Below are positions 1 to 64,000 of a DNA stretch of 64,000 nt, one piece after another. Both the position numbers and the translations under genes were made by a program. The notes under the pieces are model-generated. The model did not search any database, had not been told where the DNA came from, and saw only the letters and a program-made list of their open reading frames with translations. Where the stretch lies: positions 1 through 64,000 of the forward strand of contig CAIXZF010000006.1 of assembly GCA_903923925.1 (NCBI GenBank). Reading direction: 5' to 3'. The stretch is from an uncultured Bacteroidales bacterium. GTDB lineage: Bacteria; Bacteroidota; Bacteroidia; Bacteroidales; CAIXZF01. Every line of letters begins with the position of its first letter. Position 1 is the first letter of the stretch.

Positions 1-70
1 AAAATTCAAGTTTGAGCGCCAAAGTCGTTTTACCCGAACCCGAAAGGCCGGTAAACCAAATAACAAACAT
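1..70 (-). CDS. cysC: Adenylylsulfate (APS) kinase, N-terminal fragment cut by window edge
   Basis: Only the first 23 codons are inside the window; the gene runs off the left edge. The start is an ATG whose first base is position 70. The peptide begins MFVIWFTGLSGSGKTTLAL, which has the P-loop GLSGSGKTT at residues 8-16 right after the start, as in CysC proteins. CysC phosphorylates adenosine 5'-phosphosulfate to PAPS with ATP in the cytoplasm, in sulfate assimilation or sulfation. A kinase domain fused to other domains beyond the edge cannot be excluded, and another small P-loop kinase is possible. Confidence 0.7.
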   Translation of the reverse strand, partial: MFVIWFTGLSGSGKTTLALKLEF

Positions 71-353
71 AAATTCTGATAATTAGCAACAAAAATATAT
101 AAAATATTCGTTGTATCATTTCATTTTCCGGTAAAAGGTGTGTAATAAAATGCTGTTCCAGGGCATTGTCATCCGTATCCATGATTGTTACTGATTTTTC
201 ATACAATAGAATTTCACCAGAGGAAAGATTTTCCATAAGCAGCTTAGTCATGCCTTTTGTATCTTGAATAATTACAAATTCATATATGTGGATTTATTGA
301 ACAATATATACCTTTATAGTGTTTAAAACCAAACAACTAATCAAAACAGTCCT

Positions 354-3300
354 ATGAAAAATAAACTATTATTCATTTCGATATTACTGTTGTTCTTTTC
401 AATGCTGGAATCAACAGCTCAAATAACATACTCAGGTTCAACAAAACCCATAAATTTCTTCCAGCTTCGGGATGAAGTTCTTAAGCAAATTGAGCAGGAA
501 AAGAAAGATGACCAAGTAAATGAAGAAGAAAGGGAATCCGATGATGCAATGGCAAAATTCAAAAGATGGGAGCACTTTATGTTGCCACGTGTTGGACCAA
601 CAGGAAAATCTTTTGATGCCGATGCAGTTTACAATGCCTGCAAAAATTACTCCGGAAATCATACCGGAAACAAATCTGTTCTGAATAACAACTGGGAACC
701 AATAGGTCCATTTAACACTATGAATAATCTGGCTCAATCGTTTAAGGTGGGGGTTGGCCGTATGAATTGCATTGCACAACATCCGCTCGACAGCAATATC
801 CTTTTTGTAGGTACAATGGGAGGAGGAATATGGAAAACAACAAATGGAGGATTAAGCTGGACTTGCCTCGATAATAATTTGCCTTCCATGAGCATCAGCG
901 ATATCGCTATTAATCCACTGAATCCTAATATTATATATGCCGCAACAGGTGATGCTGTTGGTAATTATTCGGTAGCTTCATACCCGCATTTTCACCAGGG
1001 GCAATATTCATGCGGTATTATCAAGTCCACTGACGGTGGCAATACATGGGCTCAAACGGGATTTACATTTCAGCAGATGCAAACCGAAAACATCTATCGT
1101 TTAGTCATTAACCCCCTTAATCCAAATATTTTAATGGTGGGTTGTGATAAGGGTTTATGGCGTTCTGTGAATGCTGCTGTCTCCTGGACACAATTAGACA
1201 CTACACGAATTTATGATGTTCAGATTAACCCTCTCGACGCATCAAAGTATTATGCGATAGCTAATGATGGTTTACGACTACTTCGGAGTTACAATAACGG
1301 CTCTGCTTTTACAACAGCCAATACAACAAACTTAACTGGTAATGCTGGGCTTTCACGCTTGCGAGTTTCGGCAGCTGATACCTCGAAAATTTATGTTGTC
1401 CGTGGTGGCGGTATATTATTGCGCAGTAGTAACGCTGGACAAACTTTTCAATTGGTTAAGTATTTTGGTGTATTATTTAGTCATCAGGGAGATTACGACA
1501 AAGCACTTGCCCTTTCACCGGTTGATACAAATGTTATATTGATAGGATTAGTGCCTTTAATAAAATCTGTTAACAAGGGTGTTACATTTGCTATAGTTGA
1601 TTCTATGAATTCATATAACTATGGTCTGCATGTTGATTTTCATGAGTTGGAATTCTCTGTGTTTAATCCCAATACCATTTATGCGGTGAATGATGGTGGT
1701 GTTTATGTAAGTCATGATGCTGGAGAATCATGGATATCGCTTAACAACGGATTGAATGTTACGCAGTATTATAAGGTGAGTTCTTCGAACCTGAATCCCA
1801 ATTTAATAATAGCAGGAGCCCAGGATAATGGACCGCAATTCTTCGACAGTCAAAATTGGACAGTGCTTTTGTTCGCTGATGGTCTTGATTGCAGTTTTGA
1901 TAAGACTGACGAGAATACTGCTTATGCTTCAACACAAAATGGATTCGTGTATCGCTCTGATGACGGAGGAATAACTTTTCCATTTTTAATTACACCCCAG
2001 GGATTTACCGGAGACTGGGAAGCCCCTCATCTTGCAAATCCACTTAATTCCAATAAGCTATTTTTGGCTGGAAATAAGATTTATGCATCGGAAGATAAAG
2101 GCAATAACTGGCAAACGATTTCGCCGGTTTTGGATACCAGCTTTGTTATTACCTCGATTGCTCAATCTGCTTCCGATACCAGTACGTTATATGCAGCTTC
2201 GTTTCGGAATATTTTTGTTACGCATGACAATGGTGTGAGTTGGAACAATATTACCGCTGGCTTACCCGCAGACTCAGCCTCTATCACTGATGTGAAAACA
2301 GCGGATAACAATGCCAATATAGTTTACGTTACGTTCTCAGGATTTTACAATGGTGAAAAGATATATAAAACTTCAGATGCCGGGCTTAGCTGGGTAAATA
2401 TTTCTGGCACATTGCCCAATATCCCGTTCAATACCATTATGATACAAAATAATCCAAACAATGATCTTTATGCCGGCTCAGATTTTGGTGTGTTCTTTAA
2501 GAGCGATTCAATGACAGATTGGATACCTTTCAACGATGGCCTGCCTGGCGTAATTGTGTCCGATTTAGATATAAATTACCGCAATGGCAAATTGTACGCT
2601 GCTACCCAAGGTCGTGGTATTTATAAAGTTGATTTGATTACCCCTGTTGCCACAATTGAAAATGATGCTGCAATTACAAAAATTGCAAGTCCGTTAATAA
2701 AGGATTATTGCGATAGTCTGACAGCGCCCCTTACCTTGATCATAAAAAACTATGGCGCAGACACATTATTTAATGTTAATGTTCATTATGTTGTTGATAA
2801 TGCTGCGGTTCAATCAGTGGTATGGACGGGAGTATTGCCTCCATTTCAGTCAGTTCCTGATACTGTGGCAAGCATTACTTTATACGGCGGCAATCATCAT
2901 TTGCATGCATATACTTCTGATCCTAATGGTGCACCCGATAATTATCCCCTGAATGATTCAAAATCATTAGACATCAGCATTAATACAGCCATTGCTGCAT
3001 TTCCGTTTGCAGAAGGATTTGAAAACAGCACATTCCCTCCAGCTAACTGGTTTCTGAGTAAGGGTTCTCTATGGTTGGATGATAGCGTTGCCGGAGCTTA
3101 CAATAACTCTGTGCATTCAGCGTACGCAAATTTTTACAATGTTGCTGCCGGTACTGATATTTTAAGCACAATGCGAATTGATCTTACGAATTCTGCAGTT
3201 AGTCCTTTCCTTTCTTTTTCTCATGCTTATGCAATGTATGATGCAAATTACATAGATACGCTGGTTGTTAGTGTTAGTAGCGATTGCGGCAACAATTGGG

Positions 3301-3764
3301 ATATCTTGTTTTCAAAATCTGCCGGGGATCTTACTACCGTTGCTAATTTTGTGACCAACCCTTATGTTCCTGCTGCCAACGAATGGATTACAACCTTTAT
3401 TGATTTAAGTGCCTTTATGGGGCAGCATCTCAAAGTACGTTTCGAAGCTCACAGCGGTTATGGAAATAATTTGTACCTGGATGACATCAATTTATTTCAT
3501 GGTACTGCATCAATTCCTGAAAACACGGCAGAAAAGATTTCTGTTTATCCAAATCCGACACGTGGTATTATAAACATCAGTGATCCGGACAATTCCATAC
3601 AGAACATCCAGGTTTATGATGAGTGGGGAAAATTAGTTTATAACAACTGCACAAGGCTATATCATCAGCCAATCGACATGTCGGCTTACCAACAAAGTCT
3701 GTATTTTATTAAGATTAAAACTATAAAAGGGATCGTTACAAAAAAGGTCTGCCTGACAAAATAG
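354..3764 (+). CDS. Secreted BNR/Asp-box repeat protein with T9SS type A C-terminal domain
   Basis: An 1136-residue exported protein. A signal peptide covers about residues 1-23 (ending STAQ). Residues 130-770 carry repeated Asp-box motifs of sortilin/VPS10-like beta-propellers, for example IWKTTNGGLSW near 162, IIKSTDGGNTW near 222, VYVSHDAGESW near 448 and IYKTSDAGLSW near 671. A CARDB-like segment follows (about 775-880), then a choice-of-anchor/MAM-like domain starting at FPFAEGFENSTFPP (about 885-1045). The last 80 residues start with SVYPNPTRGIINI, the usual type A sorting tail for the type IX secretion system. It should be moved across the outer membrane and anchored or released. Substrate is unknown; such propellers bind glycans or proteins. 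The truncated gene at 10585 has a related N-terminus. Confidence 0.85.
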   Translation: MKNKLLFISILLLFFSMLESTAQITYSGSTKPINFFQLRDEVLKQIEQEKKDDQVNEEERESDDAMAKFKRWEHFMLPRVGPTGKSFDADAVYNACKNYSGNHTGNKSVLNNNWEPIGPFNTMNNLAQSFKVGVGRMNCIAQHPLDSNILFVGTMGGGIWKTTNGGLSWTCLDNNLPSMSISDIAINPLNPNIIYAATGDAVGNYSVASYPHFHQGQYSCGIIKSTDGGNTWAQTGFTFQQMQTENIYRLVINPLNPNILMVGCDKGLWRSVNAAVSWTQLDTTRIYDVQINPLDASKYYAIANDGLRLLRSYNNGSAFTTANTTNLTGNAGLSRLRVSAADTSKIYVVRGGGILLRSSNAGQTFQLVKYFGVLFSHQGDYDKALALSPVDTNVILIGLVPLIKSVNKGVTFAIVDSMNSYNYGLHVDFHELEFSVFNPNTIYAVNDGGVYVSHDAGESWISLNNGLNVTQYYKVSSSNLNPNLIIAGAQDNGPQFFDSQNWTVLLFADGLDCSFDKTDENTAYASTQNGFVYRSDDGGITFPFLITPQGFTGDWEAPHLANPLNSNKLFLAGNKIYASEDKGNNWQTISPVLDTSFVITSIAQSASDTSTLYAASFRNIFVTHDNGVSWNNITAGLPADSASITDVKTADNNANIVYVTFSGFYNGEKIYKTSDAGLSWVNISGTLPNIPFNTIMIQNNPNNDLYAGSDFGVFFKSDSMTDWIPFNDGLPGVIVSDLDINYRNGKLYAATQGRGIYKVDLITPVATIENDAAITKIASPLIKDYCDSLTAPLTLIIKNYGADTLFNVNVHYVVDNAAVQSVVWTGVLPPFQSVPDTVASITLYGGNHHLHAYTSDPNGAPDNYPLNDSKSLDISINTAIAAFPFAEGFENSTFPPANWFLSKGSLWLDDSVAGAYNNSVHSAYANFYNVAAGTDILSTMRIDLTNSAVSPFLSFSHAYAMYDANYIDTLVVSVSSDCGNNWDILFSKSAGDLTTVANFVTNPYVPAANEWITTFIDLSAFMGQHLKVRFEAHSGYGNNLYLDDINLFHGTASIPENTAEKISVYPNPTRGIINISDPDNSIQNIQVYDEWGKLVYNNCTRLYHQPIDMSAYQQSLYFIKIKTIKGIVTKKVCLTK

Positions 3765-4248
3765 ATCACATCAATGAAGCATCAACATGTCCAGAACTAT
3801 TCCATCATCAAAACGGACTCAAATATTGCAAGAGAATTATCTGTCAACGTTCTTATTTGCTGATCATCTGAATTTACAGGGAGTCGAACATTTTATATTT
3901 ACATAACATGCTTACATACTGTCATTGAAGTATTTAAGCTCATCAGCTGATGAGCTTAATGTCTAATTTTTAGCTAATTTGGAGAGGTATAGGTGGATAG
4001 TTATGCCTTAAACCGTTTTCCAGAAATGTTCTTACAAACAGCTACTTAAACTTGAATCTGATGATCAGATTTCTGCAGCACCAGTAACAAACTGGCGTCC
4101 CGAAAGTGAAGTCCCCACTGGAACATCCTACCATAAGACGATAACACTCCAATGATGTTTGCCAAAAATTGATGATGTTTTAATTTTTTATGACATCTAA
4201 ACTTTAAAGGCTATCTGTTGTTATTTCATCTGAAGTAATTTATATCCG
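3765..4248. other. Gene-free stretch with decayed attachment-site-like sequence and a palindrome
   Basis: No convincing gene in these 484 bases. Near 3879-3889 is GGGAGTCGAAC, the inner part of the tRNA-Arg 3' repeat described below. About 100 bases to its right (3890-3990) match, imperfectly, the bases right of the better copy at 5850-5872: both hold ACATGCTTAC, AAGTATTTA and TTTTAGCTAATTTGGAGA in the same order. This looks like an old end of an integrated element. The rest shows no recognisable signal. Confidence 0.5.
3934..3959. repeat. Perfect 26-bp palindrome
   Basis: The arm TTAAGCTCATCAG is followed directly by its exact reverse complement, with no loop. It lies inside the decayed element end, about 290 bases before the TMEM175-like gene. 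It lacks a T-run, so it is not an obvious terminator; it could be a recombinase or regulator binding site or a bidirectional hairpin. Confidence 0.8.
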
Positions 4249-4830
4249 ATGACAAAAAACAGATTAGAAGCCTTCAGCGATGGTGTTATTGCAATTATTA
4301 TCACCATAATGGTATTGGAACTACAAATCCCGCACAGTCCTGATTGGAGCGGATTAAGACCGCTAATTCCCAAGTTTTTAAGTTATGCATTAAGTTTTTT
4401 GTACTTGGGAATTTATTGGGGTAACCATCATCATTTACTCCATACCGTTAAAAGGGTTAACTCTGCAATTATCTGGTCGAACACAAATTTATTGTTCTGG
4501 CTATCGTTGGTTCCTTTTGTAACAGGCTGGATGGGAGAGAATAGTTTCAGCAGGAATACTGTAATTCTTTATGCTGTGGATATGTTACTTTGTGGTGCTT
4601 CATACTATTTTCTTCAGAAAAGCATAATGAGTGAACACCAATTCGAAGGTGACCTTAAAGATGCATTGGAAAAGTCAAACAGAAAAGGTATAATTTCTCT
4701 GGTGTGTTATTCAGCAGCAATTCCTCTGGCCTTTGTAAATTCGATGGTATCCGGTATTATCTTCCTTGTGGTTTCAGTAATGTGGCTGATTCCGGAAAAA
4801 AGTATAGAAAAAGCACTGTCGGACAGATAA
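4249..4830 (+). CDS. TMEM175/DUF1211 family membrane protein (probable potassium channel)
   Basis: A 193-residue integral membrane protein. It opens with MTKNRLEAFSDGVIAIIITI, containing the R-x3-FSDGV signature (residues 5-13) that defines the TMEM175/DUF1211 family; in this family the FSD residues stabilise the first helix of a potassium-selective pore. About five to six hydrophobic segments follow, with LYLGIYWGNHHHLLH near residues 58-72. Bacterial members act as tetrameric potassium leak channels in the inner membrane. It stands alone between two tRNA-derived repeats, so it is probably cargo of the island rather than part of an operon. The family call is firm; transported ion is by analogy. 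Confidence 0.85.
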   Translation: MTKNRLEAFSDGVIAIIITIMVLELQIPHSPDWSGLRPLIPKFLSYALSFLYLGIYWGNHHHLLHTVKRVNSAIIWSNTNLLFWLSLVPFVTGWMGENSFSRNTVILYAVDMLLCGASYYFLQKSIMSEHQFEGDLKDALEKSNRKGIISLVCYSAAIPLAFVNSMVSGIIFLVVSVMWLIPEKSIEKALSDR

Positions 4831-4845
4831 TGACACCCAGAAACT

Positions 4846-4915
4846 AAAAAGCCCGCTAAAACATTGTGTTTCAGCGGGCTTGCTATAACTTCTGTGAACC
4901 TGAAGGGAGTCGAAC
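4846..4915. repeat. 70-bp direct repeat of tRNA-Arg 3' end plus terminator (att-like copy)
   Basis: These 70 bases match 18637-18706 with only two differences (4889 and 4892). The left part is the hairpin AGCCCGCT...AGCGGGCT and the right part, 4893-4915, is identical to the last bases of the tRNA-Arg gene through the T-arm. Beyond 4915 the tRNA sequence stops matching. This is what integration of an element at a tRNA 3' end leaves behind: one complete tRNA and one orphan 3' end, here 13.8 kb apart. Confidence 0.85.
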
Positions 4916-5039
4916 TTAAATCATGGCTAATAGCTGCCTTCTTAGCAAGATAGTATTTGATTGATTTTTCGACAAAGCTTTCAAATAATAGCAACTCATG
5001 AAAATAGACATTTAGCGGCTAATTTTGTATCTTTGTACA

Positions 5040-5561
5040 ATGGATGAGAAGAAAACATACATAGATATAATAATTGATAAAATAACAAATTCTATTGAGA
5101 ATTCAATATCTTGAGATGTTTTTGATACTGAGATTATTCAGTTGACTTCTAAAGCTAAAAGGCAGATTAAAAAAGCAGAATGGTTTTTTGACTGGAACAA
5201 AGAAATTGGCCAATCAGATAGACAAGTTTTTAAATTGGTTATACGCAATAATGAGACTATTATTCAAGGATTGATAAGTATTTCAGATTACAAGGATCAT
5301 ATTTACATGCATTTAATAGAGAGTGCAAAATTTAATAAGGGGAAAACAAAGATATATCTTGGAGTACCAGGAAATCTTGTTGCATTTGCTTGTAAATACT
5401 CATTTAAAAAAGGATATAATGGGTATATTGCATTTGATTCAAAGACAAAATTGATTCAGCATTATCAAGATTCATTAGGGGCTAAATGGTTCAAAGGTAC
5501 CCGCATGTACATTGACTCAACAGCAGCCAAAAAATTGATAGGACAATATTTTAAAATTTAA
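5040..5561 (+). pseudogene. GNAT-like acetyltransferase of a small two-gene module, interrupted by in-frame TGA
   Basis: An ATG at 5040 opens a frame reading MDEKKTYIDIIIDKITNS... that meets TGA at 5112-5114 and then continues without a frame change to 5561 (about 173 residues in all). The protein sense on both sides of the stop is continuous (NSIENSIS, stop, DVFDTEIIQL), and a GGA-to-TGA change would explain it. Residues after the stop include YMHLIESA, KIYLGVPGNLVAFACKYS and a GYNGYIAFDSKT stretch, resembling GNAT-fold proteins I recall in Bacteroidota beside a small partner like the next gene. A TTG at 5142 could restart a 139-residue product. A TATCTTTG -7-like box lies at 5028-5035. Function unproven. 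Confidence 0.6.
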
Positions 5562-5565
5562 TGTC

Positions 5566-5730
5566 ATGGGACTAATAAGAGAACCAAAAAATGTGGATTT
5601 TACAGTAATTGATAATCCATGGACCGATGAAGAAAGACGAGAGTTCAGCGAATTAATAAAAAAAGAAAAGGCTAAACACCGGACTCAGATAATGACAACC
5701 AAAACAACAAAGAAAAAACAAATTGCTTAA
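5566..5730 (+). CDS. Small partner protein of the acetyltransferase-like gene (54 residues)
   Basis: A 54-residue frame starts 5 bases after the stop of the preceding gene. It begins MGLIREPKNVDFTVIDNPW, followed by TDEERREFSELIKKEK and a lysine/threonine-rich tail. Short charged proteins starting M-G-x-I-x-E-P-x-x-V-D-F next to this acetyltransferase-like family are something I remember from other Bacteroidota, suggesting a conserved pair, possibly toxin-antitoxin-like. The partner is broken by a stop codon here. No domain is recognisable; it may act as a DNA- or partner-binding peptide, but that is a guess. Confidence 0.6.
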   Translation: MGLIREPKNVDFTVIDNPWTDEERREFSELIKKEKAKHRTQIMTTKTTKKKQIA

Positions 5731-5849
5731 TGCATAAACGTCCGCATCAGATATTTATGAAGCTTCAAATAAGTCGCATTATCCGTACAGTTATAAGCAC
5801 ACAAAAAAAGCGACCTACAAAACAATGCTTGTAAGTGGCTGATTTTTAG

Positions 5850-5872
5850 TGTGAACCTGAAGGGAGTCGAAC
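5850..5872. repeat. 23-bp exact copy of tRNA-Arg 3' end (att-like core)
   Basis: Identical to 4893-4915 and to the tRNA-internal copy at 18684-18706, in the same orientation. The bases on its right are not tRNA. It marks a second integration at the same tRNA target. Confidence 0.85.
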
Positions 5873-6045
5873 TCAGCGTATTTAGTGTACATGCTTACGT
5901 ATTGTATTTTAAGTATTTATGAACTGCATTTGATAAGTTTTGGGTATAGCTTTTAGCTAATTTGGAGATTTGGAAGTATGTTCGGGAGGCATATTACTAC
6001 AGCAGTTTATATCTTGGCCTTCATTCAATCTCAGAAATTTAAACT

Positions 6046-6073
6046 ATTCGGATAAATATCCGGATTTTTTTTT
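6046..6073 (+). terminator. Rho-independent terminator
   Basis: The stem ATTCGGAT / ATCCGGAT (one G-T wobble) with the loop AAAT is followed directly by nine T residues (6065-6073). It points along the plus strand and would stop transcription coming from the acetyltransferase-like pair before the large secreted gene at 6305. Confidence 0.75.
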
Positions 6074-6199
6074 AAAATTTCAAGTAGAAACTTTTCATAT
6101 GATCGTTTATTCATTGAATATTTTTTTGATTTCATATATCTGAATTTTTATTTACTTTCGACAAGTAGCAATCTGACGGACTCTTTAACCTTCCACAAA

Positions 6200-6230
6200 A
6201 AACATGAATACATTTATTGCATTCATGTTT
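6200..6230. repeat. Inverted repeat upstream of the large secreted gene
   Basis: The arms AAACATGAAT and ATTCATGTTT (10 bp each) are separated by 11 bases, 74 bases before the ATG at 6305. No T-run follows. It may be an operator or a leader hairpin of the downstream gene. Confidence 0.6.
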
Positions 6231-6304
6231 ACATTAAAACAGACCTCATGTCAGTATAGGTATTCATTATGAATTATAATTCTAGTATTCTAAAATCCTG
6301 AGAG

Positions 6305-9300
6305 ATGAAATCAATTTCCCTGTTTTTTTTGGCGATGTTTTTTGCAGCAAGCCTTTCTGCCCAGAACACAAAATTCACCTTGTTCAACCAGGCGAATACC
6401 CCTGTATTTACCACCAATTCATTTAAGCAGGTAGCAGTTGGGAAAAATAATAACATATGGGTGGGTAGCAGTGGTGGCGGGCTATACAAATACGATGGAA
6501 CTACATGGACAAAGGCCACAATTTTATTAACGCATACCGTTAGATCAATTCTGAGGGCGCCTGACAGCAGTATTTTTATCGGGCAAGCCGGAACCAATGC
6601 TGTACAGGCAACCGGAGGAGGAGTCGAAAAATTTCCGAATGCAACATTCACCAATACCCACTATGGTATGGGTAATGGATTGCCAAGCAGGTATGTGAAT
6701 GGCATTTGTGTGAGCAACAATGGTACTGTTTGGGCGGGTTGCGGACAGGATCTTACGGGTTCAGTAACAGATGAAGGAGGAATAGCTTATATGACTTCGG
6801 GTGGCTCATCGTTCACGAAAATAACTGACGGACTTCCTTCTGGTGATATACGAATTATGGCAGTTGGCTGCAGCAACACAGAGGTGTGGGCAGCAGTTGA
6901 CAGAGCCTGCCCAACATCACCCTGTACAGCTGCAGGAATATTACGATATTCCTGGCAAGGAAATTATTTAGGAAAAATTGATGCAACAAATTCACCAATT
7001 CCCTTTGCAACTTCGGGTCTCGTTGTAAGGGCAATTAGTTTCACTCCTGCCGGAAATGCCTGGGTTGGATTTAATACCAATGGAGGAATGGCAGTGAGTT
7101 CAATGGGATATTGGACAGTTATTCCTTCTGGCAGTACGATATTACCTGCAGGTTCGGCAATTAATGCCAATGCCATAAGATCCGACCGCTCTGGAAAAGT
7201 ATACATAGGCACAACAATGGGCTTACTGGTTTATACGGGTGGCCCGGTTAATAATCTGAATTCTTATCAGCTTTATACTACTGCCAATGGACTGCCATCC
7301 AATAATGTTACCGGGATCGAATGCTATGATTTAAAAACAACCTGGATTACTACAACAGCCGGGATAGTGAAAATGGAGGAAAGTTATCTTCCAAATCCCA
7401 ATGGCTGGAGGTTTTCCAATTCGGATGCCAATATGTGGCCTGATACCTGGTGGATGAGGTTTGATTATAATTTTGATCCTTTTTTAGGTGGAGTGGCACC
7501 ATTTCCAATGAAAGACGGGAGTGTTATCCCAAGTAATTCTTTCCCCGACTGGCCACAATTTGTGGATCTTGTGGGTGAAGGTCAGTGTTATTCTATGGCC
7601 GGGGGGGTAAGGTATATCCGCAATATTGCCCAAACAAAGTACTTTAAAATTATTGGTGATTGGCATGGAAGTTGCCAGGGATTTGTAGAAACCAGTTTTA
7701 TGGTTTGGGACAGCATTGATTACTTTCGGAATACCTTCCCGAATGTAGGACCCTGGACTTCTAATAAACTATTCGAACTTCCGATTAATAATGAAAACAG
7801 AAGGGTTATCAATAAGCTGATGCTCAGCCAGTTTCAATCTCCTTATTACGTGTTTTCAAATACAAGGAAGTATGTTACTCCTGTTCAGACACTTACAGAT
7901 TTAAAAGCAATGCTGAAATCGAATACAAGAAATCTGAAGGGATTAAACCTCTATAATCAGCACGGAAAGCAAGCGCACATCGTGAACCCTTACAAAACTT
8001 CTAAGGATCCAATAGACCCGGATCTTGAGTATATCTATGTGTATGACAATAATTACCCGAACGATACCACCCGCAAAATCAGGGTATATATTTCAGATGA
8101 TGTTTGGTATTATAATATGTCCGAAAATGCAGGTATACTGGCACAGGAGTGGGGTGGTGCAACTGCTCATAAAGGTCTTAACCTGGATACAACAGTGAGA
8201 TATTGGTATCAACCTGTGTTATTGGCGAATGTTGCAAAAAAACAACCATTAATTAAATTGCTTCCTGCAACAGGGAATATAGAAATCTACAATTCAGATT
8301 CCTGTGATATTTCAATCACCAATCTTTCTAATCAGACCATCGGATGTCTGGGTGGTATACTGGTAAATACTATCCCGGATGCAATACCAATGCTGATATT
8401 TTCAACGGATCAACTTTCACCTAAAGGTTATTTTCTTCCTGAGGATGAATACAATGCAGAGATGCTGAATTTTACCAAACAAGATGTAAGCTTTTCTGTT
8501 TTTAATAATTCTACAATGTTCGGGTATTATCGGAAAGCACCTGCTCTTAATCAGAAAGACCGGTTTCTTGTCGGTACTGATGGCATTGAAGTCCGCAATC
8601 CCGACAGCACTCCCAAATCTATTCAATTGAGTTGTTCATTTGAGGATGCTGGAAGTGAAATGAGTATTACAATCAGAAATTTAGGCGCTCCAACAAATTC
8701 AATATGTGCAATTCAACGTTTTAACAGTTCGGAAGTAAAACTGGTGAACAATGGTGTTGCCTCAAAGTATGATCTTTCTATCCGGTATCTGTCTAATACA
8801 GGAGAATCAGCATTTACACACGACAGCATTATAATACCGGCAAACACGGCGCACGTTATTAGCCCTGAATGGGAAAGCCTGAAAACTGCTGTCATGAAGA
8901 TCTTTGTGGATAACGGGAATAATCTTTCTTATGAAGATACCTTATATTTCGGGAATTCAGAATTGCCAAAGTTCCTAAGTTATCCCACCAGCCTGAGTAT
9001 TCCAAAGACGGGAACTATTGATACAGTGTTTATTGCCAATTCAGGTGGAGGTGTTTTAAACTGGACTGCTGAATCGAGCGATACCTCCTGGTTAAAACTT
9101 ACAGCTGCTTTTTCAGGAGTGGATACAGGTCGCATTTTGGTCCTGAGTCTCAGCAATACCGGAGGTGCAAGAAGTGGTACCATCACTTATACTGCAAGCG
9201 GTGCTGCAAATAGTCCGTATATTATAAATGTTAAACAGATTGGAAAAATCAATGCTCCACTAGGGGTCAATGCATCAGATGGAGTGTCTTCTGCCGGAGT

Positions 9301-10495
9301 CAGTGTTTCCTTCCACAGGAGCGATAGCGCTTCGCACTACAGGGTTTACCGTTCAAATAATGCAGGTAGTTCCTTCAGTCCAATTAGTTCGTGGAGAAGT
9401 GATACCGTATTTACGGATACAACCTGTGTGAAAGGCCGGTTTTATTATTACAGTGCCAAAGCGGCTTCTGATAGCCTGGGATCAGATTCAACAGGTTACA
9501 GTGCATCTGATGATGGCTGGCGTGCAGGTTTTACTGCCGATTTTACCGCTAGTGGCGAGTGCCAGGGACAGTCAGTATTATTTAAAGAAAACTGCACTGC
9601 TCATGAAAAAATCAATTATTTGTGGGATATCAATAACGATGGAACAATTGATTATACTGGAGAAAAATTTGATCATATATTTAATACAGCAGGTAATTAT
9701 GAAATAAAGCTTACTGCTACAGATAGCAGCTCATTTACGGAAACTGTTCTTAAATCTGTTGTGATAAAACCATTTCCTCAACTATCGTTTGTTCAGGATA
9801 CGATTGTTTGTGCAAATCAATCTGTTGTTCTTGAAGCCGGGGCTGGTTTTCAGTCCTATTTATGGTCGACCGGAGCAACAACGTCGTCAATCACTATCGA
9901 TTCAACTGGTATAGGACTGGGTATGTCGCCTGTATCTGTAAATGTGGTTCATTCGAATGGGTGTTCGGCAATTGCTACTACGAGAATCACCTGGGATACC
10001 TGTACGAATGCCGGTGGATTCAGTCTTTCAGGAATTGCAACCTATGATAATGCCTTTTTGACTCCACTTAATTCTATTGAAGTCCGGTTAATGCAGGGTG
10101 GCACAGTCGTTTACCAAACTACTACCGATGCGCAAGGCCATTATTCATTTACAAATATTCCGAATGGCAGTTACGAGTTGTCACCAGTTTGCATCAAGCC
10201 CTGGGGTGGTGTAAATTCTATTGATGCGCTTTTAATTCTCAGGAAGTTTGCCGGTTTGGTAAATTTACAGGGAGTTCGTTTGATTGCTGCTGATGTAAAT
10301 GCTTCTAATTCTGTTAATTCTGTGGATGCATTGCTCGTTGCCAAAAGGTTTGTGGCCATGATCAGTTCCTTTACTGCCGGTGATTGGGCTTTTGAAAAAC
10401 CCGTCATAGTTGTAAGCGGACCAGCCAATCAGACGCTTGATATAAAAGGAGTGGTTTATGGTGATGTTGACGGATCGTTCGTGCCATTGCAATAA
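6305..10495 (+). CDS. Giant secreted multidomain protein: propeller, papain-like domain, BACON, FN3, PKD, dockerin-like tail
   Basis: A 1396-residue exported protein with a signal peptide at residues 1-19 (SLSAQ). Residues 30-360 are repeats of the two-component-regulator propeller type (NIWVGSSGGGLYKYDG, GLPSNNVTGI). About 380-620 hold a region with GQCYSMAGG near 427, HIVNPYKTSKD near 557 and YVYDNNYP near 577; this Cys-His-Asp order suggests a papain-like or C39-like peptidase fold. Then come a BACON-like domain (about 887-980), FN3-like (980-1075), PKD (1080-1160), Ig-like (1160-1235), a carboxypeptidase-regulatory-like fold and a dockerin-like end with two NSxDALLxxxRF motifs (about 1300 and 1338) closing in GDVDGSFVP. 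No standard T9SS tail is seen. Likely a surface enzyme or adhesin; substrate unknown. Confidence 0.75.
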   Translation: MKSISLFFLAMFFAASLSAQNTKFTLFNQANTPVFTTNSFKQVAVGKNNNIWVGSSGGGLYKYDGTTWTKATILLTHTVRSILRAPDSSIFIGQAGTNAVQATGGGVEKFPNATFTNTHYGMGNGLPSRYVNGICVSNNGTVWAGCGQDLTGSVTDEGGIAYMTSGGSSFTKITDGLPSGDIRIMAVGCSNTEVWAAVDRACPTSPCTAAGILRYSWQGNYLGKIDATNSPIPFATSGLVVRAISFTPAGNAWVGFNTNGGMAVSSMGYWTVIPSGSTILPAGSAINANAIRSDRSGKVYIGTTMGLLVYTGGPVNNLNSYQLYTTANGLPSNNVTGIECYDLKTTWITTTAGIVKMEESYLPNPNGWRFSNSDANMWPDTWWMRFDYNFDPFLGGVAPFPMKDGSVIPSNSFPDWPQFVDLVGEGQCYSMAGGVRYIRNIAQTKYFKIIGDWHGSCQGFVETSFMVWDSIDYFRNTFPNVGPWTSNKLFELPINNENRRVINKLMLSQFQSPYYVFSNTRKYVTPVQTLTDLKAMLKSNTRNLKGLNLYNQHGKQAHIVNPYKTSKDPIDPDLEYIYVYDNNYPNDTTRKIRVYISDDVWYYNMSENAGILAQEWGGATAHKGLNLDTTVRYWYQPVLLANVAKKQPLIKLLPATGNIEIYNSDSCDISITNLSNQTIGCLGGILVNTIPDAIPMLIFSTDQLSPKGYFLPEDEYNAEMLNFTKQDVSFSVFNNSTMFGYYRKAPALNQKDRFLVGTDGIEVRNPDSTPKSIQLSCSFEDAGSEMSITIRNLGAPTNSICAIQRFNSSEVKLVNNGVASKYDLSIRYLSNTGESAFTHDSIIIPANTAHVISPEWESLKTAVMKIFVDNGNNLSYEDTLYFGNSELPKFLSYPTSLSIPKTGTIDTVFIANSGGGVLNWTAESSDTSWLKLTAAFSGVDTGRILVLSLSNTGGARSGTITYTASGAANSPYIINVKQIGKINAPLGVNASDGVSSAGVSVSFHRSDSASHYRVYRSNNAGSSFSPISSWRSDTVFTDTTCVKGRFYYYSAKAASDSLGSDSTGYSASDDGWRAGFTADFTASGECQGQSVLFKENCTAHEKINYLWDINNDGTIDYTGEKFDHIFNTAGNYEIKLTATDSSSFTETVLKSVVIKPFPQLSFVQDTIVCANQSVVLEAGAGFQSYLWSTGATTSSITIDSTGIGLGMSPVSVNVVHSNGCSAIATTRITWDTCTNAGGFSLSGIATYDNAFLTPLNSIEVRLMQGGTVVYQTTTDAQGHYSFTNIPNGSYELSPVCIKPWGGVNSIDALLILRKFAGLVNLQGVRLIAADVNASNSVNSVDALLVAKRFVAMISSFTAGDWAFEKPVIVVSGPANQTLDIKGVVYGDVDGSFVPLQ

Positions 10496-10584
10496 AGATT
10501 CTTTGATGGTTCGGAAATGTGGATTGTAAACGCATATATACTAAATTTGATGCAGGATCAAATACTGACATCAAACTTTAGCTT

Positions 10585-11136
10585 ATGTGTAAACTGTTCC
10601 GGAATTCCCTGATTCTTATTTTTGTCCTGGCCAGCAATCTGATGCTGTCAGGACAAATAACATATACCCGTTATGATGATCTGCCGGGTGTGAATAAAAG
10701 CTATAAACCTGCTTTCAGTCCCGATTTTCCTGAGTGGGCCGGGATGCTCTATAAGGATGATATCAACTTTAATACCATTAATAAAGCATTTGAGGACTAT
10801 ATGTCTCTGCATAAAGGTGAAAAAAGTGCCATCATTCGTTATTATAAAATATGGCGAAGGGCTTGCGAACCCTATGTAAAAGAGGATGGAAGTATTCTCC
10901 TGCCGGATATCAAAAAGTATTACGAGAACCTCAGGAATAAACAGCTTGGTTACAGGAATAAGGTAAAGCCATCCGGTAAATCAGCTTCTGACTGGACATT
11001 TTTAGGACCCAAAGAAACATTCTGGCTTAATGAAAACGGTTCTGCCACAGCTCCACCATCTTGTCCCTGGCAGGTAAATGTTTATTCTTTTGATGTGGCT
11101 GTAACAAACGACAGTATCCTACTAAGTATTATATAA
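10585..11136 (+). pseudogene. 5' remnant of a secreted BNR-type protein, truncated by a deletion fusion
   Basis: A 183-residue frame with a signal peptide (residues 1-24, ending LSGQ) and a mature start like the protein at 354: both have a charged N-terminal region and then W-x-x-x-GP (WTFLGPKETFW here, WEPIGPFNT there), followed by DVAVTNDSI where BNR proteins begin their propeller. Coding sense is lost at about 11116-11124, where the DNA switches to the middle of an unrelated gene in another frame, and the frame ends at 11136. The propeller and secretion tail are missing. A short exported product could still be made. Confidence 0.75.
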
Positions 11137-11792
11137 GAGCCTATGCAACCGACAGTATTGGAACCAGTTATGGCAATACATATTCGTTTACGACCCTTGT
11201 GGGAGGAGTGGGGATAGTGATGGATATAGACGGCAATAATTACCATTCTGTTAACATTGGAGACCAGGTTTGGTTACAGGAAAATCTCAGGGTAACTCAC
11301 TATCGGAATGGGGAAGCAATCCCAAATATTCTGAACAGCAGCAATTGGAGCAATTTAATGCTGGGAGCATTTTGTGTTTACCAGAACAATAACACTCTTG
11401 CTACTACGTATGGATATCTTTACAACTGGTACTCAATAACCGATGGTCGAAAAATTGCACCTACAGGCTGGCATGTAGCAACAGAGGCTGATTGGCAGAA
11501 GCTATTCACTTATCTCGGCGGAATCGATTCTGCCGGTGCAAAGATGAAGGAAGCGGGACTCTCATTGTGGTCAGCTCCAGACCTAGGAGCAACAAATGTG
11601 AGTGGTTTTACCGCCAGACCGGGCGGATTCAGACTATTCAACGGCACATTTTCCGAACTTCAAAACAGTGCATTCTTCTGGAGAGCAGATCAGACTTCAG
11701 GTTTTTATGAACTTAAGAACCAGACGGTAAACGTTAATTTTTCTGAGTGTTCCAGGAATTTTGGCTTAAGTGTGAGATGTGTTAAAGACTAG
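11121..11792 (+). pseudogene. 3' remnant of a FISUMP-domain surface protein
   Basis: From about 11121 the frame reads TKYYIRAYATDSIGTSYGN, the end of a fibronectin-like domain, then a complete Fibrobacter succinogenes major paralogous (FISUMP) domain: MDIDGNNYHSVNIGDQVW, LQENLRVTHYRNGEAIP, APTGWHVATEADWQKL, and the end SVRCVKD. Such proteins are exported, but here the signal peptide and first domains are gone because the sequence joins, out of frame, to the BNR-protein remnant at about 11120. A GTG at 11199 or the ATG at 11220 could start an untargeted product of up to 197 residues. The stop is one base from the stop of the converging gene at 11794. Role of FISUMP domains is not known. Confidence 0.7.
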
Positions 11793-11793
11793 G

Positions 11794-14700
11794 CTATGGT
11801 ACATAAGAGCCGTTTACATCGCCACGGCAGATTGCCTTTACCCTGACTTCGGCATTGGCATTTCCAACGACTATGTTTGCAGGCTCGAAGAGCCAGTCTG
11901 ATTGAGGATAGTTCATTATGTAACCCGTATAACGTTTTGCAATTAACAGTGCATCTATAGAATTCAGCCAGGTATTGCCATCTATATATGCAGCCTGCAA
12001 ACGAAGGTTGGTGAGTTGAGAGATTTCGGTAAAGTGTTTTAAAATCAGCAGGGCATCAACACTATTTACTCCACCCCAGCTTCGCGAAGAAGAACATTCG
12101 ATGGTATAGTTTCCGGGTTGTACATTCGAAAAACAAAATTCCCCGGGGCTTCGGGTAAGAAAGCTGTCGATAACAACTTCTCCTGACTTTAGTTTCACCA
12201 TAACAGAATCAACCACAGTGCTGTCGGCATTGTCGTACTCAATGTCTCCATAAACCCAATTCCCTGTTGGGATAGTCTGGTATTCATAGGCACCCATGTC
12301 CACTGTTTCCACGATTCTTGGATTGCCATCGAGGTCTGTTGGGTCGTTTATAAGGCTGTTATTACCGGTGTTAATGCAGGGGGAGCAGCCGCGGAGATGC
12401 CAGTCGTCGAGGAATACTGATGAATCTCTTCCTTGCTTTACACAGGGGTGAACAAATAAAGGATCTTGTGAGATATTTCCAAAACCGGGATACCCATTCT
12501 GCATTGTAGAGTTAGTGACAGTGATTATAGAATTATTATTGTTAGCGATTCCTCCAGTGTTTGTCCAAAGGATTGAGTTTGAAATAGTGAGCGTGTCTGG
12601 CGTAAATGATACAACATCAGTGGAAAGCCGATGGTAGCCTGTTTCAATCAGCCCGTGATTTGTATTGCTTTTGTTATTACTTAGAACACTGTTCACTATG
12701 GTTGTCTTACTACCATTACCAATGGAAATAATCGCATTATTAAGATTAGAACTACCAGATTCATTATTAATTAACAAGGAGTTAGATATTTCTGTCAGGC
12801 CCTCATTCATCAACACTCCTCCTAAACGTTGAGAAAAATTATTGCTGAATTGGCAATTATTGATATTCAATTGATGACCGCCATTGTTGTAAAAAGCTCC
12901 TCCGATTGTAGAAAAACCATTTATAAATCTCGAAGTGGTGATGCTGCATGTTCCATAATTACTAATAGATCCTCCTGTGTAAAGATTACTGGTCCAAATC
13001 ACATTAAACATACCCCCGGTTTGAAAGACCTGCATTATTCCTGATGCATTTCCGTCAAACTGTGAGGAATCTATAGTAAGGTTTCCTGAATTATAAATTG
13101 CGCCACCATGTCCAAATGAATAATTACGGAAAAAGGTACAGTTTTGAATCAGGAAATTCCCTGAAACGTTTTTAATAACAGCTGGGGCCACCATAAAAGG
13201 GAAGACATAATATCCATTAATAAATTTAACGGAGTCAGATTTGTTATACTGGAAATCACAATCTTTCAAGATAATATTCCCTAAATTATAGATACTTCCT
13301 GTGCCATTAACATTTTGAACAAAACGGCTATCTGAAACTTCTGCCTGACCAGAATTGGAAATTGGTGCTGCATAATTATGATGAAAGAAATTGTTTCTCA
13401 GAATGCAACTGTTGTTGCTGCTTATTGATGTGCCGGTGTTTTCATTGAAATAGCAATCCTTAACTTCAAGTATGTTATTGTTGGAAATCACTGATTTCAA
13501 CAATTGAAAGCGTGAAGATGAAACATATAACGTAGCACTGCTTTCATTGCTCATATTAGTAGAGCTGTTATTGTGAACCATTGAAGAATTGGTTAATTTC
13601 ATAACCCCTGAATTGTAGATTATTGACTGATTCCCAAAGTTGTTTTTGAAATTGCAATTCGTCATTGCCACTTTTCTTCCTAATCCAATTTCCATACATC
13701 CCCCTCTCGACAATAACCCGGTTCCATTGGTCATAGTATGAGAAAAACTAATCCCATCAAAGTAATTTGTACTCGTATCCGAGGCATTACTCAAGTCATT
13801 GAGAAGAAATAGCTTACATGAATTATCGGCAGTATCAGCAGACACCCCGATATTTCCTGAAAAAATCGTATTCATCAATACTGAATCTCTTTCTGCCGGG
13901 TCATTTTCAAAGCCAGAAAAACCTCCATAAACCTTCATTCCATTAATAACCTGGAAATACTTTTGACGGTCCTGGTCTGAACAGGGTAAATAGCTTCCAT
14001 TCTTTAGCCAGAACTGGGTTTCGGGAGGAGCTTCCCGTAATGCCTGATATAACATTGTATATCCAGGGTACCGGCATGTAGGAGCATTGCCTGCCAAAGC
14101 ATTTTCCCAGGAATTACCATTATTTGAATTCTGATTGGTTGTGTCTACATAAATTACGCCTGTTGAGTAGTCAACAAAATGAGGATTGATATTATTCGCT
14201 TCTATTGCTCCCAAATCAACAATGCCATCAATAACTCTGGTAGATCCATAGTAATCCAGACTGTCCAATGTGAGGAGAAAACTATTTTGTCCTCTGTTCA
14301 CGTAAGGAGAACATTGTGGAATTGACCAATCAGCATTAATTCCATTATATGTATCACCAATACCAGCGGAGGGTTGTAAAAATTCGGGATTTTCATTAGA
14401 TACTTCATTACTTAAAGGAAAACCTTTTATGCAGCAAGAATACAAAGTCGAATTGATAGGAATTTCGGATTGATTGTTCCAAACAATGCAGTTTTTTAGT
14501 GTTAACGGTGTTCCTCCGATACCAGAGTGTGCATTGTTGGCAAAGGTGCAGTTGATCACTTCCATGTTTGGGTTAATGTTATGTATACCTCCATTTCCAC
14601 CAAAGAATATTCCGTTGTACCACTTTGTTGTAGCCAGATTATTTACTATTACGCTGTTTATCAATTGAGTTGGATTGTAAATTCCGCCGGCATAACCTTT

Positions 14701-17025
14701 TGATTTATTATTGGCTATTAAGGAGTTACGAATGTTCATCACGCCGGTATTATATAATCCTCCTCCTCCCTTGGCTTCAGCAACAGTAGAAGATTCAACA
14801 TTTGCGAAATTATAGGAAACCTGACTAAAGTTCAGTGACAGAAAACCACCGGTATCATTAAAAACTCCTCCTCCCTTTTCATTTGCCGTGTTATATCTTA
14901 TTTCGGATCGGGAAATGTTTAAAGCACCTGAATTGTAAATTCCACCTCCTCTGCTATAAGCATATGGAGTCCCAACCTGGTTACTATCCACAGAACTATA
15001 TTGAATGTTTGTTACTCCCAATGGCAAATTTGAGAGTCCGCCTCCCCTGGAAATTGAATTGTTCCCTGCAATTTTTGATTCTGAAAGGAATAATAAACCT
15101 CTGTTAATGAGTCCGCCTCCTTCTCCTCCACAGCTATTATCTGAGATCCTTGTCTTATGGAATAAGAGGATCGATAAGGTATCAGAAACCACACCGCCAC
15201 CATCAACAGCAGCGTAATTGTTCCTCAGGATACAATTTTCAAAGAGGATTTGCTGGTTTTTTTTTACCCATAGTCCACCGGCCTGGTTGTTTGTTTCTGT
15301 ACCATTGGCATATCCTTCCTGAACAATGATATTTTCAAGATAAATAGTATCAGAGGGAGCAATAGTTTCAGCTTCCTGGAGAATTACATGATAGGCATTG
15401 TCAGTCACAAGGTTCTGGTTGCCGATGTTGCCGCTGAGTATGCTATAGTTATTGGTATCTCTTTCTGATGAGTATGATTCAAAACCCGAAAATCCTCCCA
15501 AAACATGAACACCCTTCCCAAATGTAAAGCCAACCGTTCTTTCATCCCAGCGAGATGCTGTATATATCCCTTTTTTTACCCAGATATTTGTTCCGGCAGG
15601 AGCATCTTTCATCACTTCATACAATAATGTCTTTCCCCTGTATTTGCAGCTAAAGGCATTCCCTCCAAGAGCATCAGGCCAGCTTGTACCAAGACCATGA
15701 TAGAAGAAAGTATCATTCACATAAATTTTACCAGGAGAATAGTCGATAGTGTAGGGTTCAGCATTGCTCAGATCGGTTTCATAGGCTCCCATATCGAGTG
15801 CCCCATCCATGACGCGGGTATTCCCCGCCAGATCAACAGTTAGATTCGAAAGGAGAAGAGTGCTATCTCCGGTATTTACACAAGGAGAGCATGGGAATAA
15901 GGTCCAATCGGGTATAAACCCACTGTAATCTAGACCAACAACTGCATTGGGGAACCTGAAATATGGGTTTTCTGCCGTATTATTCGTGCCGGCAAATCCA
16001 CCCTGGATACAGGAATTGGAGATTAAAGGAGTGCCTGAGTTTAATATGCCACCCCCACCCCAGATAATCGAATTTTGTATTAATGTTGAAGTATTATAAA
16101 AGACATAAACATCTTTGCCAGAATTGTTAACAATAGTGGAGTTTCGAATGGTGTTATTTCCCGAAAATGAAAAAACACCACCCCCGTTTGTAGCTTTATT
16201 GTTATAAATTAAACAATTGATAATGTGGCTGTTGGAATTCATTGCAATAGCTCCTCCCATGTAATAACCATCATTATTGTTGAAAACAGAATACAGGATA
16301 TACGATGCCTGTGATGAGAAAATACAGATAGCACCTCCTTTCGCATTTGAAAGCAAGTTCTTGTTATTATAAAAGTGACAATGACTAACAGTCATCAGAC
16401 CTTCATTATACAGCCCACCACCATAACTATAAGCAGTGTTATCGTATATTGTACATTGAAATACCGTAAGCTTTGTATTCGGGTAGATATAAATTCCACC
16501 TGCAATAAGCCTTTTGTCATTTTGAGGAGCTCCATTCTCTAAAGCATAGCCATCTGCAATATATAAGCCATCCAGATTTGAAACCTGAGTCCAATTATTC
16601 CCGGTAGTTTTAACAACATGATGACAATTGTCTGTTTTCAGACTATCGTAGCCAATATTGCCTGAAAAAATTGTTTGGTGTGTCTTCCAGTCTCTGGCAG
16701 TTATATTGGTTTCGTTTCCAGCAAAACCACCATAAACAGACACATTTTGCAGGATTTCGAATGATTTAGTCCTGTCATTATCCACACAAGGCAGATAGGT
16801 TCCTTCCGCCACCCAGAACTGTGTCCCCGAAACTGAATGCCGCAAAGTATCCGACAAACGCGTATATCCACCAGTTCCCGGATTGTTACCCGGTAAGGCA
16901 TTGGCCCAGGATGAACCATCCATTGTGCCGGAACCACCCGGAGTTATGTATACTATTTGGGCGGAGGAAATTGCAGAAATTAATGTGAAAGAAATAATCA
17001 GGATGAAGTTAGATAGCTTTTTCAT
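11794..17025 (-). CDS. Giant secreted right-handed beta-helix protein with three modules and dockerin-like tail
   Basis: A 1743-residue exported protein. I place the start at the ATG at 17025, because MKKLSNFILIISFTLISAIS is a clear signal peptide; the frame stays open upstream to 17100 only through octamer repeats. The body has three copies of a module of roughly 450-550 residues. Each opens with a YV/YI...G-x-SW-x-x-AL-x-GN stretch, then FWVAEGTYLPC-type and VYGGF-x-GxE segments and SGNIG, continues with beta-helix turns such as GGGIYN and ISNNN, and ends near SPCVNTG and DMGAYE. The last 150 residues carry a carboxypeptidase-regulatory-like fold and two dockerin-like NSxDALLIxKxF motifs, ending GDVNGSYVP, as in the protein at 6305. 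Probably a surface adhesin or polysaccharide-binding protein; no catalytic site is evident. Confidence 0.8.
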   Translation of the reverse strand: MKKLSNFILIISFTLISAISSAQIVYITPGGSGTMDGSSWANALPGNNPGTGGYTRLSDTLRHSVSGTQFWVAEGTYLPCVDNDRTKSFEILQNVSVYGGFAGNETNITARDWKTHQTIFSGNIGYDSLKTDNCHHVVKTTGNNWTQVSNLDGLYIADGYALENGAPQNDKRLIAGGIYIYPNTKLTVFQCTIYDNTAYSYGGGLYNEGLMTVSHCHFYNNKNLLSNAKGGAICIFSSQASYILYSVFNNNDGYYMGGAIAMNSNSHIINCLIYNNKATNGGGVFSFSGNNTIRNSTIVNNSGKDVYVFYNTSTLIQNSIIWGGGGILNSGTPLISNSCIQGGFAGTNNTAENPYFRFPNAVVGLDYSGFIPDWTLFPCSPCVNTGDSTLLLSNLTVDLAGNTRVMDGALDMGAYETDLSNAEPYTIDYSPGKIYVNDTFFYHGLGTSWPDALGGNAFSCKYRGKTLLYEVMKDAPAGTNIWVKKGIYTASRWDERTVGFTFGKGVHVLGGFSGFESYSSERDTNNYSILSGNIGNQNLVTDNAYHVILQEAETIAPSDTIYLENIIVQEGYANGTETNNQAGGLWVKKNQQILFENCILRNNYAAVDGGGVVSDTLSILLFHKTRISDNSCGGEGGGLINRGLLFLSESKIAGNNSISRGGGLSNLPLGVTNIQYSSVDSNQVGTPYAYSRGGGIYNSGALNISRSEIRYNTANEKGGGVFNDTGGFLSLNFSQVSYNFANVESSTVAEAKGGGGLYNTGVMNIRNSLIANNKSKGYAGGIYNPTQLINSVIVNNLATTKWYNGIFFGGNGGIHNINPNMEVINCTFANNAHSGIGGTPLTLKNCIVWNNQSEIPINSTLYSCCIKGFPLSNEVSNENPEFLQPSAGIGDTYNGINADWSIPQCSPYVNRGQNSFLLTLDSLDYYGSTRVIDGIVDLGAIEANNINPHFVDYSTGVIYVDTTNQNSNNGNSWENALAGNAPTCRYPGYTMLYQALREAPPETQFWLKNGSYLPCSDQDRQKYFQVINGMKVYGGFSGFENDPAERDSVLMNTIFSGNIGVSADTADNSCKLFLLNDLSNASDTSTNYFDGISFSHTMTNGTGLLSRGGCMEIGLGRKVAMTNCNFKNNFGNQSIIYNSGVMKLTNSSMVHNNSSTNMSNESSATLYVSSSRFQLLKSVISNNNILEVKDCYFNENTGTSISSNNSCILRNNFFHHNYAAPISNSGQAEVSDSRFVQNVNGTGSIYNLGNIILKDCDFQYNKSDSVKFINGYYVFPFMVAPAVIKNVSGNFLIQNCTFFRNYSFGHGGAIYNSGNLTIDSSQFDGNASGIMQVFQTGGMFNVIWTSNLYTGGSISNYGTCSITTSRFINGFSTIGGAFYNNGGHQLNINNCQFSNNFSQRLGGVLMNEGLTEISNSLLINNESGSSNLNNAIISIGNGSKTTIVNSVLSNNKSNTNHGLIETGYHRLSTDVVSFTPDTLTISNSILWTNTGGIANNNNSIITVTNSTMQNGYPGFGNISQDPLFVHPCVKQGRDSSVFLDDWHLRGCSPCINTGNNSLINDPTDLDGNPRIVETVDMGAYEYQTIPTGNWVYGDIEYDNADSTVVDSVMVKLKSGEVVIDSFLTRSPGEFCFSNVQPGNYTIECSSSRSWGGVNSVDALLILKHFTEISQLTNLRLQAAYIDGNTWLNSIDALLIAKRYTGYIMNYPQSDWLFEPANIVVGNANAEVRVKAICRGDVNGSYVP

Positions 17026-17053
17026 AGACAGTAATTTGGTTGGTGGGGGGAAT

Positions 17054-17085
17054 GTGCGAATGTGCGGATGTGCGAGTGTGCGGGT
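17054..17085. repeat. Octamer tandem repeat, four units of GTGCGRRT
   Basis: Four consecutive 8-bp units: GTGCGAAT, GTGCGGAT, GTGCGAGT, GTGCGGGT. They differ only at positions 6 and 7, where all four A/G combinations occur. The array sits 29-60 bases before the start codon of the beta-helix protein (minus strand), so it is in or near its leader. Confidence 0.85.
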
Positions 17086-17107
17086 GTTGAATTTTGACAA
17101 ACATTTG

Positions 17108-17350
17108 TTAACGCAGTAATGTCACAGAACCCTGAAGCAAATGAAAATCGTCATCATAATTATTTAATAGACGATTATAAGAATCATAATTTTTAGTATT
17201 AGATGAGAGGCTCCAGATTCCTTCGATTGGGTCTAAATTTGAAATTCTATTTTTAAAATAACTTCCACATTCTTCTTCCGTACCCATGCATTGACCATAG
17301 ATATTGTATGAGAAAGAAATGAAGATAAATATTAAATATATAAATCTCAT
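17108..17350 (-). CDS. Short exported protein, probably truncated
   Basis: I start it at the ATG at 17350, giving an 80-residue product beginning MRFIYLIFIFISFSYNIYGQ, a good signal peptide. The mature part has CMGTEEECG and the segment NLDPIEGIWSL, a pattern I recall near the start of longer exported proteins of unknown function in Bacteroidota. It ends abruptly (SVTLLR) just before the octamer array, so it is likely the first part of a gene whose remainder was lost. No function can be given. It lies on the same strand as the FRG gene and the beta-helix gene. Confidence 0.5.
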   Translation of the reverse strand: MRFIYLIFIFISFSYNIYGQCMGTEEECGSYFKNRISNLDPIEGIWSLSSNTKNYDSYNRLLNNYDDDFHLLQGSVTLLR

Positions 17351-17472
17351 AATACGGTGTGTTAAAAAATTCAAAGTTTCATTCAATAATCATATGTAAA
17401 GTTGATAAAAAAATAGGATACGTTATTATATTTTGCTTCTTTTTTATTGATTTCAATGATAAAGGTGTAAAC

Positions 17473-18258
17473 TTACTGTTCCATATTTACTCCTATTATC
17501 CTATTATCAATTTCCTCATTTTTTCTATAATATGCCCAGTCAATTGTAACATCTCTATCATTTAAATCCTTTAATATCATCATTTTGTATGCGGCAGGGA
17601 TTACAATTTTCAAGAGATTATCACTAAAGCTCATTTGATTCTCTATAGGAAAAACAGCATTCTCTATTGGTTGAATTAAAAACCGCCCATATTGTCTAAA
17701 TCTCCTTCTTTCTGCCAAATCATTAGGTTCCCACTGAAAAAAAGGTAGATTTATTAAGTACCAATTATTGATTTTAAATGGGTCCTGTTCTAATAGAACA
17801 CTTTTATCTGAATCATTTATTTGATGCTGACTGGGGCATTTTAAAATCCATAACTGTGCGTCCTCTTTTATATGGTTTTGATCAAAGACTGCAAATAGCA
17901 GTGCAATTTCCCAATTTATTGTCCAATCAAGAAGTCTTGTTAATAAACCAAGATGTTGACCTTGAGTAAGAAGTGACCATTTTAGCCCATATAAATATTT
18001 CTCAAATTCAGGATTAGATTGTAATCCCATATCAGTTTTAGCTAATTTTGAAAAGGCCTCAAATACTCGTTTCTCCTTCAGTGAGAAATTATCAATTGTG
18101 TCAGATTGGCGAAATAGGTTTGGTAAAAGCTTATAATGATTATTTGGTTGTCCCCGATAAAATTCATTGAAAATCTGGCTTTTTTGATACCGTTCTAATT
18201 CAATATTCTGAATAATTGTATTAATTTCCTCATATGACCTACATTCTAAAATTTTCAT
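17473..18258 (-). CDS. FRG-domain protein
   Basis: A 261-residue soluble protein with the FRG domain named after its F-x-R-G motif: FNEFYRGQPNNHYKLLPNLFR (in two pieces, FYRGQ near residue 35), QGQHLGLLTRLLDWT near 100-114 where most members have QH-x-G-x-TRLLDWT, and RFRQYGRFLIQP near 188-199. FRG proteins have no proven general activity but are common in mobile islands and in or near phage-defence loci. Its place next to a recombinase remnant and tRNA supports the idea that it is mobile cargo. Length is typical. The domain call is firm; a defence role is inference. Confidence 0.8.
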   Translation of the reverse strand: MKILECRSYEEINTIIQNIELERYQKSQIFNEFYRGQPNNHYKLLPNLFRQSDTIDNFSLKEKRVFEAFSKLAKTDMGLQSNPEFEKYLYGLKWSLLTQGQHLGLLTRLLDWTINWEIALLFAVFDQNHIKEDAQLWILKCPSQHQINDSDKSVLLEQDPFKINNWYLINLPFFQWEPNDLAERRRFRQYGRFLIQPIENAVFPIENQMSFSDNLLKIVIPAAYKMMILKDLNDRDVTIDWAYYRKNEEIDNRIIGVNMEQ

Positions 18259-18279
18259 ATTACGCTTTTTAAATTACTT

Positions 18280-18519
18280 TTAGATTTGTTTCTTTTCTGG
18301 AAGCCAGTACATTGCATCAACACCCCTATTTATAACCTTTGTTGATTCTGAAGCTGCATACCTTATATACCTGCTAAATACTTTGTAATTCTTATGACCA
18401 GTTGTTTGCATTAAGGAAGCTGCCGGTACACCGTCAAGAATATTCATTGTAATATAAGTCCCTCTCATAATATGACTAACTACTGAGTAACTGAAATAAT
18501 ACAATTGTACTTTTCCCAA
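18280..18519 (-). pseudogene. C-terminal remnant of a tyrosine recombinase (integrase)
   Basis: A 79-codon frame whose product has the end of a phage-type integrase: SHIMRGTYITM (the H-x-x-R box), then TGHKNYKVFSRYIR with the second histidine and the tyrosine nucleophile. The N-terminal DNA-binding part and the first arginine region are missing; upstream codons run only about 12 residues before a stop. It lies 166 bases from the tRNA-Arg gene, the usual place for the integrase of an element inserted at that tRNA. It can no longer be active by itself, so the island is probably fixed. Confidence 0.8.
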
Positions 18520-18636
18520 AACCGACTCATTACCGCGATAATAGGCACTATTCTACAATTGACAGGTTCGATTACTAAACCAAACTAAACAATACCCTTT
18601 TTGCAATAATTATACCCCAATTTACACCCTTAAAAG

Positions 18637-18671
18637 AAAAAGCCCGCTAAAACATTGTGTTTCAGCGGGCT
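18637..18671 (-). terminator. Rho-independent terminator of tRNA-Arg
   Basis: Read on the minus strand after the tRNA, the stem AGCCCGCT / AGCGGGCT (18641-18671) is followed by a run of T (the A-run at 18637-18641 on the plus strand). Confidence 0.85.
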
Positions 18672-18706
18672 TGCTATAATTTTTGTGAACCTGAAGGGAG
18701 TCGAAC
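18637..18706. repeat. 70-bp direct repeat at the intact tRNA-Arg (att-like copy)
   Basis: This is the partner of 4846-4915 (two differences). It holds the terminator hairpin and the 3' end of the intact tRNA; its rightmost 23 bases (18684-18706) are also found at 5850-5872. Confidence 0.85.
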
Positions 18707-18759
18707 CCCCAACCTTCTGATCCGTAGTCAGATGCTCTATCCAATTAAGCTACAGGTCC
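18686..18759 (-). tRNA. tRNA-Arg (anticodon ACG)
   Basis: A 74-base cloverleaf on the minus strand. The acceptor stem pairs GGACCTG with CAGGTTC (one G-T pair) and the discriminator is A. The D-arm region reads AGCTTAATTGGATAGAGC, the anticodon arm is TCTGA-CTACGGA-TCAGA with ACG at positions 34-36, and the T-arm contains GGTTCGACTCC. ACG decodes CGN arginine codons after deamination of A34. CCA is not encoded. The 3' end is the target of repeated integration, with partial copies at 4893-4915 and 5850-5872. Confidence 0.95.
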
Positions 18760-18769
18760 TAATCGGCTG

Positions 18770-18802
18770 CGAAATTACAAAAAACATCCGCTTCTTTGCA
18801 AA
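18770..18802 (-). promoter_or_regulatory. Bacteroidota-type promoter of tRNA-Arg
   Basis: On the minus strand, TTTG (18802-18799) is followed by 21 bases and TAATTTCG (18777-18770), one base off the TAnnTTTG -7 box. The tRNA begins 11 bases downstream. Confidence 0.65.
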
Positions 18803-18876
18803 TAATCATCATATATATCTGCAATTTCGCTAATTTTGATCCCTGACTAGAATTATTCACCTGGAATTTTCAGACG

Positions 18877-19734
18877 TTGCGCTACTTTATTTTCACCTGC
18901 TTGCTGTTCTTAAACCTTAGCCTGACTTTCGCTCAAAAGACTAAGAAAGAAGATGATACCGACGATGCTAAACTTTCGTACGGAATGAATGTTGGCTTTT
19001 ATTTCCCAAGTAACCATACTGCCAATTTCTACAATGGAAGCCCGAATAACGAAAACAAAATTGATCTGATTCTTAAAAATAAATACTACCTGGAGCCACT
19101 GGAACAGCAAATCGGGTACATTGTTGACACTGTTAACCCCTATACGCTACCAACAAATATGCGGTATACGCCAACTTCAAACATCGGCTTTTACTTCAGA
19201 TACCAACTGGCAAAGGACCTTGGCGTTTTTGCAGAAATTAACATTACAAAACTTACTGCCGGAGGTGTTTACTTTCTGAACCTTCATTTACCTCAAAACT
19301 ATTCGCTTGATCCAACTTATAAGGAATATCCGATTTGGGGAGTTGAAAAAAGAACAATGATAAATCTGGGAATCAGCAGAATTTTTCCATTGCAGGAAAT
19401 AATGCACCTCTTTATCGAAAGTGGTATAAATATTAGCAATACAAAGGTAGTTGAAAATAAAATCAAGGTGGAAGAACAAAGCTTCAGCATTGTAAATAAC
19501 CTGGGCAGCAATTCGTATATCCCTGGCTCTACTCAGCAAACCTACCAGGTGATACAGGGTGGAATCGGGTTTGGAGTTTTCCTTTCTTCGGGAGTGAAAT
19601 TTGTTTTCAGTGAGAATATTTCCGTTGATCCGGGCTTCACATTTTACTGGCAGCAAATCAACCTTGGCAACTATGATGGTTTTAAACCAGCCTTCAACCC
19701 GTTTGTGCGCTTTACGTTTAAAAAATTAATCTGA
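18877..19734 (+). CDS. Outer-membrane beta-barrel protein
   Basis: A 285-residue exported protein with a signal peptide at about residues 1-19 (MRYFIFTCLLFLNLSLTFAQ). The start is TTG at 18877; upstream in frame there is no ATG before a stop at 18844, and the signal peptide begins right at this codon. The mature part has alternating polar and aromatic strands (NIGFYFRYQLAKDLGVFAEINI, in pieces, and GIGFGVFLSSGVKFVF) and ends FNPFVRFTFKKLI, typical of small outer-membrane barrels of the PorT/OmpW-like kind. The CDF transporter starts 3 bases after its stop, suggesting one transcript. Ligand or pore function unknown. Confidence 0.65.
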   Translation: MRYFIFTCLLFLNLSLTFAQKTKKEDDTDDAKLSYGMNVGFYFPSNHTANFYNGSPNNENKIDLILKNKYYLEPLEQQIGYIVDTVNPYTLPTNMRYTPTSNIGFYFRYQLAKDLGVFAEINITKLTAGGVYFLNLHLPQNYSLDPTYKEYPIWGVEKRTMINLGISRIFPLQEIMHLFIESGINISNTKVVENKIKVEEQSFSIVNNLGSNSYIPGSTQQTYQVIQGGIGFGVFLSSGVKFVFSENISVDPGFTFYWQQINLGNYDGFKPAFNPFVRFTFKKLI

Positions 19735-19737
19735 TAA

Positions 19738-20604
19738 ATGAGCAAGAAAACCCGGACAGCCAGCCTGTCCATTCTTTCAAATACCCTCTTAATCGTATTA
19801 AAGATTATTGCAGGAGTAATTACAGGCTCTGTAAGTGTTATTTCTGAGGCAATCCATTCAGCTCTCGATCTGGTTGCTGCTGTGATTGCCTATTTTTCTG
19901 TAAAAATTTCCGATTCACCACCTGATCAGGAACATCCTTACGGACATGGAAAGTTTGAAAATGTTTCCGGCGTTATTGAAGCTGCCTTGATATTTATTGC
20001 AGCAGGCTGGATTATTTTTGAAGCATCAAAAAAACTGGTTTCTGGTTCACCCGTTGAATCCTTTGGTGTTGGATTTGTTGTGATGATGATTTCTGGTGTA
20101 GTAAATATTTTTGTTTCCAGGGTGCTGAGAAAAACTGCAAAGGAAACCGACAGTGTGGCTTTGGAGGCGGATGCACTTCATTTGAGTACGGATGTTTTTA
20201 CGTCATTTGGAGTAGCAGCCGGACTATTGCTCATCTGGATCACCGGAATGCATATTTTTGATCCAATAATTGCGATTCTTGTTGCACTATTTATTATTAA
20301 AGAATCATGGGATTTATTTAAAAGAGCATACAGTCCCCTGCTCGATACCCAGCTTTCAGAATCGGAGGTCATAACAATTAAAGAAAGCATCTACAGCCAT
20401 CTGAAAACCGGGATGGACTTTCATCAACTCAGAACCAGAAAATCAGGCTCGCATCGATATATCGACCTCCACCTCGAATTACCGGGTGAAGTTTCTGTTG
20501 CAGAATCCCACAGCATTTGTGATGCCATTGAAGATGAAATAAAAAGAAACTTGAATAATGCAGAGGTTAACATTCATGTAGAACCCCTATTTATTGAGAA
20601 ATAA
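19738..20604 (+). CDS. Cation diffusion facilitator (CDF) metal efflux transporter
   Basis: A 288-residue inner-membrane protein. It shows the CDF pattern: helix 2 motif SVISEAIHSALDLVAA (metal-binding H and D near residues 40-44), HPYGHGKFEN near 64-73, and helix 5 EADALHLSTDVFTSFGV (H and D near 144-148). About six membrane spans are followed by a cytoplasmic domain of about 80 residues (THIHVEP-type end, here VNIHVEPLF). CDF proteins export Zn, Fe, Mn or similar ions in exchange for protons. The H-D / H-D tetrad fits zinc or iron, but specificity cannot be read with certainty. Transcribed with the barrel protein just upstream. Confidence 0.9.
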   Translation: MSKKTRTASLSILSNTLLIVLKIIAGVITGSVSVISEAIHSALDLVAAVIAYFSVKISDSPPDQEHPYGHGKFENVSGVIEAALIFIAAGWIIFEASKKLVSGSPVESFGVGFVVMMISGVVNIFVSRVLRKTAKETDSVALEADALHLSTDVFTSFGVAAGLLLIWITGMHIFDPIIAILVALFIIKESWDLFKRAYSPLLDTQLSESEVITIKESIYSHLKTGMDFHQLRTRKSGSHRYIDLHLELPGEVSVAESHSICDAIEDEIKRNLNNAEVNIHVEPLFIEK

Positions 20605-21196
20605 ATAGTTTCAGAGCTCCTTGTTTTACACTCTGTAGGATCGGTCTGCCATTAGGAGTTATTTGATGCCGACCCTTACAGGGTCATATACAGCTCTGCA
20701 CTATTTTTCGATGGGCGATGCCCATCGCTAATGAAAAATACCCTTTCAGGGTAAAACATAGATTTGAACAGAACACTAATGCAGATTCCTCAAATAATCA
20801 CCGCAGGCATTTTGTTGATGCCCTACGGGCAAAATCCTGTATTGAATGCGGCGTTTCTATTGGCATTAAAGCCCTACGGGCTATGCCAGAAAATGCCAAT
20901 TCCTCCAGTCTAAATAAGGAATGCAATTTCCTTCTCCGTCAGGAGATTAATGACAATAGAAACATGGGAACCGATACATAACTTTTCTCCGGAGGAGATT
21001 AATGAAATTGGTTTGGTGGTAAAAATGGCAGGTAAATTCTCATCGTAAGCATTTTGTAAAACTCCGGACTTCTGTCAAGGTCAGGAGACAGGAAGAAATA
21101 TTACAAGCACTGTTTCCTCTTACTTGACTTTCTTTATCTTTGGTCAGTTAATATGTTCATATCACCCGAACAATAGCTATAAAAGAAAACATATTT
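20605..21196. repeat. Intergenic cluster of short palindromes, no gene
   Basis: No gene in 592 bases. The stretch is packed with small hairpins: GACCC-TTACA-GGGTC (20671-20685), CGATGGGC-GAT-GCCCATCG (20709-20727), TACCC-TTTCA-GGGTA (20739-20753), GCCC-TAC-GGGC twice (20820-20830, 20871-20881), TCTCC-GTCA-GGAGA (20933-20946) and TCTCC-GGA-GGAGA (20986-20998). The part 20667-20724 recurs almost unchanged at 50338-50396. They look like REP-type palindromic units. A possible -7 box TATCTTTG for the next gene lies at 21135-21142. Confidence 0.8.
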
Positions 21197-22159
21197 ATGC
21201 AAAAGCCTCAGTATTTTAATGGATTAGTGACGATTAATTCTAACAAAGAATGGAAACTTGAAATGACTCTCCAGGAATGTTGGGAATTGCAACAGAATCT
21301 TGAATTGCTAATTAATAGAGATGATATAGGAATAAATCTTAAACCAATAAGGATAATCAATAAAAATAACCTGAGTTTTAAAATTAGGGTAACAAAAAAT
21401 ACAAATTTTTGGACCAGCCTGCAGGCAAACACATGGGAACTAAATACTTTTAAAGTTTTTGATGCCCATTTATCATCCAATCATGTTTTTATTGATCTGG
21501 GGGCCTGGATTGGATCTACTTCACTTTATGGGGCACAGCTAGCCAAAAGAACATATGCCTTTGAGCCTGACCCCGTTGCTTTCAAAGAACTTGAAGAGAA
21601 CGTTCGAATAAATTTATCTGATGGCTGGGCCCAAAGATGTAACATATTTAACGAGGCTATTTCCTTAAAAACGGGTATAATTAAATTAGGAAGCCTTACC
21701 AATGGAGGAGATTCTGCAAGTAGCTCGTTTTTTACGGATACAAAGACTCAATGGGAAGTTAATGCAGTCACATTCAAAGAGTTTATTCTCCGAGAAAACA
21801 TTTCTAAGGAGGAATTATTTATAAAAATTGATATCGAAGGCAGTGAATATGACTTACTTCCTACATTAAAGCCTATTTTCATTACTTGTAAAACCGTACT
21901 TCTACTGTCAATTCACCCCCAATTATTAGCGAAGCACTTGATGCAAACAAAAAAAGGGATTTTTAGAAATAAACTATTCAGAAGGCTTTCTTTCGTAAAT
22001 TATCAAGTAAGGCTCCTTCATTCATTGCGATTTAAATATTTATATCATTCTGATGGTACAAGATTTAACTACTTCAGAGAGATTTTTCATGCAATTCTCC
22101 TAGGTACTTTTTCGGAAGAAATATTAGCAACGAATAAGCAATGGGAAAACCAGAACTAA
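21197..22159 (+). CDS. FkbM-family methyltransferase
   Basis: A 320-residue cytoplasmic protein. The central Rossmann fold has the SAM-binding motif VFIDLGAWIGSTSLYGA (about residues 96-112) and AFEPDPVAFKELEENV (about 122-137); KIDIEGSEYDLLPTL near 212-226 is the characteristic FkbM motif. FkbM enzymes O-methylate sugars or other small molecules, often in glycan or polyketide synthesis. The first 90 residues and last 60 are not recognised. The gene stands alone between a palindrome cluster and the converging floA gene, so the substrate is open. Confidence 0.85.
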   Translation: MQKPQYFNGLVTINSNKEWKLEMTLQECWELQQNLELLINRDDIGINLKPIRIINKNNLSFKIRVTKNTNFWTSLQANTWELNTFKVFDAHLSSNHVFIDLGAWIGSTSLYGAQLAKRTYAFEPDPVAFKELEENVRINLSDGWAQRCNIFNEAISLKTGIIKLGSLTNGGDSASSSFFTDTKTQWEVNAVTFKEFILRENISKEELFIKIDIEGSEYDLLPTLKPIFITCKTVLLLSIHPQLLAKHLMQTKKGIFRNKLFRRLSFVNYQVRLLHSLRFKYLYHSDGTRFNYFREIFHAILLGTFSEEILATNKQWENQN

Positions 22160-22211
22160 ATGTAGCAATTAACCAGCTAATAATTTACCAGAACAGCAAT
22201 TAACCAGTTTA

Positions 22212-23225
22212 TCAAGCCTTGGAATTCGGGTCGCCGGATAATGGAGAATCATCCTTTTTGCCAGGATGCCTTGAAAGTGAATCCCTCATAGTAGTATCAG
22301 CCTTGATATTTTCCATCCTGTAATAGTCCATCAAACCTAAATTGCCACTACGGAATGCTTCAGCAATAGCTAATGGAATCTGCGCCTCAGCTTCAATCAC
22401 CTTCGCACGGGATTCCTGAGCTTTGGCTTTCATTTCCTGTTCGAGAGCAACAGCCATGGCACGACGCTCCTCTGCCTTAGCCTGTGCAATATTCTTATCA
22501 GCATAGGCCTGATCCATCTGCAATTGAGCACCGATATTCTTTCCAACATCAATATCAGCAATATCAATTGATAAAATCTCGAAAGCTGTACCTGAATCCA
22601 AACCTTTTGAAAGGACAACTTTAGATATTTTATCCGGATTTTCGAGTACTTCCTTGTGTGAAGTGGCGGAACCAATAGCAGTAACAACACCCTCTCCTAC
22701 TCTTGCAAGAACAGTTTCTTCGCCAGCACCGCCAACCAATTGCTTAATATTGGCACGAACTGTCACTCTTGCTTTAGTAATAAGCTGAATACCGTCTTTT
22801 GCCACTGCTGTAACCGGCGGAGTATTAATTACCTTGGGATTTACCGACATCTGAACAGCTTCAAACACATCGCGCCCCGCCAGATCAATGGCAGTAGCAG
22901 ATTTGAAATCAAGGGGAATATTCGCTTTATCAGCAGAAATAAGTGCATTTACAACCGATTTCACTCTTCCGCCAGCCAGGAAATGTGCTTCAAGATCGTT
23001 CCTGGTAAGCACTAAGCCGGCTTTAGTGGCAGCAATCAGGCTATTTACTATTATTGATGGCGGAACCTTCCTCCAGCGCATAAGTACAAGCTGGATAAGT
23101 GAAATCCTAACTCCGGACACCAGGGCATTAAACCAGAGTCCGACAGGGATTAAATAAAAAAACAGCCATAATCCGAAAAGTGAAGCAAATCCAATAGCAA
23201 TAAAAACAAGTACATCTGGTTGCAT
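22212..23225 (-). CDS. floA: Flotillin-like protein FloA
   Basis: A 337-residue membrane-associated protein. An N-terminal hydrophobic segment (about residues 5-30) is followed by a basic region and the SPFH-like core: [22 protein letters not shown], in pieces, [22 protein letters not shown] and a helical EA-rich stretch ([20 protein letters not shown], then [22 protein letters not shown]). Length and sequence match the UPF0365/FloA family, which scaffolds membrane microdomains. The nfeD-like gene ends one base upstream of its start, the standard pairing for this family. Confidence 0.93.
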
Positions 23226-23226
23226 A

Positions 23227-23694
23227 TCAAGTATTTTTAAGTTTTACAAAAATCTTATTTCCTTCAATTTTAACAATTACAATATCCTTTTCATGATCAA
23301 TGAAAGTTCCTAAAGAATGTACTTCCATGAAGTCGCCATTAAATTCAGCCGTTCCTGTAGTAGCAAGTCGGGAAATTGTGCGACCGGTATCACCAGGTTT
23401 AAGTTTTGAATCAATAAGGTTGACTTTACTGGTAATTTTATCGGTTAGCATAGCCCGTTTCCAGGTCTTTGATTTCAACGTATAGTAAACAGCAACGAAC
23501 GATAGCAGCAGAGTAATAGCTAATGTGATATTCCCGGCCAGATTGCCGTAAACAATATAGGCTTCAACAATGCCAAACACAAGCATAGAGAAGCCTAAAA
23601 CACCAACAATTGTAGAACCCGGAATTACAATAATTTCGAGTATAAGAAATATCAACCCACCAAATAAAAGTAAAGCAATAATGGCCCAGTTCAT
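23227..23694 (-). CDS. NfeD-family membrane protein, FloA partner
   Basis: A 155-residue protein: three to four membrane spans in residues 1-75 ([20 protein letters not shown] at the start), then a soluble OB-fold-like domain (about 95-155) with [18 protein letters not shown] and [19 protein letters not shown], typical of NfeD C-termini. NfeD proteins occur beside flotillin-like genes and act in membrane organisation. It lies directly upstream of floA (one-base gap) and downstream of clpS on the same strand, so floA is co-transcribed with it. This is the short form without the ClpP-like serine protease domain. Confidence 0.88.
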
Positions 23695-23706
23695 GAAAAG
23701 TAGTTC

Positions 23707-23979
23707 TTATTCTATCGTTACCGATAGCCCCCTCCTGGTCATTTCTTCGCAAGGTGGTTTCAATTTATAGTAATCTCCGGATAAGGCTCCGCATTTCCCC
23801 TTGTAATGCGCTATCAGCGCAACCTGTTCAGCCTGAAGGGGTTCATGAGAACATACTTCTATCAATGCATCGATAACAAAATCGAAAGTATTCACATCAT
23901 CGTTATGCAGAATAAGTTCCCGTTCTTCGCTTAAGGTTTCCTGACCAGAACCTGATGGGCTTCCTTTTTCCTTTACCAT
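23707..23979 (-). CDS. clpS: ClpS adaptor of the Clp protease
   Basis: A 90-residue cytoplasmic protein. The core matches ClpS: LILHNDDVNTFDFVIDALIE, then CSHEPLQAEQVALIAHYKGKC (in two pieces, VCSHEPLQAEQ and HYKGKC), with the N-degron-binding ND residues and a histidine after the helix. ClpS hands proteins with destabilising N-terminal residues to ClpAP. The N-terminal 20 residues are a flexible tail, as usual. It is the first gene of a minus-strand group with nfeD and floA, 12 bases apart. Confidence 0.92.
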   Translation of the reverse strand: MVKEKGSPSGSGQETLSEERELILHNDDVNTFDFVIDALIEVCSHEPLQAEQVALIAHYKGKCGALSGDYYKLKPPCEEMTRRGLSVTIE

Positions 23980-24092
23980 AGTTTAAACCGTATTTCATTG
24001 GTAAAATTACAAATTATTTGATATTAGAATATTAATTCTTAAACTTGAACTTGTAATTGATAATTTTGTAATGGAAAACAGATTTCTCTTTC

Positions 24093-24728
24093 ATGCAATT
24101 TGAACAATTTCTAAGCTTTCTGGAAAACAGGCTGACGCAAGAACTGCCTGGCAAAGAAGCTCAGTTTAAAATGGCTTCTCTCCGAAGAATTGCCAACCTG
24201 AACGTATATTCTGATTATTCAGGGGCCAGAAAGAGTGGGGTTCTGATACTGTTTTTCCCTGAGCAGGGTAAAATAAATACTGTTGTTATCAAAAGACCTG
24301 AATACGATGGTGTTCATAGTGGCCAGATTTCATTTCCCGGCGGAAGATGGGAAGAAGGGGACACAGACCTGACTGGAACAGCACTCAGGGAAGCACAGGA
24401 AGAAATTGGGATAGATCCATCTCTGGTAACAATTCTTGGTCATCTTTCTGATTTGTACATTCCACCAAGTAACAGCCTGGTTTTCCCGGCTATCGGCTTT
24501 ATTGGATCTAAACCTGAAATGAGCGCCCAACCAAAGGAAGTAGAAAAAATTATCTGCTTTCCCCTGGACGAATTATTTCTGCCGGAAACCCTCACCATTA
24601 AAACTGTAAGCGTTGGAAACTGGTCTGCAGAAGTACCCTGTTTTTATGTCAGAGATCAAATAATATGGGGAGCAACTGCTATGATTATCAGCGAATTACT
24701 AGAGATTATCAGACCAAACTTTCTCTAA
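24093..24728 (+). CDS. Nudix hydrolase, CoA-pyrophosphatase type
   Basis: A 211-residue cytoplasmic enzyme. It has HSGQISFPGGRWEEGD followed by TALREAQEEIGI (about residues 75-111), which combines the UPF0035 CoA-ase signature (before FPGG) with the Nudix box carrying REAQEEIG metal-binding glutamates. Such enzymes split CoA or related nucleotides at the pyrophosphate into phosphopantetheine and 3',5'-ADP. Length fits NudL-like proteins. The 3' end overlaps the converging OsmC gene by 4 bases. Confidence 0.85.
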   Translation: MQFEQFLSFLENRLTQELPGKEAQFKMASLRRIANLNVYSDYSGARKSGVLILFFPEQGKINTVVIKRPEYDGVHSGQISFPGGRWEEGDTDLTGTALREAQEEIGIDPSLVTILGHLSDLYIPPSNSLVFPAIGFIGSKPEMSAQPKEVEKIICFPLDELFLPETLTIKTVSVGNWSAEVPCFYVRDQIIWGATAMIISELLEIIRPNFL

Positions 24729-25138
24729 ATTATTTCAATAGAATAGCTTACTTCCATTGCTTTTTTCAGCATAGCACTAACGCTGCAATATTTATCCTGA
24801 GAAAGATCAACTGCTTTCTTCAGTTTTTCCATATCCAGGTCGCTTCCGCTAAAAATATATTTCACATGAACATGGGTGAACACTTTTGGATGATCTTCGC
24901 TGGCATCTCCTTCAATTTCCATATGAAATGAAGCAACTTCCTGTTTCATCTTTTTTAGCATTGCTACAACATCCATTCCTGTGCAACCGCCCAAAGAACC
25001 CAGCACAAAAGCCTTTGGCCTTGGCCCGCGGTCCTGACCACCAACACTTTCATCGGCATCAAAAATCATTTTATGATTATTCACATCGGCTTCAAATGCC
25101 ATACCATCAATCCACGAAACTTTAACCTTACTTTTCAT
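24725..25138 (-). CDS. OsmC-family peroxiredoxin-like protein
   Basis: A 137-residue cytoplasmic protein with the OsmC/YhfA layout: LGSLGGCTGMDVVAMLKK in the middle with the peroxidatic cysteine, and KYCSVSAMLKKA near the end with the second cysteine. Both redox cysteines are present. OsmC proteins reduce organic hydroperoxides; the YhfA subgroup is less well defined. It converges on the Nudix gene with a 4-base overlap and has no same-strand partner. Confidence 0.88.
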   Translation of the reverse strand: MKSKVKVSWIDGMAFEADVNNHKMIFDADESVGGQDRGPRPKAFVLGSLGGCTGMDVVAMLKKMKQEVASFHMEIEGDASEDHPKVFTHVHVKYIFSGSDLDMEKLKKAVDLSQDKYCSVSAMLKKAMEVSYSIEII

Positions 25139-25192
25139 TTTTTCTGCTTTATTTAAGTGATTGAAATTAAAACAATTTCAAGTTCATTTTGA

Positions 25193-26278
25193 TTAGTTAA
25201 ACGTAAAAAAAGTCGGAATTATTCCAGCTTTCAAAGAATCAATAACCTTACCTGTAAGAGGATTATAGCGGAATACCCATCCATTCTGCACATAATCCAA
25301 AGGATCGCTAAGGTAAATACACTTTGCTGTTATATCATAGTCGAGCGCATAACAGTATCCTGATCTCGAAATCAAAGCAGAGGTCCGCAAGGTTTCAGAC
25401 TCTATCTGGAAGCTGTAAACACCTTCTTTGTAAATATAATAAAGCACATCGCCGCTTTCGTTAATTGCAAGCTTATCCGGATGATTTGAATTATCAGGGA
25501 AGGTGATATTTTTTTCTATTGAAAGGTCTGCAGGATTGATTCTCAAAAGGTGTCCTTCAGAATCGCCGGGCTGAGGCCAGCCATTAAAGCCCTTGCCTGA
25601 GCAAAGTACCCATAGCTTACCGTTTTTATCTGTTACCATTCCTGTAGGCTTGGAAAACACAGGCAAGGTGGAGAGAAATTTATTCGTTAAAGCATCAATA
25701 ACTGTGATTGTACTATCAATAGAAAAACCTCCCTGGTTCGCAACAAACACCAGATTCCCGGTTTTTAACATCCTTTCAGGGCCTGTTCCAACATTAATGC
25801 GGGCAGAAATCGTATTCGATGACAGATCAAGAACTGCAACTTTATTATCCCAGCATGAAACATAGGCTTTTCCCTCAGCAATCCCGATAAAAAATCGCGG
25901 GAGTGTAAGTCCTTCGATAAAGCCCACAGATTTAAACGTCTTAATATCTACAATTTCTACGCGGTTGGCATTATTAACGATAATGTAAGCTTTCCCCTTA
26001 AAAATGGTCATTGATTGTACAATATTCCCTAGTGGAAGGTTATTCGAAGTTTTAAACAGATCGTTGTAAATTATTCCGGTAGAGCGGCTTATAAAGCTAA
26101 CAGTTCCCGTTCCGGATTGAAAAGGACCTTCATTACAAACAAAAACGCCGTTGTCGAACGCTCCCGGGGTTTCCGGCACAACAGATTCTGAATCTCGCTC
26201 ACAACTTATCAGACCTGCAGCAAGGAATGCAGCAATACCTAAATTTAAAACTGCAATTTTAATATGTTTCATTATCAT
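25193..26278 (-). CDS. BtuG-like surface lipoprotein (DUF5074 propeller), corrinoid capture
   Basis: A 361-residue lipoprotein; the signal peptide ends in AGLISC with the lipidated cysteine at residue 26 (the second methionine at codon 3 could also start). The mature protein is a repeated beta-propeller: VFVCNEGPFQSGTGTVSFIS, AYIIVNNANRVEIVDI, AYVSCWDNKVAVLDLS, VFVANQGG. DUF5074 lipoproteins next to BtuB-like receptors are BtuG-type, which bind cobalamin on the cell surface with high affinity and hand it to the receptor. It is 20 bases downstream of the receptor gene in one transcript under the riboswitch at 28408-28592. Binding is inferred from context. Confidence 0.82.
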   Translation of the reverse strand: MIMKHIKIAVLNLGIAAFLAAGLISCERDSESVVPETPGAFDNGVFVCNEGPFQSGTGTVSFISRSTGIIYNDLFKTSNNLPLGNIVQSMTIFKGKAYIIVNNANRVEIVDIKTFKSVGFIEGLTLPRFFIGIAEGKAYVSCWDNKVAVLDLSSNTISARINVGTGPERMLKTGNLVFVANQGGFSIDSTITVIDALTNKFLSTLPVFSKPTGMVTDKNGKLWVLCSGKGFNGWPQPGDSEGHLLRINPADLSIEKNITFPDNSNHPDKLAINESGDVLYYIYKEGVYSFQIESETLRTSALISRSGYCYALDYDITAKCIYLSDPLDYVQNGWVFRYNPLTGKVIDSLKAGIIPTFFTFN

Positions 26279-26298
26279 TATTTTTAAATGTTTTAATA

Positions 26299-28248
26299 TT
26301 ACAAATAGCTACCTGCAAATGCAGCGTTCCGAGCTGGTTTAAGCCATTTTATTACAAGTCCGCCTTTCATCCATCGTCCGGGCATTGGATAATACTGAAC
26401 CACCTGGTACTCTTTATTCCATATATTCATTATTTCAATATGTATATTTATCGAGATCCTTTTATACTGAGGCAAATCGCTTGAAAATGAAACATTTGCA
26501 AGATCATAAACAGGCAGAAATTCAACATTGTCGGATGTTACATAGGTGCGACCAGTATACCCATGCTGATATATCAGGCTGTATAGTTTGTAAGTCAAGG
26601 ATAATTGTCCGGAAAAGCGGTGTGTTGGCACATAAATAAGTTGTTTCCCGGAGTTCAAATCGTTTTTCAGAATTTCATTCTGATAGGTTGAACGAACGAA
26701 GGTATAATTGCCTTTTATCCTGTAACGGATATTCTGAATTCGGGAATTCAGTTCAAGACTGGACTCAACTCCACGGTTAATTACGTGTTGGATGTTTTGA
26801 ACCGACCAGAAATTCGTTCCCGGCATCCAGGAAATCCAGTTACTGATATCGCTGATAAATACTGTAGAATGAATTCCTAATCTTGCTAATTCTGATAAAT
26901 CAAAAAGGTAATCCAGTCCGCTTTCTGCGTTAATGCTTATCTCAGGTAATAAATCCTGATTGCCCCCAGGCTGCCAGAATCTGTCGTTTAAGGAAGGTAT
27001 TCTATAATTTCTGGAGAAATTCGAGCGGAATCTTAGTTTTTTGAGAACATTACCTTCGACACCTACAGATGGCGAAACAAAAGAGTGATACCCTTCAACA
27101 ATTTGGTGTCTCACGCTAAGCGACACTATCCATTTTGATTTCCATTCCTTGCGCGCATCAATAAATCCGGCCGATTGCAACTGTTTGTTCAAGCCTCCGT
27201 TCGAGTTTACATCAACCGAAATCAGCTGGACATTTATGCCCGAGCCAATGTGAATACCATTCACAAATACATGATTATATTCAGCTTCAGCACTTAAGGA
27301 ATTGTTTGTAATGACAGAATTAATGAGCACTATTGAATCTCCTGGAATTTCGCGATATCGAAGAAAGTCGTATAAGAAGCTTCCTTTTAACTGAAAGGAA
27401 TTTTTGCCTTTAAGGAATCTGAAGGAAGGCAAAAATCTGAAGGAGGCATCATTTCTGCTTGCATTATTATCAGAACTCGTCATTGAAGGTGCAATTTCCC
27501 GGTCGGATTCCTGCAGCCATAATGAGTATCCATAGGATTGGGAATTCCCATTTTTTATCTGAACATTCTGCATAATACCTTTTTGCTCCTGCATGCCATG
27601 AAGGTTTTTCCGGGTTTCATTGGCGTAGTTGTATTGAAAATTATTCAGACTGAATTGCCTGAAAGCAGTTGTTGAAGTATAGTACTTTTCACCGGACCAC
27701 TTAACAGAAAGCTGTTGATTATTGCCTCCGAAATTTGCGAAGGTAATTCCTGCAACAACCACCTTATCAGGCTTAAACTCCGGATGGTTTTCCAGAATTA
27801 AACTTCCACCGATTACCCCGCTGCCACTCAAAGAACTTGCTCCTCCATGCAGTATTTCAACAGTTTCAAAAAACGATGCCGGAATGAGTGTAATATCAAT
27901 CATTCCGGCGCCTGGAGCCCGAATGTCGATACCATTCCATACTATTGCGGTTTGATAAACTGAACATCCCCGCATCGAAAATGCCGACAAACTGCCAGGC
28001 CCCATTGATTTTACATAGGATGAAGTAGTGTTAGCAAGCACATCTCCAATACTGGAACAGCCTGCTGACCGGAGCTGTAAGCTGTCAAGTTTTTCAACAT
28101 GTAAACCACAGGAGAACCTGCTTATCCTGTTTTCATTGATTGTAAATACGGGTAATTGATGTGAAGTGTCGTGCTGAGCAAATCCCGACACTATCCCGAG
28201 AAGGAATAGAATCAGATTGAATACTATTGATGGAATTTTTATATTCAA
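26299..28248 (-). CDS. BtuB-like TonB-dependent outer-membrane receptor (cobalamin)
   Basis: A 649-residue outer-membrane receptor with a signal peptide (residues 1-24, GFAQ). A plug domain has IGDVLANTTSSYVKSMGPGS, SMRGCSVYQTAIVWNGIDIR and GGASSLSGSGVIGGSL (about residues 60-155), followed by a 22-strand barrel with the end VIKWLKPA. It lacks the N-terminal carboxypeptidase-like extension of SusC-type receptors, as expected for BtuB. Transport needs TonB-ExbB-ExbD energy. The AdoCbl riboswitch upstream is the main reason for the cobalamin call. No btuFCD genes lie in the window. Confidence 0.85.
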   Translation of the reverse strand: MNIKIPSIVFNLILFLLGIVSGFAQHDTSHQLPVFTINENRISRFSCGLHVEKLDSLQLRSAGCSSIGDVLANTTSSYVKSMGPGSLSAFSMRGCSVYQTAIVWNGIDIRAPGAGMIDITLIPASFFETVEILHGGASSLSGSGVIGGSLILENHPEFKPDKVVVAGITFANFGGNNQQLSVKWSGEKYYTSTTAFRQFSLNNFQYNYANETRKNLHGMQEQKGIMQNVQIKNGNSQSYGYSLWLQESDREIAPSMTSSDNNASRNDASFRFLPSFRFLKGKNSFQLKGSFLYDFLRYREIPGDSIVLINSVITNNSLSAEAEYNHVFVNGIHIGSGINVQLISVDVNSNGGLNKQLQSAGFIDARKEWKSKWIVSLSVRHQIVEGYHSFVSPSVGVEGNVLKKLRFRSNFSRNYRIPSLNDRFWQPGGNQDLLPEISINAESGLDYLFDLSELARLGIHSTVFISDISNWISWMPGTNFWSVQNIQHVINRGVESSLELNSRIQNIRYRIKGNYTFVRSTYQNEILKNDLNSGKQLIYVPTHRFSGQLSLTYKLYSLIYQHGYTGRTYVTSDNVEFLPVYDLANVSFSSDLPQYKRISINIHIEIMNIWNKEYQVVQYYPMPGRWMKGGLVIKWLKPARNAAFAGSYL

Positions 28249-28407
28249 GAATCAATTATTGGGGATTGCTATATTTCGTAAGTTTCATTAAAACTATGCG
28301 TAAGATTCTCTTAAGCAAGCAGTTCAAAAACTAAGGGAATATGAAACAGCATGGAAGCCAGGCAAATTTCACAGCTTTTATCCCGAAAGCTTTGAATCTG
28401 TATTGTT

Positions 28408-28592
28408 TATGGCAGGTCTTCTGACTTGCTCCCGTTTTGTTGGTCTTCCCACCCCTTAGGGCAGTGACAAAAGATTAACAAAACGTTGAATGGAGCTTAC
28501 AGCAGCGGGTACTGTTCAGGATTTTTCCAGTAAACGGAAGCACCTGATTCCCTTTTCAGGGCAAAAAGCATGTTGCATTTTGCCCACCATTA
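28408..28592 (-). promoter_or_regulatory. Cobalamin (AdoCbl) riboswitch
   Basis: Read on the minus strand, the segment contains the conserved blocks in order: GGGAATCAGGTG, then ACAGTACCCGCTGCTGTAAG, GTCACTG, GGGGTGGGAAGAC and GCAAGTCAGAAGACCTGCC (28429-28411). These are the standard elements of the cobalamin riboswitch, including the B12 box (the GCTGTAAG part) and the final stem. It precedes the receptor gene by about 160 bases and should lower expression of both genes when cobalamin is plentiful. Confidence 0.93.
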
Positions 28593-28598
28593 ACGCTG

Positions 28599-28630
28599 CA
28601 AATGTACGAACAAAAATCTGCTATCAGCAA
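28599..28630 (-). promoter_or_regulatory. Promoter of the cobalamin uptake transcript
   Basis: On the minus strand, TTG (28630-28628), 21 bases, then TACATTTG (28606-28599), a perfect TAnnTTTG box. The riboswitch begins about 8-10 bases downstream. Confidence 0.75.
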
Positions 28631-28701
28631 GAGGTTTTAATGTTTTATTAAGCATTTATGACGAAATTCCTATCTTCGTTGTGGAACAAAATTCTTATCC
28701 G

Positions 28702-29814
28702 ATGAACAGATTCTTCGTGTTTATTGCTGTCGTTTTTATGATTTTTTTGTTTTCTTCCTGCCATATTGTGAGGTTTTTCTGGTGGAATTTTGCTGATATA
28801 AATGATGGGAAAAAGTTCCAATCTGTTGCTATTTTAAAGGGAAAGGAAACTTTTTATTTTAAGGAGATTACACAGAACATTTCTTTAATGATTCCTGCTG
28901 ATATAAAACTGGCATCAGATGCAAACACTTTCGATCAGCTTTTGGAAAAGAGTCATAGTGTTTCATTTTTAATAATCAGGAATGATAGCATTTTGTATGA
29001 GAAGTACTTTAAGAGGTACAGCAGTTCGTCGGAACTCCCATCATTTTCTGTTTCAAAATCCTTTGTTTCTGCGCTGATTGGCATCGCCATTGAGGAAGGA
29101 TATATTAAAAGTATTGATCAGAAGGTAAGTGAATTTATTCCTGAAATGCGGGATCCGGGTTTTGCAGAGGTAAGTATAGCAAATCTTCTTACAATGCGAT
29201 CGGGTATTGAATTTGTTGAAAGTTATGGAAACCCATTTGCTGCTATGCCTAAATTCTATTATGGGACCAATCTTAAAAAGATGATCTATACTCTTAAAAT
29301 CAAGGAAGCGCCAAATTTACATTATGATTATCAGAGTGTTAACACAATAATTTTAACCATGATCCTGGAAAAAGCTACTGGAGTAGCAGCAAATGTATAT
29401 TTGCAGGAAAAGATATGGAAACAAATCGGGATGGAATCTGATGCCAATTGGAATGTCGACAGCAGGAAGCACCTGGTTATTAAATCAAATTGTTGTATAA
29501 ATGCTCATACCCGCGACTTTGCAAGATTTGGGAGACTATATCTTAACAATGGCAATTGGAATGGCAGGCAGATTATTCCGGAAAGCTGGATAAAGCAAAG
29601 CAAAACTATTTTCAACGATTCCCGCGATTCGCAGGGATATCCTTATACTTACCACTGGAGAACGTTGAATAATGGCAGCCTTTTTGCCAAAGGAATTCTT
29701 GGTCAGTATATTTTTCTATACCCGGAAAAGAAGCTGATAATTGTAAGGATGGGCAGTAATTCCGGAAATATTAACTGGGTAAAACTCTTTGAAGAGCTAT
29801 CGGTGCAATTGTAA
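28702..29814 (+). CDS. Serine hydrolase of the class C beta-lactamase / esterase family, lipoprotein
   Basis: A 370-residue lipoprotein. I start at the ATG at 28702; a GTG 21 bases upstream is in frame but the signal peptide MNRFFVFIAVVFMIFLFSSC begins here and ends at the lipid-bearing cysteine. The catalytic S-x-x-K is in SFSVSKSFVSALIG (near residue 118), YQS in HYDYQSVNT takes the place of the tyrosine motif, and HARDFARFG-like text (AHTRDFARFG) follows. The family includes AmpC, D-aminopeptidases and esterases. Length fits; substrate cannot be told. It converges on the thioesterase gene. Confidence 0.82.
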   Translation: MNRFFVFIAVVFMIFLFSSCHIVRFFWWNFADINDGKKFQSVAILKGKETFYFKEITQNISLMIPADIKLASDANTFDQLLEKSHSVSFLIIRNDSILYEKYFKRYSSSSELPSFSVSKSFVSALIGIAIEEGYIKSIDQKVSEFIPEMRDPGFAEVSIANLLTMRSGIEFVESYGNPFAAMPKFYYGTNLKKMIYTLKIKEAPNLHYDYQSVNTIILTMILEKATGVAANVYLQEKIWKQIGMESDANWNVDSRKHLVIKSNCCINAHTRDFARFGRLYLNNGNWNGRQIIPESWIKQSKTIFNDSRDSQGYPYTYHWRTLNNGSLFAKGILGQYIFLYPEKKLIIVRMGSNSGNINWVKLFEELSVQL

Positions 29815-29833
29815 TTAGCTGGTATACAAATAT

Positions 29834-30316
29834 TTAGGATTTGTCAGGCAAAAAAGCATCAACTCCTGGATAAAGAAATTGTTCTTTGGCTATTTTGGGA
29901 TGCAGCATAAAATATGTAGCAACAGCTTCGGAGCAGAGCTGACCATCGGGAGCGAACAACTGTATATCAACAGTCATTAGATTCCGTCGTGTTTCTTTAT
30001 GGCGGGCTATAAGTTTAATTGCGCCTTTATCTGTTGGCACAGGCTTCTTATACCGGATATTGAGGCTACTGGTAACCCCTGAAGTTTTCCCTTCAATAAT
30101 GGCAAACCAACTTCCAATTTCATCCATGAGGGTTGCCTGAATTCCACCATGAAGTATATTATTCCAACCCTGAAAAGCTTCTGAGGGGTGCCAGTTCGAC
30201 ACCACCTCATCACCTTCCAATAAAAATTCCATTTGTAATCCTGTCGGGTTCGTGGGGCAACAACCGAAACAGTTATAGCCTTCACGATTCACATAAGGAT
30301 TCTTGATTTTTGGCAT
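29834..30316 (-). CDS. PaaI-type hotdog thioesterase
   Basis: A 160-residue cytoplasmic protein with a hotdog fold of the PaaI group: an N-terminal NCFGCCPTNPTGLQMEF motif, WNNILHGGIQATLMDEIGSW with HGG and the catalytic-helix acidic residue (about residues 53-72), and TSSLNIRYKKPVPTDKG. Such enzymes hydrolyse acyl-CoA thioesters. It starts 2 bases after the stop of the YwqK-like gene upstream on the same strand, so the two are co-transcribed, although no functional link is evident. Confidence 0.85.
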   Translation of the reverse strand: MPKIKNPYVNREGYNCFGCCPTNPTGLQMEFLLEGDEVVSNWHPSEAFQGWNNILHGGIQATLMDEIGSWFAIIEGKTSGVTSSLNIRYKKPVPTDKGAIKLIARHKETRRNLMTVDIQLFAPDGQLCSEAVATYFMLHPKIAKEQFLYPGVDAFLPDKS

Positions 30317-30318
30317 GA

Positions 30319-31077
30319 TTACTTCTCTACACCATTTTTAAAGGTTGTGGTCTTGGTTGCTTTACCATCTTCATCGTAAGCAATCCACTTACCGTCTTTT
30401 TGTCCGTTAACAAATTGGCCTACAGTCTGAATTTTACCACTTTCATAATATTCATTGAAAGGACCAATCTGTACTCCATTTGCATAATTCTCTTCAGTTT
30501 GCTTATTTCCGTTGGTATAAAAAGTTAATTGAGCGCCATCTAATTCACCATTTTTGTAGTTGTATTCAACAACAGGTTTACCATCTGAACTATACCATTT
30601 TGCTCCACCATCCTTTTTGCCGTTTTTGTAGAAGGATTCTTCCTGCAGTTTACCGGTATTTTCGTAGTAAATCTTACAAGATCCTTCCTTTATTCCATTA
30701 ATAAAGGTCATTTCGCTCAAAGGGCGGCCACCATAAGTAAACTTTCTGAAAAGTCCGTCAGGTTTGTCGGTTTTGTACCATTCTTCTGCCGAAAGGTAAC
30801 CACGTTCATCGATATCCACTGCCACTCCTTCGAGGGCTCCATTCTTGTAATGTTCTATTCTCTTGAGAAATCCTGCCTGATGATATGAAAGCCATGTTCC
30901 TGTTTTCTTTCCATCTACATAGGTGCCTTTTGAAACAACCTGTCCGGCTTCTTCTTTCCAGGCTCCCTGCTTTAAACCTTTTGCATCAGTTTTGTTTTCA
31001 TTCTCTTGAGCCGTCTGTGCTATTGCACCAGCGAACATGCCCATCATTAATAAAACAATAAAAGCAATCCTTTTCAT
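30319..31077 (-). CDS. Exported YwqK/MORN-variant repeat protein
   Basis: A 252-residue exported protein with a signal peptide (about residues 1-20, AIAQ) and a series of MORN-variant repeats spaced about 23 residues: KQGAWKEEAGQVVSKGTYVDGK, in pieces, GTWLSYHQAGFLKRIEHYKNG, IKEGSCKIYYENTGKLQE, GPFNEYYESGKIQTVGQFVNG, DGKWIAYDEDGK. Databases often label such proteins as YwqK-family antitoxins, but the repeat is widespread and no toxin gene is nearby, so I would not read it as a toxin-antitoxin part. Function unknown. Confidence 0.8.
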   Translation of the reverse strand: MKRIAFIVLLMMGMFAGAIAQTAQENENKTDAKGLKQGAWKEEAGQVVSKGTYVDGKKTGTWLSYHQAGFLKRIEHYKNGALEGVAVDIDERGYLSAEEWYKTDKPDGLFRKFTYGGRPLSEMTFINGIKEGSCKIYYENTGKLQEESFYKNGKKDGGAKWYSSDGKPVVEYNYKNGELDGAQLTFYTNGNKQTEENYANGVQIGPFNEYYESGKIQTVGQFVNGQKDGKWIAYDEDGKATKTTTFKNGVEK

Positions 31078-31131
31078 GATAAATACATTAATTGGTTAAA
31101 CAACGGTAAAATTAATTCAAATTTTAAAACA

Positions 31132-32904
31132 TTAGCGTTTTACATAATTCACTAGACCTTTAGCATCAAAAATACCCATAAGTTTATCAGGAAGTGGATT
31201 AAACGTAAACTCTTTATCTCCTACTTTAACCTTTCCTGCTGCAAAATCAACACTTACCAGGTCGCCTTGTTTGTAGGTATCAACAGCTTCAGGAACAACA
31301 AGTATTGGCAATCCCTGGTTCACTGATGAACGATAAAAAATACGATTTACTGATTTACAAATAACAGCCTTTATTCCGGCAAAAGCTAATCCTACAGATG
31401 GATGTTCGCGTGAGCTTCCACAACCAAAATTGGCTCCAACCATCAGGATGTCGTCAGTTTTAACTCTTTCAGCGAAGCTATTATCAAATCCCTTGAATAA
31501 ATACGGCATAATTTTATCACCCTCCGAACTATTGATATTATAGGTAAGATTACCAGCAAACATCTGATCCGTATTGAGGTTATCCACATCTGAATAATTC
31601 CATGATCCTTCGGAAAAACGATCCTCATTTTCTGCAATATCAACAGTTTTACTTTGCTCTACGCTATAAGGATACTTGTCGTTTGCAAGAATTCCGCGGG
31701 GGTCAGTTATTTCACCTTTTAATGCTGCCAATGCTACAGCAGCAGGTGAGGCAAGATAAATTTCTGAAAGTCCATTGCCCATTCTTCCTTTGAAATTCCT
31801 GTTTGCAGTAGAAATAACGGTAGTATTATCTGCAGGTATACCTTGTCCTGTTCCAAGGCAAGGCCCGCATGAAGGTGCAAGTACATTACCGCCTGCTTCC
31901 ATAAAAATCCTGATCAGTCCTTCGTCCATAGCCTGAAGGTAGATTTCCTGTGAAGCAGGAATTACCATCAACTGAACATGTTTGGCAACTTTCTGGCCTT
32001 TTATAACTTCTGCAGCAAGCCTTAAATCCTCAATTCTGCCATTTGTGCAGGTACCTACAAGCGCCTGATGGATTTTTTTACCCTGAACCTCTGACAAAGC
32101 TTTTACGTTATCAACGTGGTGAGGAGCAGCAACAACCGGGAATAATTCGCTTAGATTTATTTCAATTACCTTTTTATAGGTAGCATCAGCATCGGCCCAA
32201 ATACCTTCAACTTTTTCACCAATATAATCCCACAATACTTCATCAGCAGGGAATACAGCAGTTTTAGCTCCCATTTCAGAGGCAAGATTCGTAATTGTCA
32301 TGCGCTCTGAAATGCCCAGACTTTTAACGCCCTCTCCATGATATTCGATGGATAAATAATCCGCTCCATCAGAACCAATCATTCCAATTATCCACAACGA
32401 AAGGTCTTTGGCATAAACACCAGCATTTAGCTTCCCGCTTAGTGTAATTTTTATTGATTCGGGAACCCTGAACCAGGTTTCGCCCTGTTTCCAGAGTCCG
32501 GCAGTTTCTGTTCTGTCGATTCCGGCTGCAAAAGCATTGAAAGCTCCGGCTGTACAGGTATGACTGTCGCTTCCAACAATTAACATCTTCGGCCTGGCAT
32601 AATAGGACATAATCTGGTGACAAATACCATTCCCAACGTCATGGAATTTTTCGATGCCCTGCTCCTCGCACATTTCACGAATTCTCTTGTAATCGTTTGC
32701 AAGTTTTGAATTCGTTGGTGGGGCATTGTGATCGAGTGTGATCAGTAACTGATCAGGATCGAAAATCTTGGCCCCGCCCATCTTTTGAAAGGTCTTCTCA
32801 ATGCTGGCTGTATTGTCGTGAGTTAGCACGATATCCGGTTTTTTAAATACTATGCTTCCGCAAGGTGCATCAAAAATCTTTTCTGCAAATGTTTTTCCGC
32901 CCAT
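31132..32904 (-). CDS. Aconitase-family dehydratase, fused large and small subunits (isopropylmalate/homoaconitate type)
   Basis: A 590-residue cytoplasmic Fe-S enzyme. Residues 1-415 match the LeuC/HacA large subunit, with SDSHTCTAGAFNAFAAG and the 4Fe-4S cysteines at VGTCTNGR (near 284) and SCGPCLG (near 345 and 348). Residues 425-590 match the small subunit, with GANFGCGSSREHPSVGL near 490. Separate subunits are the rule for isopropylmalate dehydratase; a single chain in this order is less common. It interconverts 2- and 3-hydroxy tricarboxylates by dehydration and rehydration. No leuA or leuB genes are near, so the substrate (isopropylmalate, homocitrate, citrate or a methylated analogue) is open. 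Confidence 0.85.
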   Translation of the reverse strand: MGGKTFAEKIFDAPCGSIVFKKPDIVLTHDNTASIEKTFQKMGGAKIFDPDQLLITLDHNAPPTNSKLANDYKRIREMCEEQGIEKFHDVGNGICHQIMSYYARPKMLIVGSDSHTCTAGAFNAFAAGIDRTETAGLWKQGETWFRVPESIKITLSGKLNAGVYAKDLSLWIIGMIGSDGADYLSIEYHGEGVKSLGISERMTITNLASEMGAKTAVFPADEVLWDYIGEKVEGIWADADATYKKVIEINLSELFPVVAAPHHVDNVKALSEVQGKKIHQALVGTCTNGRIEDLRLAAEVIKGQKVAKHVQLMVIPASQEIYLQAMDEGLIRIFMEAGGNVLAPSCGPCLGTGQGIPADNTTVISTANRNFKGRMGNGLSEIYLASPAAVALAALKGEITDPRGILANDKYPYSVEQSKTVDIAENEDRFSEGSWNYSDVDNLNTDQMFAGNLTYNINSSEGDKIMPYLFKGFDNSFAERVKTDDILMVGANFGCGSSREHPSVGLAFAGIKAVICKSVNRIFYRSSVNQGLPILVVPEAVDTYKQGDLVSVDFAAGKVKVGDKEFTFNPLPDKLMGIFDAKGLVNYVKR

Positions 32905-33046
32905 AATTTGTAAGTCCTTTTGTTAGTTTTTTTTTTGTAATTTACTATTATCAATATGGCATTAAATCTCAATAATTCAAGTTGCAAAATAACTAAAAAA
33001 CACCCAATTAATAAAGCTTTTCCAGCATGTTAAATATCAGCATTTT

Positions 33047-36000
33047 TTATGCTTTTAAAGCCTCAAATAATACTTCAGCAGGATGTTTAGCCTTCCTGCC
33101 TGTTCCGTCTTTTATCTGATGCCTGCAACTTGTCCCGGGAGCAGAAACTTCAACTGTTTCGCTTGTTTTCCGTATTTCCGGAAACAATACCAGCTCGCCA
33201 ACTTTCATGGAAACTTCATAATGTTCTTTTTCGTACCCAAATGAACCCGCCATGCCACAACATCCGGATTTAATTTCATCTACAGAATAATTTACAGGGA
33301 TACTCAACATCTTTTTAGTTGACAATGTAGATGCAACAGCCTTTTGCTGACAATGTCCGTGCAGTTTTATCTCCAAAACAGAGTCTGTAAACTGATCCTT
33401 TCTGATATTTCCTTTCTCAAATTCCCGGACAATAAATTCTTCGATCAGCAATGCTGATTTTCCCAGTAGTTCAGCATCCCGAACTAACTTTTCAGATACA
33501 AGTTCCGGATATTCATCCCTGAAACTTAAAATTGCCGAAGGTTCAAGGCCAATTAAAGGGGTTTCCTCAGTGATCAGATCTTTTAGTAAGCCCACATTTA
33601 CATTGGCAATAGATTTTGCTTTCTTTAAAAAACCTTTCGATATATATGTTCTGCCACTTTCTATGTGATCAGGAACTGAAACCTGGTAACCAAGAGCCTG
33701 CAATAGTTTTACTGCTTTTATGCCAACTTCAACATCATTATAGTCCGTAAATTCATCAACAAAAAGATATACTTTTTTTCTATCCTTAGCGTCCTTTGGA
33801 TTTGAATTAGTGTTGACATTTTTAAGCCAGCTCCTTAAGGTAAATTTGTATAATTCAGGGATGCTCCTTTGATTTCCGAATCCGAGTAAATTTTTAAGCG
33901 GCGTGGCAAAAAATGAATTTGTTACGAAGAAATTAAAGATCTCGGGAGCGATCATCCCGAATTTATTAAGTTTGCTGATATTCGCTATTAATTTTGACCG
34001 CAGCGGAGCTCCGTGAGCATCATACCAATGTTGTAAAAATTCAGCTTTATATTTAGCCATATCCACATTCGACGGACATTCTGATTTACAGGCTTTGCAT
34101 GAAAGGCATAAATCGAGAACATCATAAATTTCCTTATGATCAAAGGGATTTGATTTTGGGGAATTCGTAAGAAATTCTCTTAAAATATTTGCCCTTGCAC
34201 GGGTAGTTGAATTCTCGTTACGGGTTGCCATATAGCTCGGGCACATAGTGCCACCAATAATTTCAGTTTTCCGGCAATCACCTGAACCATTACATTTTTC
34301 GACAGCCCTGAGCATTCCATGTGTTTTAGAGAAATCAAAATAAGTAGAAATCTCCCTTACTTTTTGTCCGGATTCGTAGCGTAAGAAACGATCCATCGGA
34401 GGGGTGGCGGTTATTTTGCCAGGATTAAAAACCCCTTGTGGATCCCATGCGTTTTTAACCTTTTTTATCAATTCATAATTTCTATCTCCAATCATCAAGG
34501 GGATAAACTCACCCCTGAGTCGTCCATCACCATGTTCTCCGCTCAAAGACCCCCTGTATTTTTTAACCAGGCTGGCGATTTCTGTGCCAATTTTCCTGAA
34601 TAAAATCAGGTCTTTGGGATTCTTAAGATCCAGAACAGGTTTTAAATGCAGCTCACCGGTAGCAATATGTGCATAATAGACACAATCCAACCCGTTTTCT
34701 TTAAGAATAGTCTTAAAATCGCGCATATACGCTGGTAAATCATCAGGCCTTACGGCTGTATCTTCAATAACAGTTACCGGTTTAGCATCACCAGGAACAT
34801 TAGAAAGCAAACCCAGGCCAGCCTTGCGCAATGCCCATACTTTATTGATATCGGGACCGTAAATAACCGGGAAATAATAGCCATAGCCTTCGCTTCGCAT
34901 AGCTGTTTCCATGGCAGCAGCTAAGAGTTTAATTTCTTCGCGGGTTTCACGTTCAAACTCAACAATTAAAATAGCTTCAGGCTCACCTTCAATAAAAAAC
35001 CTGTTTTTCCGCTGTTCAATATTATCCTTCGTACATTCGATTATAATGTGGTCTATTAATTCCACTGAGCCGGGAGCATATTTAAGTGCAACAAGATTCC
35101 CGCTGAAGGCGTCTTCGAGTGTTTTGCAATGTACCGCAACGAGTCCTCTTTCTTTTGGAGGCAGAGGAACAAGGTTCAGTTTAATCTCTGTCATGAACAT
35201 AAGAGTGCCTTCTGAACCAGAAATTAGTTTACAGAAGTTAAAAGGTTCAGGCTGATCGCCGGAATACACAGAATACATTGACCTGAATGCAGGTTTACCC
35301 TTTGTAAAAGGCTCGGTTTCCAGCAAAAGGTCGATGGCATATCCAGTGTTTCGCCTGTGGATTTCGGGATGAGGGAATTCTTTTCTGATATTTTCCTGGT
35401 TTGCAGTTTCAGAAAGAATCTCCCTGATATTTCTGTAAATATCACCTTCCAGCCCGATTATATTACATTTTTCTTCAAATTCCTTAACACCCGAAGCAGC
35501 AAATAAAACCTCTCGATTTTCTTGATCCGGAGCAGCTTCAGCCAGGTAACCCTTTATTTCGAGAACATGATCCCTGGTACTTCCATATAAAATTGAATGC
35601 GCTCCACAGCTGTTATTACCAACCATTCCACCAATCATACAGCGGTTTGACGTTGAGGTTTCTGGTCCGAAAAACAAAGAATGCTGAGCAAGGCTTTTGT
35701 TTAATTCGTCGAGTACAACACCGGGTTGAACCCTTACCCAATGCTCTTCTACATTTAGTTCTAAAATATTCGTAAGATATTTCGAAACATCCACTACGAT
35801 ACCATTACCAACCACTTGCCCGGATAAAGAAGTCCCTGCAGTTCTTGGAATCAATGAGATGTTTTCTGCAATGGCAAAATCGATAAGGCGCATTATATCG
35901 CCTTTATTCATTGGTCTAGCAACCGCCAGTGGTTTCTCTCTGTATACACTGGCATCTGTTGAGTACATTATCAGGGTAGAGTCATCAGTAAAGAGCTCGC

Positions 36001-36067
36001 CTGAAAGCCTGGAATTCAATTCAACTAATTTCTGCTTAATAGCGGGAGTTTGCATATCTTTATTCAT
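33047..36067 (-). CDS. YdiJ-like FAD/Fe-S oxidoreductase (probable D-2-hydroxyglutarate dehydrogenase)
   Basis: A 1006-residue enzyme; I start at the ATG at 36067, since the upstream in-frame codons at 36085 are TTG. Domains in order: FAD-binding type 4 (PRTAGTSLSGQVVGNGIVVD near 75-95), FAD oxidase C-terminal (SGEHGDGRLRGEF near 500), a Fe-S part with CNGSGDCRK, GGTMCPSYMATRNE and CLSCKACKSECP (near 651), then a CCG region with GHCQQKAV and SGCCGMAGSFGYE (near 933). This layout and length match E. coli YdiJ, which oxidises D-2-hydroxyglutarate to 2-oxoglutarate; a D-lactate or other 2-hydroxyacid substrate is possible. It starts 29 bases from the divergent VIT-family gene. Confidence 0.82.
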   Translation of the reverse strand: MNKDMQTPAIKQKLVELNSRLSGELFTDDSTLIMYSTDASVYREKPLAVARPMNKGDIMRLIDFAIAENISLIPRTAGTSLSGQVVGNGIVVDVSKYLTNILELNVEEHWVRVQPGVVLDELNKSLAQHSLFFGPETSTSNRCMIGGMVGNNSCGAHSILYGSTRDHVLEIKGYLAEAAPDQENREVLFAASGVKEFEEKCNIIGLEGDIYRNIREILSETANQENIRKEFPHPEIHRRNTGYAIDLLLETEPFTKGKPAFRSMYSVYSGDQPEPFNFCKLISGSEGTLMFMTEIKLNLVPLPPKERGLVAVHCKTLEDAFSGNLVALKYAPGSVELIDHIIIECTKDNIEQRKNRFFIEGEPEAILIVEFERETREEIKLLAAAMETAMRSEGYGYYFPVIYGPDINKVWALRKAGLGLLSNVPGDAKPVTVIEDTAVRPDDLPAYMRDFKTILKENGLDCVYYAHIATGELHLKPVLDLKNPKDLILFRKIGTEIASLVKKYRGSLSGEHGDGRLRGEFIPLMIGDRNYELIKKVKNAWDPQGVFNPGKITATPPMDRFLRYESGQKVREISTYFDFSKTHGMLRAVEKCNGSGDCRKTEIIGGTMCPSYMATRNENSTTRARANILREFLTNSPKSNPFDHKEIYDVLDLCLSCKACKSECPSNVDMAKYKAEFLQHWYDAHGAPLRSKLIANISKLNKFGMIAPEIFNFFVTNSFFATPLKNLLGFGNQRSIPELYKFTLRSWLKNVNTNSNPKDAKDRKKVYLFVDEFTDYNDVEVGIKAVKLLQALGYQVSVPDHIESGRTYISKGFLKKAKSIANVNVGLLKDLITEETPLIGLEPSAILSFRDEYPELVSEKLVRDAELLGKSALLIEEFIVREFEKGNIRKDQFTDSVLEIKLHGHCQQKAVASTLSTKKMLSIPVNYSVDEIKSGCCGMAGSFGYEKEHYEVSMKVGELVLFPEIRKTSETVEVSAPGTSCRHQIKDGTGRKAKHPAEVLFEALKA

Positions 36068-36096
36068 TACTCTGACCAGCAACAAAAATACAGAAT

Positions 36097-36783
36097 ATGA
36101 CGCATATAGAACATCATATAAAAAGCTCCGATATGATTTCGGATATTGTAATCGGAATTTCCGACGGTCTTACAGTTCCTTTTGCATTAACTGCAGGTTT
36201 AACAGGTGTTATCAGCTCAAATTCAATAATTATTACTGCCGGGATATCTGAAATTGCAGCGGGAGCAATTGCAATGGGATTAGGAGGATATCTTGCCGGC
36301 CGTACTGAAATTGATCATTATTACGCAGAAGTAAAGCGGGAATACTATGAAATTGAACATTTGCCGGAGAAAGAAAAGGAGGAAGTTCGCGAAGTTTTCA
36401 GGGAATTCGGGCTATCGGAAACGGCTCAGAATCTGGTAACCGAAGAACTATGTAAAAACAAGGACAACTGGATGAACTTTATGATGAAGTTTGAACTCGG
36501 CCTGCCAAAACCTGATGAACGCCGGGCTTATAAGAGTGCATTTAATATTGGGAGTTCCTATGTTGTTGGTGGTCTGATTCCGCTATTGCCTTATTTTCTT
36601 ACTCCCGAAACTCATAAGGCATTTGCTTTTTCATGCGTAGTTACGGCAATTTGCCTTCTGATTTTTGGATATTACAAAAGCAAACTTACAGGACAGCCAT
36701 TACTAAAAGGTGCACTTAAAACGGCCGTAATTGGAATGATAGCAGCTGCTGCTGCCTTCGGTATTGCCCGAATGGTATCGTAA
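36097..36783 (+). CDS. VIT1/CCC1-family membrane transporter (iron or manganese)
   Basis: A 228-residue inner-membrane protein with the family opening HIKSSDMISDIVIGISDGLT, continuing VPFALTAGLTGV (residues 8-40), then ISEIAAGAIAMGLGGYLAG. A charged cytoplasmic stretch EVKREYYEIEHLPEKEKEEV (about 80-100) corresponds to the metal-binding helices, and two to three spans close the protein. Plant and yeast relatives move Fe2+ or Mn2+ out of the cytosol; bacterial members are little studied. Divergent from the YdiJ-like gene with 29 bases between start codons. Confidence 0.82.
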   Translation: MTHIEHHIKSSDMISDIVIGISDGLTVPFALTAGLTGVISSNSIIITAGISEIAAGAIAMGLGGYLAGRTEIDHYYAEVKREYYEIEHLPEKEKEEVREVFREFGLSETAQNLVTEELCKNKDNWMNFMMKFELGLPKPDERRAYKSAFNIGSSYVVGGLIPLLPYFLTPETHKAFAFSCVVTAICLLIFGYYKSKLTGQPLLKGALKTAVIGMIAAAAAFGIARMVS

Positions 36784-37218
36784 CCATCTTTCTACAGAAA
36801 TAAATTGTTTTTGGGAGCCAATTCCTGATTCTGATAGAATACAATGGGGTAAAAAACTTTTTGCTTTTGTAATGTTTCAGAATAACGTGGATTCAATAAA
36901 ATGATTTTTCCTGAACTTCAAATCTAATATCTTTCATTAATACATATAGCCCAGAGGGCTTTAATGTCAATAGAAAATGCGGGGGTAGGATTAAATATTG
37001 CCCTTAGGGCATCAATAAAATGTTTCGAATTGTTTTTATCTCAATTGATTAAACAACAAACAAATTCCATAAATCTCCTACGGAGAAGCAACAGTTCTTT
37101 GCCATTCCATTCTATTGCCATTTATCTCCTAAGGAGAATTCAACATAAAAATGAATGAAACATCGAATTGAAAATAACCTGCAATTTTATGAAACATCAC
37201 CATTGCCTTTAAGACAGC
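36784..37218. repeat. Intergenic cluster of short palindromes, no gene
   Basis: Nothing coding in 435 bases. It contains AGCCC-AGA-GGGCT (36948-36960), GCCCTTAGGGC (37000-37010), TCTCC-TAC-GGAGA (37074-37086) and TCTCC-TAA-GGAGA (37125-37137), each separated by 39-63 bases. The pattern (4-5 bp GC-rich arms, three-base centre) is the same type as at 20671-20998. Confidence 0.75.
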
Positions 37219-39828
37219 CTATGGCTTTATGACCTTTGTAAGAACAACAGGGATTTGGAGCAAATCGTAATCGTGCTCATAGATCAGGTATTTGTTATTC
37301 CATTCGGGATCAAATTTTTCCTTGAATTCTCTTAATCCCTTGTAATTAGAGAAAGAGCGGATTCGTTCATACGCAAATTTCATGGATCGTTCAGGAAAAG
37401 TTTGTGCATCATCGATACCCGACATTGGTGCAAATCCTAAGTTTAAAGAATTAATATTCTGGCTTTTCAAATGTTTAATCAATTCAATAAGTATAAACTC
37501 CATAACACCTTTAGGAGCATCCTGAGTTTTTCGGATCAGATCGTAGGTGGCTTCTCCCGGCACATAATCCGGAATTATGTTCAAAAATGCAACTATCTTT
37601 TCTTCGGGGTTTTCCACAGTAATGATGGTTTGATTTTTTAATTCCTTCCAATCAAATTTCCCCTGAGAAAACACAATCTCTTTTCTATCCATGATTTTAA
37701 GCCATTCATCAGAAACCTGATGAAGCTTTTGAAGAAGGCCGTCTTTTATCGGAGCATAATGCACTGTCGATTTATAGCCTTTATCCTCCACCTTGTGCAC
37801 AGCATTGCGAAGCGATTTTTTGCTCCCCCCTTCCAGACTGAAACTGTTTACATTAACAATGCCTTCCTGACCAAGAAATAAACTCTTTTTCTTCAGCTTC
37901 TCGTACATTCCGAGGCTGGATTCCGGGATGCGGAAATAAATGCTCTGCAAACCATTTTCGTAGCAAAACATATCAAATTTTCTAATACAGCGCATCATCT
38001 CAGTTTCATCAATTCCTATCGGATCTTCTAATACAACAGCATAATTACCAGACACTCTGTAAGAAATAAATGCTTCCTGCTCATCAGGCAGATAAAACAT
38101 TTTGTCGGGGTAAATTTTAAAATAATCAACTGCAGACCTGCCGTATTTCGTCAGCAACTCGAATGCCCTCTGCTTTTCTTCCGGGGAAAGTTGCAGTTTA
38201 ACAAGATATGGGCGCACCAATGTGTACACAAAAAATGAGATTGAGAGAATTCCGCTGATATTTATGGAAATCAGAAAATCGCGTGCAAATTTATCTTTGG
38301 GGACCAAACCTGTAAATCCAACCAGAAAAAAATTCTCAAATGTGTATCTTACAGAATCGACGATTCCAAAATCAATATTAAAATGTTTTTTATCAAGATA
38401 ATAGAAACCTAAAACGCCATAAAACATTACAACCAACAAGGTAAGTACCGATGATTGTACGCCGAAATTTACCAGTCGTGGATTGCTCTTGATATAATAT
38501 TGTTTATAGGTAAACAAAAGTACAATCATTACAATAAATGCGAGGCTGGCTTCTTCGTAATCCACTGCTTTCGTTAAGTTGCCAATAATTGATATAATAC
38601 TTAAAATCAGAGCAAACCACCATGCGGTGCGCAATCCTTTCAGCATGAAAACTGCAGTAAGCAGAAGGAGCAAACCAGCAAGCATCACAAAATAATTGGA
38701 TGTACGGATAGTTTCCATCGGCAGAAAATCGAGCAGGGATCCCAGACGGTCTAAAATTGCCGGAGTTAATACTGAAATTATATTTATTATTCCAAGAATA
38801 AAAATCAATACGGCTGGCAGGATACGCATCATCAACTTATTAACTTTAGCCAGGAAGCTTAAAACACCTGAAAACAATGGCAGCCAGAATTCGAAGAATC
38901 TGTAAAGGAAGGTTATTGAGATTGCCTCAACATTCGAATAGCCATAACGCATAAGAATGTAAGCCATTGAAACTTCGATTGCACCAAGTCCTCTCAGGAA
39001 GGGTGATATGATTAAAAAAATTACTGAAATCACATACCCCATTATAGCTGCAAAAATTGTTGGAGAAACATTTAATGCCAGCATGGCCATATAGAGATGT
39101 GCAATACCCACAATTTCAATAAGAATAGAATAATTAACTGTAATAATGAATTGACGTTTGTCGAGTTTGTTGTTTCTCAGATCGTCCATAAATACCTCCA
39201 CCACAGGAGCTATTTTGCTTACCAGGCGATATACTATACCCTGGCGGAGTATTGATCTGAAGGTAAAAAAGGAAATAATCTTTAAAAGGATGATGGCAAC
39301 AAGTGCATACCACTCACCCGAGCCCAAACTACCCTGAACCATGGCAAAAATAAACGCAGGTATAGCGACAATTACAACAGAAAGTATTCCAACAAAGGCA
39401 TAAACAGAGGAGGCGAAATGTATTTGAGTCCTGGTAATTCCCTTCTTTTCAATATCTCCTGTAAAGAATGCCAATGACGACACCCCTCCGGCAGGAAGAA
39501 AAACACTTATAAAATTTCTTTTCAGAAATAAAATTACAGCCGACCAGAAAGAGACCTTGCATCTGACAGAGGCAAAACATTTAACATACATCATTCCCTG
39601 TAATGCAATATAAACAATAGTCAGGCAAATCCCTGCTACTATATAATGCCAGCGGGCCCTCACAAGGACTTCGCTTACATCGTGTAATTCGTCTCTTTCA
39701 TTCTTAATAAACCAAATTCCTACCGCAATAAACAGTAAAGTGAGGAGAATCTGAAAAATAAGCTTTCCATTATTTTTCAGAAACGGAAGGTTTAATTCTT
39801 TTAGATATTTAATGAATCCTGACAACAT
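37219..39828 (-). CDS. mprF: MprF-like phosphatidylglycerol aminoacyltransferase/flippase
   Basis: An 869-residue inner-membrane protein; I start at the ATG at 39828 (MLSGFIKYLKELNLPFLKN), although an in-frame GTG at 39849 overlaps the preceding gene. The N-terminal half has about 14 membrane spans with the flippase motif FLPAGGVSSLAFFTG near residue 110. The C-terminal 310 residues form the DUF2156 aminoacyl transferase: YAVVLEDPIGIDETEM, GSKKSLRNAVHKVEDKGY, GVMEFILIELIKHLKS, LNLGFAPMSG. MprF adds lysine or another amino acid to phosphatidylglycerol from aminoacyl-tRNA and flips it, giving resistance to cationic peptides. Which amino acid is used here is unknown. Confidence 0.88.
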   Translation of the reverse strand: MLSGFIKYLKELNLPFLKNNGKLIFQILLTLLFIAVGIWFIKNERDELHDVSEVLVRARWHYIVAGICLTIVYIALQGMMYVKCFASVRCKVSFWSAVILFLKRNFISVFLPAGGVSSLAFFTGDIEKKGITRTQIHFASSVYAFVGILSVVIVAIPAFIFAMVQGSLGSGEWYALVAIILLKIISFFTFRSILRQGIVYRLVSKIAPVVEVFMDDLRNNKLDKRQFIITVNYSILIEIVGIAHLYMAMLALNVSPTIFAAIMGYVISVIFLIISPFLRGLGAIEVSMAYILMRYGYSNVEAISITFLYRFFEFWLPLFSGVLSFLAKVNKLMMRILPAVLIFILGIINIISVLTPAILDRLGSLLDFLPMETIRTSNYFVMLAGLLLLLTAVFMLKGLRTAWWFALILSIISIIGNLTKAVDYEEASLAFIVMIVLLFTYKQYYIKSNPRLVNFGVQSSVLTLLVVMFYGVLGFYYLDKKHFNIDFGIVDSVRYTFENFFLVGFTGLVPKDKFARDFLISINISGILSISFFVYTLVRPYLVKLQLSPEEKQRAFELLTKYGRSAVDYFKIYPDKMFYLPDEQEAFISYRVSGNYAVVLEDPIGIDETEMMRCIRKFDMFCYENGLQSIYFRIPESSLGMYEKLKKKSLFLGQEGIVNVNSFSLEGGSKKSLRNAVHKVEDKGYKSTVHYAPIKDGLLQKLHQVSDEWLKIMDRKEIVFSQGKFDWKELKNQTIITVENPEEKIVAFLNIIPDYVPGEATYDLIRKTQDAPKGVMEFILIELIKHLKSQNINSLNLGFAPMSGIDDAQTFPERSMKFAYERIRSFSNYKGLREFKEKFDPEWNNKYLIYEHDYDLLQIPVVLTKVIKP

Positions 39829-39845
39829 GTAATTAATCTGATTTC

Positions 39846-40781
39846 TCACTTTTTGCTCAAATTAAACGAATAAGTACGCTTATTGTATGCTGAAAACAAG
39901 CCAAGACCTCCGTTAATATTGCTGATCATAACCACTGGCTCTGAAAATGGGTTTCCATAATCATCACCAGCTAAATCAGCCTCCTTATGAAATATATAAT
40001 ACTGATAATCAATTGCAAACAGGTCAATAATAAAATTCGGATTACCGTCATTTATAACTTCAAATTCATTCGTCAGATAGGAAATATTTGAGCCATCTTT
40101 CCCTGCATCACTCACCAAATAATCGCCAATATCGAATTTCACATCATAATACTCCATTTGCAAGGTAGAGGGATTTATAGCTTTTCTGGAGGCTGATAAT
40201 CTCCAGTAATTCTCAATTTCCGGTATGTCTTTAAAATGGAAATTAGCTCTGAATACCCATATTCCGCCATAATCAAAAGAATCGACATGGTCAACGGCGA
40301 CTTCTGTTTCTGGAATCGCCGGAACAAAACAGGAGGATGTAACATAAAAACCTCCGGGAGAACTCACTTCCAGCTTGTAGGATTGACCGGCATAAATTGC
40401 AAAATCTCTCTGAGAAATAATGTAGGCCCCTTCAAAATCATTGTAATAATTGCTGACATAAGGAATCGTTTTTGAATTCAATCCATTTGAAATAACAACA
40501 TTTGCATCTGTAACTGTAATCGTTTCAGGGTTATTTGTATTCGTACCGAAAACAGGGCTGCTTTTTTTAACTTTAACAGTAATAATAGAATCGGAAGGTG
40601 AAATATAACTGAAAACCACTAGTTTAGGGGAATACTCAGGCACACTAACGTTTGAAACCATATCCTCACAGGCGTTAAAAACAAACCCGAATAAGGGTAT
40701 CAGGAACAGCATAAACCTTTTATGTTTCAGAATTATATTGAATGATTCTTTAAAATACGTACTATATCTAAAGTTTTTCAT
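39846..40781 (-). CDS. DUF4249 lipoprotein, partner of the TonB receptor
   Basis: A 311-residue exported protein. Near residue 37 a hydrophobic segment ends in FVFNACED, a lipobox-like site. The mature part begins with PEYSPKLVVFSYISPSDSIITVKV, the usual start of DUF4249, and contains VSSPGGFYVTSSCFVPAIPE. DUF4249 proteins are encoded right after TonB-dependent receptors with a carboxypeptidase-like N-terminus; here the receptor stop and this start are 2 bases apart. The pair probably handles an unidentified peptide or small molecule. Confidence 0.85.
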   Translation of the reverse strand: MKNFRYSTYFKESFNIILKHKRFMLFLIPLFGFVFNACEDMVSNVSVPEYSPKLVVFSYISPSDSIITVKVKKSSPVFGTNTNNPETITVTDANVVISNGLNSKTIPYVSNYYNDFEGAYIISQRDFAIYAGQSYKLEVSSPGGFYVTSSCFVPAIPETEVAVDHVDSFDYGGIWVFRANFHFKDIPEIENYWRLSASRKAINPSTLQMEYYDVKFDIGDYLVSDAGKDGSNISYLTNEFEVINDGNPNFIIDLFAIDYQYYIFHKEADLAGDDYGNPFSEPVVMISNINGGLGLFSAYNKRTYSFNLSKK

Positions 40782-40783
40782 TA

Positions 40784-43159
40784 TCAGAATTTTATACTAT
40801 AGCTAATTGAAGGAATAATAGGAAAAAGAGAAACCTGTTTTAAAACTGTGGTTGATTTCCCATTTGTGAAGGTAGACTCAACAAAATAGAAATACGGGTT
40901 GTGCCTGTTGTATGCATTATATACGCTTAACTCCCAGGTACTAATATAATGCGGAAGTTTCATATGAAGCTTAACACCCAGGTCGAGCCGGTGATAGGAG
41001 CGCATTCTGAAGTCATTTACTTTACCAAAATCATGAACCTCACGCGGATACCCTAACTGCAGTAAATTACTAATTCCATTTCCAGCAGGCATATGTGTCT
41101 GCAGGTCGAAGGTGCCCTGTGGCAGCGTTATTGCGTTACCCGTTCCATACACCCAGGTTGCCGACCAGCTGATCCGCTCATTCGGATTATACAGGCAAAC
41201 AACCGAAAGATCATGTCTTCTGTCGTACTTAGCAAAATACCATTCTCCGTGGTTTAATTCATCGAATCTCAATTTTGTCCAGGAAAGCGTATACCCAATC
41301 CATCCATTAAATTTTCCTCTTTTCTTCTGTAATAGAAGTTCCATACCATATGATTTTGATTCTCCGCTGGTAATATTATTCTCCCATGAATAATCCGATG
41401 ATTGCCCGGGATCATCAATAATGAGAAAGGAGGCACCTTGTTTATATCCAATTATGTTCCTTGATTTTTTAGAATAGCCTTCTAAAGTCATAGAAAATTC
41501 GGGCGATTGAAAATCTCTGGCCAGCCCGGCAGAAATCTGCTGAGAATGCTGAGGCGGGATCCGTGGAGTTGAGGGAACCCACAAATCCGTGGGAAGACCT
41601 ATCCCTGTATTGGAAAGCAGGTGGATATACTGGTTCATTTCAGCATATGCCAGTTTAACCGAAAAATTTTCCTTTAAAATATAGTTTGCTGAAAATCGTG
41701 GTTCAGGCCTGAAATAAGTTTTTCCCTTCTCAAAATAGCTACTTAAACGCAATCCTGCATTTATACTCATTCTTGAACCATAATCATAATGATTCTCAAT
41801 GTAGATACCACTTTCTTCGGTATCATATATTGTTTTATGGTTGTTGTTTAAATAGTTATCAACTCCTTTCTCTACCAGGGCACTTGGAATGAAACGGTGC
41901 TGAGTGGCAACAATGCCAGCCCGTAAATGATAGGAAACCGAAGGATGGTACTCAAGGTCTGTTTTGATAGTAAAATCGCGGATTCCCGAATTGTACCGCA
42001 GGCTATAGTCATTATCTGCTGTATAGTTCTTTGCATAGATAAACATTCCGAAATTGCTGAATATCAGAGATGTATTCGAAAATAATTTAGAGTTGTAAAG
42101 ATGATTCCATCGAAGCGTTGTTGTTGCGTTCTGCCAGTACAAACCAAATTCATCTTTGTATTCATCACCATTATAATCAGTGCTTTTGTCGATAAAATAA
42201 AACTTATCTCTGCCAAAATATCCACTCAGGTATAACTTGTTATTTCTGCCAAGATCCCAGTTTATTTTCGCATTCAGGTCGTAAAAGTAAAAACCGGTTC
42301 TTTGATTTGCAGGCATAAAAGGACGCATAAGCAAGTCGAGATAGGTTCTGCGAGCCGAAAACAGATAGGAGACCTTATTCTTAACGATCGGGCCTTCCAG
42401 TACGACTCTTGAGGAAATCAGTCCGACCCCGAATTCCCCGGCAGATTTCTCCTTATTTCCATCCTTCATATTCATTTCTACAACTGAAGAAAGGCGACCT
42501 CCATATCGGGCAGGAAACCCGCCTTTTGTAAGCTCTACGCTCTTTAAAGCATCTCCGTTAAACAGCGAAAAAAAACCGAACAAATGGCTTGCATTGTAAA
42601 CAACAGCATCATCCAGAATGATAAGATTCTGATCAGGACCTCCACCACGAACATAAATCCCGGTACTCCCCTCTCCACCTTTCTGAACTCCGGGCATCAG
42701 CTGTAAGGTTCTGAACACATCCTTCTCGCCTAACAATGCGGGTATTGACCGGATCTGCTGCACCGGGACAGAAATCACACTCATGTCGCTGCTTTGCGTA
42801 AGCTTTTCAGACTTTTCTGCCTTTATTTCCACACCTTCTATTTCTACATTCCTGATCAGCTGAATATCCAGTTTTGTGTCGGGGTTCTGGGTAAGTTTAA
42901 CAACTTCTTTCTTGTAACCAACATATGAAAACTCAATAGAATACTCTCCTTCTAAAATTGTTAGTGTATAAAACCCATAGGTATTGGTAATTGTACCCGA
43001 TTTTAACTCAGGAATAAACACATTTACACCCGGCAATAACTCCCCGCTACCCTGTTCTTTTACAAAACCACTGATGGTTTGACTTTTCTTTTGTGCGAAA
43101 CCCGGCAGTACAGAAAAGCCATGTATAAATAATATGAAGATAAATATTCTTTTTATCAT
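40784..43159 (-). CDS. TonB-dependent receptor with carboxypeptidase-regulatory-like N-terminus
   Basis: A 791-residue outer-membrane protein with a signal peptide (residues 1-22, GFAQ). Residues 25-110 are a CarboxypepD_reg-like domain (TISGFVKEQGSGELLPGVNV and TNTYGFYTLTILEGEYSI). The plug follows: VQQIRSIPALLGEKDVFRTL, QLMPGVQKGGEGSTGIYVRG, GGPDQNLIILDDAVVYNASH; the barrel fills the rest and ends FPIIPSISYSIKF. It differs from SusC by being shorter and by pairing with DUF4249 instead of SusD. A -7 box TAGCTTTG lies at 43187-43180 on the minus strand. Substrate unknown. Confidence 0.9.
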   Translation of the reverse strand: MIKRIFIFILFIHGFSVLPGFAQKKSQTISGFVKEQGSGELLPGVNVFIPELKSGTITNTYGFYTLTILEGEYSIEFSYVGYKKEVVKLTQNPDTKLDIQLIRNVEIEGVEIKAEKSEKLTQSSDMSVISVPVQQIRSIPALLGEKDVFRTLQLMPGVQKGGEGSTGIYVRGGGPDQNLIILDDAVVYNASHLFGFFSLFNGDALKSVELTKGGFPARYGGRLSSVVEMNMKDGNKEKSAGEFGVGLISSRVVLEGPIVKNKVSYLFSARRTYLDLLMRPFMPANQRTGFYFYDLNAKINWDLGRNNKLYLSGYFGRDKFYFIDKSTDYNGDEYKDEFGLYWQNATTTLRWNHLYNSKLFSNTSLIFSNFGMFIYAKNYTADNDYSLRYNSGIRDFTIKTDLEYHPSVSYHLRAGIVATQHRFIPSALVEKGVDNYLNNNHKTIYDTEESGIYIENHYDYGSRMSINAGLRLSSYFEKGKTYFRPEPRFSANYILKENFSVKLAYAEMNQYIHLLSNTGIGLPTDLWVPSTPRIPPQHSQQISAGLARDFQSPEFSMTLEGYSKKSRNIIGYKQGASFLIIDDPGQSSDYSWENNITSGESKSYGMELLLQKKRGKFNGWIGYTLSWTKLRFDELNHGEWYFAKYDRRHDLSVVCLYNPNERISWSATWVYGTGNAITLPQGTFDLQTHMPAGNGISNLLQLGYPREVHDFGKVNDFRMRSYHRLDLGVKLHMKLPHYISTWELSVYNAYNRHNPYFYFVESTFTNGKSTTVLKQVSLFPIIPSISYSIKF

Positions 43160-43246
43160 CTTTTCGAATTTCGTTTATACAAAGCTAACGAATAATATCC
43201 AGCAGAAGCGTCAAATTTCGTACCTTTATTTTCTAAAATTCAGGCA

Positions 43247-44425
43247 ATGCGGCAACTAATCTCTGTTTTGATTTTCTGTTTATTGATAATTTCATGTAAA
43301 AAATCTGATACTGATGAACTTGTGTATCCGGAGCCACTTCCGACCTACTTTACACAACAGGGAAACATTGGAAATTTCGATCATTCTACCATATGCAGCA
43401 TCAGTAACAACCTACTTTTCTGCGGGAACACAACTAACAACATTACAGTACTCAGAACCACGAAAACAGGAGATCTTTTACAACGTAAGGATATTTATGC
43501 CGGATATATGAGCGTTGCACATGCCATTGCTGAATTACCTTCTGGCGAACTCTTTATTTGCGGAACCACAGCAAGAAATTACAATCTGGCAAAAGTTGAA
43601 ATTCTTCTTGTTAAAACAACTTCTTCCGGAGATACAATCTGGACGAAAACATATGGTGGAGCAGAAGATGATTACGGTGACCAGATAATTGCCACAACCG
43701 ACGGAAATCTCTTAATTGGCGGAAGCTCCAACAGCTATTCATCCGATGTATTTAACGATATACAGCTTACCAAAATCAACCCGAATGGGGATCTGATCTG
43801 GTCAAAAACATACAGCGATCCTGACCAGGAAACGCTTTTCCACTTGCTTCAGCTTAAAAAAGGAGGCTATCTTGTAAGCGGCACGAATGAAGACAATGGA
43901 AATGCCCGGCAGGCATACATTCTCAAAACAGATGCTGACGGGAACAAGCTCTGGGATAAAAAAATAGGTCCTGCCGATGGGAGATGGGCATTTTGTACAA
44001 TAGAATTACCTACCGAACAACTTTTAATCTGTGGAATGCATACCGTAAATGGTTATGGACAGATATTACTTATTAAAACTGACCAGTCGGGTAATACCTT
44101 ATGGACAAAAGAATACGGACTTGCAACTATAACGGAGGAAGCATATTCGTTAAAAGCAAATTTGGACGGTTCATTAACTGTAATTGGATCATCCTATGAT
44201 GTTACTACAATGAATAATGATGTATTTATACTGAAAGTTGACGAAACAGGAAAAGAGCTGGTTTTTAAAACCTTCGGCGGGGCTCAGTCCGACAAAGGGA
44301 TTAATCTCCTGAAAGACAGCAACGATGATAACATTATTACAGGAACAACATTTAGCTATGGGAACAATGCTTCATCCGGTAACATCTTCCTGACCCGCAC
44401 AAACGTTGACTGTGTTTTTCAATAA
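43247..44425 (+). CDS. Lipoprotein with repeated beta-propeller-like blades
   Basis: A 392-residue lipoprotein; MRQLISVLIFCLLIISC places the lipidated cysteine at residue 17. The mature part is a series of about 45-residue repeats with the pattern KTTSSGDTIWTKTYGGAEDD...LLIGGSSNSY, repeated as KINPNGDLIWSKTYSDPDQE, KTDADGNKLWDKKIG, KTDQSGNTLWTKEYG and KVDETGKELVFKTFGG. This repeat is common in Bacteroidota surface proteins and gives a propeller; it has no assigned function. It is divergent from the TonB receptor and followed 74 bases later by the beta-lactamase gene. Confidence 0.8.
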   Translation: MRQLISVLIFCLLIISCKKSDTDELVYPEPLPTYFTQQGNIGNFDHSTICSISNNLLFCGNTTNNITVLRTTKTGDLLQRKDIYAGYMSVAHAIAELPSGELFICGTTARNYNLAKVEILLVKTTSSGDTIWTKTYGGAEDDYGDQIIATTDGNLLIGGSSNSYSSDVFNDIQLTKINPNGDLIWSKTYSDPDQETLFHLLQLKKGGYLVSGTNEDNGNARQAYILKTDADGNKLWDKKIGPADGRWAFCTIELPTEQLLICGMHTVNGYGQILLIKTDQSGNTLWTKEYGLATITEEAYSLKANLDGSLTVIGSSYDVTTMNNDVFILKVDETGKELVFKTFGGAQSDKGINLLKDSNDDNIITGTTFSYGNNASSGNIFLTRTNVDCVFQ

Positions 44426-44499
44426 ATACAGAATGCGACATGAACATTCGGATAAACTATCTGTTTTTAACTAATTTACCTGATTGTAAATTCCACGGC

Positions 44500-45306
44500 A
44501 TGAAAATAAAATTATCGCTGCTTCTGTTGATAATCTGCAGCATCCTTTCCTCTTGTAAACTCAGAATGGATAAGGAGATAAACTATGAATTCGGCAAATA
44601 TTATAACAAATATCACCTCACTGGATCCTTTGCATTATACAACCAGAAAAAGGATAAATACATTTTATACAACGCCTCTCAGTTTACTGAAAATTTTACA
44701 CCCGCCTCCACTTTTAAAATTTGCAATTCATTAATCGGCTTAGAATCGGGCGTAATAAAAGATGAAAATTTTGTCCTTAAATGGGATAGTGTTGTACGGC
44801 AGAACCCTAACTGGAACTGCGATCAGGATCTGAAAACTGCTTTCAGGAACTCCACGGTTTGGTATTATCAGGAACTGGCACGCAGGGTAGATGTTCTGAA
44901 CATGAAATACTGGATGAACAAAACAGCCTATGGAAATGCGGATACAACTGGTGGAGTTGACGAATTCTGGCTGACAGGAGGATTGAGAATAAGTCCGAAC
45001 CAGCAGATCGATTTTCTGCAAAGGCTTGATGCCAACATCCTCCCCTTCTCGCAGCGTTCAATGGACATCGTAAAAAATATAATGATTGAAAAAGATTCTG
45101 CAAATGTGGTTCTTCGCGCGAAAACCGGCTGGGGCATTATGGATAATACAAATGTCGGATGGTATGTCGGATATATAAAAACCCCCGACAACACATGGTT
45201 CTTTTCAAACTGTATTCAATCTAAAGATTCGACAAACAAAAATTTTGCAACAGCACGTAAAGAAATCGTATTTGCTATTTTGAAAGAATTGAAAATATTA
45301 AAATAA
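44500..45306 (+). CDS. Class D (OXA-type) beta-lactamase, predicted lipoprotein
   Basis: A 268-residue protein from the ATG at 44500; the frame is open 60 bases further up, but this start gives a signal peptide, MKIKLSLLLLIICSILSSC, with a lipidated cysteine. All class D motifs are present: S70-T-F-K73, S118-T-V120, Y144-G-N146 and K208-T-G210 (residue numbers in this protein happen to agree with standard class D numbering for the first three). W is found after KTG. These enzymes hydrolyse penicillins and, in some, carbapenems, through a carbamylated lysine (K73). Nothing nearby suggests a mobile resistance cassette, so it looks like a native chromosomal gene. Spectrum unknown. Confidence 0.92.
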   Translation: MKIKLSLLLLIICSILSSCKLRMDKEINYEFGKYYNKYHLTGSFALYNQKKDKYILYNASQFTENFTPASTFKICNSLIGLESGVIKDENFVLKWDSVVRQNPNWNCDQDLKTAFRNSTVWYYQELARRVDVLNMKYWMNKTAYGNADTTGGVDEFWLTGGLRISPNQQIDFLQRLDANILPFSQRSMDIVKNIMIEKDSANVVLRAKTGWGIMDNTNVGWYVGYIKTPDNTWFFSNCIQSKDSTNKNFATARKEIVFAILKELKILK

Positions 45307-45335
45307 TATTCGACGCATATCCAAACCGGCATGTA

Positions 45336-45357
45336 GAGACGTAGCATGCTACGTCTC
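45336..45357. repeat. Perfect 22-bp palindrome between converging genes
   Basis: The arm GAGACGTAGCA is followed directly by its reverse complement TGCTACGTCTC. It lies 30 bases after the beta-lactamase stop and 37 bases before the end of the DUF1338 gene. It has no T-run but could fold as a hairpin for both converging transcripts, or it is a dispersed palindrome; I recall similar sequences in other bacteria. Confidence 0.8.
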
Positions 45358-45393
45358 CACCGTTTCGCATTTTATCATGCCATACCGATGATG

Positions 45394-46200
45394 TTATTTT
45401 TTATAAAAATCGGTAGATTCAAAAATTTTATCGGCTGATTTTGCAATAAAACCTGAATAGATTTCTCCGTCAGCATCCTCATACCGCCTGGCAAATTCAT
45501 AATAACAGCTCGGTACATCAAAAACACCTTCGGCAAAATCCATTTTTACGATTCCTGCCTTTGTACTCGACTGTTCAAGGAGTTGAGCAGGAGTTCCTTT
45601 AATTTCTCCTCCAGAGTCATTCAGAAGATATCCCTGATCCTTTACAAATTGATTCACCTTTTCAATTGTATTTAAGGTTTTCAGCATATTCACACTTACT
45701 GTAAAATGGTTTGCTCTGAAACCCCAAACATATACCCAGGCAGCATATTCAGATTCAGACCTGAGTTTTTCATAGACCTCATATGATGGCTTATCCCATA
45801 GGCGGCCTGAGTAAATTAAGTCATCAGATTGCAGGTTGTCTATGGGGATCTCATCAATAATCTGCTTGATTTTGTCCTGAAGGAAAGGACTGAAATCGCG
45901 CACTACCAATTGAGAGATAAAAACACGAGGAGCTTCTTTTATGCTGGTATGTTCATAATGTTTGGCGAACAAATGTTTTTCAGTAAAAATGTAATTTCCT
46001 TTAAACTCATACCCGCATTCAAGAAAAGGCCTGGCCAGAACATCTACCGAAACACGCTGATCGTCGAAGGTGCGGAAAGCAATATGATCATTTACGACAT
46101 TTTCACCCAGCTTTACAAATGCATCAAAAACGCCTTTTGCATGAGGGTTTTCTTTTGTATAATCAATCCAAAGTCTGTCAAATATTTCTTGTGCTTCCAT
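45394..46200 (-). CDS. DUF1338 (HglS-like) metal-dependent dioxygenase family protein
   Basis: A 268-residue cytoplasmic protein. VVNDHIAFRTFDDQRV (about residues 35-50) holds the first metal histidine in the DUF1338 family; WGFRANHFTVSVNML near 155-169 holds another, and YYEFARRYED near 240 the glutamate. The best known relative, HglS, converts 2-oxoadipate plus O2 to D-2-hydroxyglutarate and two CO2 in lysine breakdown. This member is shorter than HglS (about 460), so activity is uncertain. The YdiJ-like enzyme at 33047, which may oxidise D-2-hydroxyglutarate, is 9 kb away. Confidence 0.78.
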   Translation of the reverse strand: MEAQEIFDRLWIDYTKENPHAKGVFDAFVKLGENVVNDHIAFRTFDDQRVSVDVLARPFLECGYEFKGNYIFTEKHLFAKHYEHTSIKEAPRVFISQLVVRDFSPFLQDKIKQIIDEIPIDNLQSDDLIYSGRLWDKPSYEVYEKLRSESEYAAWVYVWGFRANHFTVSVNMLKTLNTIEKVNQFVKDQGYLLNDSGGEIKGTPAQLLEQSSTKAGIVKMDFAEGVFDVPSCYYEFARRYEDADGEIYSGFIAKSADKIFESTDFYKK

Positions 46201-46277
46201 TTTAAAAAATCTTTATCAATAACGTCTTGTAACAATTACGGCCTAACTATGTTCGAAAAAAATAAAATGCCTTATCT

Positions 46278-47258
46278 TCAGAACATCCCATTAACAAATT
46301 CTTCTGCCCCGATACGGGTAAAATAATCGCCAATGTTTACACCCAGCAGCCGCTCCTTAACCGCATCAGGGCTGTGTTTGCAGCCCTTCAGTAAGAGTTC
46401 GACTTCAGATACATCTTTGGTGTTAAAAAAATCTCCAAATATTTTAATATCTTTAATAATTCCATTTTCAACATCGAGGTCAAATTCAATTTTTCCACCT
46501 TCTGTTTTGATAAAGCGCTGCAGATTATATTTTGGAGAATATCCGAAATTCCATTCCCAGGTTGAATACTTAGTTTCGGCAAGATTGCTGATATTCAACT
46601 TGTCAATATCTGTAAGTTCATAGAGTTCAGCTTCAGGATACATCTGCATTACATGTTTCATAAGCATATCCTTAAAATCAAACAAATTGATAGGTTGAAG
46701 GAGATGATCGCTGATGTTTGTAACCCTGCTGCGAACAGATTTAACTGCCTTATCCTGAAATTTCAGTGGATCAACGTTTAAAGCAGCAGAAAGATCAGTC
46801 ATAACGGATGAAAAAAGTAAGGTACCATGATGAAGAATTCTGTTACGGTATACATGCTCAGCATTGCCACTGAATTTTTTACCGGCAATGGTCAGGTCGT
46901 TGCGGCCTTCAAATTTCGCATCAATCCCAAGTTTCAGAAGCACTTCAAGTATAGGCACTGTATATTTATGAAAATCAACAAGCTGATCGCTTTTACCATT
47001 CATTAAAAAGGTAAAATTCAGGTTACCAAGGTCATGAAAAACTGTGCCACCTCCTGAAAGTCTTCTTACTACTTTAAGATTATTTTCCTTTACAAAGTCT
47101 ATATTTATCTCTGCCAGTGCATTCTGGTGTTTCCCAACAATTATTGAGGGTGAATTCTGCCACAGCGAAAAAATATCTTCTTTAAATTCCTTAAGCAGAT
47201 ATTCTTCAGTTGCAAGGTTAAGGTAAGGATCAGTAAAAGGATAAAAGATACAAAGCAT
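46278..47258 (-). CDS. lplA: Lipoate-protein ligase A
   Basis: A 326-residue cytoplasmic enzyme. The N-terminal catalytic part has PYLNLATEEYLL, SIIVGKHQNALAEIN, VVRRLSGGGTVFHDLGNLNF (about residues 65-84, containing the RRxSGGGxVFHD motif) and GKKFSGNAEHVYRNRILHHG (lipoyl-AMP binding). The last 80 residues are the accessory domain. It activates free lipoate with ATP and attaches it to lysines of 2-oxoacid dehydrogenase and glycine-cleavage proteins. It has its own promoter (47276-47308) and lies upstream of, and 77 bases from, the DUF1338 gene. Confidence 0.93.
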   Translation of the reverse strand: MLCIFYPFTDPYLNLATEEYLLKEFKEDIFSLWQNSPSIIVGKHQNALAEINIDFVKENNLKVVRRLSGGGTVFHDLGNLNFTFLMNGKSDQLVDFHKYTVPILEVLLKLGIDAKFEGRNDLTIAGKKFSGNAEHVYRNRILHHGTLLFSSVMTDLSAALNVDPLKFQDKAVKSVRSRVTNISDHLLQPINLFDFKDMLMKHVMQMYPEAELYELTDIDKLNISNLAETKYSTWEWNFGYSPKYNLQRFIKTEGGKIEFDLDVENGIIKDIKIFGDFFNTKDVSEVELLLKGCKHSPDAVKERLLGVNIGDYFTRIGAEEFVNGMF

Positions 47259-47275
47259 GAAATCAGTTTTTTTTG

Positions 47276-47308
47276 CAAAAGTACAAAAACAGGCCTGTTT
47301 AAGTGCAA
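47276..47308 (-). promoter_or_regulatory. lplA promoter with palindrome in the spacer
   Basis: On the minus strand, TTG (47308-47306), 22 bases, and TACTTTTG (47283-47276) form a Bacteroidota-type promoter. The spacer holds the 14-bp perfect palindrome AAACAGGCCTGTTT (47287-47300), well placed to be an operator. The start codon is 18 bases past the -7 box. Confidence 0.65.
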
Positions 47309-47388
47309 TTTCACTTTAGATTTACATAAATAGGTTAGGCATATTCAAAGTTTTAAATTACTTTTAGGTTCTCAAAAAATATCCCAAA

Positions 47389-47778
47389 ATGGATGAATTC
47401 ACTATATCGATTGTCCTTCCTGCCACTGCAGAAAGGCTATACAAAGCCTGGCTTGACAGCCGCGAGCACACTGAGTTTACAATACAGCCAGCACTGATTG
47501 ATCCTGAACCAGGTGGCACTTTCAGTGTTTGGGATGGATATATTACCGGAAAAAACATTGAACTCGAACCCTATACCCGGATTCTTCAAAGCTGGCGAAG
47601 CAGCGATTTCCCTGAAGATGCCGAGGACTCTGCAATAGAAGTTTCTTTTTTTGAAACCAATGAAGGCACGGAGTTATCCATTCATCATTACAACATTCCT
47701 GAAGGACAAGGCCCATCGTATGAAGAAGGATGGGAGGATTACTATTTTTTACCAATGGAAGAATACTTCAGTAAATAA
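47389..47778 (+). CDS. AHSA1/SRPBCC-domain protein
   Basis: A 129-residue cytoplasmic protein with the START-like fold of the AHSA1 family: FTISIVLPATAERLYKAWLD at the start, DPEPGGTFSVWDGYITGKNI (about residues 43-62), RILQSWRSSDFPE and GWEDYYFLPMEEYF at the end. Members bind hydrophobic ligands or act as Hsp90 activator-like domains; the bacterial ones are mostly unstudied. Length is standard. It is followed by a strong hairpin (47817-47847) and then the DUF711 gene. Confidence 0.88.
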   Translation: MDEFTISIVLPATAERLYKAWLDSREHTEFTIQPALIDPEPGGTFSVWDGYITGKNIELEPYTRILQSWRSSDFPEDAEDSAIEVSFFETNEGTELSIHHYNIPEGQGPSYEEGWEDYYFLPMEEYFSK

Positions 47779-47816
47779 AATATTTAAATATTCAATTCAC
47801 TTTCACTGTTTAAATT

Positions 47817-47847
47817 GTAACACGTTTATCGAAAGAAAACGTGTTAC
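47817..47847 (+). terminator. 11-bp hairpin between the AHSA1 and DUF711 genes
   Basis: The arms GTAACACGTTT and AAACGTGTTAC are exact complements around a 9-base loop, followed by TTTATT. It fits a terminator for the AHSA1 gene; since it also ends 17 bases before the DUF711 start codon, it may instead be a binding site or a leader hairpin for that gene. Confidence 0.6.
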
Positions 47848-47864
47848 TTTATTAAAATGCAGCA

Positions 47865-48878
47865 ATGACACAAAAAATCGTTCGTTCAATATGCTATTTT
47901 TCAGATAAACCTGCAGTTGAAATTATTGACAGGCTTGAAGCTCTTGAGCAAAAACTTACAGAGAAAAACTACCTTGTTCAAACAAAAAGGATAGTAGCAG
48001 CAAATTCCACTATTTCCGTTCTGAATGAACTTTTCAGGGAGAAAAATCTGTTTATTGGAGCTGGCAGCTTTAACAGGGAACAAAGCAAAGTACAACTCAA
48101 TAGTTTTTTCGAATCCGGGAACATTTCATTCAATCTGGAAATTGATGATTATGTAAAGGCTGAAGATATCGATCTGCTCTTCACTATCATCAACACAAAA
48201 CCCGAAAAAACATTTAACTTTTCGTATACTTTCTCAAATGTTTACTCTTCCGCATTTTTTCCGGCAGCTAATTACAAGGAGAATGGATTTAGTATTGGTC
48301 TGCAGCCAACCGATCTTACAGAAGGTTGCAGCGGCCTTGATGATTGGCTGCATCGAATGAAGGAGGTTTGGGAAGAATTAAATTCCGTCTTTGCTACCGA
48401 GAATGATTTTCTGGGAATCGATTCTTCAATAGCTCCAATGTATTCAGGGCACAGCAGCCTGGTGAACCTGATGAAAAATATCCATGGCAGTTTTACCAAT
48501 TCGGTGACAAGTAATTCCTATGTTAAGCTGTCAGCATTCATCAAATCTCAGAATCCTGTGCCGGTGGGTTTGTGCGGGCTAATGTTCCCCTGCCTTGAGG
48601 ACTTTGAGCTTGCTCAGGAATATGAAAATGGAAATTTCAGCATCGAGAGAAACATTTTTCTTTCGCTTCATTCAGGACTTGGAATCGACACTTATCCTAT
48701 CGGTATCGATGAAAGTAGTGAACGTGTTCAGCAACTGTTAAACCTTTTACTTTCGCTTTCAAAGAAATACAACAAACCCCTGTCAGCCAGGTTCGTCTCT
48801 GATGGCAAAGCCCGCATTGGCGAACAAACTGACTTCCAAAACCAATATTTGAAAGATATTATCGTGCGGGCACTTTAG
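47865..48878 (+). CDS. DUF711 family protein
   Basis: A 337-residue cytoplasmic protein of the DUF711 family: FLGIDSSIAPMYSGHSSLVN (about residues 185-204), GSFTNSVTSNSYVKLSAFIK and a GLGIDTYPIGIDES stretch (near 278-291) that matches the family's G-x-D-T-x-P motif. Related to the PFL-like UPF0210 proteins; no reaction is established. The ATG at 47865 gives MTQKIVRSICYF. It is followed immediately by a decayed aminotransferase gene, and both may once have been one unit. Confidence 0.78.
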   Translation: MTQKIVRSICYFSDKPAVEIIDRLEALEQKLTEKNYLVQTKRIVAANSTISVLNELFREKNLFIGAGSFNREQSKVQLNSFFESGNISFNLEIDDYVKAEDIDLLFTIINTKPEKTFNFSYTFSNVYSSAFFPAANYKENGFSIGLQPTDLTEGCSGLDDWLHRMKEVWEELNSVFATENDFLGIDSSIAPMYSGHSSLVNLMKNIHGSFTNSVTSNSYVKLSAFIKSQNPVPVGLCGLMFPCLEDFELAQEYENGNFSIERNIFLSLHSGLGIDTYPIGIDESSERVQQLLNLLLSLSKKYNKPLSARFVSDGKARIGEQTDFQNQYLKDIIVRAL

Positions 48879-48950
48879 ATAATATACGCATCATGCTTGT
48901 CTGCAGTCCACGCTTTACAATCACCTAAGAAAAAAAAGAAAAAAAAGAGA

Positions 48951-49304
48951 TGTCTTATATTTATTTTATTTGATTATGTGACTAAAAGAACAGGGCTGAT
49001 TGTTAAAGGAATTCCTGTTGAATTCCCTATATCCTCACCAGAAATAATTACTGAACAAATCCTTAAGGCTGTAACATCAAAAACGAAGCTTGTTTTTATC
49101 GATCATATTACCTCTCCTACAGCACTGATATTCCCAGTGAAAGAAATCGTTTTCAAACCACAACAAAAGGGAATTTATTGTTTTGTTGACGGCGCCCATG
49201 CTCCCGGAGGAATATCACTGGATATTGAAGATAAAGGGGCAGCATATTATACCGGCAATTGCCATAAGTGGATGTGTATCCCAAAAGGGAAGTTCTATAC
49301 TTAA
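48951..49304 (+). pseudogene. Fragment of a class V (isopenicillin-N-epimerase-like) aminotransferase
   Basis: The open stretch reads LIFILFDYVTKRTGLIVKGI, VEFPISSPEIITEQILKAVT, LVFIDHITSPTALIFPVKEI, then YCFVDGAHAPGGISLDIEDK and YYTGNCHKWMCIPKG. The HITSPTA, DGAHAPG and TGNCHKW (PLP lysine) elements are those of isopenicillin-N-epimerase-like PLP enzymes. Only about 115 of some 390 residues remain: the start is lost behind an A-rich run (48927-48950) and the end is lost to a frame break near 49292, where KGSS would be expected but KGKFYT-stop is read. Not functional. Confidence 0.8.
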
Positions 49305-49387
49305 AACAGGAGCGCAATCCTATATGCCATAATGGCAACTACAAAAGATGGCATAATTTTTACAGGCATCAGACCAAATAGCATACT

Positions 49388-50149
49388 GTGAATTACGAAA
49401 CCCGCCGATATTACAATAGTCTGTTCTTCCCGGTTATTTTTGTAATTCTTATTTGGATCGTCAGGGTTTTCGAAGTTTCAACAAAGATTGATCTGGCATT
49501 TCTTGGCATCTACCCTCTGCATGTTAAAGGTCTGGCCGGCATTATAGCATCACCTTTTATTCATGCAAGCTGGTCGCATTTATACTCAAACACGATTCCT
49601 GCCTTTATACTTTCCTCCTGTATCTTTTACTTTTACAGGGAAATTGCCTTCAGGGTAATTGGTGCAATATGGATAATTACCGGAATCTGGGTATGGTTCT
49701 GGGCCAGAGAAGCCTTTCACATAGGGGCAAGCGGACTTATTTATGGTTTTGTATCCTTTGTGTTTCTGAGTGGGATGTTAAGAAGAGATAAACGGCTGAT
49801 GTCGATTTCATTTATGGTGGCATTTACGTATGGGAGTCTTGTTTGGGGGATTTTTCCAGAGTTATTTCCGGATAAAGACATCTCCTGGGAATCGCATTTG
49901 ATGGGGTTGATTTCTGGAGCTGTGGTCGCTTGGTACTACAGAAAAGAAGGTCCGCAAAAGCAGGAATACCAATGGAATGACGAAAACGATGAGGAAGATG
50001 ATGAAAATGCGCCCTGGCGACTAGCAGAAACTCCAGCAAAAGAAGTCCCGCCAAACAATCCTGCAGACACACAGGAAGAAACCCAACAAAGTCAGCCACC
50101 CTTGATAAACTATATCTACACAGAAAAAAAAGAAGACAGAAAGCCCTGA
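49388..50149 (+). CDS. Rhomboid-family intramembrane serine protease
   Basis: A 253-residue membrane protein starting at GTG 49388. ASPFIHASWSHLYSNTIPAF (about residues 54-73) matches the rhomboid H-x-x-W-x-H-x-x-x-N part; the catalytic serine is in HIGASGLIYGFV at S115 and the catalytic histidine in SWESHLMGLISG at H170, giving the Ser-His dyad of a rhomboid protease. Six spans. A 50-residue charged, proline-rich C-terminal tail (EEDDENAP, PQKQEYQWNDEND) extends beyond the fold. Such proteases cut single membrane helices; the substrate is unknown. Confidence 0.9.
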   Translation: MNYETRRYYNSLFFPVIFVILIWIVRVFEVSTKIDLAFLGIYPLHVKGLAGIIASPFIHASWSHLYSNTIPAFILSSCIFYFYREIAFRVIGAIWIITGIWVWFWAREAFHIGASGLIYGFVSFVFLSGMLRRDKRLMSISFMVAFTYGSLVWGIFPELFPDKDISWESHLMGLISGAVVAWYYRKEGPQKQEYQWNDENDEEDDENAPWRLAETPAKEVPPNNPADTQEETQQSQPPLINYIYTEKKEDRKP

Positions 50150-50399
50150 GCCATCTGTCTTCCGTTAACCAAAAAATAAACATCAAACCTTCTGGTGTTA
50201 ATGTAGCAATCTGTCAATTTTTTAAGGTAAAAATTAATCCTGCCCTGCAAGGGCGGACTACTTTAGGAGACCGCTCAAACAAGGCGTTTATCTTCGGGAC
50301 AGCATTACAATCTTAGGCAGCAACAGCAGTTATTTAGTACCGACCCTTACAGGGTCATATATAGCTCTGCACCATCTTTTCGATGGGCGATGCCCACTG
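50150..50399. repeat. Intergenic short palindromes, shared with 20.7 kb
   Basis: No gene. GCCCT-GCA-AGGGC occurs at 50242-50254, GACCC-TTACA-GGGTC at 50342-50356 and GATGGGCGATGCCCA at 50382-50396. The stretch 50338-50396 is nearly identical to 20667-20724. It leads directly into the heptamer array. Confidence 0.8.
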
Positions 50400-50590
50400 C
50401 TTTCTGCTTTCTGCTTTCTGCTTTCTGCTTTCTGCCTACTGCTTTCTGCCTACTGCTTTCTGCTTTCTGCCTACTGCTTTCTGCCTACTGCTTTCTGCCT
50501 ACTGCTTTCTGCTTTCTGCTTTCTGCCTACTGCTTTCTGCCTACTGCCTACTGCTTTCTGCCTACTGCTTTCTGCCCTTCTGCCCTTCTG
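50400..50590. repeat. Heptamer tandem array, 25 units of CTTTCTG or CCTACTG
   Basis: By count, 25 consecutive 7-bp units fill 50400-50574: 16 CTTTCTG and 9 CCTACTG in irregular order, followed by two 8-bp CCCTTCTG units (50575-50590). The array ends 2 bases before the stop codon (50593-50595) of the converging DHS-like gene. All units end in CTG. Because 7 is not a multiple of 3, long meaningless open frames appear in it; it is not coding. Confidence 0.95.
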
Positions 50591-50592
50591 CC

Positions 50593-51621
50593 CTAAATAG
50601 CTTTCTCATCAATCTTCTTTCCCCAATCATACCGTGGACGTGATTTCCAGTCGGCGTTATGGTAAACGAAGCTTGCAATCATTGGAAGTACCGAAGTAGC
50701 TTCAGCATATACCATCTGCTCATAAAGGGTATCAACCTTTCCCCAGGAGGCGGCTTCTTTTAATGTGGAGCTTGAACAGGCACCATCCCGAACATCAGCA
50801 ACTGTTATCTGAACAGCATATTGATGCATTGGAACTTCTTTATCAAGGATTTCAGCACAAATTACAGTATCCTGAGCAAAATTCTTAGGAACACCTCCAC
50901 CAATCATAAAGAGACCGGAAGTTTTTGCAGCCATTTTAATCCTGGTAAGCTCAAGAAAATCTTTTACTGAATCGATACTAACGTGGTTATCAGGGTTATC
51001 CCATTGGTGGCGTACCAACCCAAAACCTGCACTGCTATCAGAAAAGGCAGGACAGAAAATAGGCACATTGTGCTCAAAAGCCAACTGAACCAATGAATTT
51101 GGTTTTTTGCTATGCTGGGTAAGATACCTGCCCATTTCGCGGATAAACTCCCTGGATGAATGTGGCTTCCGGGGTAATTCATTGGCAATTTCGCGGATTG
51201 TCATATCACATACCTGGAGTTCTTCTTCGTCAATGTAAGTGTCATAGATCCTGTCGATGAGCGTATCGCGGAGCATGGTATCATCAGTATGGGGAGTGCC
51301 TTTGTAGTGTTTGAACCCAAGGGCTTCGAAAAAATCCATATCCACAATAGATGCACCTGTAGCAACAATAGCATCAATCATGTTGTATTTAATCAGATCA
51401 GCATAAAGATTCATACATCCGCCTGCGCTTGTACTGCCGGCAAGGGTGAGAATAATAGTACAGTCCTTATCATCAACCATCCGCTTAAAAATATCAGCAG
51501 CAGAGGCTGTATCGCGAGAAGTGAAGGACATGTCGCGCATGGCATTAATCAGTATTGTAGAATCGAATGATGTGAAATCAATATGCTTAACGGTTTCTCT
51601 AAGGAGTTCTTTTTTTTCCAT
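50593..51621 (-). CDS. Deoxyhypusine-synthase-like enzyme, probable homospermidine synthase
   Basis: A 342-residue NAD-dependent cytoplasmic enzyme. [18 protein letters not shown] and [16 protein letters not shown] (about residues 60-98) resemble the NAD part of deoxyhypusine synthase; [20 protein letters not shown] has the lysine (K295) that forms the imine intermediate. Bacteria lack the eIF5A substrate, and bacterial DHS homologues characterised so far act as homospermidine synthases on putrescine/spermidine. The upstream genes, an agmatinase and an arginine decarboxylase, make putrescine, which supports this. Last gene of a minus-strand group of three. Confidence 0.85.
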
Positions 51622-51675
51622 TTTTATTGGTTTTCCTTTATTGGTATAGTATTAATTTGAAATTCAGATTAAATC

Positions 51676-52515
51676 TTAATATTTGTAGCTAAGGATTTTA
51701 TAAAGCAGTTTTGCTGCCAGAAAGTCAGGTGCTTTATTATCAGGATTTGGGCATAATTCCACTATATCCATACCCACTATATTTGTGCGCATCAGCACCA
51801 GCCTCATAAAATCGAGTACCTTATACCATAACATTCCACCTGGTTCAGGTGTCCCCGTTGATGGCATAATGGAAGGGTCAAAAACATCGAGATCAATAGT
51901 TAAATATACATTCTCAGAAAGCTGACCAACAGCTCTTTCCATCCAATCATTCGATTTATGGATTTCGTGTGCCCAGAAAATTTTAGTAGGAACAACCCTT
52001 TCTTTTTCTTCAACATCCATACTGCGGATACCAACCTGAACAACAGGACATAACTCCTGGGTCCTTGCCATTACGCAGGCATGATTGAATTTACTGCCCA
52101 GGTATTCATTCCTGAGATCAGTATGTGCATCCAGTTGAAGCACAGTAAGATCGGGATATTTCTCAGCATAAGCACGTATCGGGCCATAGGACACCGAATG
52201 TTCGCCACCAAGAGAGATCAGGAATTTATCAGCATCTACATATTTTTTAGCAGCCTGATAAGCAGCTTCTACCATTTTTTCAGGAGAAGAATTTTCTGTT
52301 ACAGGGGGAGCAGTAAAAATACCTTGCTGGTAAACTTCAGAATCTGTTTCAATATCATAAAGCTCCATGTTTGCAGAAGCTTCAAGAATGGCTTCCGGGC
52401 CCTTATCGGCACCTTTAATCCAAGTGGAAGTTCCATCATAAGGGATAGGAAGAATCACAATTTCAGATTCCTTAAGTTTAGCATATTGCTTAGGAATATC
52501 ACCAAAATGTACCAT
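51676..52515 (-). CDS. speB: Agmatinase (SpeB-like ureohydrolase)
   Basis: A 279-residue cytoplasmic Mn enzyme with the ureohydrolase motifs: ISLGGEHSVSYGPIRAY (first histidine, about residue 107), LQLDAHTDLRNEY (D-A-H-x-D, near 128) and TIDLDVFDPSIMPSTGTPEP (the S-x-D-x-D-type site, near 210). The family splits agmatine to putrescine and urea. Arginase is less likely because an arginine decarboxylase is next upstream. A -7-like TATCTTTG (52591-52584, minus strand) may give an extra promoter. Second gene of the polyamine group. Confidence 0.87.
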   Translation of the reverse strand: MVHFGDIPKQYAKLKESEIVILPIPYDGTSTWIKGADKGPEAILEASANMELYDIETDSEVYQQGIFTAPPVTENSSPEKMVEAAYQAAKKYVDADKFLISLGGEHSVSYGPIRAYAEKYPDLTVLQLDAHTDLRNEYLGSKFNHACVMARTQELCPVVQVGIRSMDVEEKERVVPTKIFWAHEIHKSNDWMERAVGQLSENVYLTIDLDVFDPSIMPSTGTPEPGGMLWYKVLDFMRLVLMRTNIVGMDIVELCPNPDNKAPDFLAAKLLYKILSYKY

Positions 52516-52598
52516 AATAATTAGATTAATTCATAAACAAGGGTCTGATTTTTAATACCTGTCAGCAGCCCTGAAATTTTTTGCAAAGATACGAAATC

Positions 52599-53990
52599 CT
52601 AATAACCCAGAGTTTTTAGCATTGACTTGTAACTCTGCTCTTTAGCAAAAAGTTTTGTATAATAATCTCCATTTTCATCAATATCGATGATAATATGCTT
52701 GGGTGCAGGAATTAAACAGTGCTGAATTCCGCCATAGCCTCCAAGAGATTCCTGGTATGCTCCTGTATGAAATAATCCTATGTATTGAGGCTTATCTTCA
52801 GCCAAACGCGGAAGGAAAACAGCATTTGCATGTGCCTCGGCATTGTAATAATCCTGGCTGTCGCAGGTAAGTCCACCAAGGAATACTCTTTGATATTCCA
52901 TCTCCCAATTATTAACAGCCAGCAGAATAAACCTCTGATTAATTGCCCAGGTATCCGGCAAAGTAGTCATAAAGGAACTGTCGATCATATTCCAGTATTC
53001 CCTGTCGTTTTGTTGTTTCTGATCGATGATAGAAAAAAGGATTGCTCCACTTTCACCAACAGTATAACTACCAAATTCTGTAAAAATATGAGGTTCCGGA
53101 ACATTATTCTGTACACAGATATTTTTTATCTGCGCAATTATCTCCTCGGCCATGTATTCATATTCATACTCAAAGCCAAGCGAATTTTTAATCGGGAATC
53201 CGCCACCAATATTCAATGAATCGAGTTCAGGACAAATCTTTCTCACTTCACAATAGAGGTTAACACTCTTCGACAACTCATTCCAATAATATGCTGTATC
53301 TTTAATACCAGTGTTAATAAAGAAGTGAAGCATTTTCAATTCAAATTTCGGATTGCCTTCAATCTTCTCCCTGTAAAGAGATATAATATCATTAACACGA
53401 ATACCAAGCCTCGAAGTATAGAACTCGAACTTCGGTTCTTCCTCGGATGCTATCCGGATACCAAGCTTAATCTTATTATTCAAGCCATTTTCATATTGCA
53501 TAATTTCAGCCTTATTATCCACAATAGGCACAATGTTATGAAACCCTTTATTGTGTAAATCAATAATGTTTTCTATATATTGAGGTCGTTTAAATCCATT
53601 GCAAATGATATATCTATCCATATTCAGCTTACCTGCTTCATATAAAGCTTCAATAAGCGGGATATCAAAAGCTGATGAAGTTTCCAGATGTACGTCGTTC
53701 TTAAGGACTTCTTCCAGTACGAAGGAGAAATGCGAACTTTTTGTACAATAACAGAAATGATAATCCCCCTGATAATCCTCCTTTGCCATGGCAACATTGA
53801 ATAATCGTTTGGCAGCTTTAATTTTCTGACTGATTTTCGGCAGATAGGTAATTTTTAGGGGTGTTCCATATTGAGTAATAATATCCATTAGTGGGATGTC
53901 ATTGAAATACAGCTCATTATCAATAACTTTGAATTCTTCTTGTGGAAATTCAAACGTTTGCTCAATTAGATCAATATATTTATTTTTCAT
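52599..53990 (-). CDS. Arginine decarboxylase, PLP alanine-racemase-fold type
   Basis: A 463-residue cytoplasmic PLP enzyme. The N-terminal barrel has the PLP-lysine segment YHFCYCTKSSHFSFVLEE (about residues 79-96), ETSSAFDIPLIEALYEAGKL, and GIRIASEEEPKFEFYTSRLG; SLNIGGGFPIKNSLGFEYEY (about 258-277) binds phosphate; GGLTCDSQDYYN (about 373-384) is the G-x-TCDS-x-D active-site motif of this fold. It resembles short Bacteroidota arginine decarboxylases rather than the 630-residue E. coli SpeA. It should turn arginine into agmatine for the next enzyme. First gene of the group, with a clear promoter at 54055-54084. Confidence 0.85.
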   Translation of the reverse strand: MKNKYIDLIEQTFEFPQEEFKVIDNELYFNDIPLMDIITQYGTPLKITYLPKISQKIKAAKRLFNVAMAKEDYQGDYHFCYCTKSSHFSFVLEEVLKNDVHLETSSAFDIPLIEALYEAGKLNMDRYIICNGFKRPQYIENIIDLHNKGFHNIVPIVDNKAEIMQYENGLNNKIKLGIRIASEEEPKFEFYTSRLGIRVNDIISLYREKIEGNPKFELKMLHFFINTGIKDTAYYWNELSKSVNLYCEVRKICPELDSLNIGGGFPIKNSLGFEYEYEYMAEEIIAQIKNICVQNNVPEPHIFTEFGSYTVGESGAILFSIIDQKQQNDREYWNMIDSSFMTTLPDTWAINQRFILLAVNNWEMEYQRVFLGGLTCDSQDYYNAEAHANAVFLPRLAEDKPQYIGLFHTGAYQESLGGYGGIQHCLIPAPKHIIIDIDENGDYYTKLFAKEQSYKSMLKTLGY

Positions 53991-54054
53991 AATCCGCCTT
54001 ACTTACATTAAGAAATTAAAAGCAATCCGATTAACTTACATTTCAAATAGATTG

Positions 54055-54084
54055 CAAATTTAACAATAATGATACTGTTGTCAA
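54055..54084 (-). promoter_or_regulatory. Promoter of the polyamine gene group
   Basis: On the minus strand, TTG (54084-54082), 19 bases, and TAAATTTG (54062-54055), a perfect TAnnTTTG box. The start codon of the decarboxylase is 65 bases downstream, leaving room for a leader. Confidence 0.7.
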
Positions 54085-54134
54085 TTAAAATTATGAAGAT
54101 ATTTGCATCTGAAAATACAACAAGCTAAAAGAAC

Positions 54135-55316
54135 ATGGCATTCAGTTTTCAACGCAACCTTATCTCGCTGATTTTCATAAAGATTGCCAAATGGATGAAT
54201 CTGGTAATGCCAATTATCGTACTTTTTTACAAGTCGAATGGATTAAGTATGCAGGATATTTTCATTCTGCAATCGGTATATTCGTTCAGCCTCATGCTTC
54301 TGGAGATCCCTTCTGGGTATTTTGCCGACAAGGTTGGCAGGCGTCATAGCATCCTTATCGGAACTGTATTCGGCTTCATTGGTTTCCTGATGTATTCCAT
54401 CTCTTATGGATTCTGGCAATTTGCTGTGGCAGAAACTGTACTCGGGCTGGGTATGAGCCTGGTGTCTGGTGCTGATTCAGCCATACTTTACGATTCCTTA
54501 AGTGCTGCCGGACATGAGAACAGATACACACGTTTCGACGGAAGGATAACAATGGCAGGTAATTTTGCTGAAGCTTTTGCTGGGATTATAGGCGGCTTAA
54601 TCGCTGTAAGTTCTCTGCGAACACCATATTATATACAGACAATCGTTGCTTTTTCAGGAATTGCAGCTGCATTATTTTTAAGAGAACCGCCAATTAAAGA
54701 AACAATCATCAAACCAATTCTGCGTGATATTCCTAAAATTGTGCGTAACGTTCTGCAAACGAATAAAAAGCTAAAGTGGAATACTCTTTTCTCAGCCCTA
54801 ACAGGGGCTTCAACCCTTTCGATGGCCTGGCTTGTACAACCTTACTTTATTAAACTACAGATGCCAACCGAATTTTTCGGAATTTCCTGGGCAATTTTAA
54901 ACTTATGTGTCGGACTGGCAGCATTATATGCATGGAAAATTGAAAAACGCTTTGGACCAGCCAGAACAGTACTTCTGTTTACGGTTTCGCTCTGTGTATC
55001 CTATTTTATCCTCGCATTTTCAACAAATTACTCCGGAATCCTGATCCTGCTTGTATTTTATATGGCAAGAGGAGTTGCCACTCCAACTCTGCGCAGTTAT
55101 ATCAACAACATCAGTACTTCTGATGTTAGAGCTACAGTTCTTTCAGTAAGAAACTTTATTATCCGGATGATTTTTGCAATACTCGGACCATTCTTCGGAT
55201 GGATAAACGACAAATTCAGTCTGGGAATGGCAATGCTTATTGCTGGTACTATATACAGTATCCTTTCATCTGTAACACTTTACAAATTCCTGAAACACAA
55301 AACATATTCAAGTTAA
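54135..55316 (+). CDS. Major facilitator superfamily (MFS) transporter
   Basis: A 393-residue inner-membrane protein with about 12 spans. SGYFADKVGRRHSILIGTVF (about residues 60-79) is the MFS loop 2-3 motif (G-x-x-x-D-x-x-G-R-R). The second half repeats the fold, with WKIEKRFGPARTVLLFTVSL. Typical length for drug/H+ antiporters or sugar transporters. Divergent from the polyamine genes; no specific neighbour reveals the substrate. Confidence 0.9.
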   Translation: MAFSFQRNLISLIFIKIAKWMNLVMPIIVLFYKSNGLSMQDIFILQSVYSFSLMLLEIPSGYFADKVGRRHSILIGTVFGFIGFLMYSISYGFWQFAVAETVLGLGMSLVSGADSAILYDSLSAAGHENRYTRFDGRITMAGNFAEAFAGIIGGLIAVSSLRTPYYIQTIVAFSGIAAALFLREPPIKETIIKPILRDIPKIVRNVLQTNKKLKWNTLFSALTGASTLSMAWLVQPYFIKLQMPTEFFGISWAILNLCVGLAALYAWKIEKRFGPARTVLLFTVSLCVSYFILAFSTNYSGILILLVFYMARGVATPTLRSYINNISTSDVRATVLSVRNFIIRMIFAILGPFFGWINDKFSLGMAMLIAGTIYSILSSVTLYKFLKHKTYSS

Positions 55317-55349
55317 ATTCTAAAAAGAGATGTTCACATCATTCCGATT

Positions 55350-56894
55350 TCAGAACCTCACACCTGGCCAGCCAGTGCCATCTTCATAGTCTTCAACAAG
55401 CATCGCCCTTTGATAATGATTAAAGGATGTGATCATGCTTGAAATTTCCTGATGAAGAATATCTACAGCATTGTCAATAAGATCGAGGCGGAAACCTGTA
55501 TCCGCATTGCGGATAACATAGTCCATTGAAATAACCCGGCTGATAACCTTACCGAGATCAACAAGTTTACGCTGAGGCATATACAGGTCGAGCTCAAAAT
55601 CGAAGAGTCCTTTCAGTTGTTCAATTGCCTGTTTAGAATTCTCGTAACCTTTAAAAAAGCTCATCAGCGTTTTTTCCTTAGCATTTTTCATTGTACGGAT
55701 AACCGATTCTGATATCTGCGCATAAAGAATATCATTTGAGCCTTCGAAAATCTGGAACGGACGGCTGTCGACAGTAGCACTACCTGCAATATGATTTAGT
55801 TTGTAGCCTTTTGCACCAATCAATTGAAGCAGGGATTGGGCTGATTCCTGCATTAAATCTGAAGTTACTGTTTTTAAAACGTTTGCTTCAAGGCGGAAAG
55901 ATGCAAGATCTGTATTTACAGCAACAATTTTACTGGCAGCAGTGCCAAGAGAAGAAGTTATGGTAAAGGCAGCCTGAAGGCGTGCAAGCCTTTCCTGGAC
56001 CTGGTCATAATCCAACAAATTTTTAGAACCAACTGAACGCTTACGCGTATGTTGCAATGCTTCGTCGAGCATGCGTTTTATAAAACCAAGCCCCATACCC
56101 GGAAAATGAAGTCTGCTGGTATGCAACAAATCTAGCATCATGTGTATACCCGTTGATTTTGGTATAAGTCTCTGTTTTTCTGGTATATGTACATCTATAA
56201 TGTTTCGGCCATAGGGGATCTGGTACAATCCAAGGTTTTCAAAATACTCTTCGACAACAATTTTCTGTCCGGCGGCAGAAACATCGCAAACAAAGAAATC
56301 CACATCACGTTCGAGTATGTTGTATTCATTTTTCCGGCGGGCTGTGAGAAGCCAGAAGTCTGCCATGCCGGTTAGCCCTGCCCAATGCTTGGTTCCATCA
56401 ATATGGTACATTCCATTTTGCTTGCTGTAGCCTGTTTTCATTCCGAAAGCATCAGTGCCATGATCAGGTTCAGTGATCATAAGTCCACCCATAGATTTAT
56501 CGTTCAGAAACCTTGTGAATACATCTTTTTTAACAGAATCATTGCCGTATTTAGCCAAAGGCTGAAGAAATAAGGCTCCATTAATACCAAAAGTGAGCGA
56601 AAGTGCAAGCGATTGATAGGAAGATGCAGCAAGAAATGCGAGGTTCTCATGCATTTTGGCACCTCTTCCGCCATATTCAACAGGAATGTTAACCGAAAGC
56701 GGATTCAAGGCCATAATCTCTCCCAGAAGTTCCGGTGGAAGTCGTCGAAGAATGCTAAGACGCTCCATTTCAGGCCTGTTCTGAAAAATATCAGCTAATT
56801 TCAGTGTAAAATCTTTAAGAAAACTTTGAAAAGAATCCGAATGCGTGAGGTTTATTTCTCCACTTGCAGGAGACAAGGTATCAGCAAAAATCAT
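55350..56894 (-). CDS. Acyl-CoA dehydrogenase family protein
   Basis: A 514-residue cytoplasmic flavoenzyme. GLMITEPDHGTDAFGMKTGY (about residues 135-154) and DGTKHWAGLTGMADFWLL match the middle domain of acyl-CoA dehydrogenases; QIFEGSNDILYAQISESVIR near 387-406 holds the region of the catalytic base of many members. It is about 130 residues longer than the usual 380, mostly at both ends, which is known for some long-chain or specialised branches. FAD-linked oxidation of an acyl-CoA or similar thioester is inferred; the substrate is not known. Converges with the MFS gene. Confidence 0.85.
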   Translation of the reverse strand: MIFADTLSPASGEINLTHSDSFQSFLKDFTLKLADIFQNRPEMERLSILRRLPPELLGEIMALNPLSVNIPVEYGGRGAKMHENLAFLAASSYQSLALSLTFGINGALFLQPLAKYGNDSVKKDVFTRFLNDKSMGGLMITEPDHGTDAFGMKTGYSKQNGMYHIDGTKHWAGLTGMADFWLLTARRKNEYNILERDVDFFVCDVSAAGQKIVVEEYFENLGLYQIPYGRNIIDVHIPEKQRLIPKSTGIHMMLDLLHTSRLHFPGMGLGFIKRMLDEALQHTRKRSVGSKNLLDYDQVQERLARLQAAFTITSSLGTAASKIVAVNTDLASFRLEANVLKTVTSDLMQESAQSLLQLIGAKGYKLNHIAGSATVDSRPFQIFEGSNDILYAQISESVIRTMKNAKEKTLMSFFKGYENSKQAIEQLKGLFDFELDLYMPQRKLVDLGKVISRVISMDYVIRNADTGFRLDLIDNAVDILHQEISSMITSFNHYQRAMLVEDYEDGTGWPGVRF

Positions 56895-57101
56895 AGTTAT
56901 AAATTAATGGTCAAAACGATATAAACAATGCCAAAGCAACATTGTTTACTTTAAAAGCATAAAGTCCGGAAACATAGCTTACCTTTGCATCAAATATAGT
57001 TTTGACCTTTTCAAATTACACTGCCTGCAGTATAGATTACACAATTCGGATCTTTATCCAAAAAGGGACCTGGTCAATCCTAAAACACCTAAACACAAAT
57101 T

Positions 57102-58400
57102 ATGACATTTGCAGAATTAAATCTGATTGAGCCTATTCAGCGGGCTTTAATAGCTGAAGGCTACGTGCGGCCAACCCCTATCCAGTCGCAATCGATACCC
57201 GAATTATTAAAAGGTAAAGATTTACTTGGATCAGCACAGACCGGTACCGGTAAAACAGCAGCATTCGCCATACCTATCTTACAATCATTATTTAACAACA
57301 AAAACCCTGAGGACAGAAAAAAACGAATCAAATCATTGATTCTTACTCCAACAAGGGAATTAGCCATACAAATTAACGATAGTTTTGCTGCCTATGGTAA
57401 GTTCACTGGAATAAACAGTCTTGTAATTTTCGGCGGTGTGTCGCAAAAAGCACAAACCGATGCTCTTCGCAGAGTTCCGGAGATATTAGTTGCTACACCG
57501 GGCAGGCTGCTCGATCTAATTAACCAGGGATTTATTAATCTTAACGACATCTCCCTTTTTGTGCTTGATGAAGCTGACCGTATGCTGGACATGGGGTTTC
57601 TTCATGATGTGAAAAAAATTATTGCAATGTTGCCAGCGAAACGACAATCGATGTTTTTCTCGGCCACAATGCCTCCGGAAATTCAGAAACTGTCGAGCAC
57701 CATTCTCACAAATCCAGTAAAAGTAAGAGTTGACCCTGAATCATCCACTGTTGACATTATCAGACAGGCCATATATTATGTTGACAAGGCCGACAAACGT
57801 TCCCTGCTTGTTCACTTGTTGAAGGACCGAAAGATTGACAGTGCCCTAGTTTTTACCAGAACCAAACATGGAGCAGACAAGGTAGCTAAGGATTTGAAGC
57901 GCGAAGGCATTAGCGTTGCTGCAATTCACGGCAATAAGTCGCAGAATGCCAGACAGGATGCATTAAATGGATTCAAAGCAAAGACTACCAGAGTATTGGT
58001 TGCTACAGATATTGCAGCCAGAGGTATTGATGTGGAAGAATTAACGCACGTAATTAACTATGAATTACCCAATATTCCTGAGACCTATGTTCACAGGATA
58101 GGGCGAACCGGAAGAGCCGGAGCTGGCGGATCAGCCTGGTCGTTTTGCGATGCCGAAGAAAAAGCTTATTTGAAAGATATCCAAAAGCTAATTGCAAAGA
58201 TTATTCCTGTGGTTAGCGATCATCCGTATCCATTATCACCAGATGCAAGGCCTCCCGACAAAAAGGAGACTAAACCAAGGGAGCAATGGACACGAAAACC
58301 AGATCCAAAAAAGAAATTCAGAGCTGCCAGCAGCAATACCAGAAACGCAACACCTGCCAGGAGCAGGAAAGTTGAAGGTGGAAATGGCAGAGTGAGTTAA
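57102..58400 (+). CDS. DEAD-box RNA helicase (RhlE/CshA-like)
   Basis: A 432-residue cytoplasmic ATPase with all superfamily 2 motifs in order: Q motif (YVRPTPIQSQSIPEL), AQTGTGKTAAF, PTRELAIQ, TPGRLLDL, VLDEADRMLDMGF, SATMP, and HRIGRTGRAGAGG. A basic C-terminal tail (about 370-432, ETKPREQWTRKPDPKKK) is usual for RNA-binding extensions of RhlE. Acts in rRNA maturation or mRNA turnover. Two further genes on the same strand follow closely (37 and 34 bases), the second another helicase. TACCTTTG at 56980-56987 may be the -7 box. Confidence 0.9.
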   Translation: MTFAELNLIEPIQRALIAEGYVRPTPIQSQSIPELLKGKDLLGSAQTGTGKTAAFAIPILQSLFNNKNPEDRKKRIKSLILTPTRELAIQINDSFAAYGKFTGINSLVIFGGVSQKAQTDALRRVPEILVATPGRLLDLINQGFINLNDISLFVLDEADRMLDMGFLHDVKKIIAMLPAKRQSMFFSATMPPEIQKLSSTILTNPVKVRVDPESSTVDIIRQAIYYVDKADKRSLLVHLLKDRKIDSALVFTRTKHGADKVAKDLKREGISVAAIHGNKSQNARQDALNGFKAKTTRVLVATDIAARGIDVEELTHVINYELPNIPETYVHRIGRTGRAGAGGSAWSFCDAEEKAYLKDIQKLIAKIIPVVSDHPYPLSPDARPPDKKETKPREQWTRKPDPKKKFRAASSNTRNATPARSRKVEGGNGRVS

Positions 58401-58437
58401 AAGTCAAATAGTTGCAGAAATCATTAACACTTTAAAG

Positions 58438-59448
58438 ATGGATTTATTTTTGTTTTTCAAAAATATGCCCAAAATTGAATTGCATGTGCATGTAGAAGGG
58501 GCTGTAAACGCTGAGACTTATTTCCGGCTGGCGCAGGAAAATAATGTAAAACTTCCGGTAAGCTCTTTCGATGAGTGGCAAAAGTTTTTCGAATTCAAAG
58601 ACTTTGCGCATTTCATTAAAGTCTACATCACAGCAGTTTCTTCAATTAAAAAACCGTCAGATTATTCGTTTCTGGTTGAAGAATTTTACAAAAACCAGAA
58701 AGAGCAGAAAATAATTTACACTGAGGCCTATTTGAGTGCATCTTTTCTGGTCGACAAGTTTGATGATGATGAAATTCTTGACGCACTGGCTCTGGGAATG
58801 AAAACCGGAGAGGAAAAGTATGGAGTGAAAGTGAATTTCATTCCGGATATTGCCAGAAATATTCCCGATAGTCAGGACAGAGTACTCGAGCTCATCTTAA
58901 AAGGTAAGGAAAGAGGCATTTTTATCGGAATTGGTCTTGGCGGTATGGAAAGTGGATTTCCTCCGGAGATTTTTACAGAGACTTACAAAAAAGCGAAACA
59001 TTCAGGCTTGCATCTTTTAGTTCATGCAGGAGAAGCTGCAGGTCCGGAAAGCATCTGGGGAGCAATAAATTCTCTCGGTGCCGAAAGAATCGGACATGGA
59101 ATAAGATGTCTGGAAGATGAAAAGCTTGTAGCCTATTTAAAAGAAAATAATCTCCACATTGAAGTTTCGCCTGTAAGTAATTATTGTCTGAAACTTATAG
59201 ATTCTAATTCACCGCATCCAATTAAAAATATGCTTGAACTAGGCTTGAATTGTTCTGTTAATTCGGATGACCCGGCAATGTTCTCAACGAATCTTACCGA
59301 GCAATATGTATTATTAACTGAACAAGGATTCAGTGTTGATCAATTAATCCAATTAAATAAAAATGCCCTGGCCGCATCATTTCTGAATGAAGAAGAAAAA
59401 TTGCACTATTTGGGTGAATTAATCCAATGGGAAAATACGCTGAAATGA
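58438..59448 (+). CDS. add: Adenosine deaminase
   Basis: A 336-residue cytoplasmic zinc enzyme. KIELHVHVEGAV (residues 13-24, H-x-H), HLLVHAGEAAGPESIWGA (about 193-210), GAERIGHGIRC (about 213-224) and NCSVNSDDPAMFS (about 272-284) are the zinc and catalytic motifs of adenosine deaminase; the HAGE glutamate is the proton donor. It turns adenosine or deoxyadenosine to inosine. Length is typical. It lies between two helicase genes on the same strand with short gaps, so it may share their transcript. Confidence 0.92.
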   Translation: MDLFLFFKNMPKIELHVHVEGAVNAETYFRLAQENNVKLPVSSFDEWQKFFEFKDFAHFIKVYITAVSSIKKPSDYSFLVEEFYKNQKEQKIIYTEAYLSASFLVDKFDDDEILDALALGMKTGEEKYGVKVNFIPDIARNIPDSQDRVLELILKGKERGIFIGIGLGGMESGFPPEIFTETYKKAKHSGLHLLVHAGEAAGPESIWGAINSLGAERIGHGIRCLEDEKLVAYLKENNLHIEVSPVSNYCLKLIDSNSPHPIKNMLELGLNCSVNSDDPAMFSTNLTEQYVLLTEQGFSVDQLIQLNKNALAASFLNEEEKLHYLGELIQWENTLK

Positions 59449-59482
59449 TTATCAGCAACTAAGCAGTACCTTTGAAAAACAA

Positions 59483-60832
59483 ATGACAATTAACATGACT
59501 TTTAACGACTTAAATCTGAATAAGCCAATTCTGAAAGCATTGGCTGAGATGAATCTGGTAACTCCTACTGTAATTCAGGAAAGAGGGTTTCCGGTTATTA
59601 TGTCGGGCAGAGATGTTGTTGGCATAGCACAAACCGGCACTGGAAAAACCCTGGCCTACCTCCTGCCCTGCCTGAGGCAAATGGAATATTCAAAAGACAA
59701 ATTACCCCGGCTTCTGATTTTAGTACCAACACGTGAGCTCGTGATGCAGGTTGTTACAGAAATTGAGAAATTAATCGCTTACCTGAATCTTACAGTTCAT
59801 GGAGTTTATGGAGGCAAAAATATTAAGACTCAGATTCAGGAACTTGCTGTAGGACATGATATTATTGTTGGAACTCCGGGCAGGTTACTTGACTTAATGT
59901 TAAATGGTTCCGTTAAAGTAAAAGCGATTAAAAAACTGGTAATTGATGAAGTTGATGAAATGCTGGATCTTGGATTCAGGGCACAGATTAACAGGGTTTT
60001 GGATTTAATCCCTTCCAAAAGGCAAAACCTGATGTTTTCAGCAACTTTAACAGAAGATGTAGAAATACTTTTAAAGACATTCTTTCATAATCCCGAAAAA
60101 ATCGAAGCAGCTCCAACAGGTACCCCTCTCGACCAGATTGAACAGCTGGGTTACTTCGTTCCAAATTTTTACACAAAAATTAACCTGCTGAAGTTTTTAC
60201 TTGATGAGAATCAATCCTTTAAAAAAGTTTTGGTTTTTACAGCAAGTAAAAAAATGGCGGATCAGGTTCTTGAGAATATGACAGACTATGACGACGCTAT
60301 TGCTGTAATTCACTCAAATAAGTCACAGAACACTAGGTTTAATACTGTGAATAATTTTCATGCGGGGAAACTGAGGATTCTTGTTGCTACAGATCTGATT
60401 TCGAGAGGCTTGGATATAACCGATGTTACGCATGTTATTAATTTTGATATGCCTGAATTGCAGGAAACATACATTCACAGGATTGGAAGAACCGGAAGAG
60501 CTGATAAAAAAGGAATAGCAATTAGCTTTATCACAGATTCTGAAAAGGCAAAACTTCTTGAAATTGAAACCTTTATGCATACTGAAATCCGGATAGCATC
60601 CTTACCGGAAGATGTAGAACTATCCGATATTCTCACTGAAGAAGAAGACCCAAGAACCGAAACAAGCAACATCCAGCTTAAATTGCCGGATATCGATGAC
60701 AGAGGACCCGCATTTCATGAGAAAAAAGAGAAGAACAAAAAGGTAAATAACAAGATTTCCCATTCAACAATAATGATGAAAAAATACGGGAAACCTAAGA
60801 CCAGAGGACAAAAGAAACCAAGAAAGAAATAA
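59483..60832 (+). CDS. DEAD-box-like RNA helicase with DEVD motif II
   Basis: A 449-residue cytoplasmic ATPase: Q motif (TPTVIQERGFPVI), AQTGTGKTLAY, PTRELVMQ, TPGRLLD, VIDEVDEMLDLGF, SATL, and HRIGRTGRADKKG. Motif II reads DEVD rather than DEAD; the acidic residues that bind Mg-ATP are kept, so it should be active. The C-terminal 70 residues are rich in lysine and end PKTRGQKKPRKK. Starts at ATG 59483; a second ATG at 59495 is possible. A -7-like TACCTTTG sits just upstream (59467-59474), giving a very short leader if used. Confidence 0.9.
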   Translation: MTINMTFNDLNLNKPILKALAEMNLVTPTVIQERGFPVIMSGRDVVGIAQTGTGKTLAYLLPCLRQMEYSKDKLPRLLILVPTRELVMQVVTEIEKLIAYLNLTVHGVYGGKNIKTQIQELAVGHDIIVGTPGRLLDLMLNGSVKVKAIKKLVIDEVDEMLDLGFRAQINRVLDLIPSKRQNLMFSATLTEDVEILLKTFFHNPEKIEAAPTGTPLDQIEQLGYFVPNFYTKINLLKFLLDENQSFKKVLVFTASKKMADQVLENMTDYDDAIAVIHSNKSQNTRFNTVNNFHAGKLRILVATDLISRGLDITDVTHVINFDMPELQETYIHRIGRTGRADKKGIAISFITDSEKAKLLEIETFMHTEIRIASLPEDVELSDILTEEEDPRTETSNIQLKLPDIDDRGPAFHEKKEKNKKVNNKISHSTIMMKKYGKPKTRGQKKPRKK

Positions 60833-60865
60833 CAAATATAAATGCTCTGATTGACTGAAAATTAC

Positions 60866-60897
60866 TTGATTAAAGGATTATTAATTTTGTACTTTTG
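60866..60897 (+). promoter_or_regulatory. Promoter of the pro-domain-like lipoprotein gene
   Basis: TTG (60866-60868), 21 bases and TACTTTTG (60890-60897), matching TAnnTTTG. The start codon at 60916 is 18 bases past the -7 box. Confidence 0.7.
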
Positions 60898-60915
60898 CAT
60901 TAATTATCGGACTTT

Positions 60916-61524
60916 ATGAATATTTTTAAAAAGTGGTTTTATTTAGTAATCCCCGTTGTAGTTTTAATTAGTGGTTGTTCAAAAAAAACAAAGCCTGAAG
61001 TTAAGCAACAGCAAGTCGTTCAGCAGCAAGTTAAAAGTTCTGATGAACAATTGTGGACGGATGTTTCTCTCGACTCTGTGCCAATTGTTGGGAGGCAGAA
61101 TGCGATTCCTATCCAATTCAGAACTCTGAAATTAAATGCACAGATGATGCATTCATTGCTTGCAAAAACTGTAAGTAAAGATAATAACAGTGCATTTGAG
61201 TTGATTCCCTTGCCAAATCCGAATGGCGGCAATACTAATTTCAAAGTCACAGAAACCCTCAGTATTGATAAGGGATTGCTGGCTAAATACCCATATTTAC
61301 GTACATATGGAGGAAAAGGCGCTACTAACTCCACATCAACAGTCAAAGTAGATTTCATGCCAAATGGATTTCATGCGTATATCATTTCTACAGAAGGAAC
61401 GATTATTATAAATCCAGTTTCAGAAGGCAACTCCACGTATTATTTCTGTTATTTTAAACATAACAGTGGTGAGGTGAAACAAAAATTTGAGCAAGACAGC
61501 ACATCATCAGGCAACGGTAAGTAA
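60916..61524 (+). CDS. Lipoprotein resembling the pro-domain of the neighbouring reprolysin-type protease
   Basis: A 202-residue lipoprotein; the signal peptide ends in VVLISGC with the lipidated cysteine at residue 21, followed by a KQQQVVQQQVKSS linker. Residues 75-190 resemble the N-terminal (pro) part of the protease encoded 67 bases downstream: NSAFELIPLPNPNGGNTNFKV with SSFIFNVPMPDGTIQEFRL, LLAKYPYLRTYGGK with LAKKYPQITTYAGQ, MPNGFHAYIISTEGT with TQFGFHAMIIASNYT. It has no metalloprotease motif. So it looks like a separate, membrane-anchored copy of the protease pro-domain. Role as inhibitor or chaperone is inference. Confidence 0.75.
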   Translation: MNIFKKWFYLVIPVVVLISGCSKKTKPEVKQQQVVQQQVKSSDEQLWTDVSLDSVPIVGRQNAIPIQFRTLKLNAQMMHSLLAKTVSKDNNSAFELIPLPNPNGGNTNFKVTETLSIDKGLLAKYPYLRTYGGKGATNSTSTVKVDFMPNGFHAYIISTEGTIIINPVSEGNSTYYFCYFKHNSGEVKQKFEQDSTSSGNGK

Positions 61525-61591
61525 AAACCATTGTCTGCTTACTGTTGTTATAACTATCCCAAAATCGAACTTCATTAAAAAACCATAAAGC

Positions 61592-63841
61592 ATGAAAAGA
61601 AAAATTACGTTGATTATTTTATTTCTGGCAGTGATTACAGGTGGTCTGTTATCTGCTCAAACCAATTCAGATTTATTCAAGAGTGTTGATAATCCAAGGC
61701 AGGCATTCAGGGAAAATGCAAACCGCTGGGCTAGTGAGTACAGGGCATTCACGCTTAACCCCACTGATATCAGGTATTTCCTTGAACAATCACCTGAACT
61801 GAGTCTGACACAGGCAAAAAATAGTAGTTTCATTTTCAATGTACCAATGCCGGATGGCACAATTCAGGAATTCAGACTTATCAAATCTCCTGTAATGGCA
61901 GAAGGTTTAGCAAAAAAGTATCCACAAATTACAACTTATGCCGGACAGTCTATTCGTGATTTTACGGCAACAATTCGTTGCGATGTTACTCAGTTTGGTT
62001 TTCATGCGATGATTATTGCAAGTAATTATACTGTTTTTATTGATCCGGTTGATCGTTTTACACCGACAGAATACATTAGTTATTACAAATCAAAAGCATT
62101 AAGGCAGGACGATGTTCAGCATTGTCTGATCAGTGATGATGATGCAATAAATCATAATGAGAAAGAATTCATGGAAGCTGGTACAGCTAACCGTACAATT
62201 CAGGGATCTATGAGAACCTACAGACTTGCGCTTGCATGTACCGGAGAATATGCAGCCTATTACGGCGGCACTGTTCCCGGGGCTCTGGCCGGAATGGTAA
62301 CTTCAGTAAATCGCGTTAACGGGGTTTATGAAAGAGAATTTGGAATCCATATGAATCTGGTTGACAATAACGACACTTTAGTTTTCACTTCATCTTCTTC
62401 CGATCCATACACAAACAATAACGGAAGTACAATGCTGAATCAAAACCAGACAACAATAACCGCCAGGATAGGAACCGCAAATTATGATATGGGACATGTA
62501 TTCAGCACTGGCGGAGGTGGAATTGCTCAATTAGGCTGTATTTGCAATAGCGGAAACAAGTCAAAAGGGGTTACCGGTATGACTACACCAATTGGTGATG
62601 CTTTTGATATTGATTATGTAGCTCATGAGATGGGTCATCAGTTTGGTGCCAATCATACTTTTAATTCAACTGCAGGTTCATGCGGAGGCGGAAACCGTTC
62701 AGCAAACTCAGCCTATGAACCAGGAAGCGGAAGTACAATTATGGCCTATGCCGGAATTTGCACAGGACAGGATTTACAAATGCACAGCGATGACTATTTC
62801 CATACCAGGAGTTTCGATGAAATTATTACCTATACTCAAACAGGAAATGGAAATTCATGCCCGGTTAAAACAACCGACCCAAACAGTGCACCAATTCTGA
62901 CAATATCAGCTAATTATATAATTCCGATGGGAACACCTTTCAGATTAACAGCAAGTGCTACTGATCCTGATGGAGATTCTCTAACCTATTGTTGGGAAGA
63001 ATATGACCTGGGTTCAGCTGGAAACTGGAATGCTCCTGCCGGAAATGCTCCGATTTTCAGGTCATTCAATCCAACAACCTCTGGCACAAGGATTTTCCCA
63101 AAGTTGCTGAATATTCTGAATAACAACAGCACAATCGGTGAATTCAAAGCTTCTTATGCAAGGGTACTCAACTTCCGTTGCACTGTTCGCGATTACGTAC
63201 TTGCTGGTGCAGGTGTTACCTATAATGACGTTACCACAAAAGTGAACGTAATCGGTACTGGTCCATTTGCAGTTCTAACTCCAAATGTTGTAGGGATTAA
63301 ATGGTACGGAAATACAGTAGACTCAGTAACCTGGTCGGTTGGCGGCAGCGATGTTGCACCTATCAGCACACCTACTGTTAACGTATTGTTATCGCTTGAT
63401 GGTGGTTACACATGGCCTTACACACTGGGCAGCGGAGTGCCAAATACAGGATCCTATTCATTTACAGTTCCTGTTGTAAGCACAACTACAGCCAGGGTAA
63501 TGGTTGAAGGTGCAGGCAATATTTTCTTCGATATAAATGACAAAAATTTCACTATCGAACAAAGTGTTGGCATAACAAGCAACCAGAATGCTGGCTCAGT
63601 GAGCATTAGCCCGAATCCGACCACAGGCGAACTCAACCTTGCCATGATAAATGAAGAAAAAGGCAAAATTGATGTCATTATTACTGATATCACAGGCAAA
63701 GTGATGCACTCGGCAACAATCAACAAGAGTGCTTCTTTCATGAAATACAGCCTTTCAATTTCAGATTTTGCGAATGGAATTTATTTCGTTCACATTAAGG
63801 GTACTTCTTCAAAATACGTTAAAAAAATTATTAAAAATTAG
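61592..63841 (+). CDS. Secreted reprolysin-type (M12B-like) zinc metalloprotease with T9SS tail
   Basis: A 749-residue exported protease with a signal peptide (about 1-23, LLSAQ), a pro-domain (about 25-205) and a catalytic domain (about 206-430) with the zinc site H345-EMG-H349-QFGAN-H355, the H-E-x-x-H-x-x-G-x-x-H motif of metzincins. The metzincin Met-turn may be IMAYAGIC (near 390). A middle region has CWEEYDLG and Ig-like folds, and the last 80 residues start with ISPNPTTGELNLAM, a T9SS type A sorting tail, ending KKIIKN. It should degrade extracellular protein. It lies 67 bases after the pro-domain-like lipoprotein and is followed by a terminator. Confidence 0.92.
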   Translation: MKRKITLIILFLAVITGGLLSAQTNSDLFKSVDNPRQAFRENANRWASEYRAFTLNPTDIRYFLEQSPELSLTQAKNSSFIFNVPMPDGTIQEFRLIKSPVMAEGLAKKYPQITTYAGQSIRDFTATIRCDVTQFGFHAMIIASNYTVFIDPVDRFTPTEYISYYKSKALRQDDVQHCLISDDDAINHNEKEFMEAGTANRTIQGSMRTYRLALACTGEYAAYYGGTVPGALAGMVTSVNRVNGVYEREFGIHMNLVDNNDTLVFTSSSSDPYTNNNGSTMLNQNQTTITARIGTANYDMGHVFSTGGGGIAQLGCICNSGNKSKGVTGMTTPIGDAFDIDYVAHEMGHQFGANHTFNSTAGSCGGGNRSANSAYEPGSGSTIMAYAGICTGQDLQMHSDDYFHTRSFDEIITYTQTGNGNSCPVKTTDPNSAPILTISANYIIPMGTPFRLTASATDPDGDSLTYCWEEYDLGSAGNWNAPAGNAPIFRSFNPTTSGTRIFPKLLNILNNNSTIGEFKASYARVLNFRCTVRDYVLAGAGVTYNDVTTKVNVIGTGPFAVLTPNVVGIKWYGNTVDSVTWSVGGSDVAPISTPTVNVLLSLDGGYTWPYTLGSGVPNTGSYSFTVPVVSTTTARVMVEGAGNIFFDINDKNFTIEQSVGITSNQNAGSVSISPNPTTGELNLAMINEEKGKIDVIITDITGKVMHSATINKSASFMKYSLSISDFANGIYFVHIKGTSSKYVKKIIKN

Positions 63842-63861
63842 TGGTTCTATAATTGATTGAT

Positions 63862-63896
63862 AACAGGCTGTCCTTAATTGGGTAGCCTGTTTTTTT
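63862..63896 (+). terminator. Rho-independent terminator of the metalloprotease gene
   Basis: The stem AACAGGCT / AGCCTGTT (loop of about 14 bases) is followed by a T-run (63890-63896), 20 bases after the stop codon. Confidence 0.85.
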
Positions 63897-63945
63897 ATTG
63901 CTAAAAAGATTGGATATTTGAGTACTCTAAAAAGCCACTTTACTT

Positions 63946-64000
63946 ATGAAAAATATTGTCAGGATGATTATCAGTCTTTTATTGTTAAACACTTTGGGGT
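63946..64000 (+). CDS. Start of an exported protein, cut by window edge
   Basis: An ATG at 63946 opens MKNIVRMIISLLLLNTLG before the window ends. The charged start and long hydrophobic run fit a signal peptide. Nothing further can be said. Confidence 0.45.
   Translation, partial: MKNIVRMIISLLLLNTLG

Follow-up and report, generated by a model that had tools for sequence, protein, structure and literature searches.

The window analysed here, i.e., the whole stretch of 64,000 nucleotides, carries on its minus strand a tRNA-Arg(acg) gene whose 3' end faces low coordinates. Repeats of this end divide the interval from 3.87 to 18.68 kb into three units, from the outer edge inwards C (1.0 kb), B (0.96 kb) and A (12.8 kb), with the following features.

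3867-3889, minus: outermost core copy of the stack, decayed (5 mismatches, none of them in the last 12 bases; homologous arm adjoining)
3890-3985: arm at the distal end of unit C, homologous to 5873-5968, with a 26-bp perfect palindrome at 3934-3959
4249-4830, plus: TMEM175-type potassium channel gene (Pfam PF06736, 1.6e-31), the recognised cargo of unit C
4833-4892, minus: tRNA-side end of unit C with terminator (hairpin 4881-4849)
4893-4915, minus: exact core copy between units C and B
5040-5561, plus: first gene of unit B (ATG 5040, TGA 5112-5114, remaining ORF 5142-5561 of 139 aa)
5566-5730, plus: 54-aa partner ORF of unit B, the pair being conserved in other loci
5768-5849, minus: tRNA-side end of unit B with its own hairpin; copy in contig C41
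5850-5872, minus: exact core copy between units B and A
5873-5968: arm at the distal end of unit A, homologous to 3890-3985
6305-17100: remaining cargo of unit A (dockerin/PKD secreted protein, 183-aa ORF, FISUMP protein, choice-of-anchor Q protein)
17473-18258, minus: FRG-domain protein of candidate defence family PDC-S15 (Pfam PF08867, 5e-17; PADLOC, 2.5e-30)
18280-18519, minus: C-terminal tyrosine-recombinase remnant, 79 aa (PHROG integrase families, E 6e-4 to 0.03)
18624-18683, minus: tRNA-side end of unit A with an intrinsic terminator reading out of the tRNA (hairpin 18672-18640)
18684-18706, minus: core copy (exact 23-mer) inside tRNA-Arg, at the junction of unit A and the tRNA
18685-18759, minus: tRNA-Arg(acg) (ARAGORN), anchor of the stack, its 3' 22 bases forming the putative recombination core

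Core repeats, unit ends and cargo

The core is the 23-mer TGTGAACCTGAAGGGAGTCGAAC. Exact copies start at 4893, 5850 and 18684, as the first-pass annotation had claimed, and the first two are the only exact ones outside the tRNA-Arg gene; tRNA-integrated genomic islands have the tRNA 3' end repeated directly at their far border, and such repeats are present here (4893, 5850). The decayed copy previously placed at 3879-3889 is real and extends over 3867-3889. As a chance control, 40 simulated sequences with the dinucleotide make-up of the window contained on average 0.05 sites (at most 1) when up to 5 mismatches were allowed, and no exact site. Across the whole genome, the 22-mer occurs five times with up to 3 mismatches: three occurrences are the exact copies of the tRNA-Arg locus, and the others lie at C41:3184 (2 mismatches) and within another tRNA-Arg gene (3 mismatches). 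Among 392 other genomes sampled from the order, 10 contain the core with at most one mismatch; the 11 places concerned are all tRNA-Arg genes. Two copies in genome G378 were considered as a stack and rejected, being two neighbouring tRNA-Arg genes.

Regarding the unit ends, 83 bp are common to 4833-4915 and 18624-18706 (6 mismatches, 93% identity), including one and the same 15-pair hairpin with a T tail; a shared terminator had been claimed over 70 bp, so that the sharing stands and the length does not. On the distal side, the 3879 and 5850 copies have about 95 bp in common beyond the core, which the first-pass annotation overlooked (arm match of 117 nt at 71%; E 5e-10 in a whole-genome search), while the arm of unit B resembles neither of the other two. 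The ends of A and C appear unequal in age (93% vs 71%), which is unexpected for simple sister elements unless the terminator side was constrained or exchanged later. The tRNA-side end of unit B, together with its core, is 95% identical over 105 bp to C41:3101-3205, and its segment 5777-5843 is 82% like C17:13133-13199. A terminator-like hairpin had been attributed to the 5850 copy as well; it is absent from the list of the terminator scan, and the folding of core and flank gives z about -2.4.

The frame of the first gene of unit B is broken by the TGA stop, and its relatives (n = 20, chosen for open frames) measure 172-199 aa. Of 29 other loci examined, 20 have the partner ORF beside this gene (E up to 1e-3), and the pair is toxin-antitoxin-like in its two-gene layout only: in the search for known toxin or antitoxin families no Pfam family was matched in two or more of 20 members, PADLOC gave no match, and no convincing solved relative was found. 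No match of the unit B ORF was confirmed in viral contigs. GC content is 0.30 in unit B and 0.31 over 17101-18600, which spans the FRG gene and the remnant, vs 0.39 to the right of tRNA-Arg; it is host-like (0.40-0.42) over 6.3-17.1 kb, i.e., most of unit A. Within the latter, 8347-11120 is 73% like C109:18629-21399 of the same genome, and the 183-aa ORF is related to the start of a BNR-type gene on C109. Given its largely host-like GC and the paralogous block elsewhere in the chromosome, unit A may be composite.

A tyrosine-recombinase remnant had been claimed beside the tRNA. The 79-aa frame does adjoin it, and the HxxR, GH and Tyr region is visible by eye, the N-terminal part being missing. 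Its family matches are weak: the best PHROG integrase families reach E 6e-4 and one family of unknown function 5e-4, the NCBIfam recombinase value of 0.015 is far below the cut-off, and no Pfam family matched at 0.01. Relatives, all distant integrases, are found in 3 of 58 other genomes at 29-40% identity. One of these lies beside a core-like sequence in genome G007 but was discarded, this sequence being the 3' end of a tmRNA gene, i.e., another target. Pfam, PHROG and NCBIfam profiles recognised no recombinase in units B and C, and no transfer-gene fragment was recognised in the units. The remnant in A is all that was found of the integrase gene expected for a tRNA-integrated island, none being intact.

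The tRNA-Phe row and the relatives

Copies of the gene's own 3' end were scanned at 36 tRNA genes of the genome, with 0.36-19 kb available per gene. Aside from neighbouring tRNA-Ser and tRNA-Leu pairs, they are found at Arg-acg and Phe only. The tRNA-Phe gene is followed by six distal sites delimiting units of 3188, 2077, 1784, 2265, 1616 and 2381 bp. Five of the six sites have a discrete 130-bp arm in common (78-96% pairwise), the homology of which ends abruptly whereas the adjoining cargo differs, and in all five the motif GnGAAAT is repeated directly, at positions -102, -82 and -65 relative to the core. The arm also contains a short conserved reading frame, which was considered as a candidate integrase tail. 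Cargo of recognised families is found in four units, namely HicB or HicA with HicB (units 2 and 3), HTH with M78 (unit 4) and ParE (unit 6), none being recognised in units 1 and 5; two pairs of units have cargo in common. The stretch contains 35 ORFs of at least 70 aa, of which 19, including all three of at least 300 aa, were scanned. The Phe arm matched nothing in phages and plasmids, a 21-base piece of it was not found in viral contigs, and no match of HicB was confirmed there. Arg and Phe arms are unlike each other, so that two recombinase specificities have to be assumed.

The sole genome of the same family returned by the searches, G001, belongs to another genus. Its tRNA scan gave 43 distinct tRNA genes in 46 rows, and only Phe was counted as being of the same type. 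There, an exact core copy at +941 encloses HicB and HicA and is accompanied by the same arm at 81-84%, one unit and a decayed piece thus standing against six units here; on the other side of tRNA-Phe, no synteny between the two genomes was found in the stretches compared. Own-end copies in G001 are also found at tRNA-Asn (+369, with a GIY-YIG-type ORF), tRNA-Val (+5792, an element with a 426-aa integrase) and tRNA-Asp (two, with 5 mismatches), at a tRNA-Leu pair, and at tRNA-Pro, where four exact ones are spaced 79 bp apart close to the end of a contig.

The first-pass annotation had proposed to look for an empty site in relatives, and the outcome is divided. In G001, tRNA-Arg is followed by a terminator-like hairpin and then another gene, and its end is not repeated within 28 kb; however, this gene differs from the best match of the left neighbour in the window. 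Flank orthology was dropped as a means of defining the empty site, the left gene (354-3764) belonging to a large paralogous family with its best G001 match elsewhere. No relative yielded a clean empty tRNA-Arg site with orthologous flanks, and the contig starts at window base 1. As a control in favour of stacking, no downstream copy of the tRNA-Arg(acg) 3' end (up to 5 mismatches) was found in 15 relatives with 0.6-10 kb in view, nor in the nine of them extended to 13.5-29 kb; the stretches of the other six are shorter than the 12.8 kb that separate tRNA and first copy in the window. A match at G013:C205 was set aside, being tRNA-Asp with a similar terminator.

Probable stacked integration and rival explanations

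The interval 3867-18706 probably arose by site-specific recombination on the 23-bp core, which inserted three units successively at the 3' end of tRNA-Arg(acg). That at least two, perhaps three, elements are stacked at one tRNA had already been proposed, and the matching ends of A and C around the unrelated B, together with the six-unit stack at tRNA-Phe, bear this out. Several observations count against it: the C41 core copy with the terminator of unit B stands without a tRNA, the outermost core is decayed and has no terminator, and to these are added the lack of a clean empty site, the unequal ends of A and C, the possibly composite nature of A, the weak family matches of the remnant, the dissimilarity of Arg and Phe arms, and Phe units 1 and 5 with no recognised family.

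We infer the order of integration, circular intermediates, action in trans and the identity of the recombinase as follows. In the sense of the tRNA, each unit runs from a core through terminator, cargo and arm to the next core. An incoming circle would recombine at the tRNA, restoring its 3' end with a fresh terminator and pushing the earlier unit outward, which would make C the oldest and A the youngest. Units B and C being cargo-only, a recombinase acting in trans must have moved both, most likely a tyrosine integrase like the one of which a remnant lies in A. The same design recurs at the tRNA-Phe genes of this genome, with six units, and of G001, with one, which suggests a tRNA-anchored way of collecting genes. 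Going further, it can be tentatively hypothesized that this Bacteroidota family possesses an integron-like, tRNA-anchored system, in which circles of about 1-3 kb, holding nothing but cargo and a standard end of arm, core and terminator, would be inserted in trans at chosen tRNA 3' ends, in rows often of toxin-antitoxin or defence genes, each insertion restoring tRNA and terminator.

It is rather doubtful that B and C are instead CIME-type remnants of tandem integrative elements, the integrase and transfer genes of which were deleted later, with no cassette system involved. Decay is the accepted route to such tandems according to a review (PMC5704250), and units B and C, as well as the Phe units as far as scanned, are att-bounded, in tandem and devoid of recognised integration and transfer genes, as CIMEs are; moreover, unit A retains a recombinase remnant, and the first gene of B is interrupted. 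However, the same 130-bp arm with sharp borders lies beside different cargo at five Phe sites, and separate deletions would rarely stop at one and the same border. Furthermore, no recombinase or transfer protein was matched among the 19 of 35 Phe ORFs scanned, and a 941-bp unit of the same type exists in another genus.

Very unlikely is an origin of the repeats by local duplication, or by homologous recombination between tRNA 3'-end fragments, without site-specific integration. The copies are direct repeats within one region, and both the C109-paralogous block, which shows that segmental duplication occurs, and the two Phe pairs with common cargo would fit. Yet the copies are bounded by tRNA 3' end and terminator with differing cargo between them, and the pairing of A with C across the unrelated B is better accommodated by stacked site-specific integration; the pattern as a whole is seen again at tRNA-Phe. 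An integron or CALIN-type array, whose attC sites would resemble tRNA ends by chance, is hardly credible: units of about 1-3 kb with few genes, toxin-antitoxin-type cargo, a row without integrase and attC-like repeats adjoining relatives of the unit B pair in some other genomes recall one, but the rows begin at a tRNA, GTTRRRY is near the core in none of ten sites tested (one C41 match lies about 114 bp away) while all three attC-like controls have it, and the folding of the arms does not exceed that of shuffled sequences (z -2.2 or weaker), in a weak test in which one of three such controls stood out (L127, -3.5).

If small units do move in trans, tRNA genes would be platforms collecting cassettes, each insertion repairing tRNA and terminator, and a second route besides integrons would exist for gathering toxin-antitoxin and defence genes in rows. 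The question of action in trans becomes testable, and more rows can be sought by a simple rule, i.e., a tRNA 3' end with terminator and constant arm repeated every 1-3 kb.

Comparison with known systems

Among the literature matches listed, judged by title and the start of the abstract and with subscription papers and preprints outside the scope, such rows are not described; several known systems come close. In the case of the Dehalococcoides ssrA islands, the 3' end of a small-RNA gene is likewise repeated directly many times downstream of the gene, and the islands stand in tandem, some of them without an integration module, but 16 islands carry a serine recombinase module and the repeats lie within 100 kb (PMC3146451). 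By comparison, the targets here are tRNA genes, the units measure 1-3 kb, and the only remnant is of the tyrosine type. Toxin-antitoxin cargo, as in the rows here, is known for integrons. Small cassettes in rows with a constant site between them are likewise shared with integron and CALIN arrays (PMC11389934). Unlike in these, the sites here lack the attC motif and are tRNA-anchored, and the integrase was not found. Tycheposons are tRNA-targeted tyrosine-recombinase elements with cargo, and in this respect resemble the units here. The latter are far smaller than the tycheposons named in PMC11389934, no intact recombinase was recognised in them, and their rows reach six. The IntY islands downstream of tmRNA share the integration at a small-RNA gene 3' end, the short direct repeat, the defence cargo and the lack of transfer genes, but each has its own integrase, and three share an 18-kb region, i.e., they are not cassette-sized (PMC12595487).

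Tandem accretion of ICEs, IMEs and CIMEs at the 3' ends of tRNA and other genes is documented (Pavlovic 2004; Bellanger 2011; both cited in PMC5704250). As here, att-bounded elements stand in a row, some without integration or transfer genes, and a newcomer enters at the att site beside the target gene (PMC5704250). In contrast, two units here and the six at tRNA-Phe measure only 1.0-3.2 kb without a recognised integrase, and a constant short arm (Phe) and a terminator mark the junctions. As read from sequence, the rows are a cassette-sized, integrase-less variant of the known accretion at tRNA genes.

Units stacked at the tRNA-Arg gene

The source contig C6 (96,105 bp) belongs to a draft assembly of 4,615,474 bases in 117 contigs, and the window's one tRNA gene is a tRNA-Arg(acg) whose 3' end points to low coordinates, the stretch from 18.68 down to 3.87 kb being its downstream side. 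The core, i.e., the 23-base 3' end of this tRNA, was claimed by the first-pass annotation to recur exactly at 4893, 5850 and 18684 and once in decayed form (3879-3889; the decayed copy spans 3867-3889), which was borne out by a repeat scan and by 40 simulated windows, where exact copies numbered 0 and copies with at most five mismatches averaged 0.05. Genome-wide, five occurrences of a 22-mer with at most three mismatches were found, namely the three exact window sites, one on contig C41 and one inside another tRNA-Arg gene. The layout is as follows:

18685-18759, minus strand: tRNA-Arg(acg)
tRNA-Arg to 5850: unit A, nearest the tRNA
18672-18640, minus strand: terminator hairpin at the end of unit A, reading out of the tRNA
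5850 to 4893: unit B, in the middle
4893 to 3867: unit C, outermost; the contig begins at window base 1
4881-4849, minus strand: terminator hairpin at the end of unit C, reading out of the tRNA

In the sense of the tRNA, the junction order is arm (a stretch at the distal end of a unit), core and terminator. The tRNA-side ends of A and C, comprising terminator and core, do share a stretch as had been proposed, its length being 83 bp with 6 mismatches (93% alike) instead of 70 bp. Their distal arms are also homologous (117 nt at 71%; E 5e-10 in a whole-genome search; z 17 in a shuffle test), and the arm of B matched neither. B ends in a weaker hairpin, absent from the terminator-scan output. From these sequence comparisons, A and C seem related to each other, with B, bearing other ends, between them, and such a pairing of ends around B is what serial integration predicts. 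A perfect 26-bp palindrome lies in the arm of C (window 3934-3959) and is degraded in that of A.

Elsewhere in the genome, C41:3101-3205 (locus L063) carries the terminator end of B with the core at 95%, has no tRNA and adjoins a methyltransferase-like gene; a related stretch at C17:13133-13199 (L064) lacks the full core and is ~110 bp shorter. Either a strain variant of the stack or a secondary site might account for these copies.

Among 15 relatives, including G001 (same family, another genus), no downstream tRNA-Arg(acg) copy with at most five mismatches was found within 0.6-10 kb, a span too short by itself since the window's first copy lies 12.8 kb out; nine of them could be extended to 13.5-29 kb, again with no copy, the other six staying short. 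With at most one mismatch, the core was present in 10 of a further 392 genomes sampled from the order, always inside a tRNA-Arg gene.

Cargo of the tRNA-Arg units

The single recognized gene of C encodes a TMEM175-type channel (1.6e-31). B holds a pair of genes, the first having an in-frame stop at 5112-5114 that leaves a 139-aa ORF, together with a 54-aa partner. Counting this one, 38 of 393 genomes sampled from the order contain relatives of the first gene, with up to four copies per genome and identities up to 66% over the whole ORF; among 30 loci examined, the window's own being one of them, the partner was found in 21 at E 1e-3 or better. Elsewhere, members of the first-gene family are ~175 aa long, uncharacterized and accompanied by a 50-aa partner. 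Direct repeats lie near the pair in some loci (L126, L147, L140, L143), and L127 and L129 have 128 bp in common behind it. Considering that a GTTRRRY end is present in the three of these stretches that were tested (L126, L147, L127), the pair may be carried by integron cassettes in other genomes. In L126, L147, L127, L129 and L136, relatives of the pair stand close to attC-like repeats or in tandem arrangement. The pair is not accounted for by any Pfam family, solved structure or PADLOC model; from its layout, a toxin-antitoxin pair is our guess.

Unit A contains secreted-protein genes of host-like GC (0.40-0.42) and an FRG gene (PADLOC PDC-S15, 2.5e-30), which shares a stretch of GC 0.31 with a 79-aa frame from the C-terminal part of a tyrosine recombinase. 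Part of A (window 8347-11120) resembles a block on contig C109 at 73%, and A may be composite. The wider paralogous block spans window 6248-11120 and C109:18629-21608 (73-76%), the latter ~12 kb past the outermost core of the tRNA-Phe array on that contig. We infer that the front part of the recombinase was probably lost first and that the tRNA-side end of A was rebuilt afterwards. A distant relative of this remnant is an integrase gene adjoining the 3' end of a tmRNA gene in genome G007 (L072:12163-13949).

A second array at tRNA-Phe and its counterpart in G001

Each of 36 tRNA genes of the genome was checked for copies of its own 3' end over the 0.36-19 kb downstream; tandem tRNA-Ser and tandem tRNA-Leu pairs aside, only Arg-acg and Phe had them.

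C109:46711-46783, minus strand: tRNA-Phe
C109:33398-46783: tRNA-Phe array (L157)

Six core copies, each with 1 to 4 mismatches, lie downstream of tRNA-Phe and delimit units Phe1 to Phe6 of 3188, 2077, 1784, 2265, 1616 and 2381 bp. By eye, each site and tRNA-Phe itself are followed by a terminator-like stretch, a few types being represented; at the five sites tested, folding of the tRNA strand gave z values between -2.6 and -4.9. An arm of 130 bp (78-96% pairwise) precedes five of the six sites, the outermost being armless. Its homology begins abruptly, with adjoining cargo unrelated except in Phe2/Phe3 and Phe4/Phe5, which have cargo in common. All five arms contain GnGAAAT repeats at -102, -82 and -65 from the core, a pattern that resembles the arm-type sites bound by a tyrosine integrase and that we regard as putative.

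There are 35 ORFs of at least 70 aa in the Phe stretch. Among the 19 scanned, two of them past the outermost site, none matched a recombinase; HicB was found in units 2 and 3 (3e-11, 6e-11), HicA also in unit 3 (4e-24), an HTH plus M78 peptidase protein in unit 4 (7e-15) and ParE in unit 6 (2e-8), with no family match among the scanned ORFs of units 1 and 5. Toxin-antitoxin-type or HTH-M78 genes are thus held by four of the six units.

G001 was the sole other genome of the family returned by the searches. At its tRNA-Phe (L183, +0 to +1180), the core recurs exactly at +941, HicB and HicA lie in between, and a terminator-like hairpin is visible by eye behind both cores. The arm is 81-84% identical to the five arms of the array in the window's genome (G000), alignments with Phe2 and Phe3 continuing through common cargo, and the HicB proteins of the two genomes are 90-91% identical. 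Behind this 941-bp unit lie a HicB remnant, the decayed second piece, and an ATPase gene 88% identical to one past the outer edge of the G000 array. The loci of the two genomes resemble length variants of a single array. No synteny was found on the other side of tRNA-Phe (8.6 kb in G001 against 13 kb in G000), so the ATPase gene may itself be old cargo and the G001 locus is not called an empty site. At tRNA-Arg of G001, the neighboring gene differs from the window's and no copy of the tRNA end occurs within 28 kb.

Other tRNA genes of G001 show further arrangements. At tRNA-Asn (L188, +0 to +369), two copies of the tRNA 3' part flank a 369-bp unit whose 100-aa ORF was judged by eye to be GIY-YIG-type; the unit looks like another kind of tRNA-linked element. 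At tRNA-Val (L185, +0 to +5792), a 5.8-kb element has the layout of an ordinary integrative element, its 426-aa ORF reading by eye as a tyrosine integrase. At tRNA-Pro (L192), four exact 3'-end copies spaced by 79 bp lie near a contig end.

Possible mechanism and comparison with known systems

As the simplest account, it can be hypothesized, from one genome and one relative, both draft assemblies, that circles carrying an arm-core-terminator site would recombine with the tRNA 3' end. Terminators occur at nearly all junctions, the one without being the outermost Arg core, and since they read outward, an incoming unit would return both a 3' end and a terminator to the tRNA. The newest unit would adjoin the tRNA, older ones being displaced outward and decaying, which fits the decayed outermost Arg core and the armless outermost Phe site. 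As no recombinase was recognized in B, C or the scanned Phe-unit ORFs, either a recombinase acts in trans or the units descend by decay from larger elements. True small units would be favored by an arm that stays constant and sharply bordered next to differing cargo, as well as by the 941-bp unit of G001, a member of another genus; movement of such units in trans is given about even odds. Because the Arg arms differ from the Phe arms, we infer that two recombinase specificities would be needed.

No description of such rows was found in the literature as judged on titles and abstract openings, which is no proof of absence. Integrons and CALINs have a similar layout, although they possess an attC motif that is lacking at the sites described here. 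Accretion at tRNA or tmRNA genes, including integrase-less units, is established (PMC5704250, PMC3146451). In contrast to accretion of that kind, the units described here are cassette-sized, stand in rows with no recognized integrase, and combine a constant arm with a terminator at nearly every junction.
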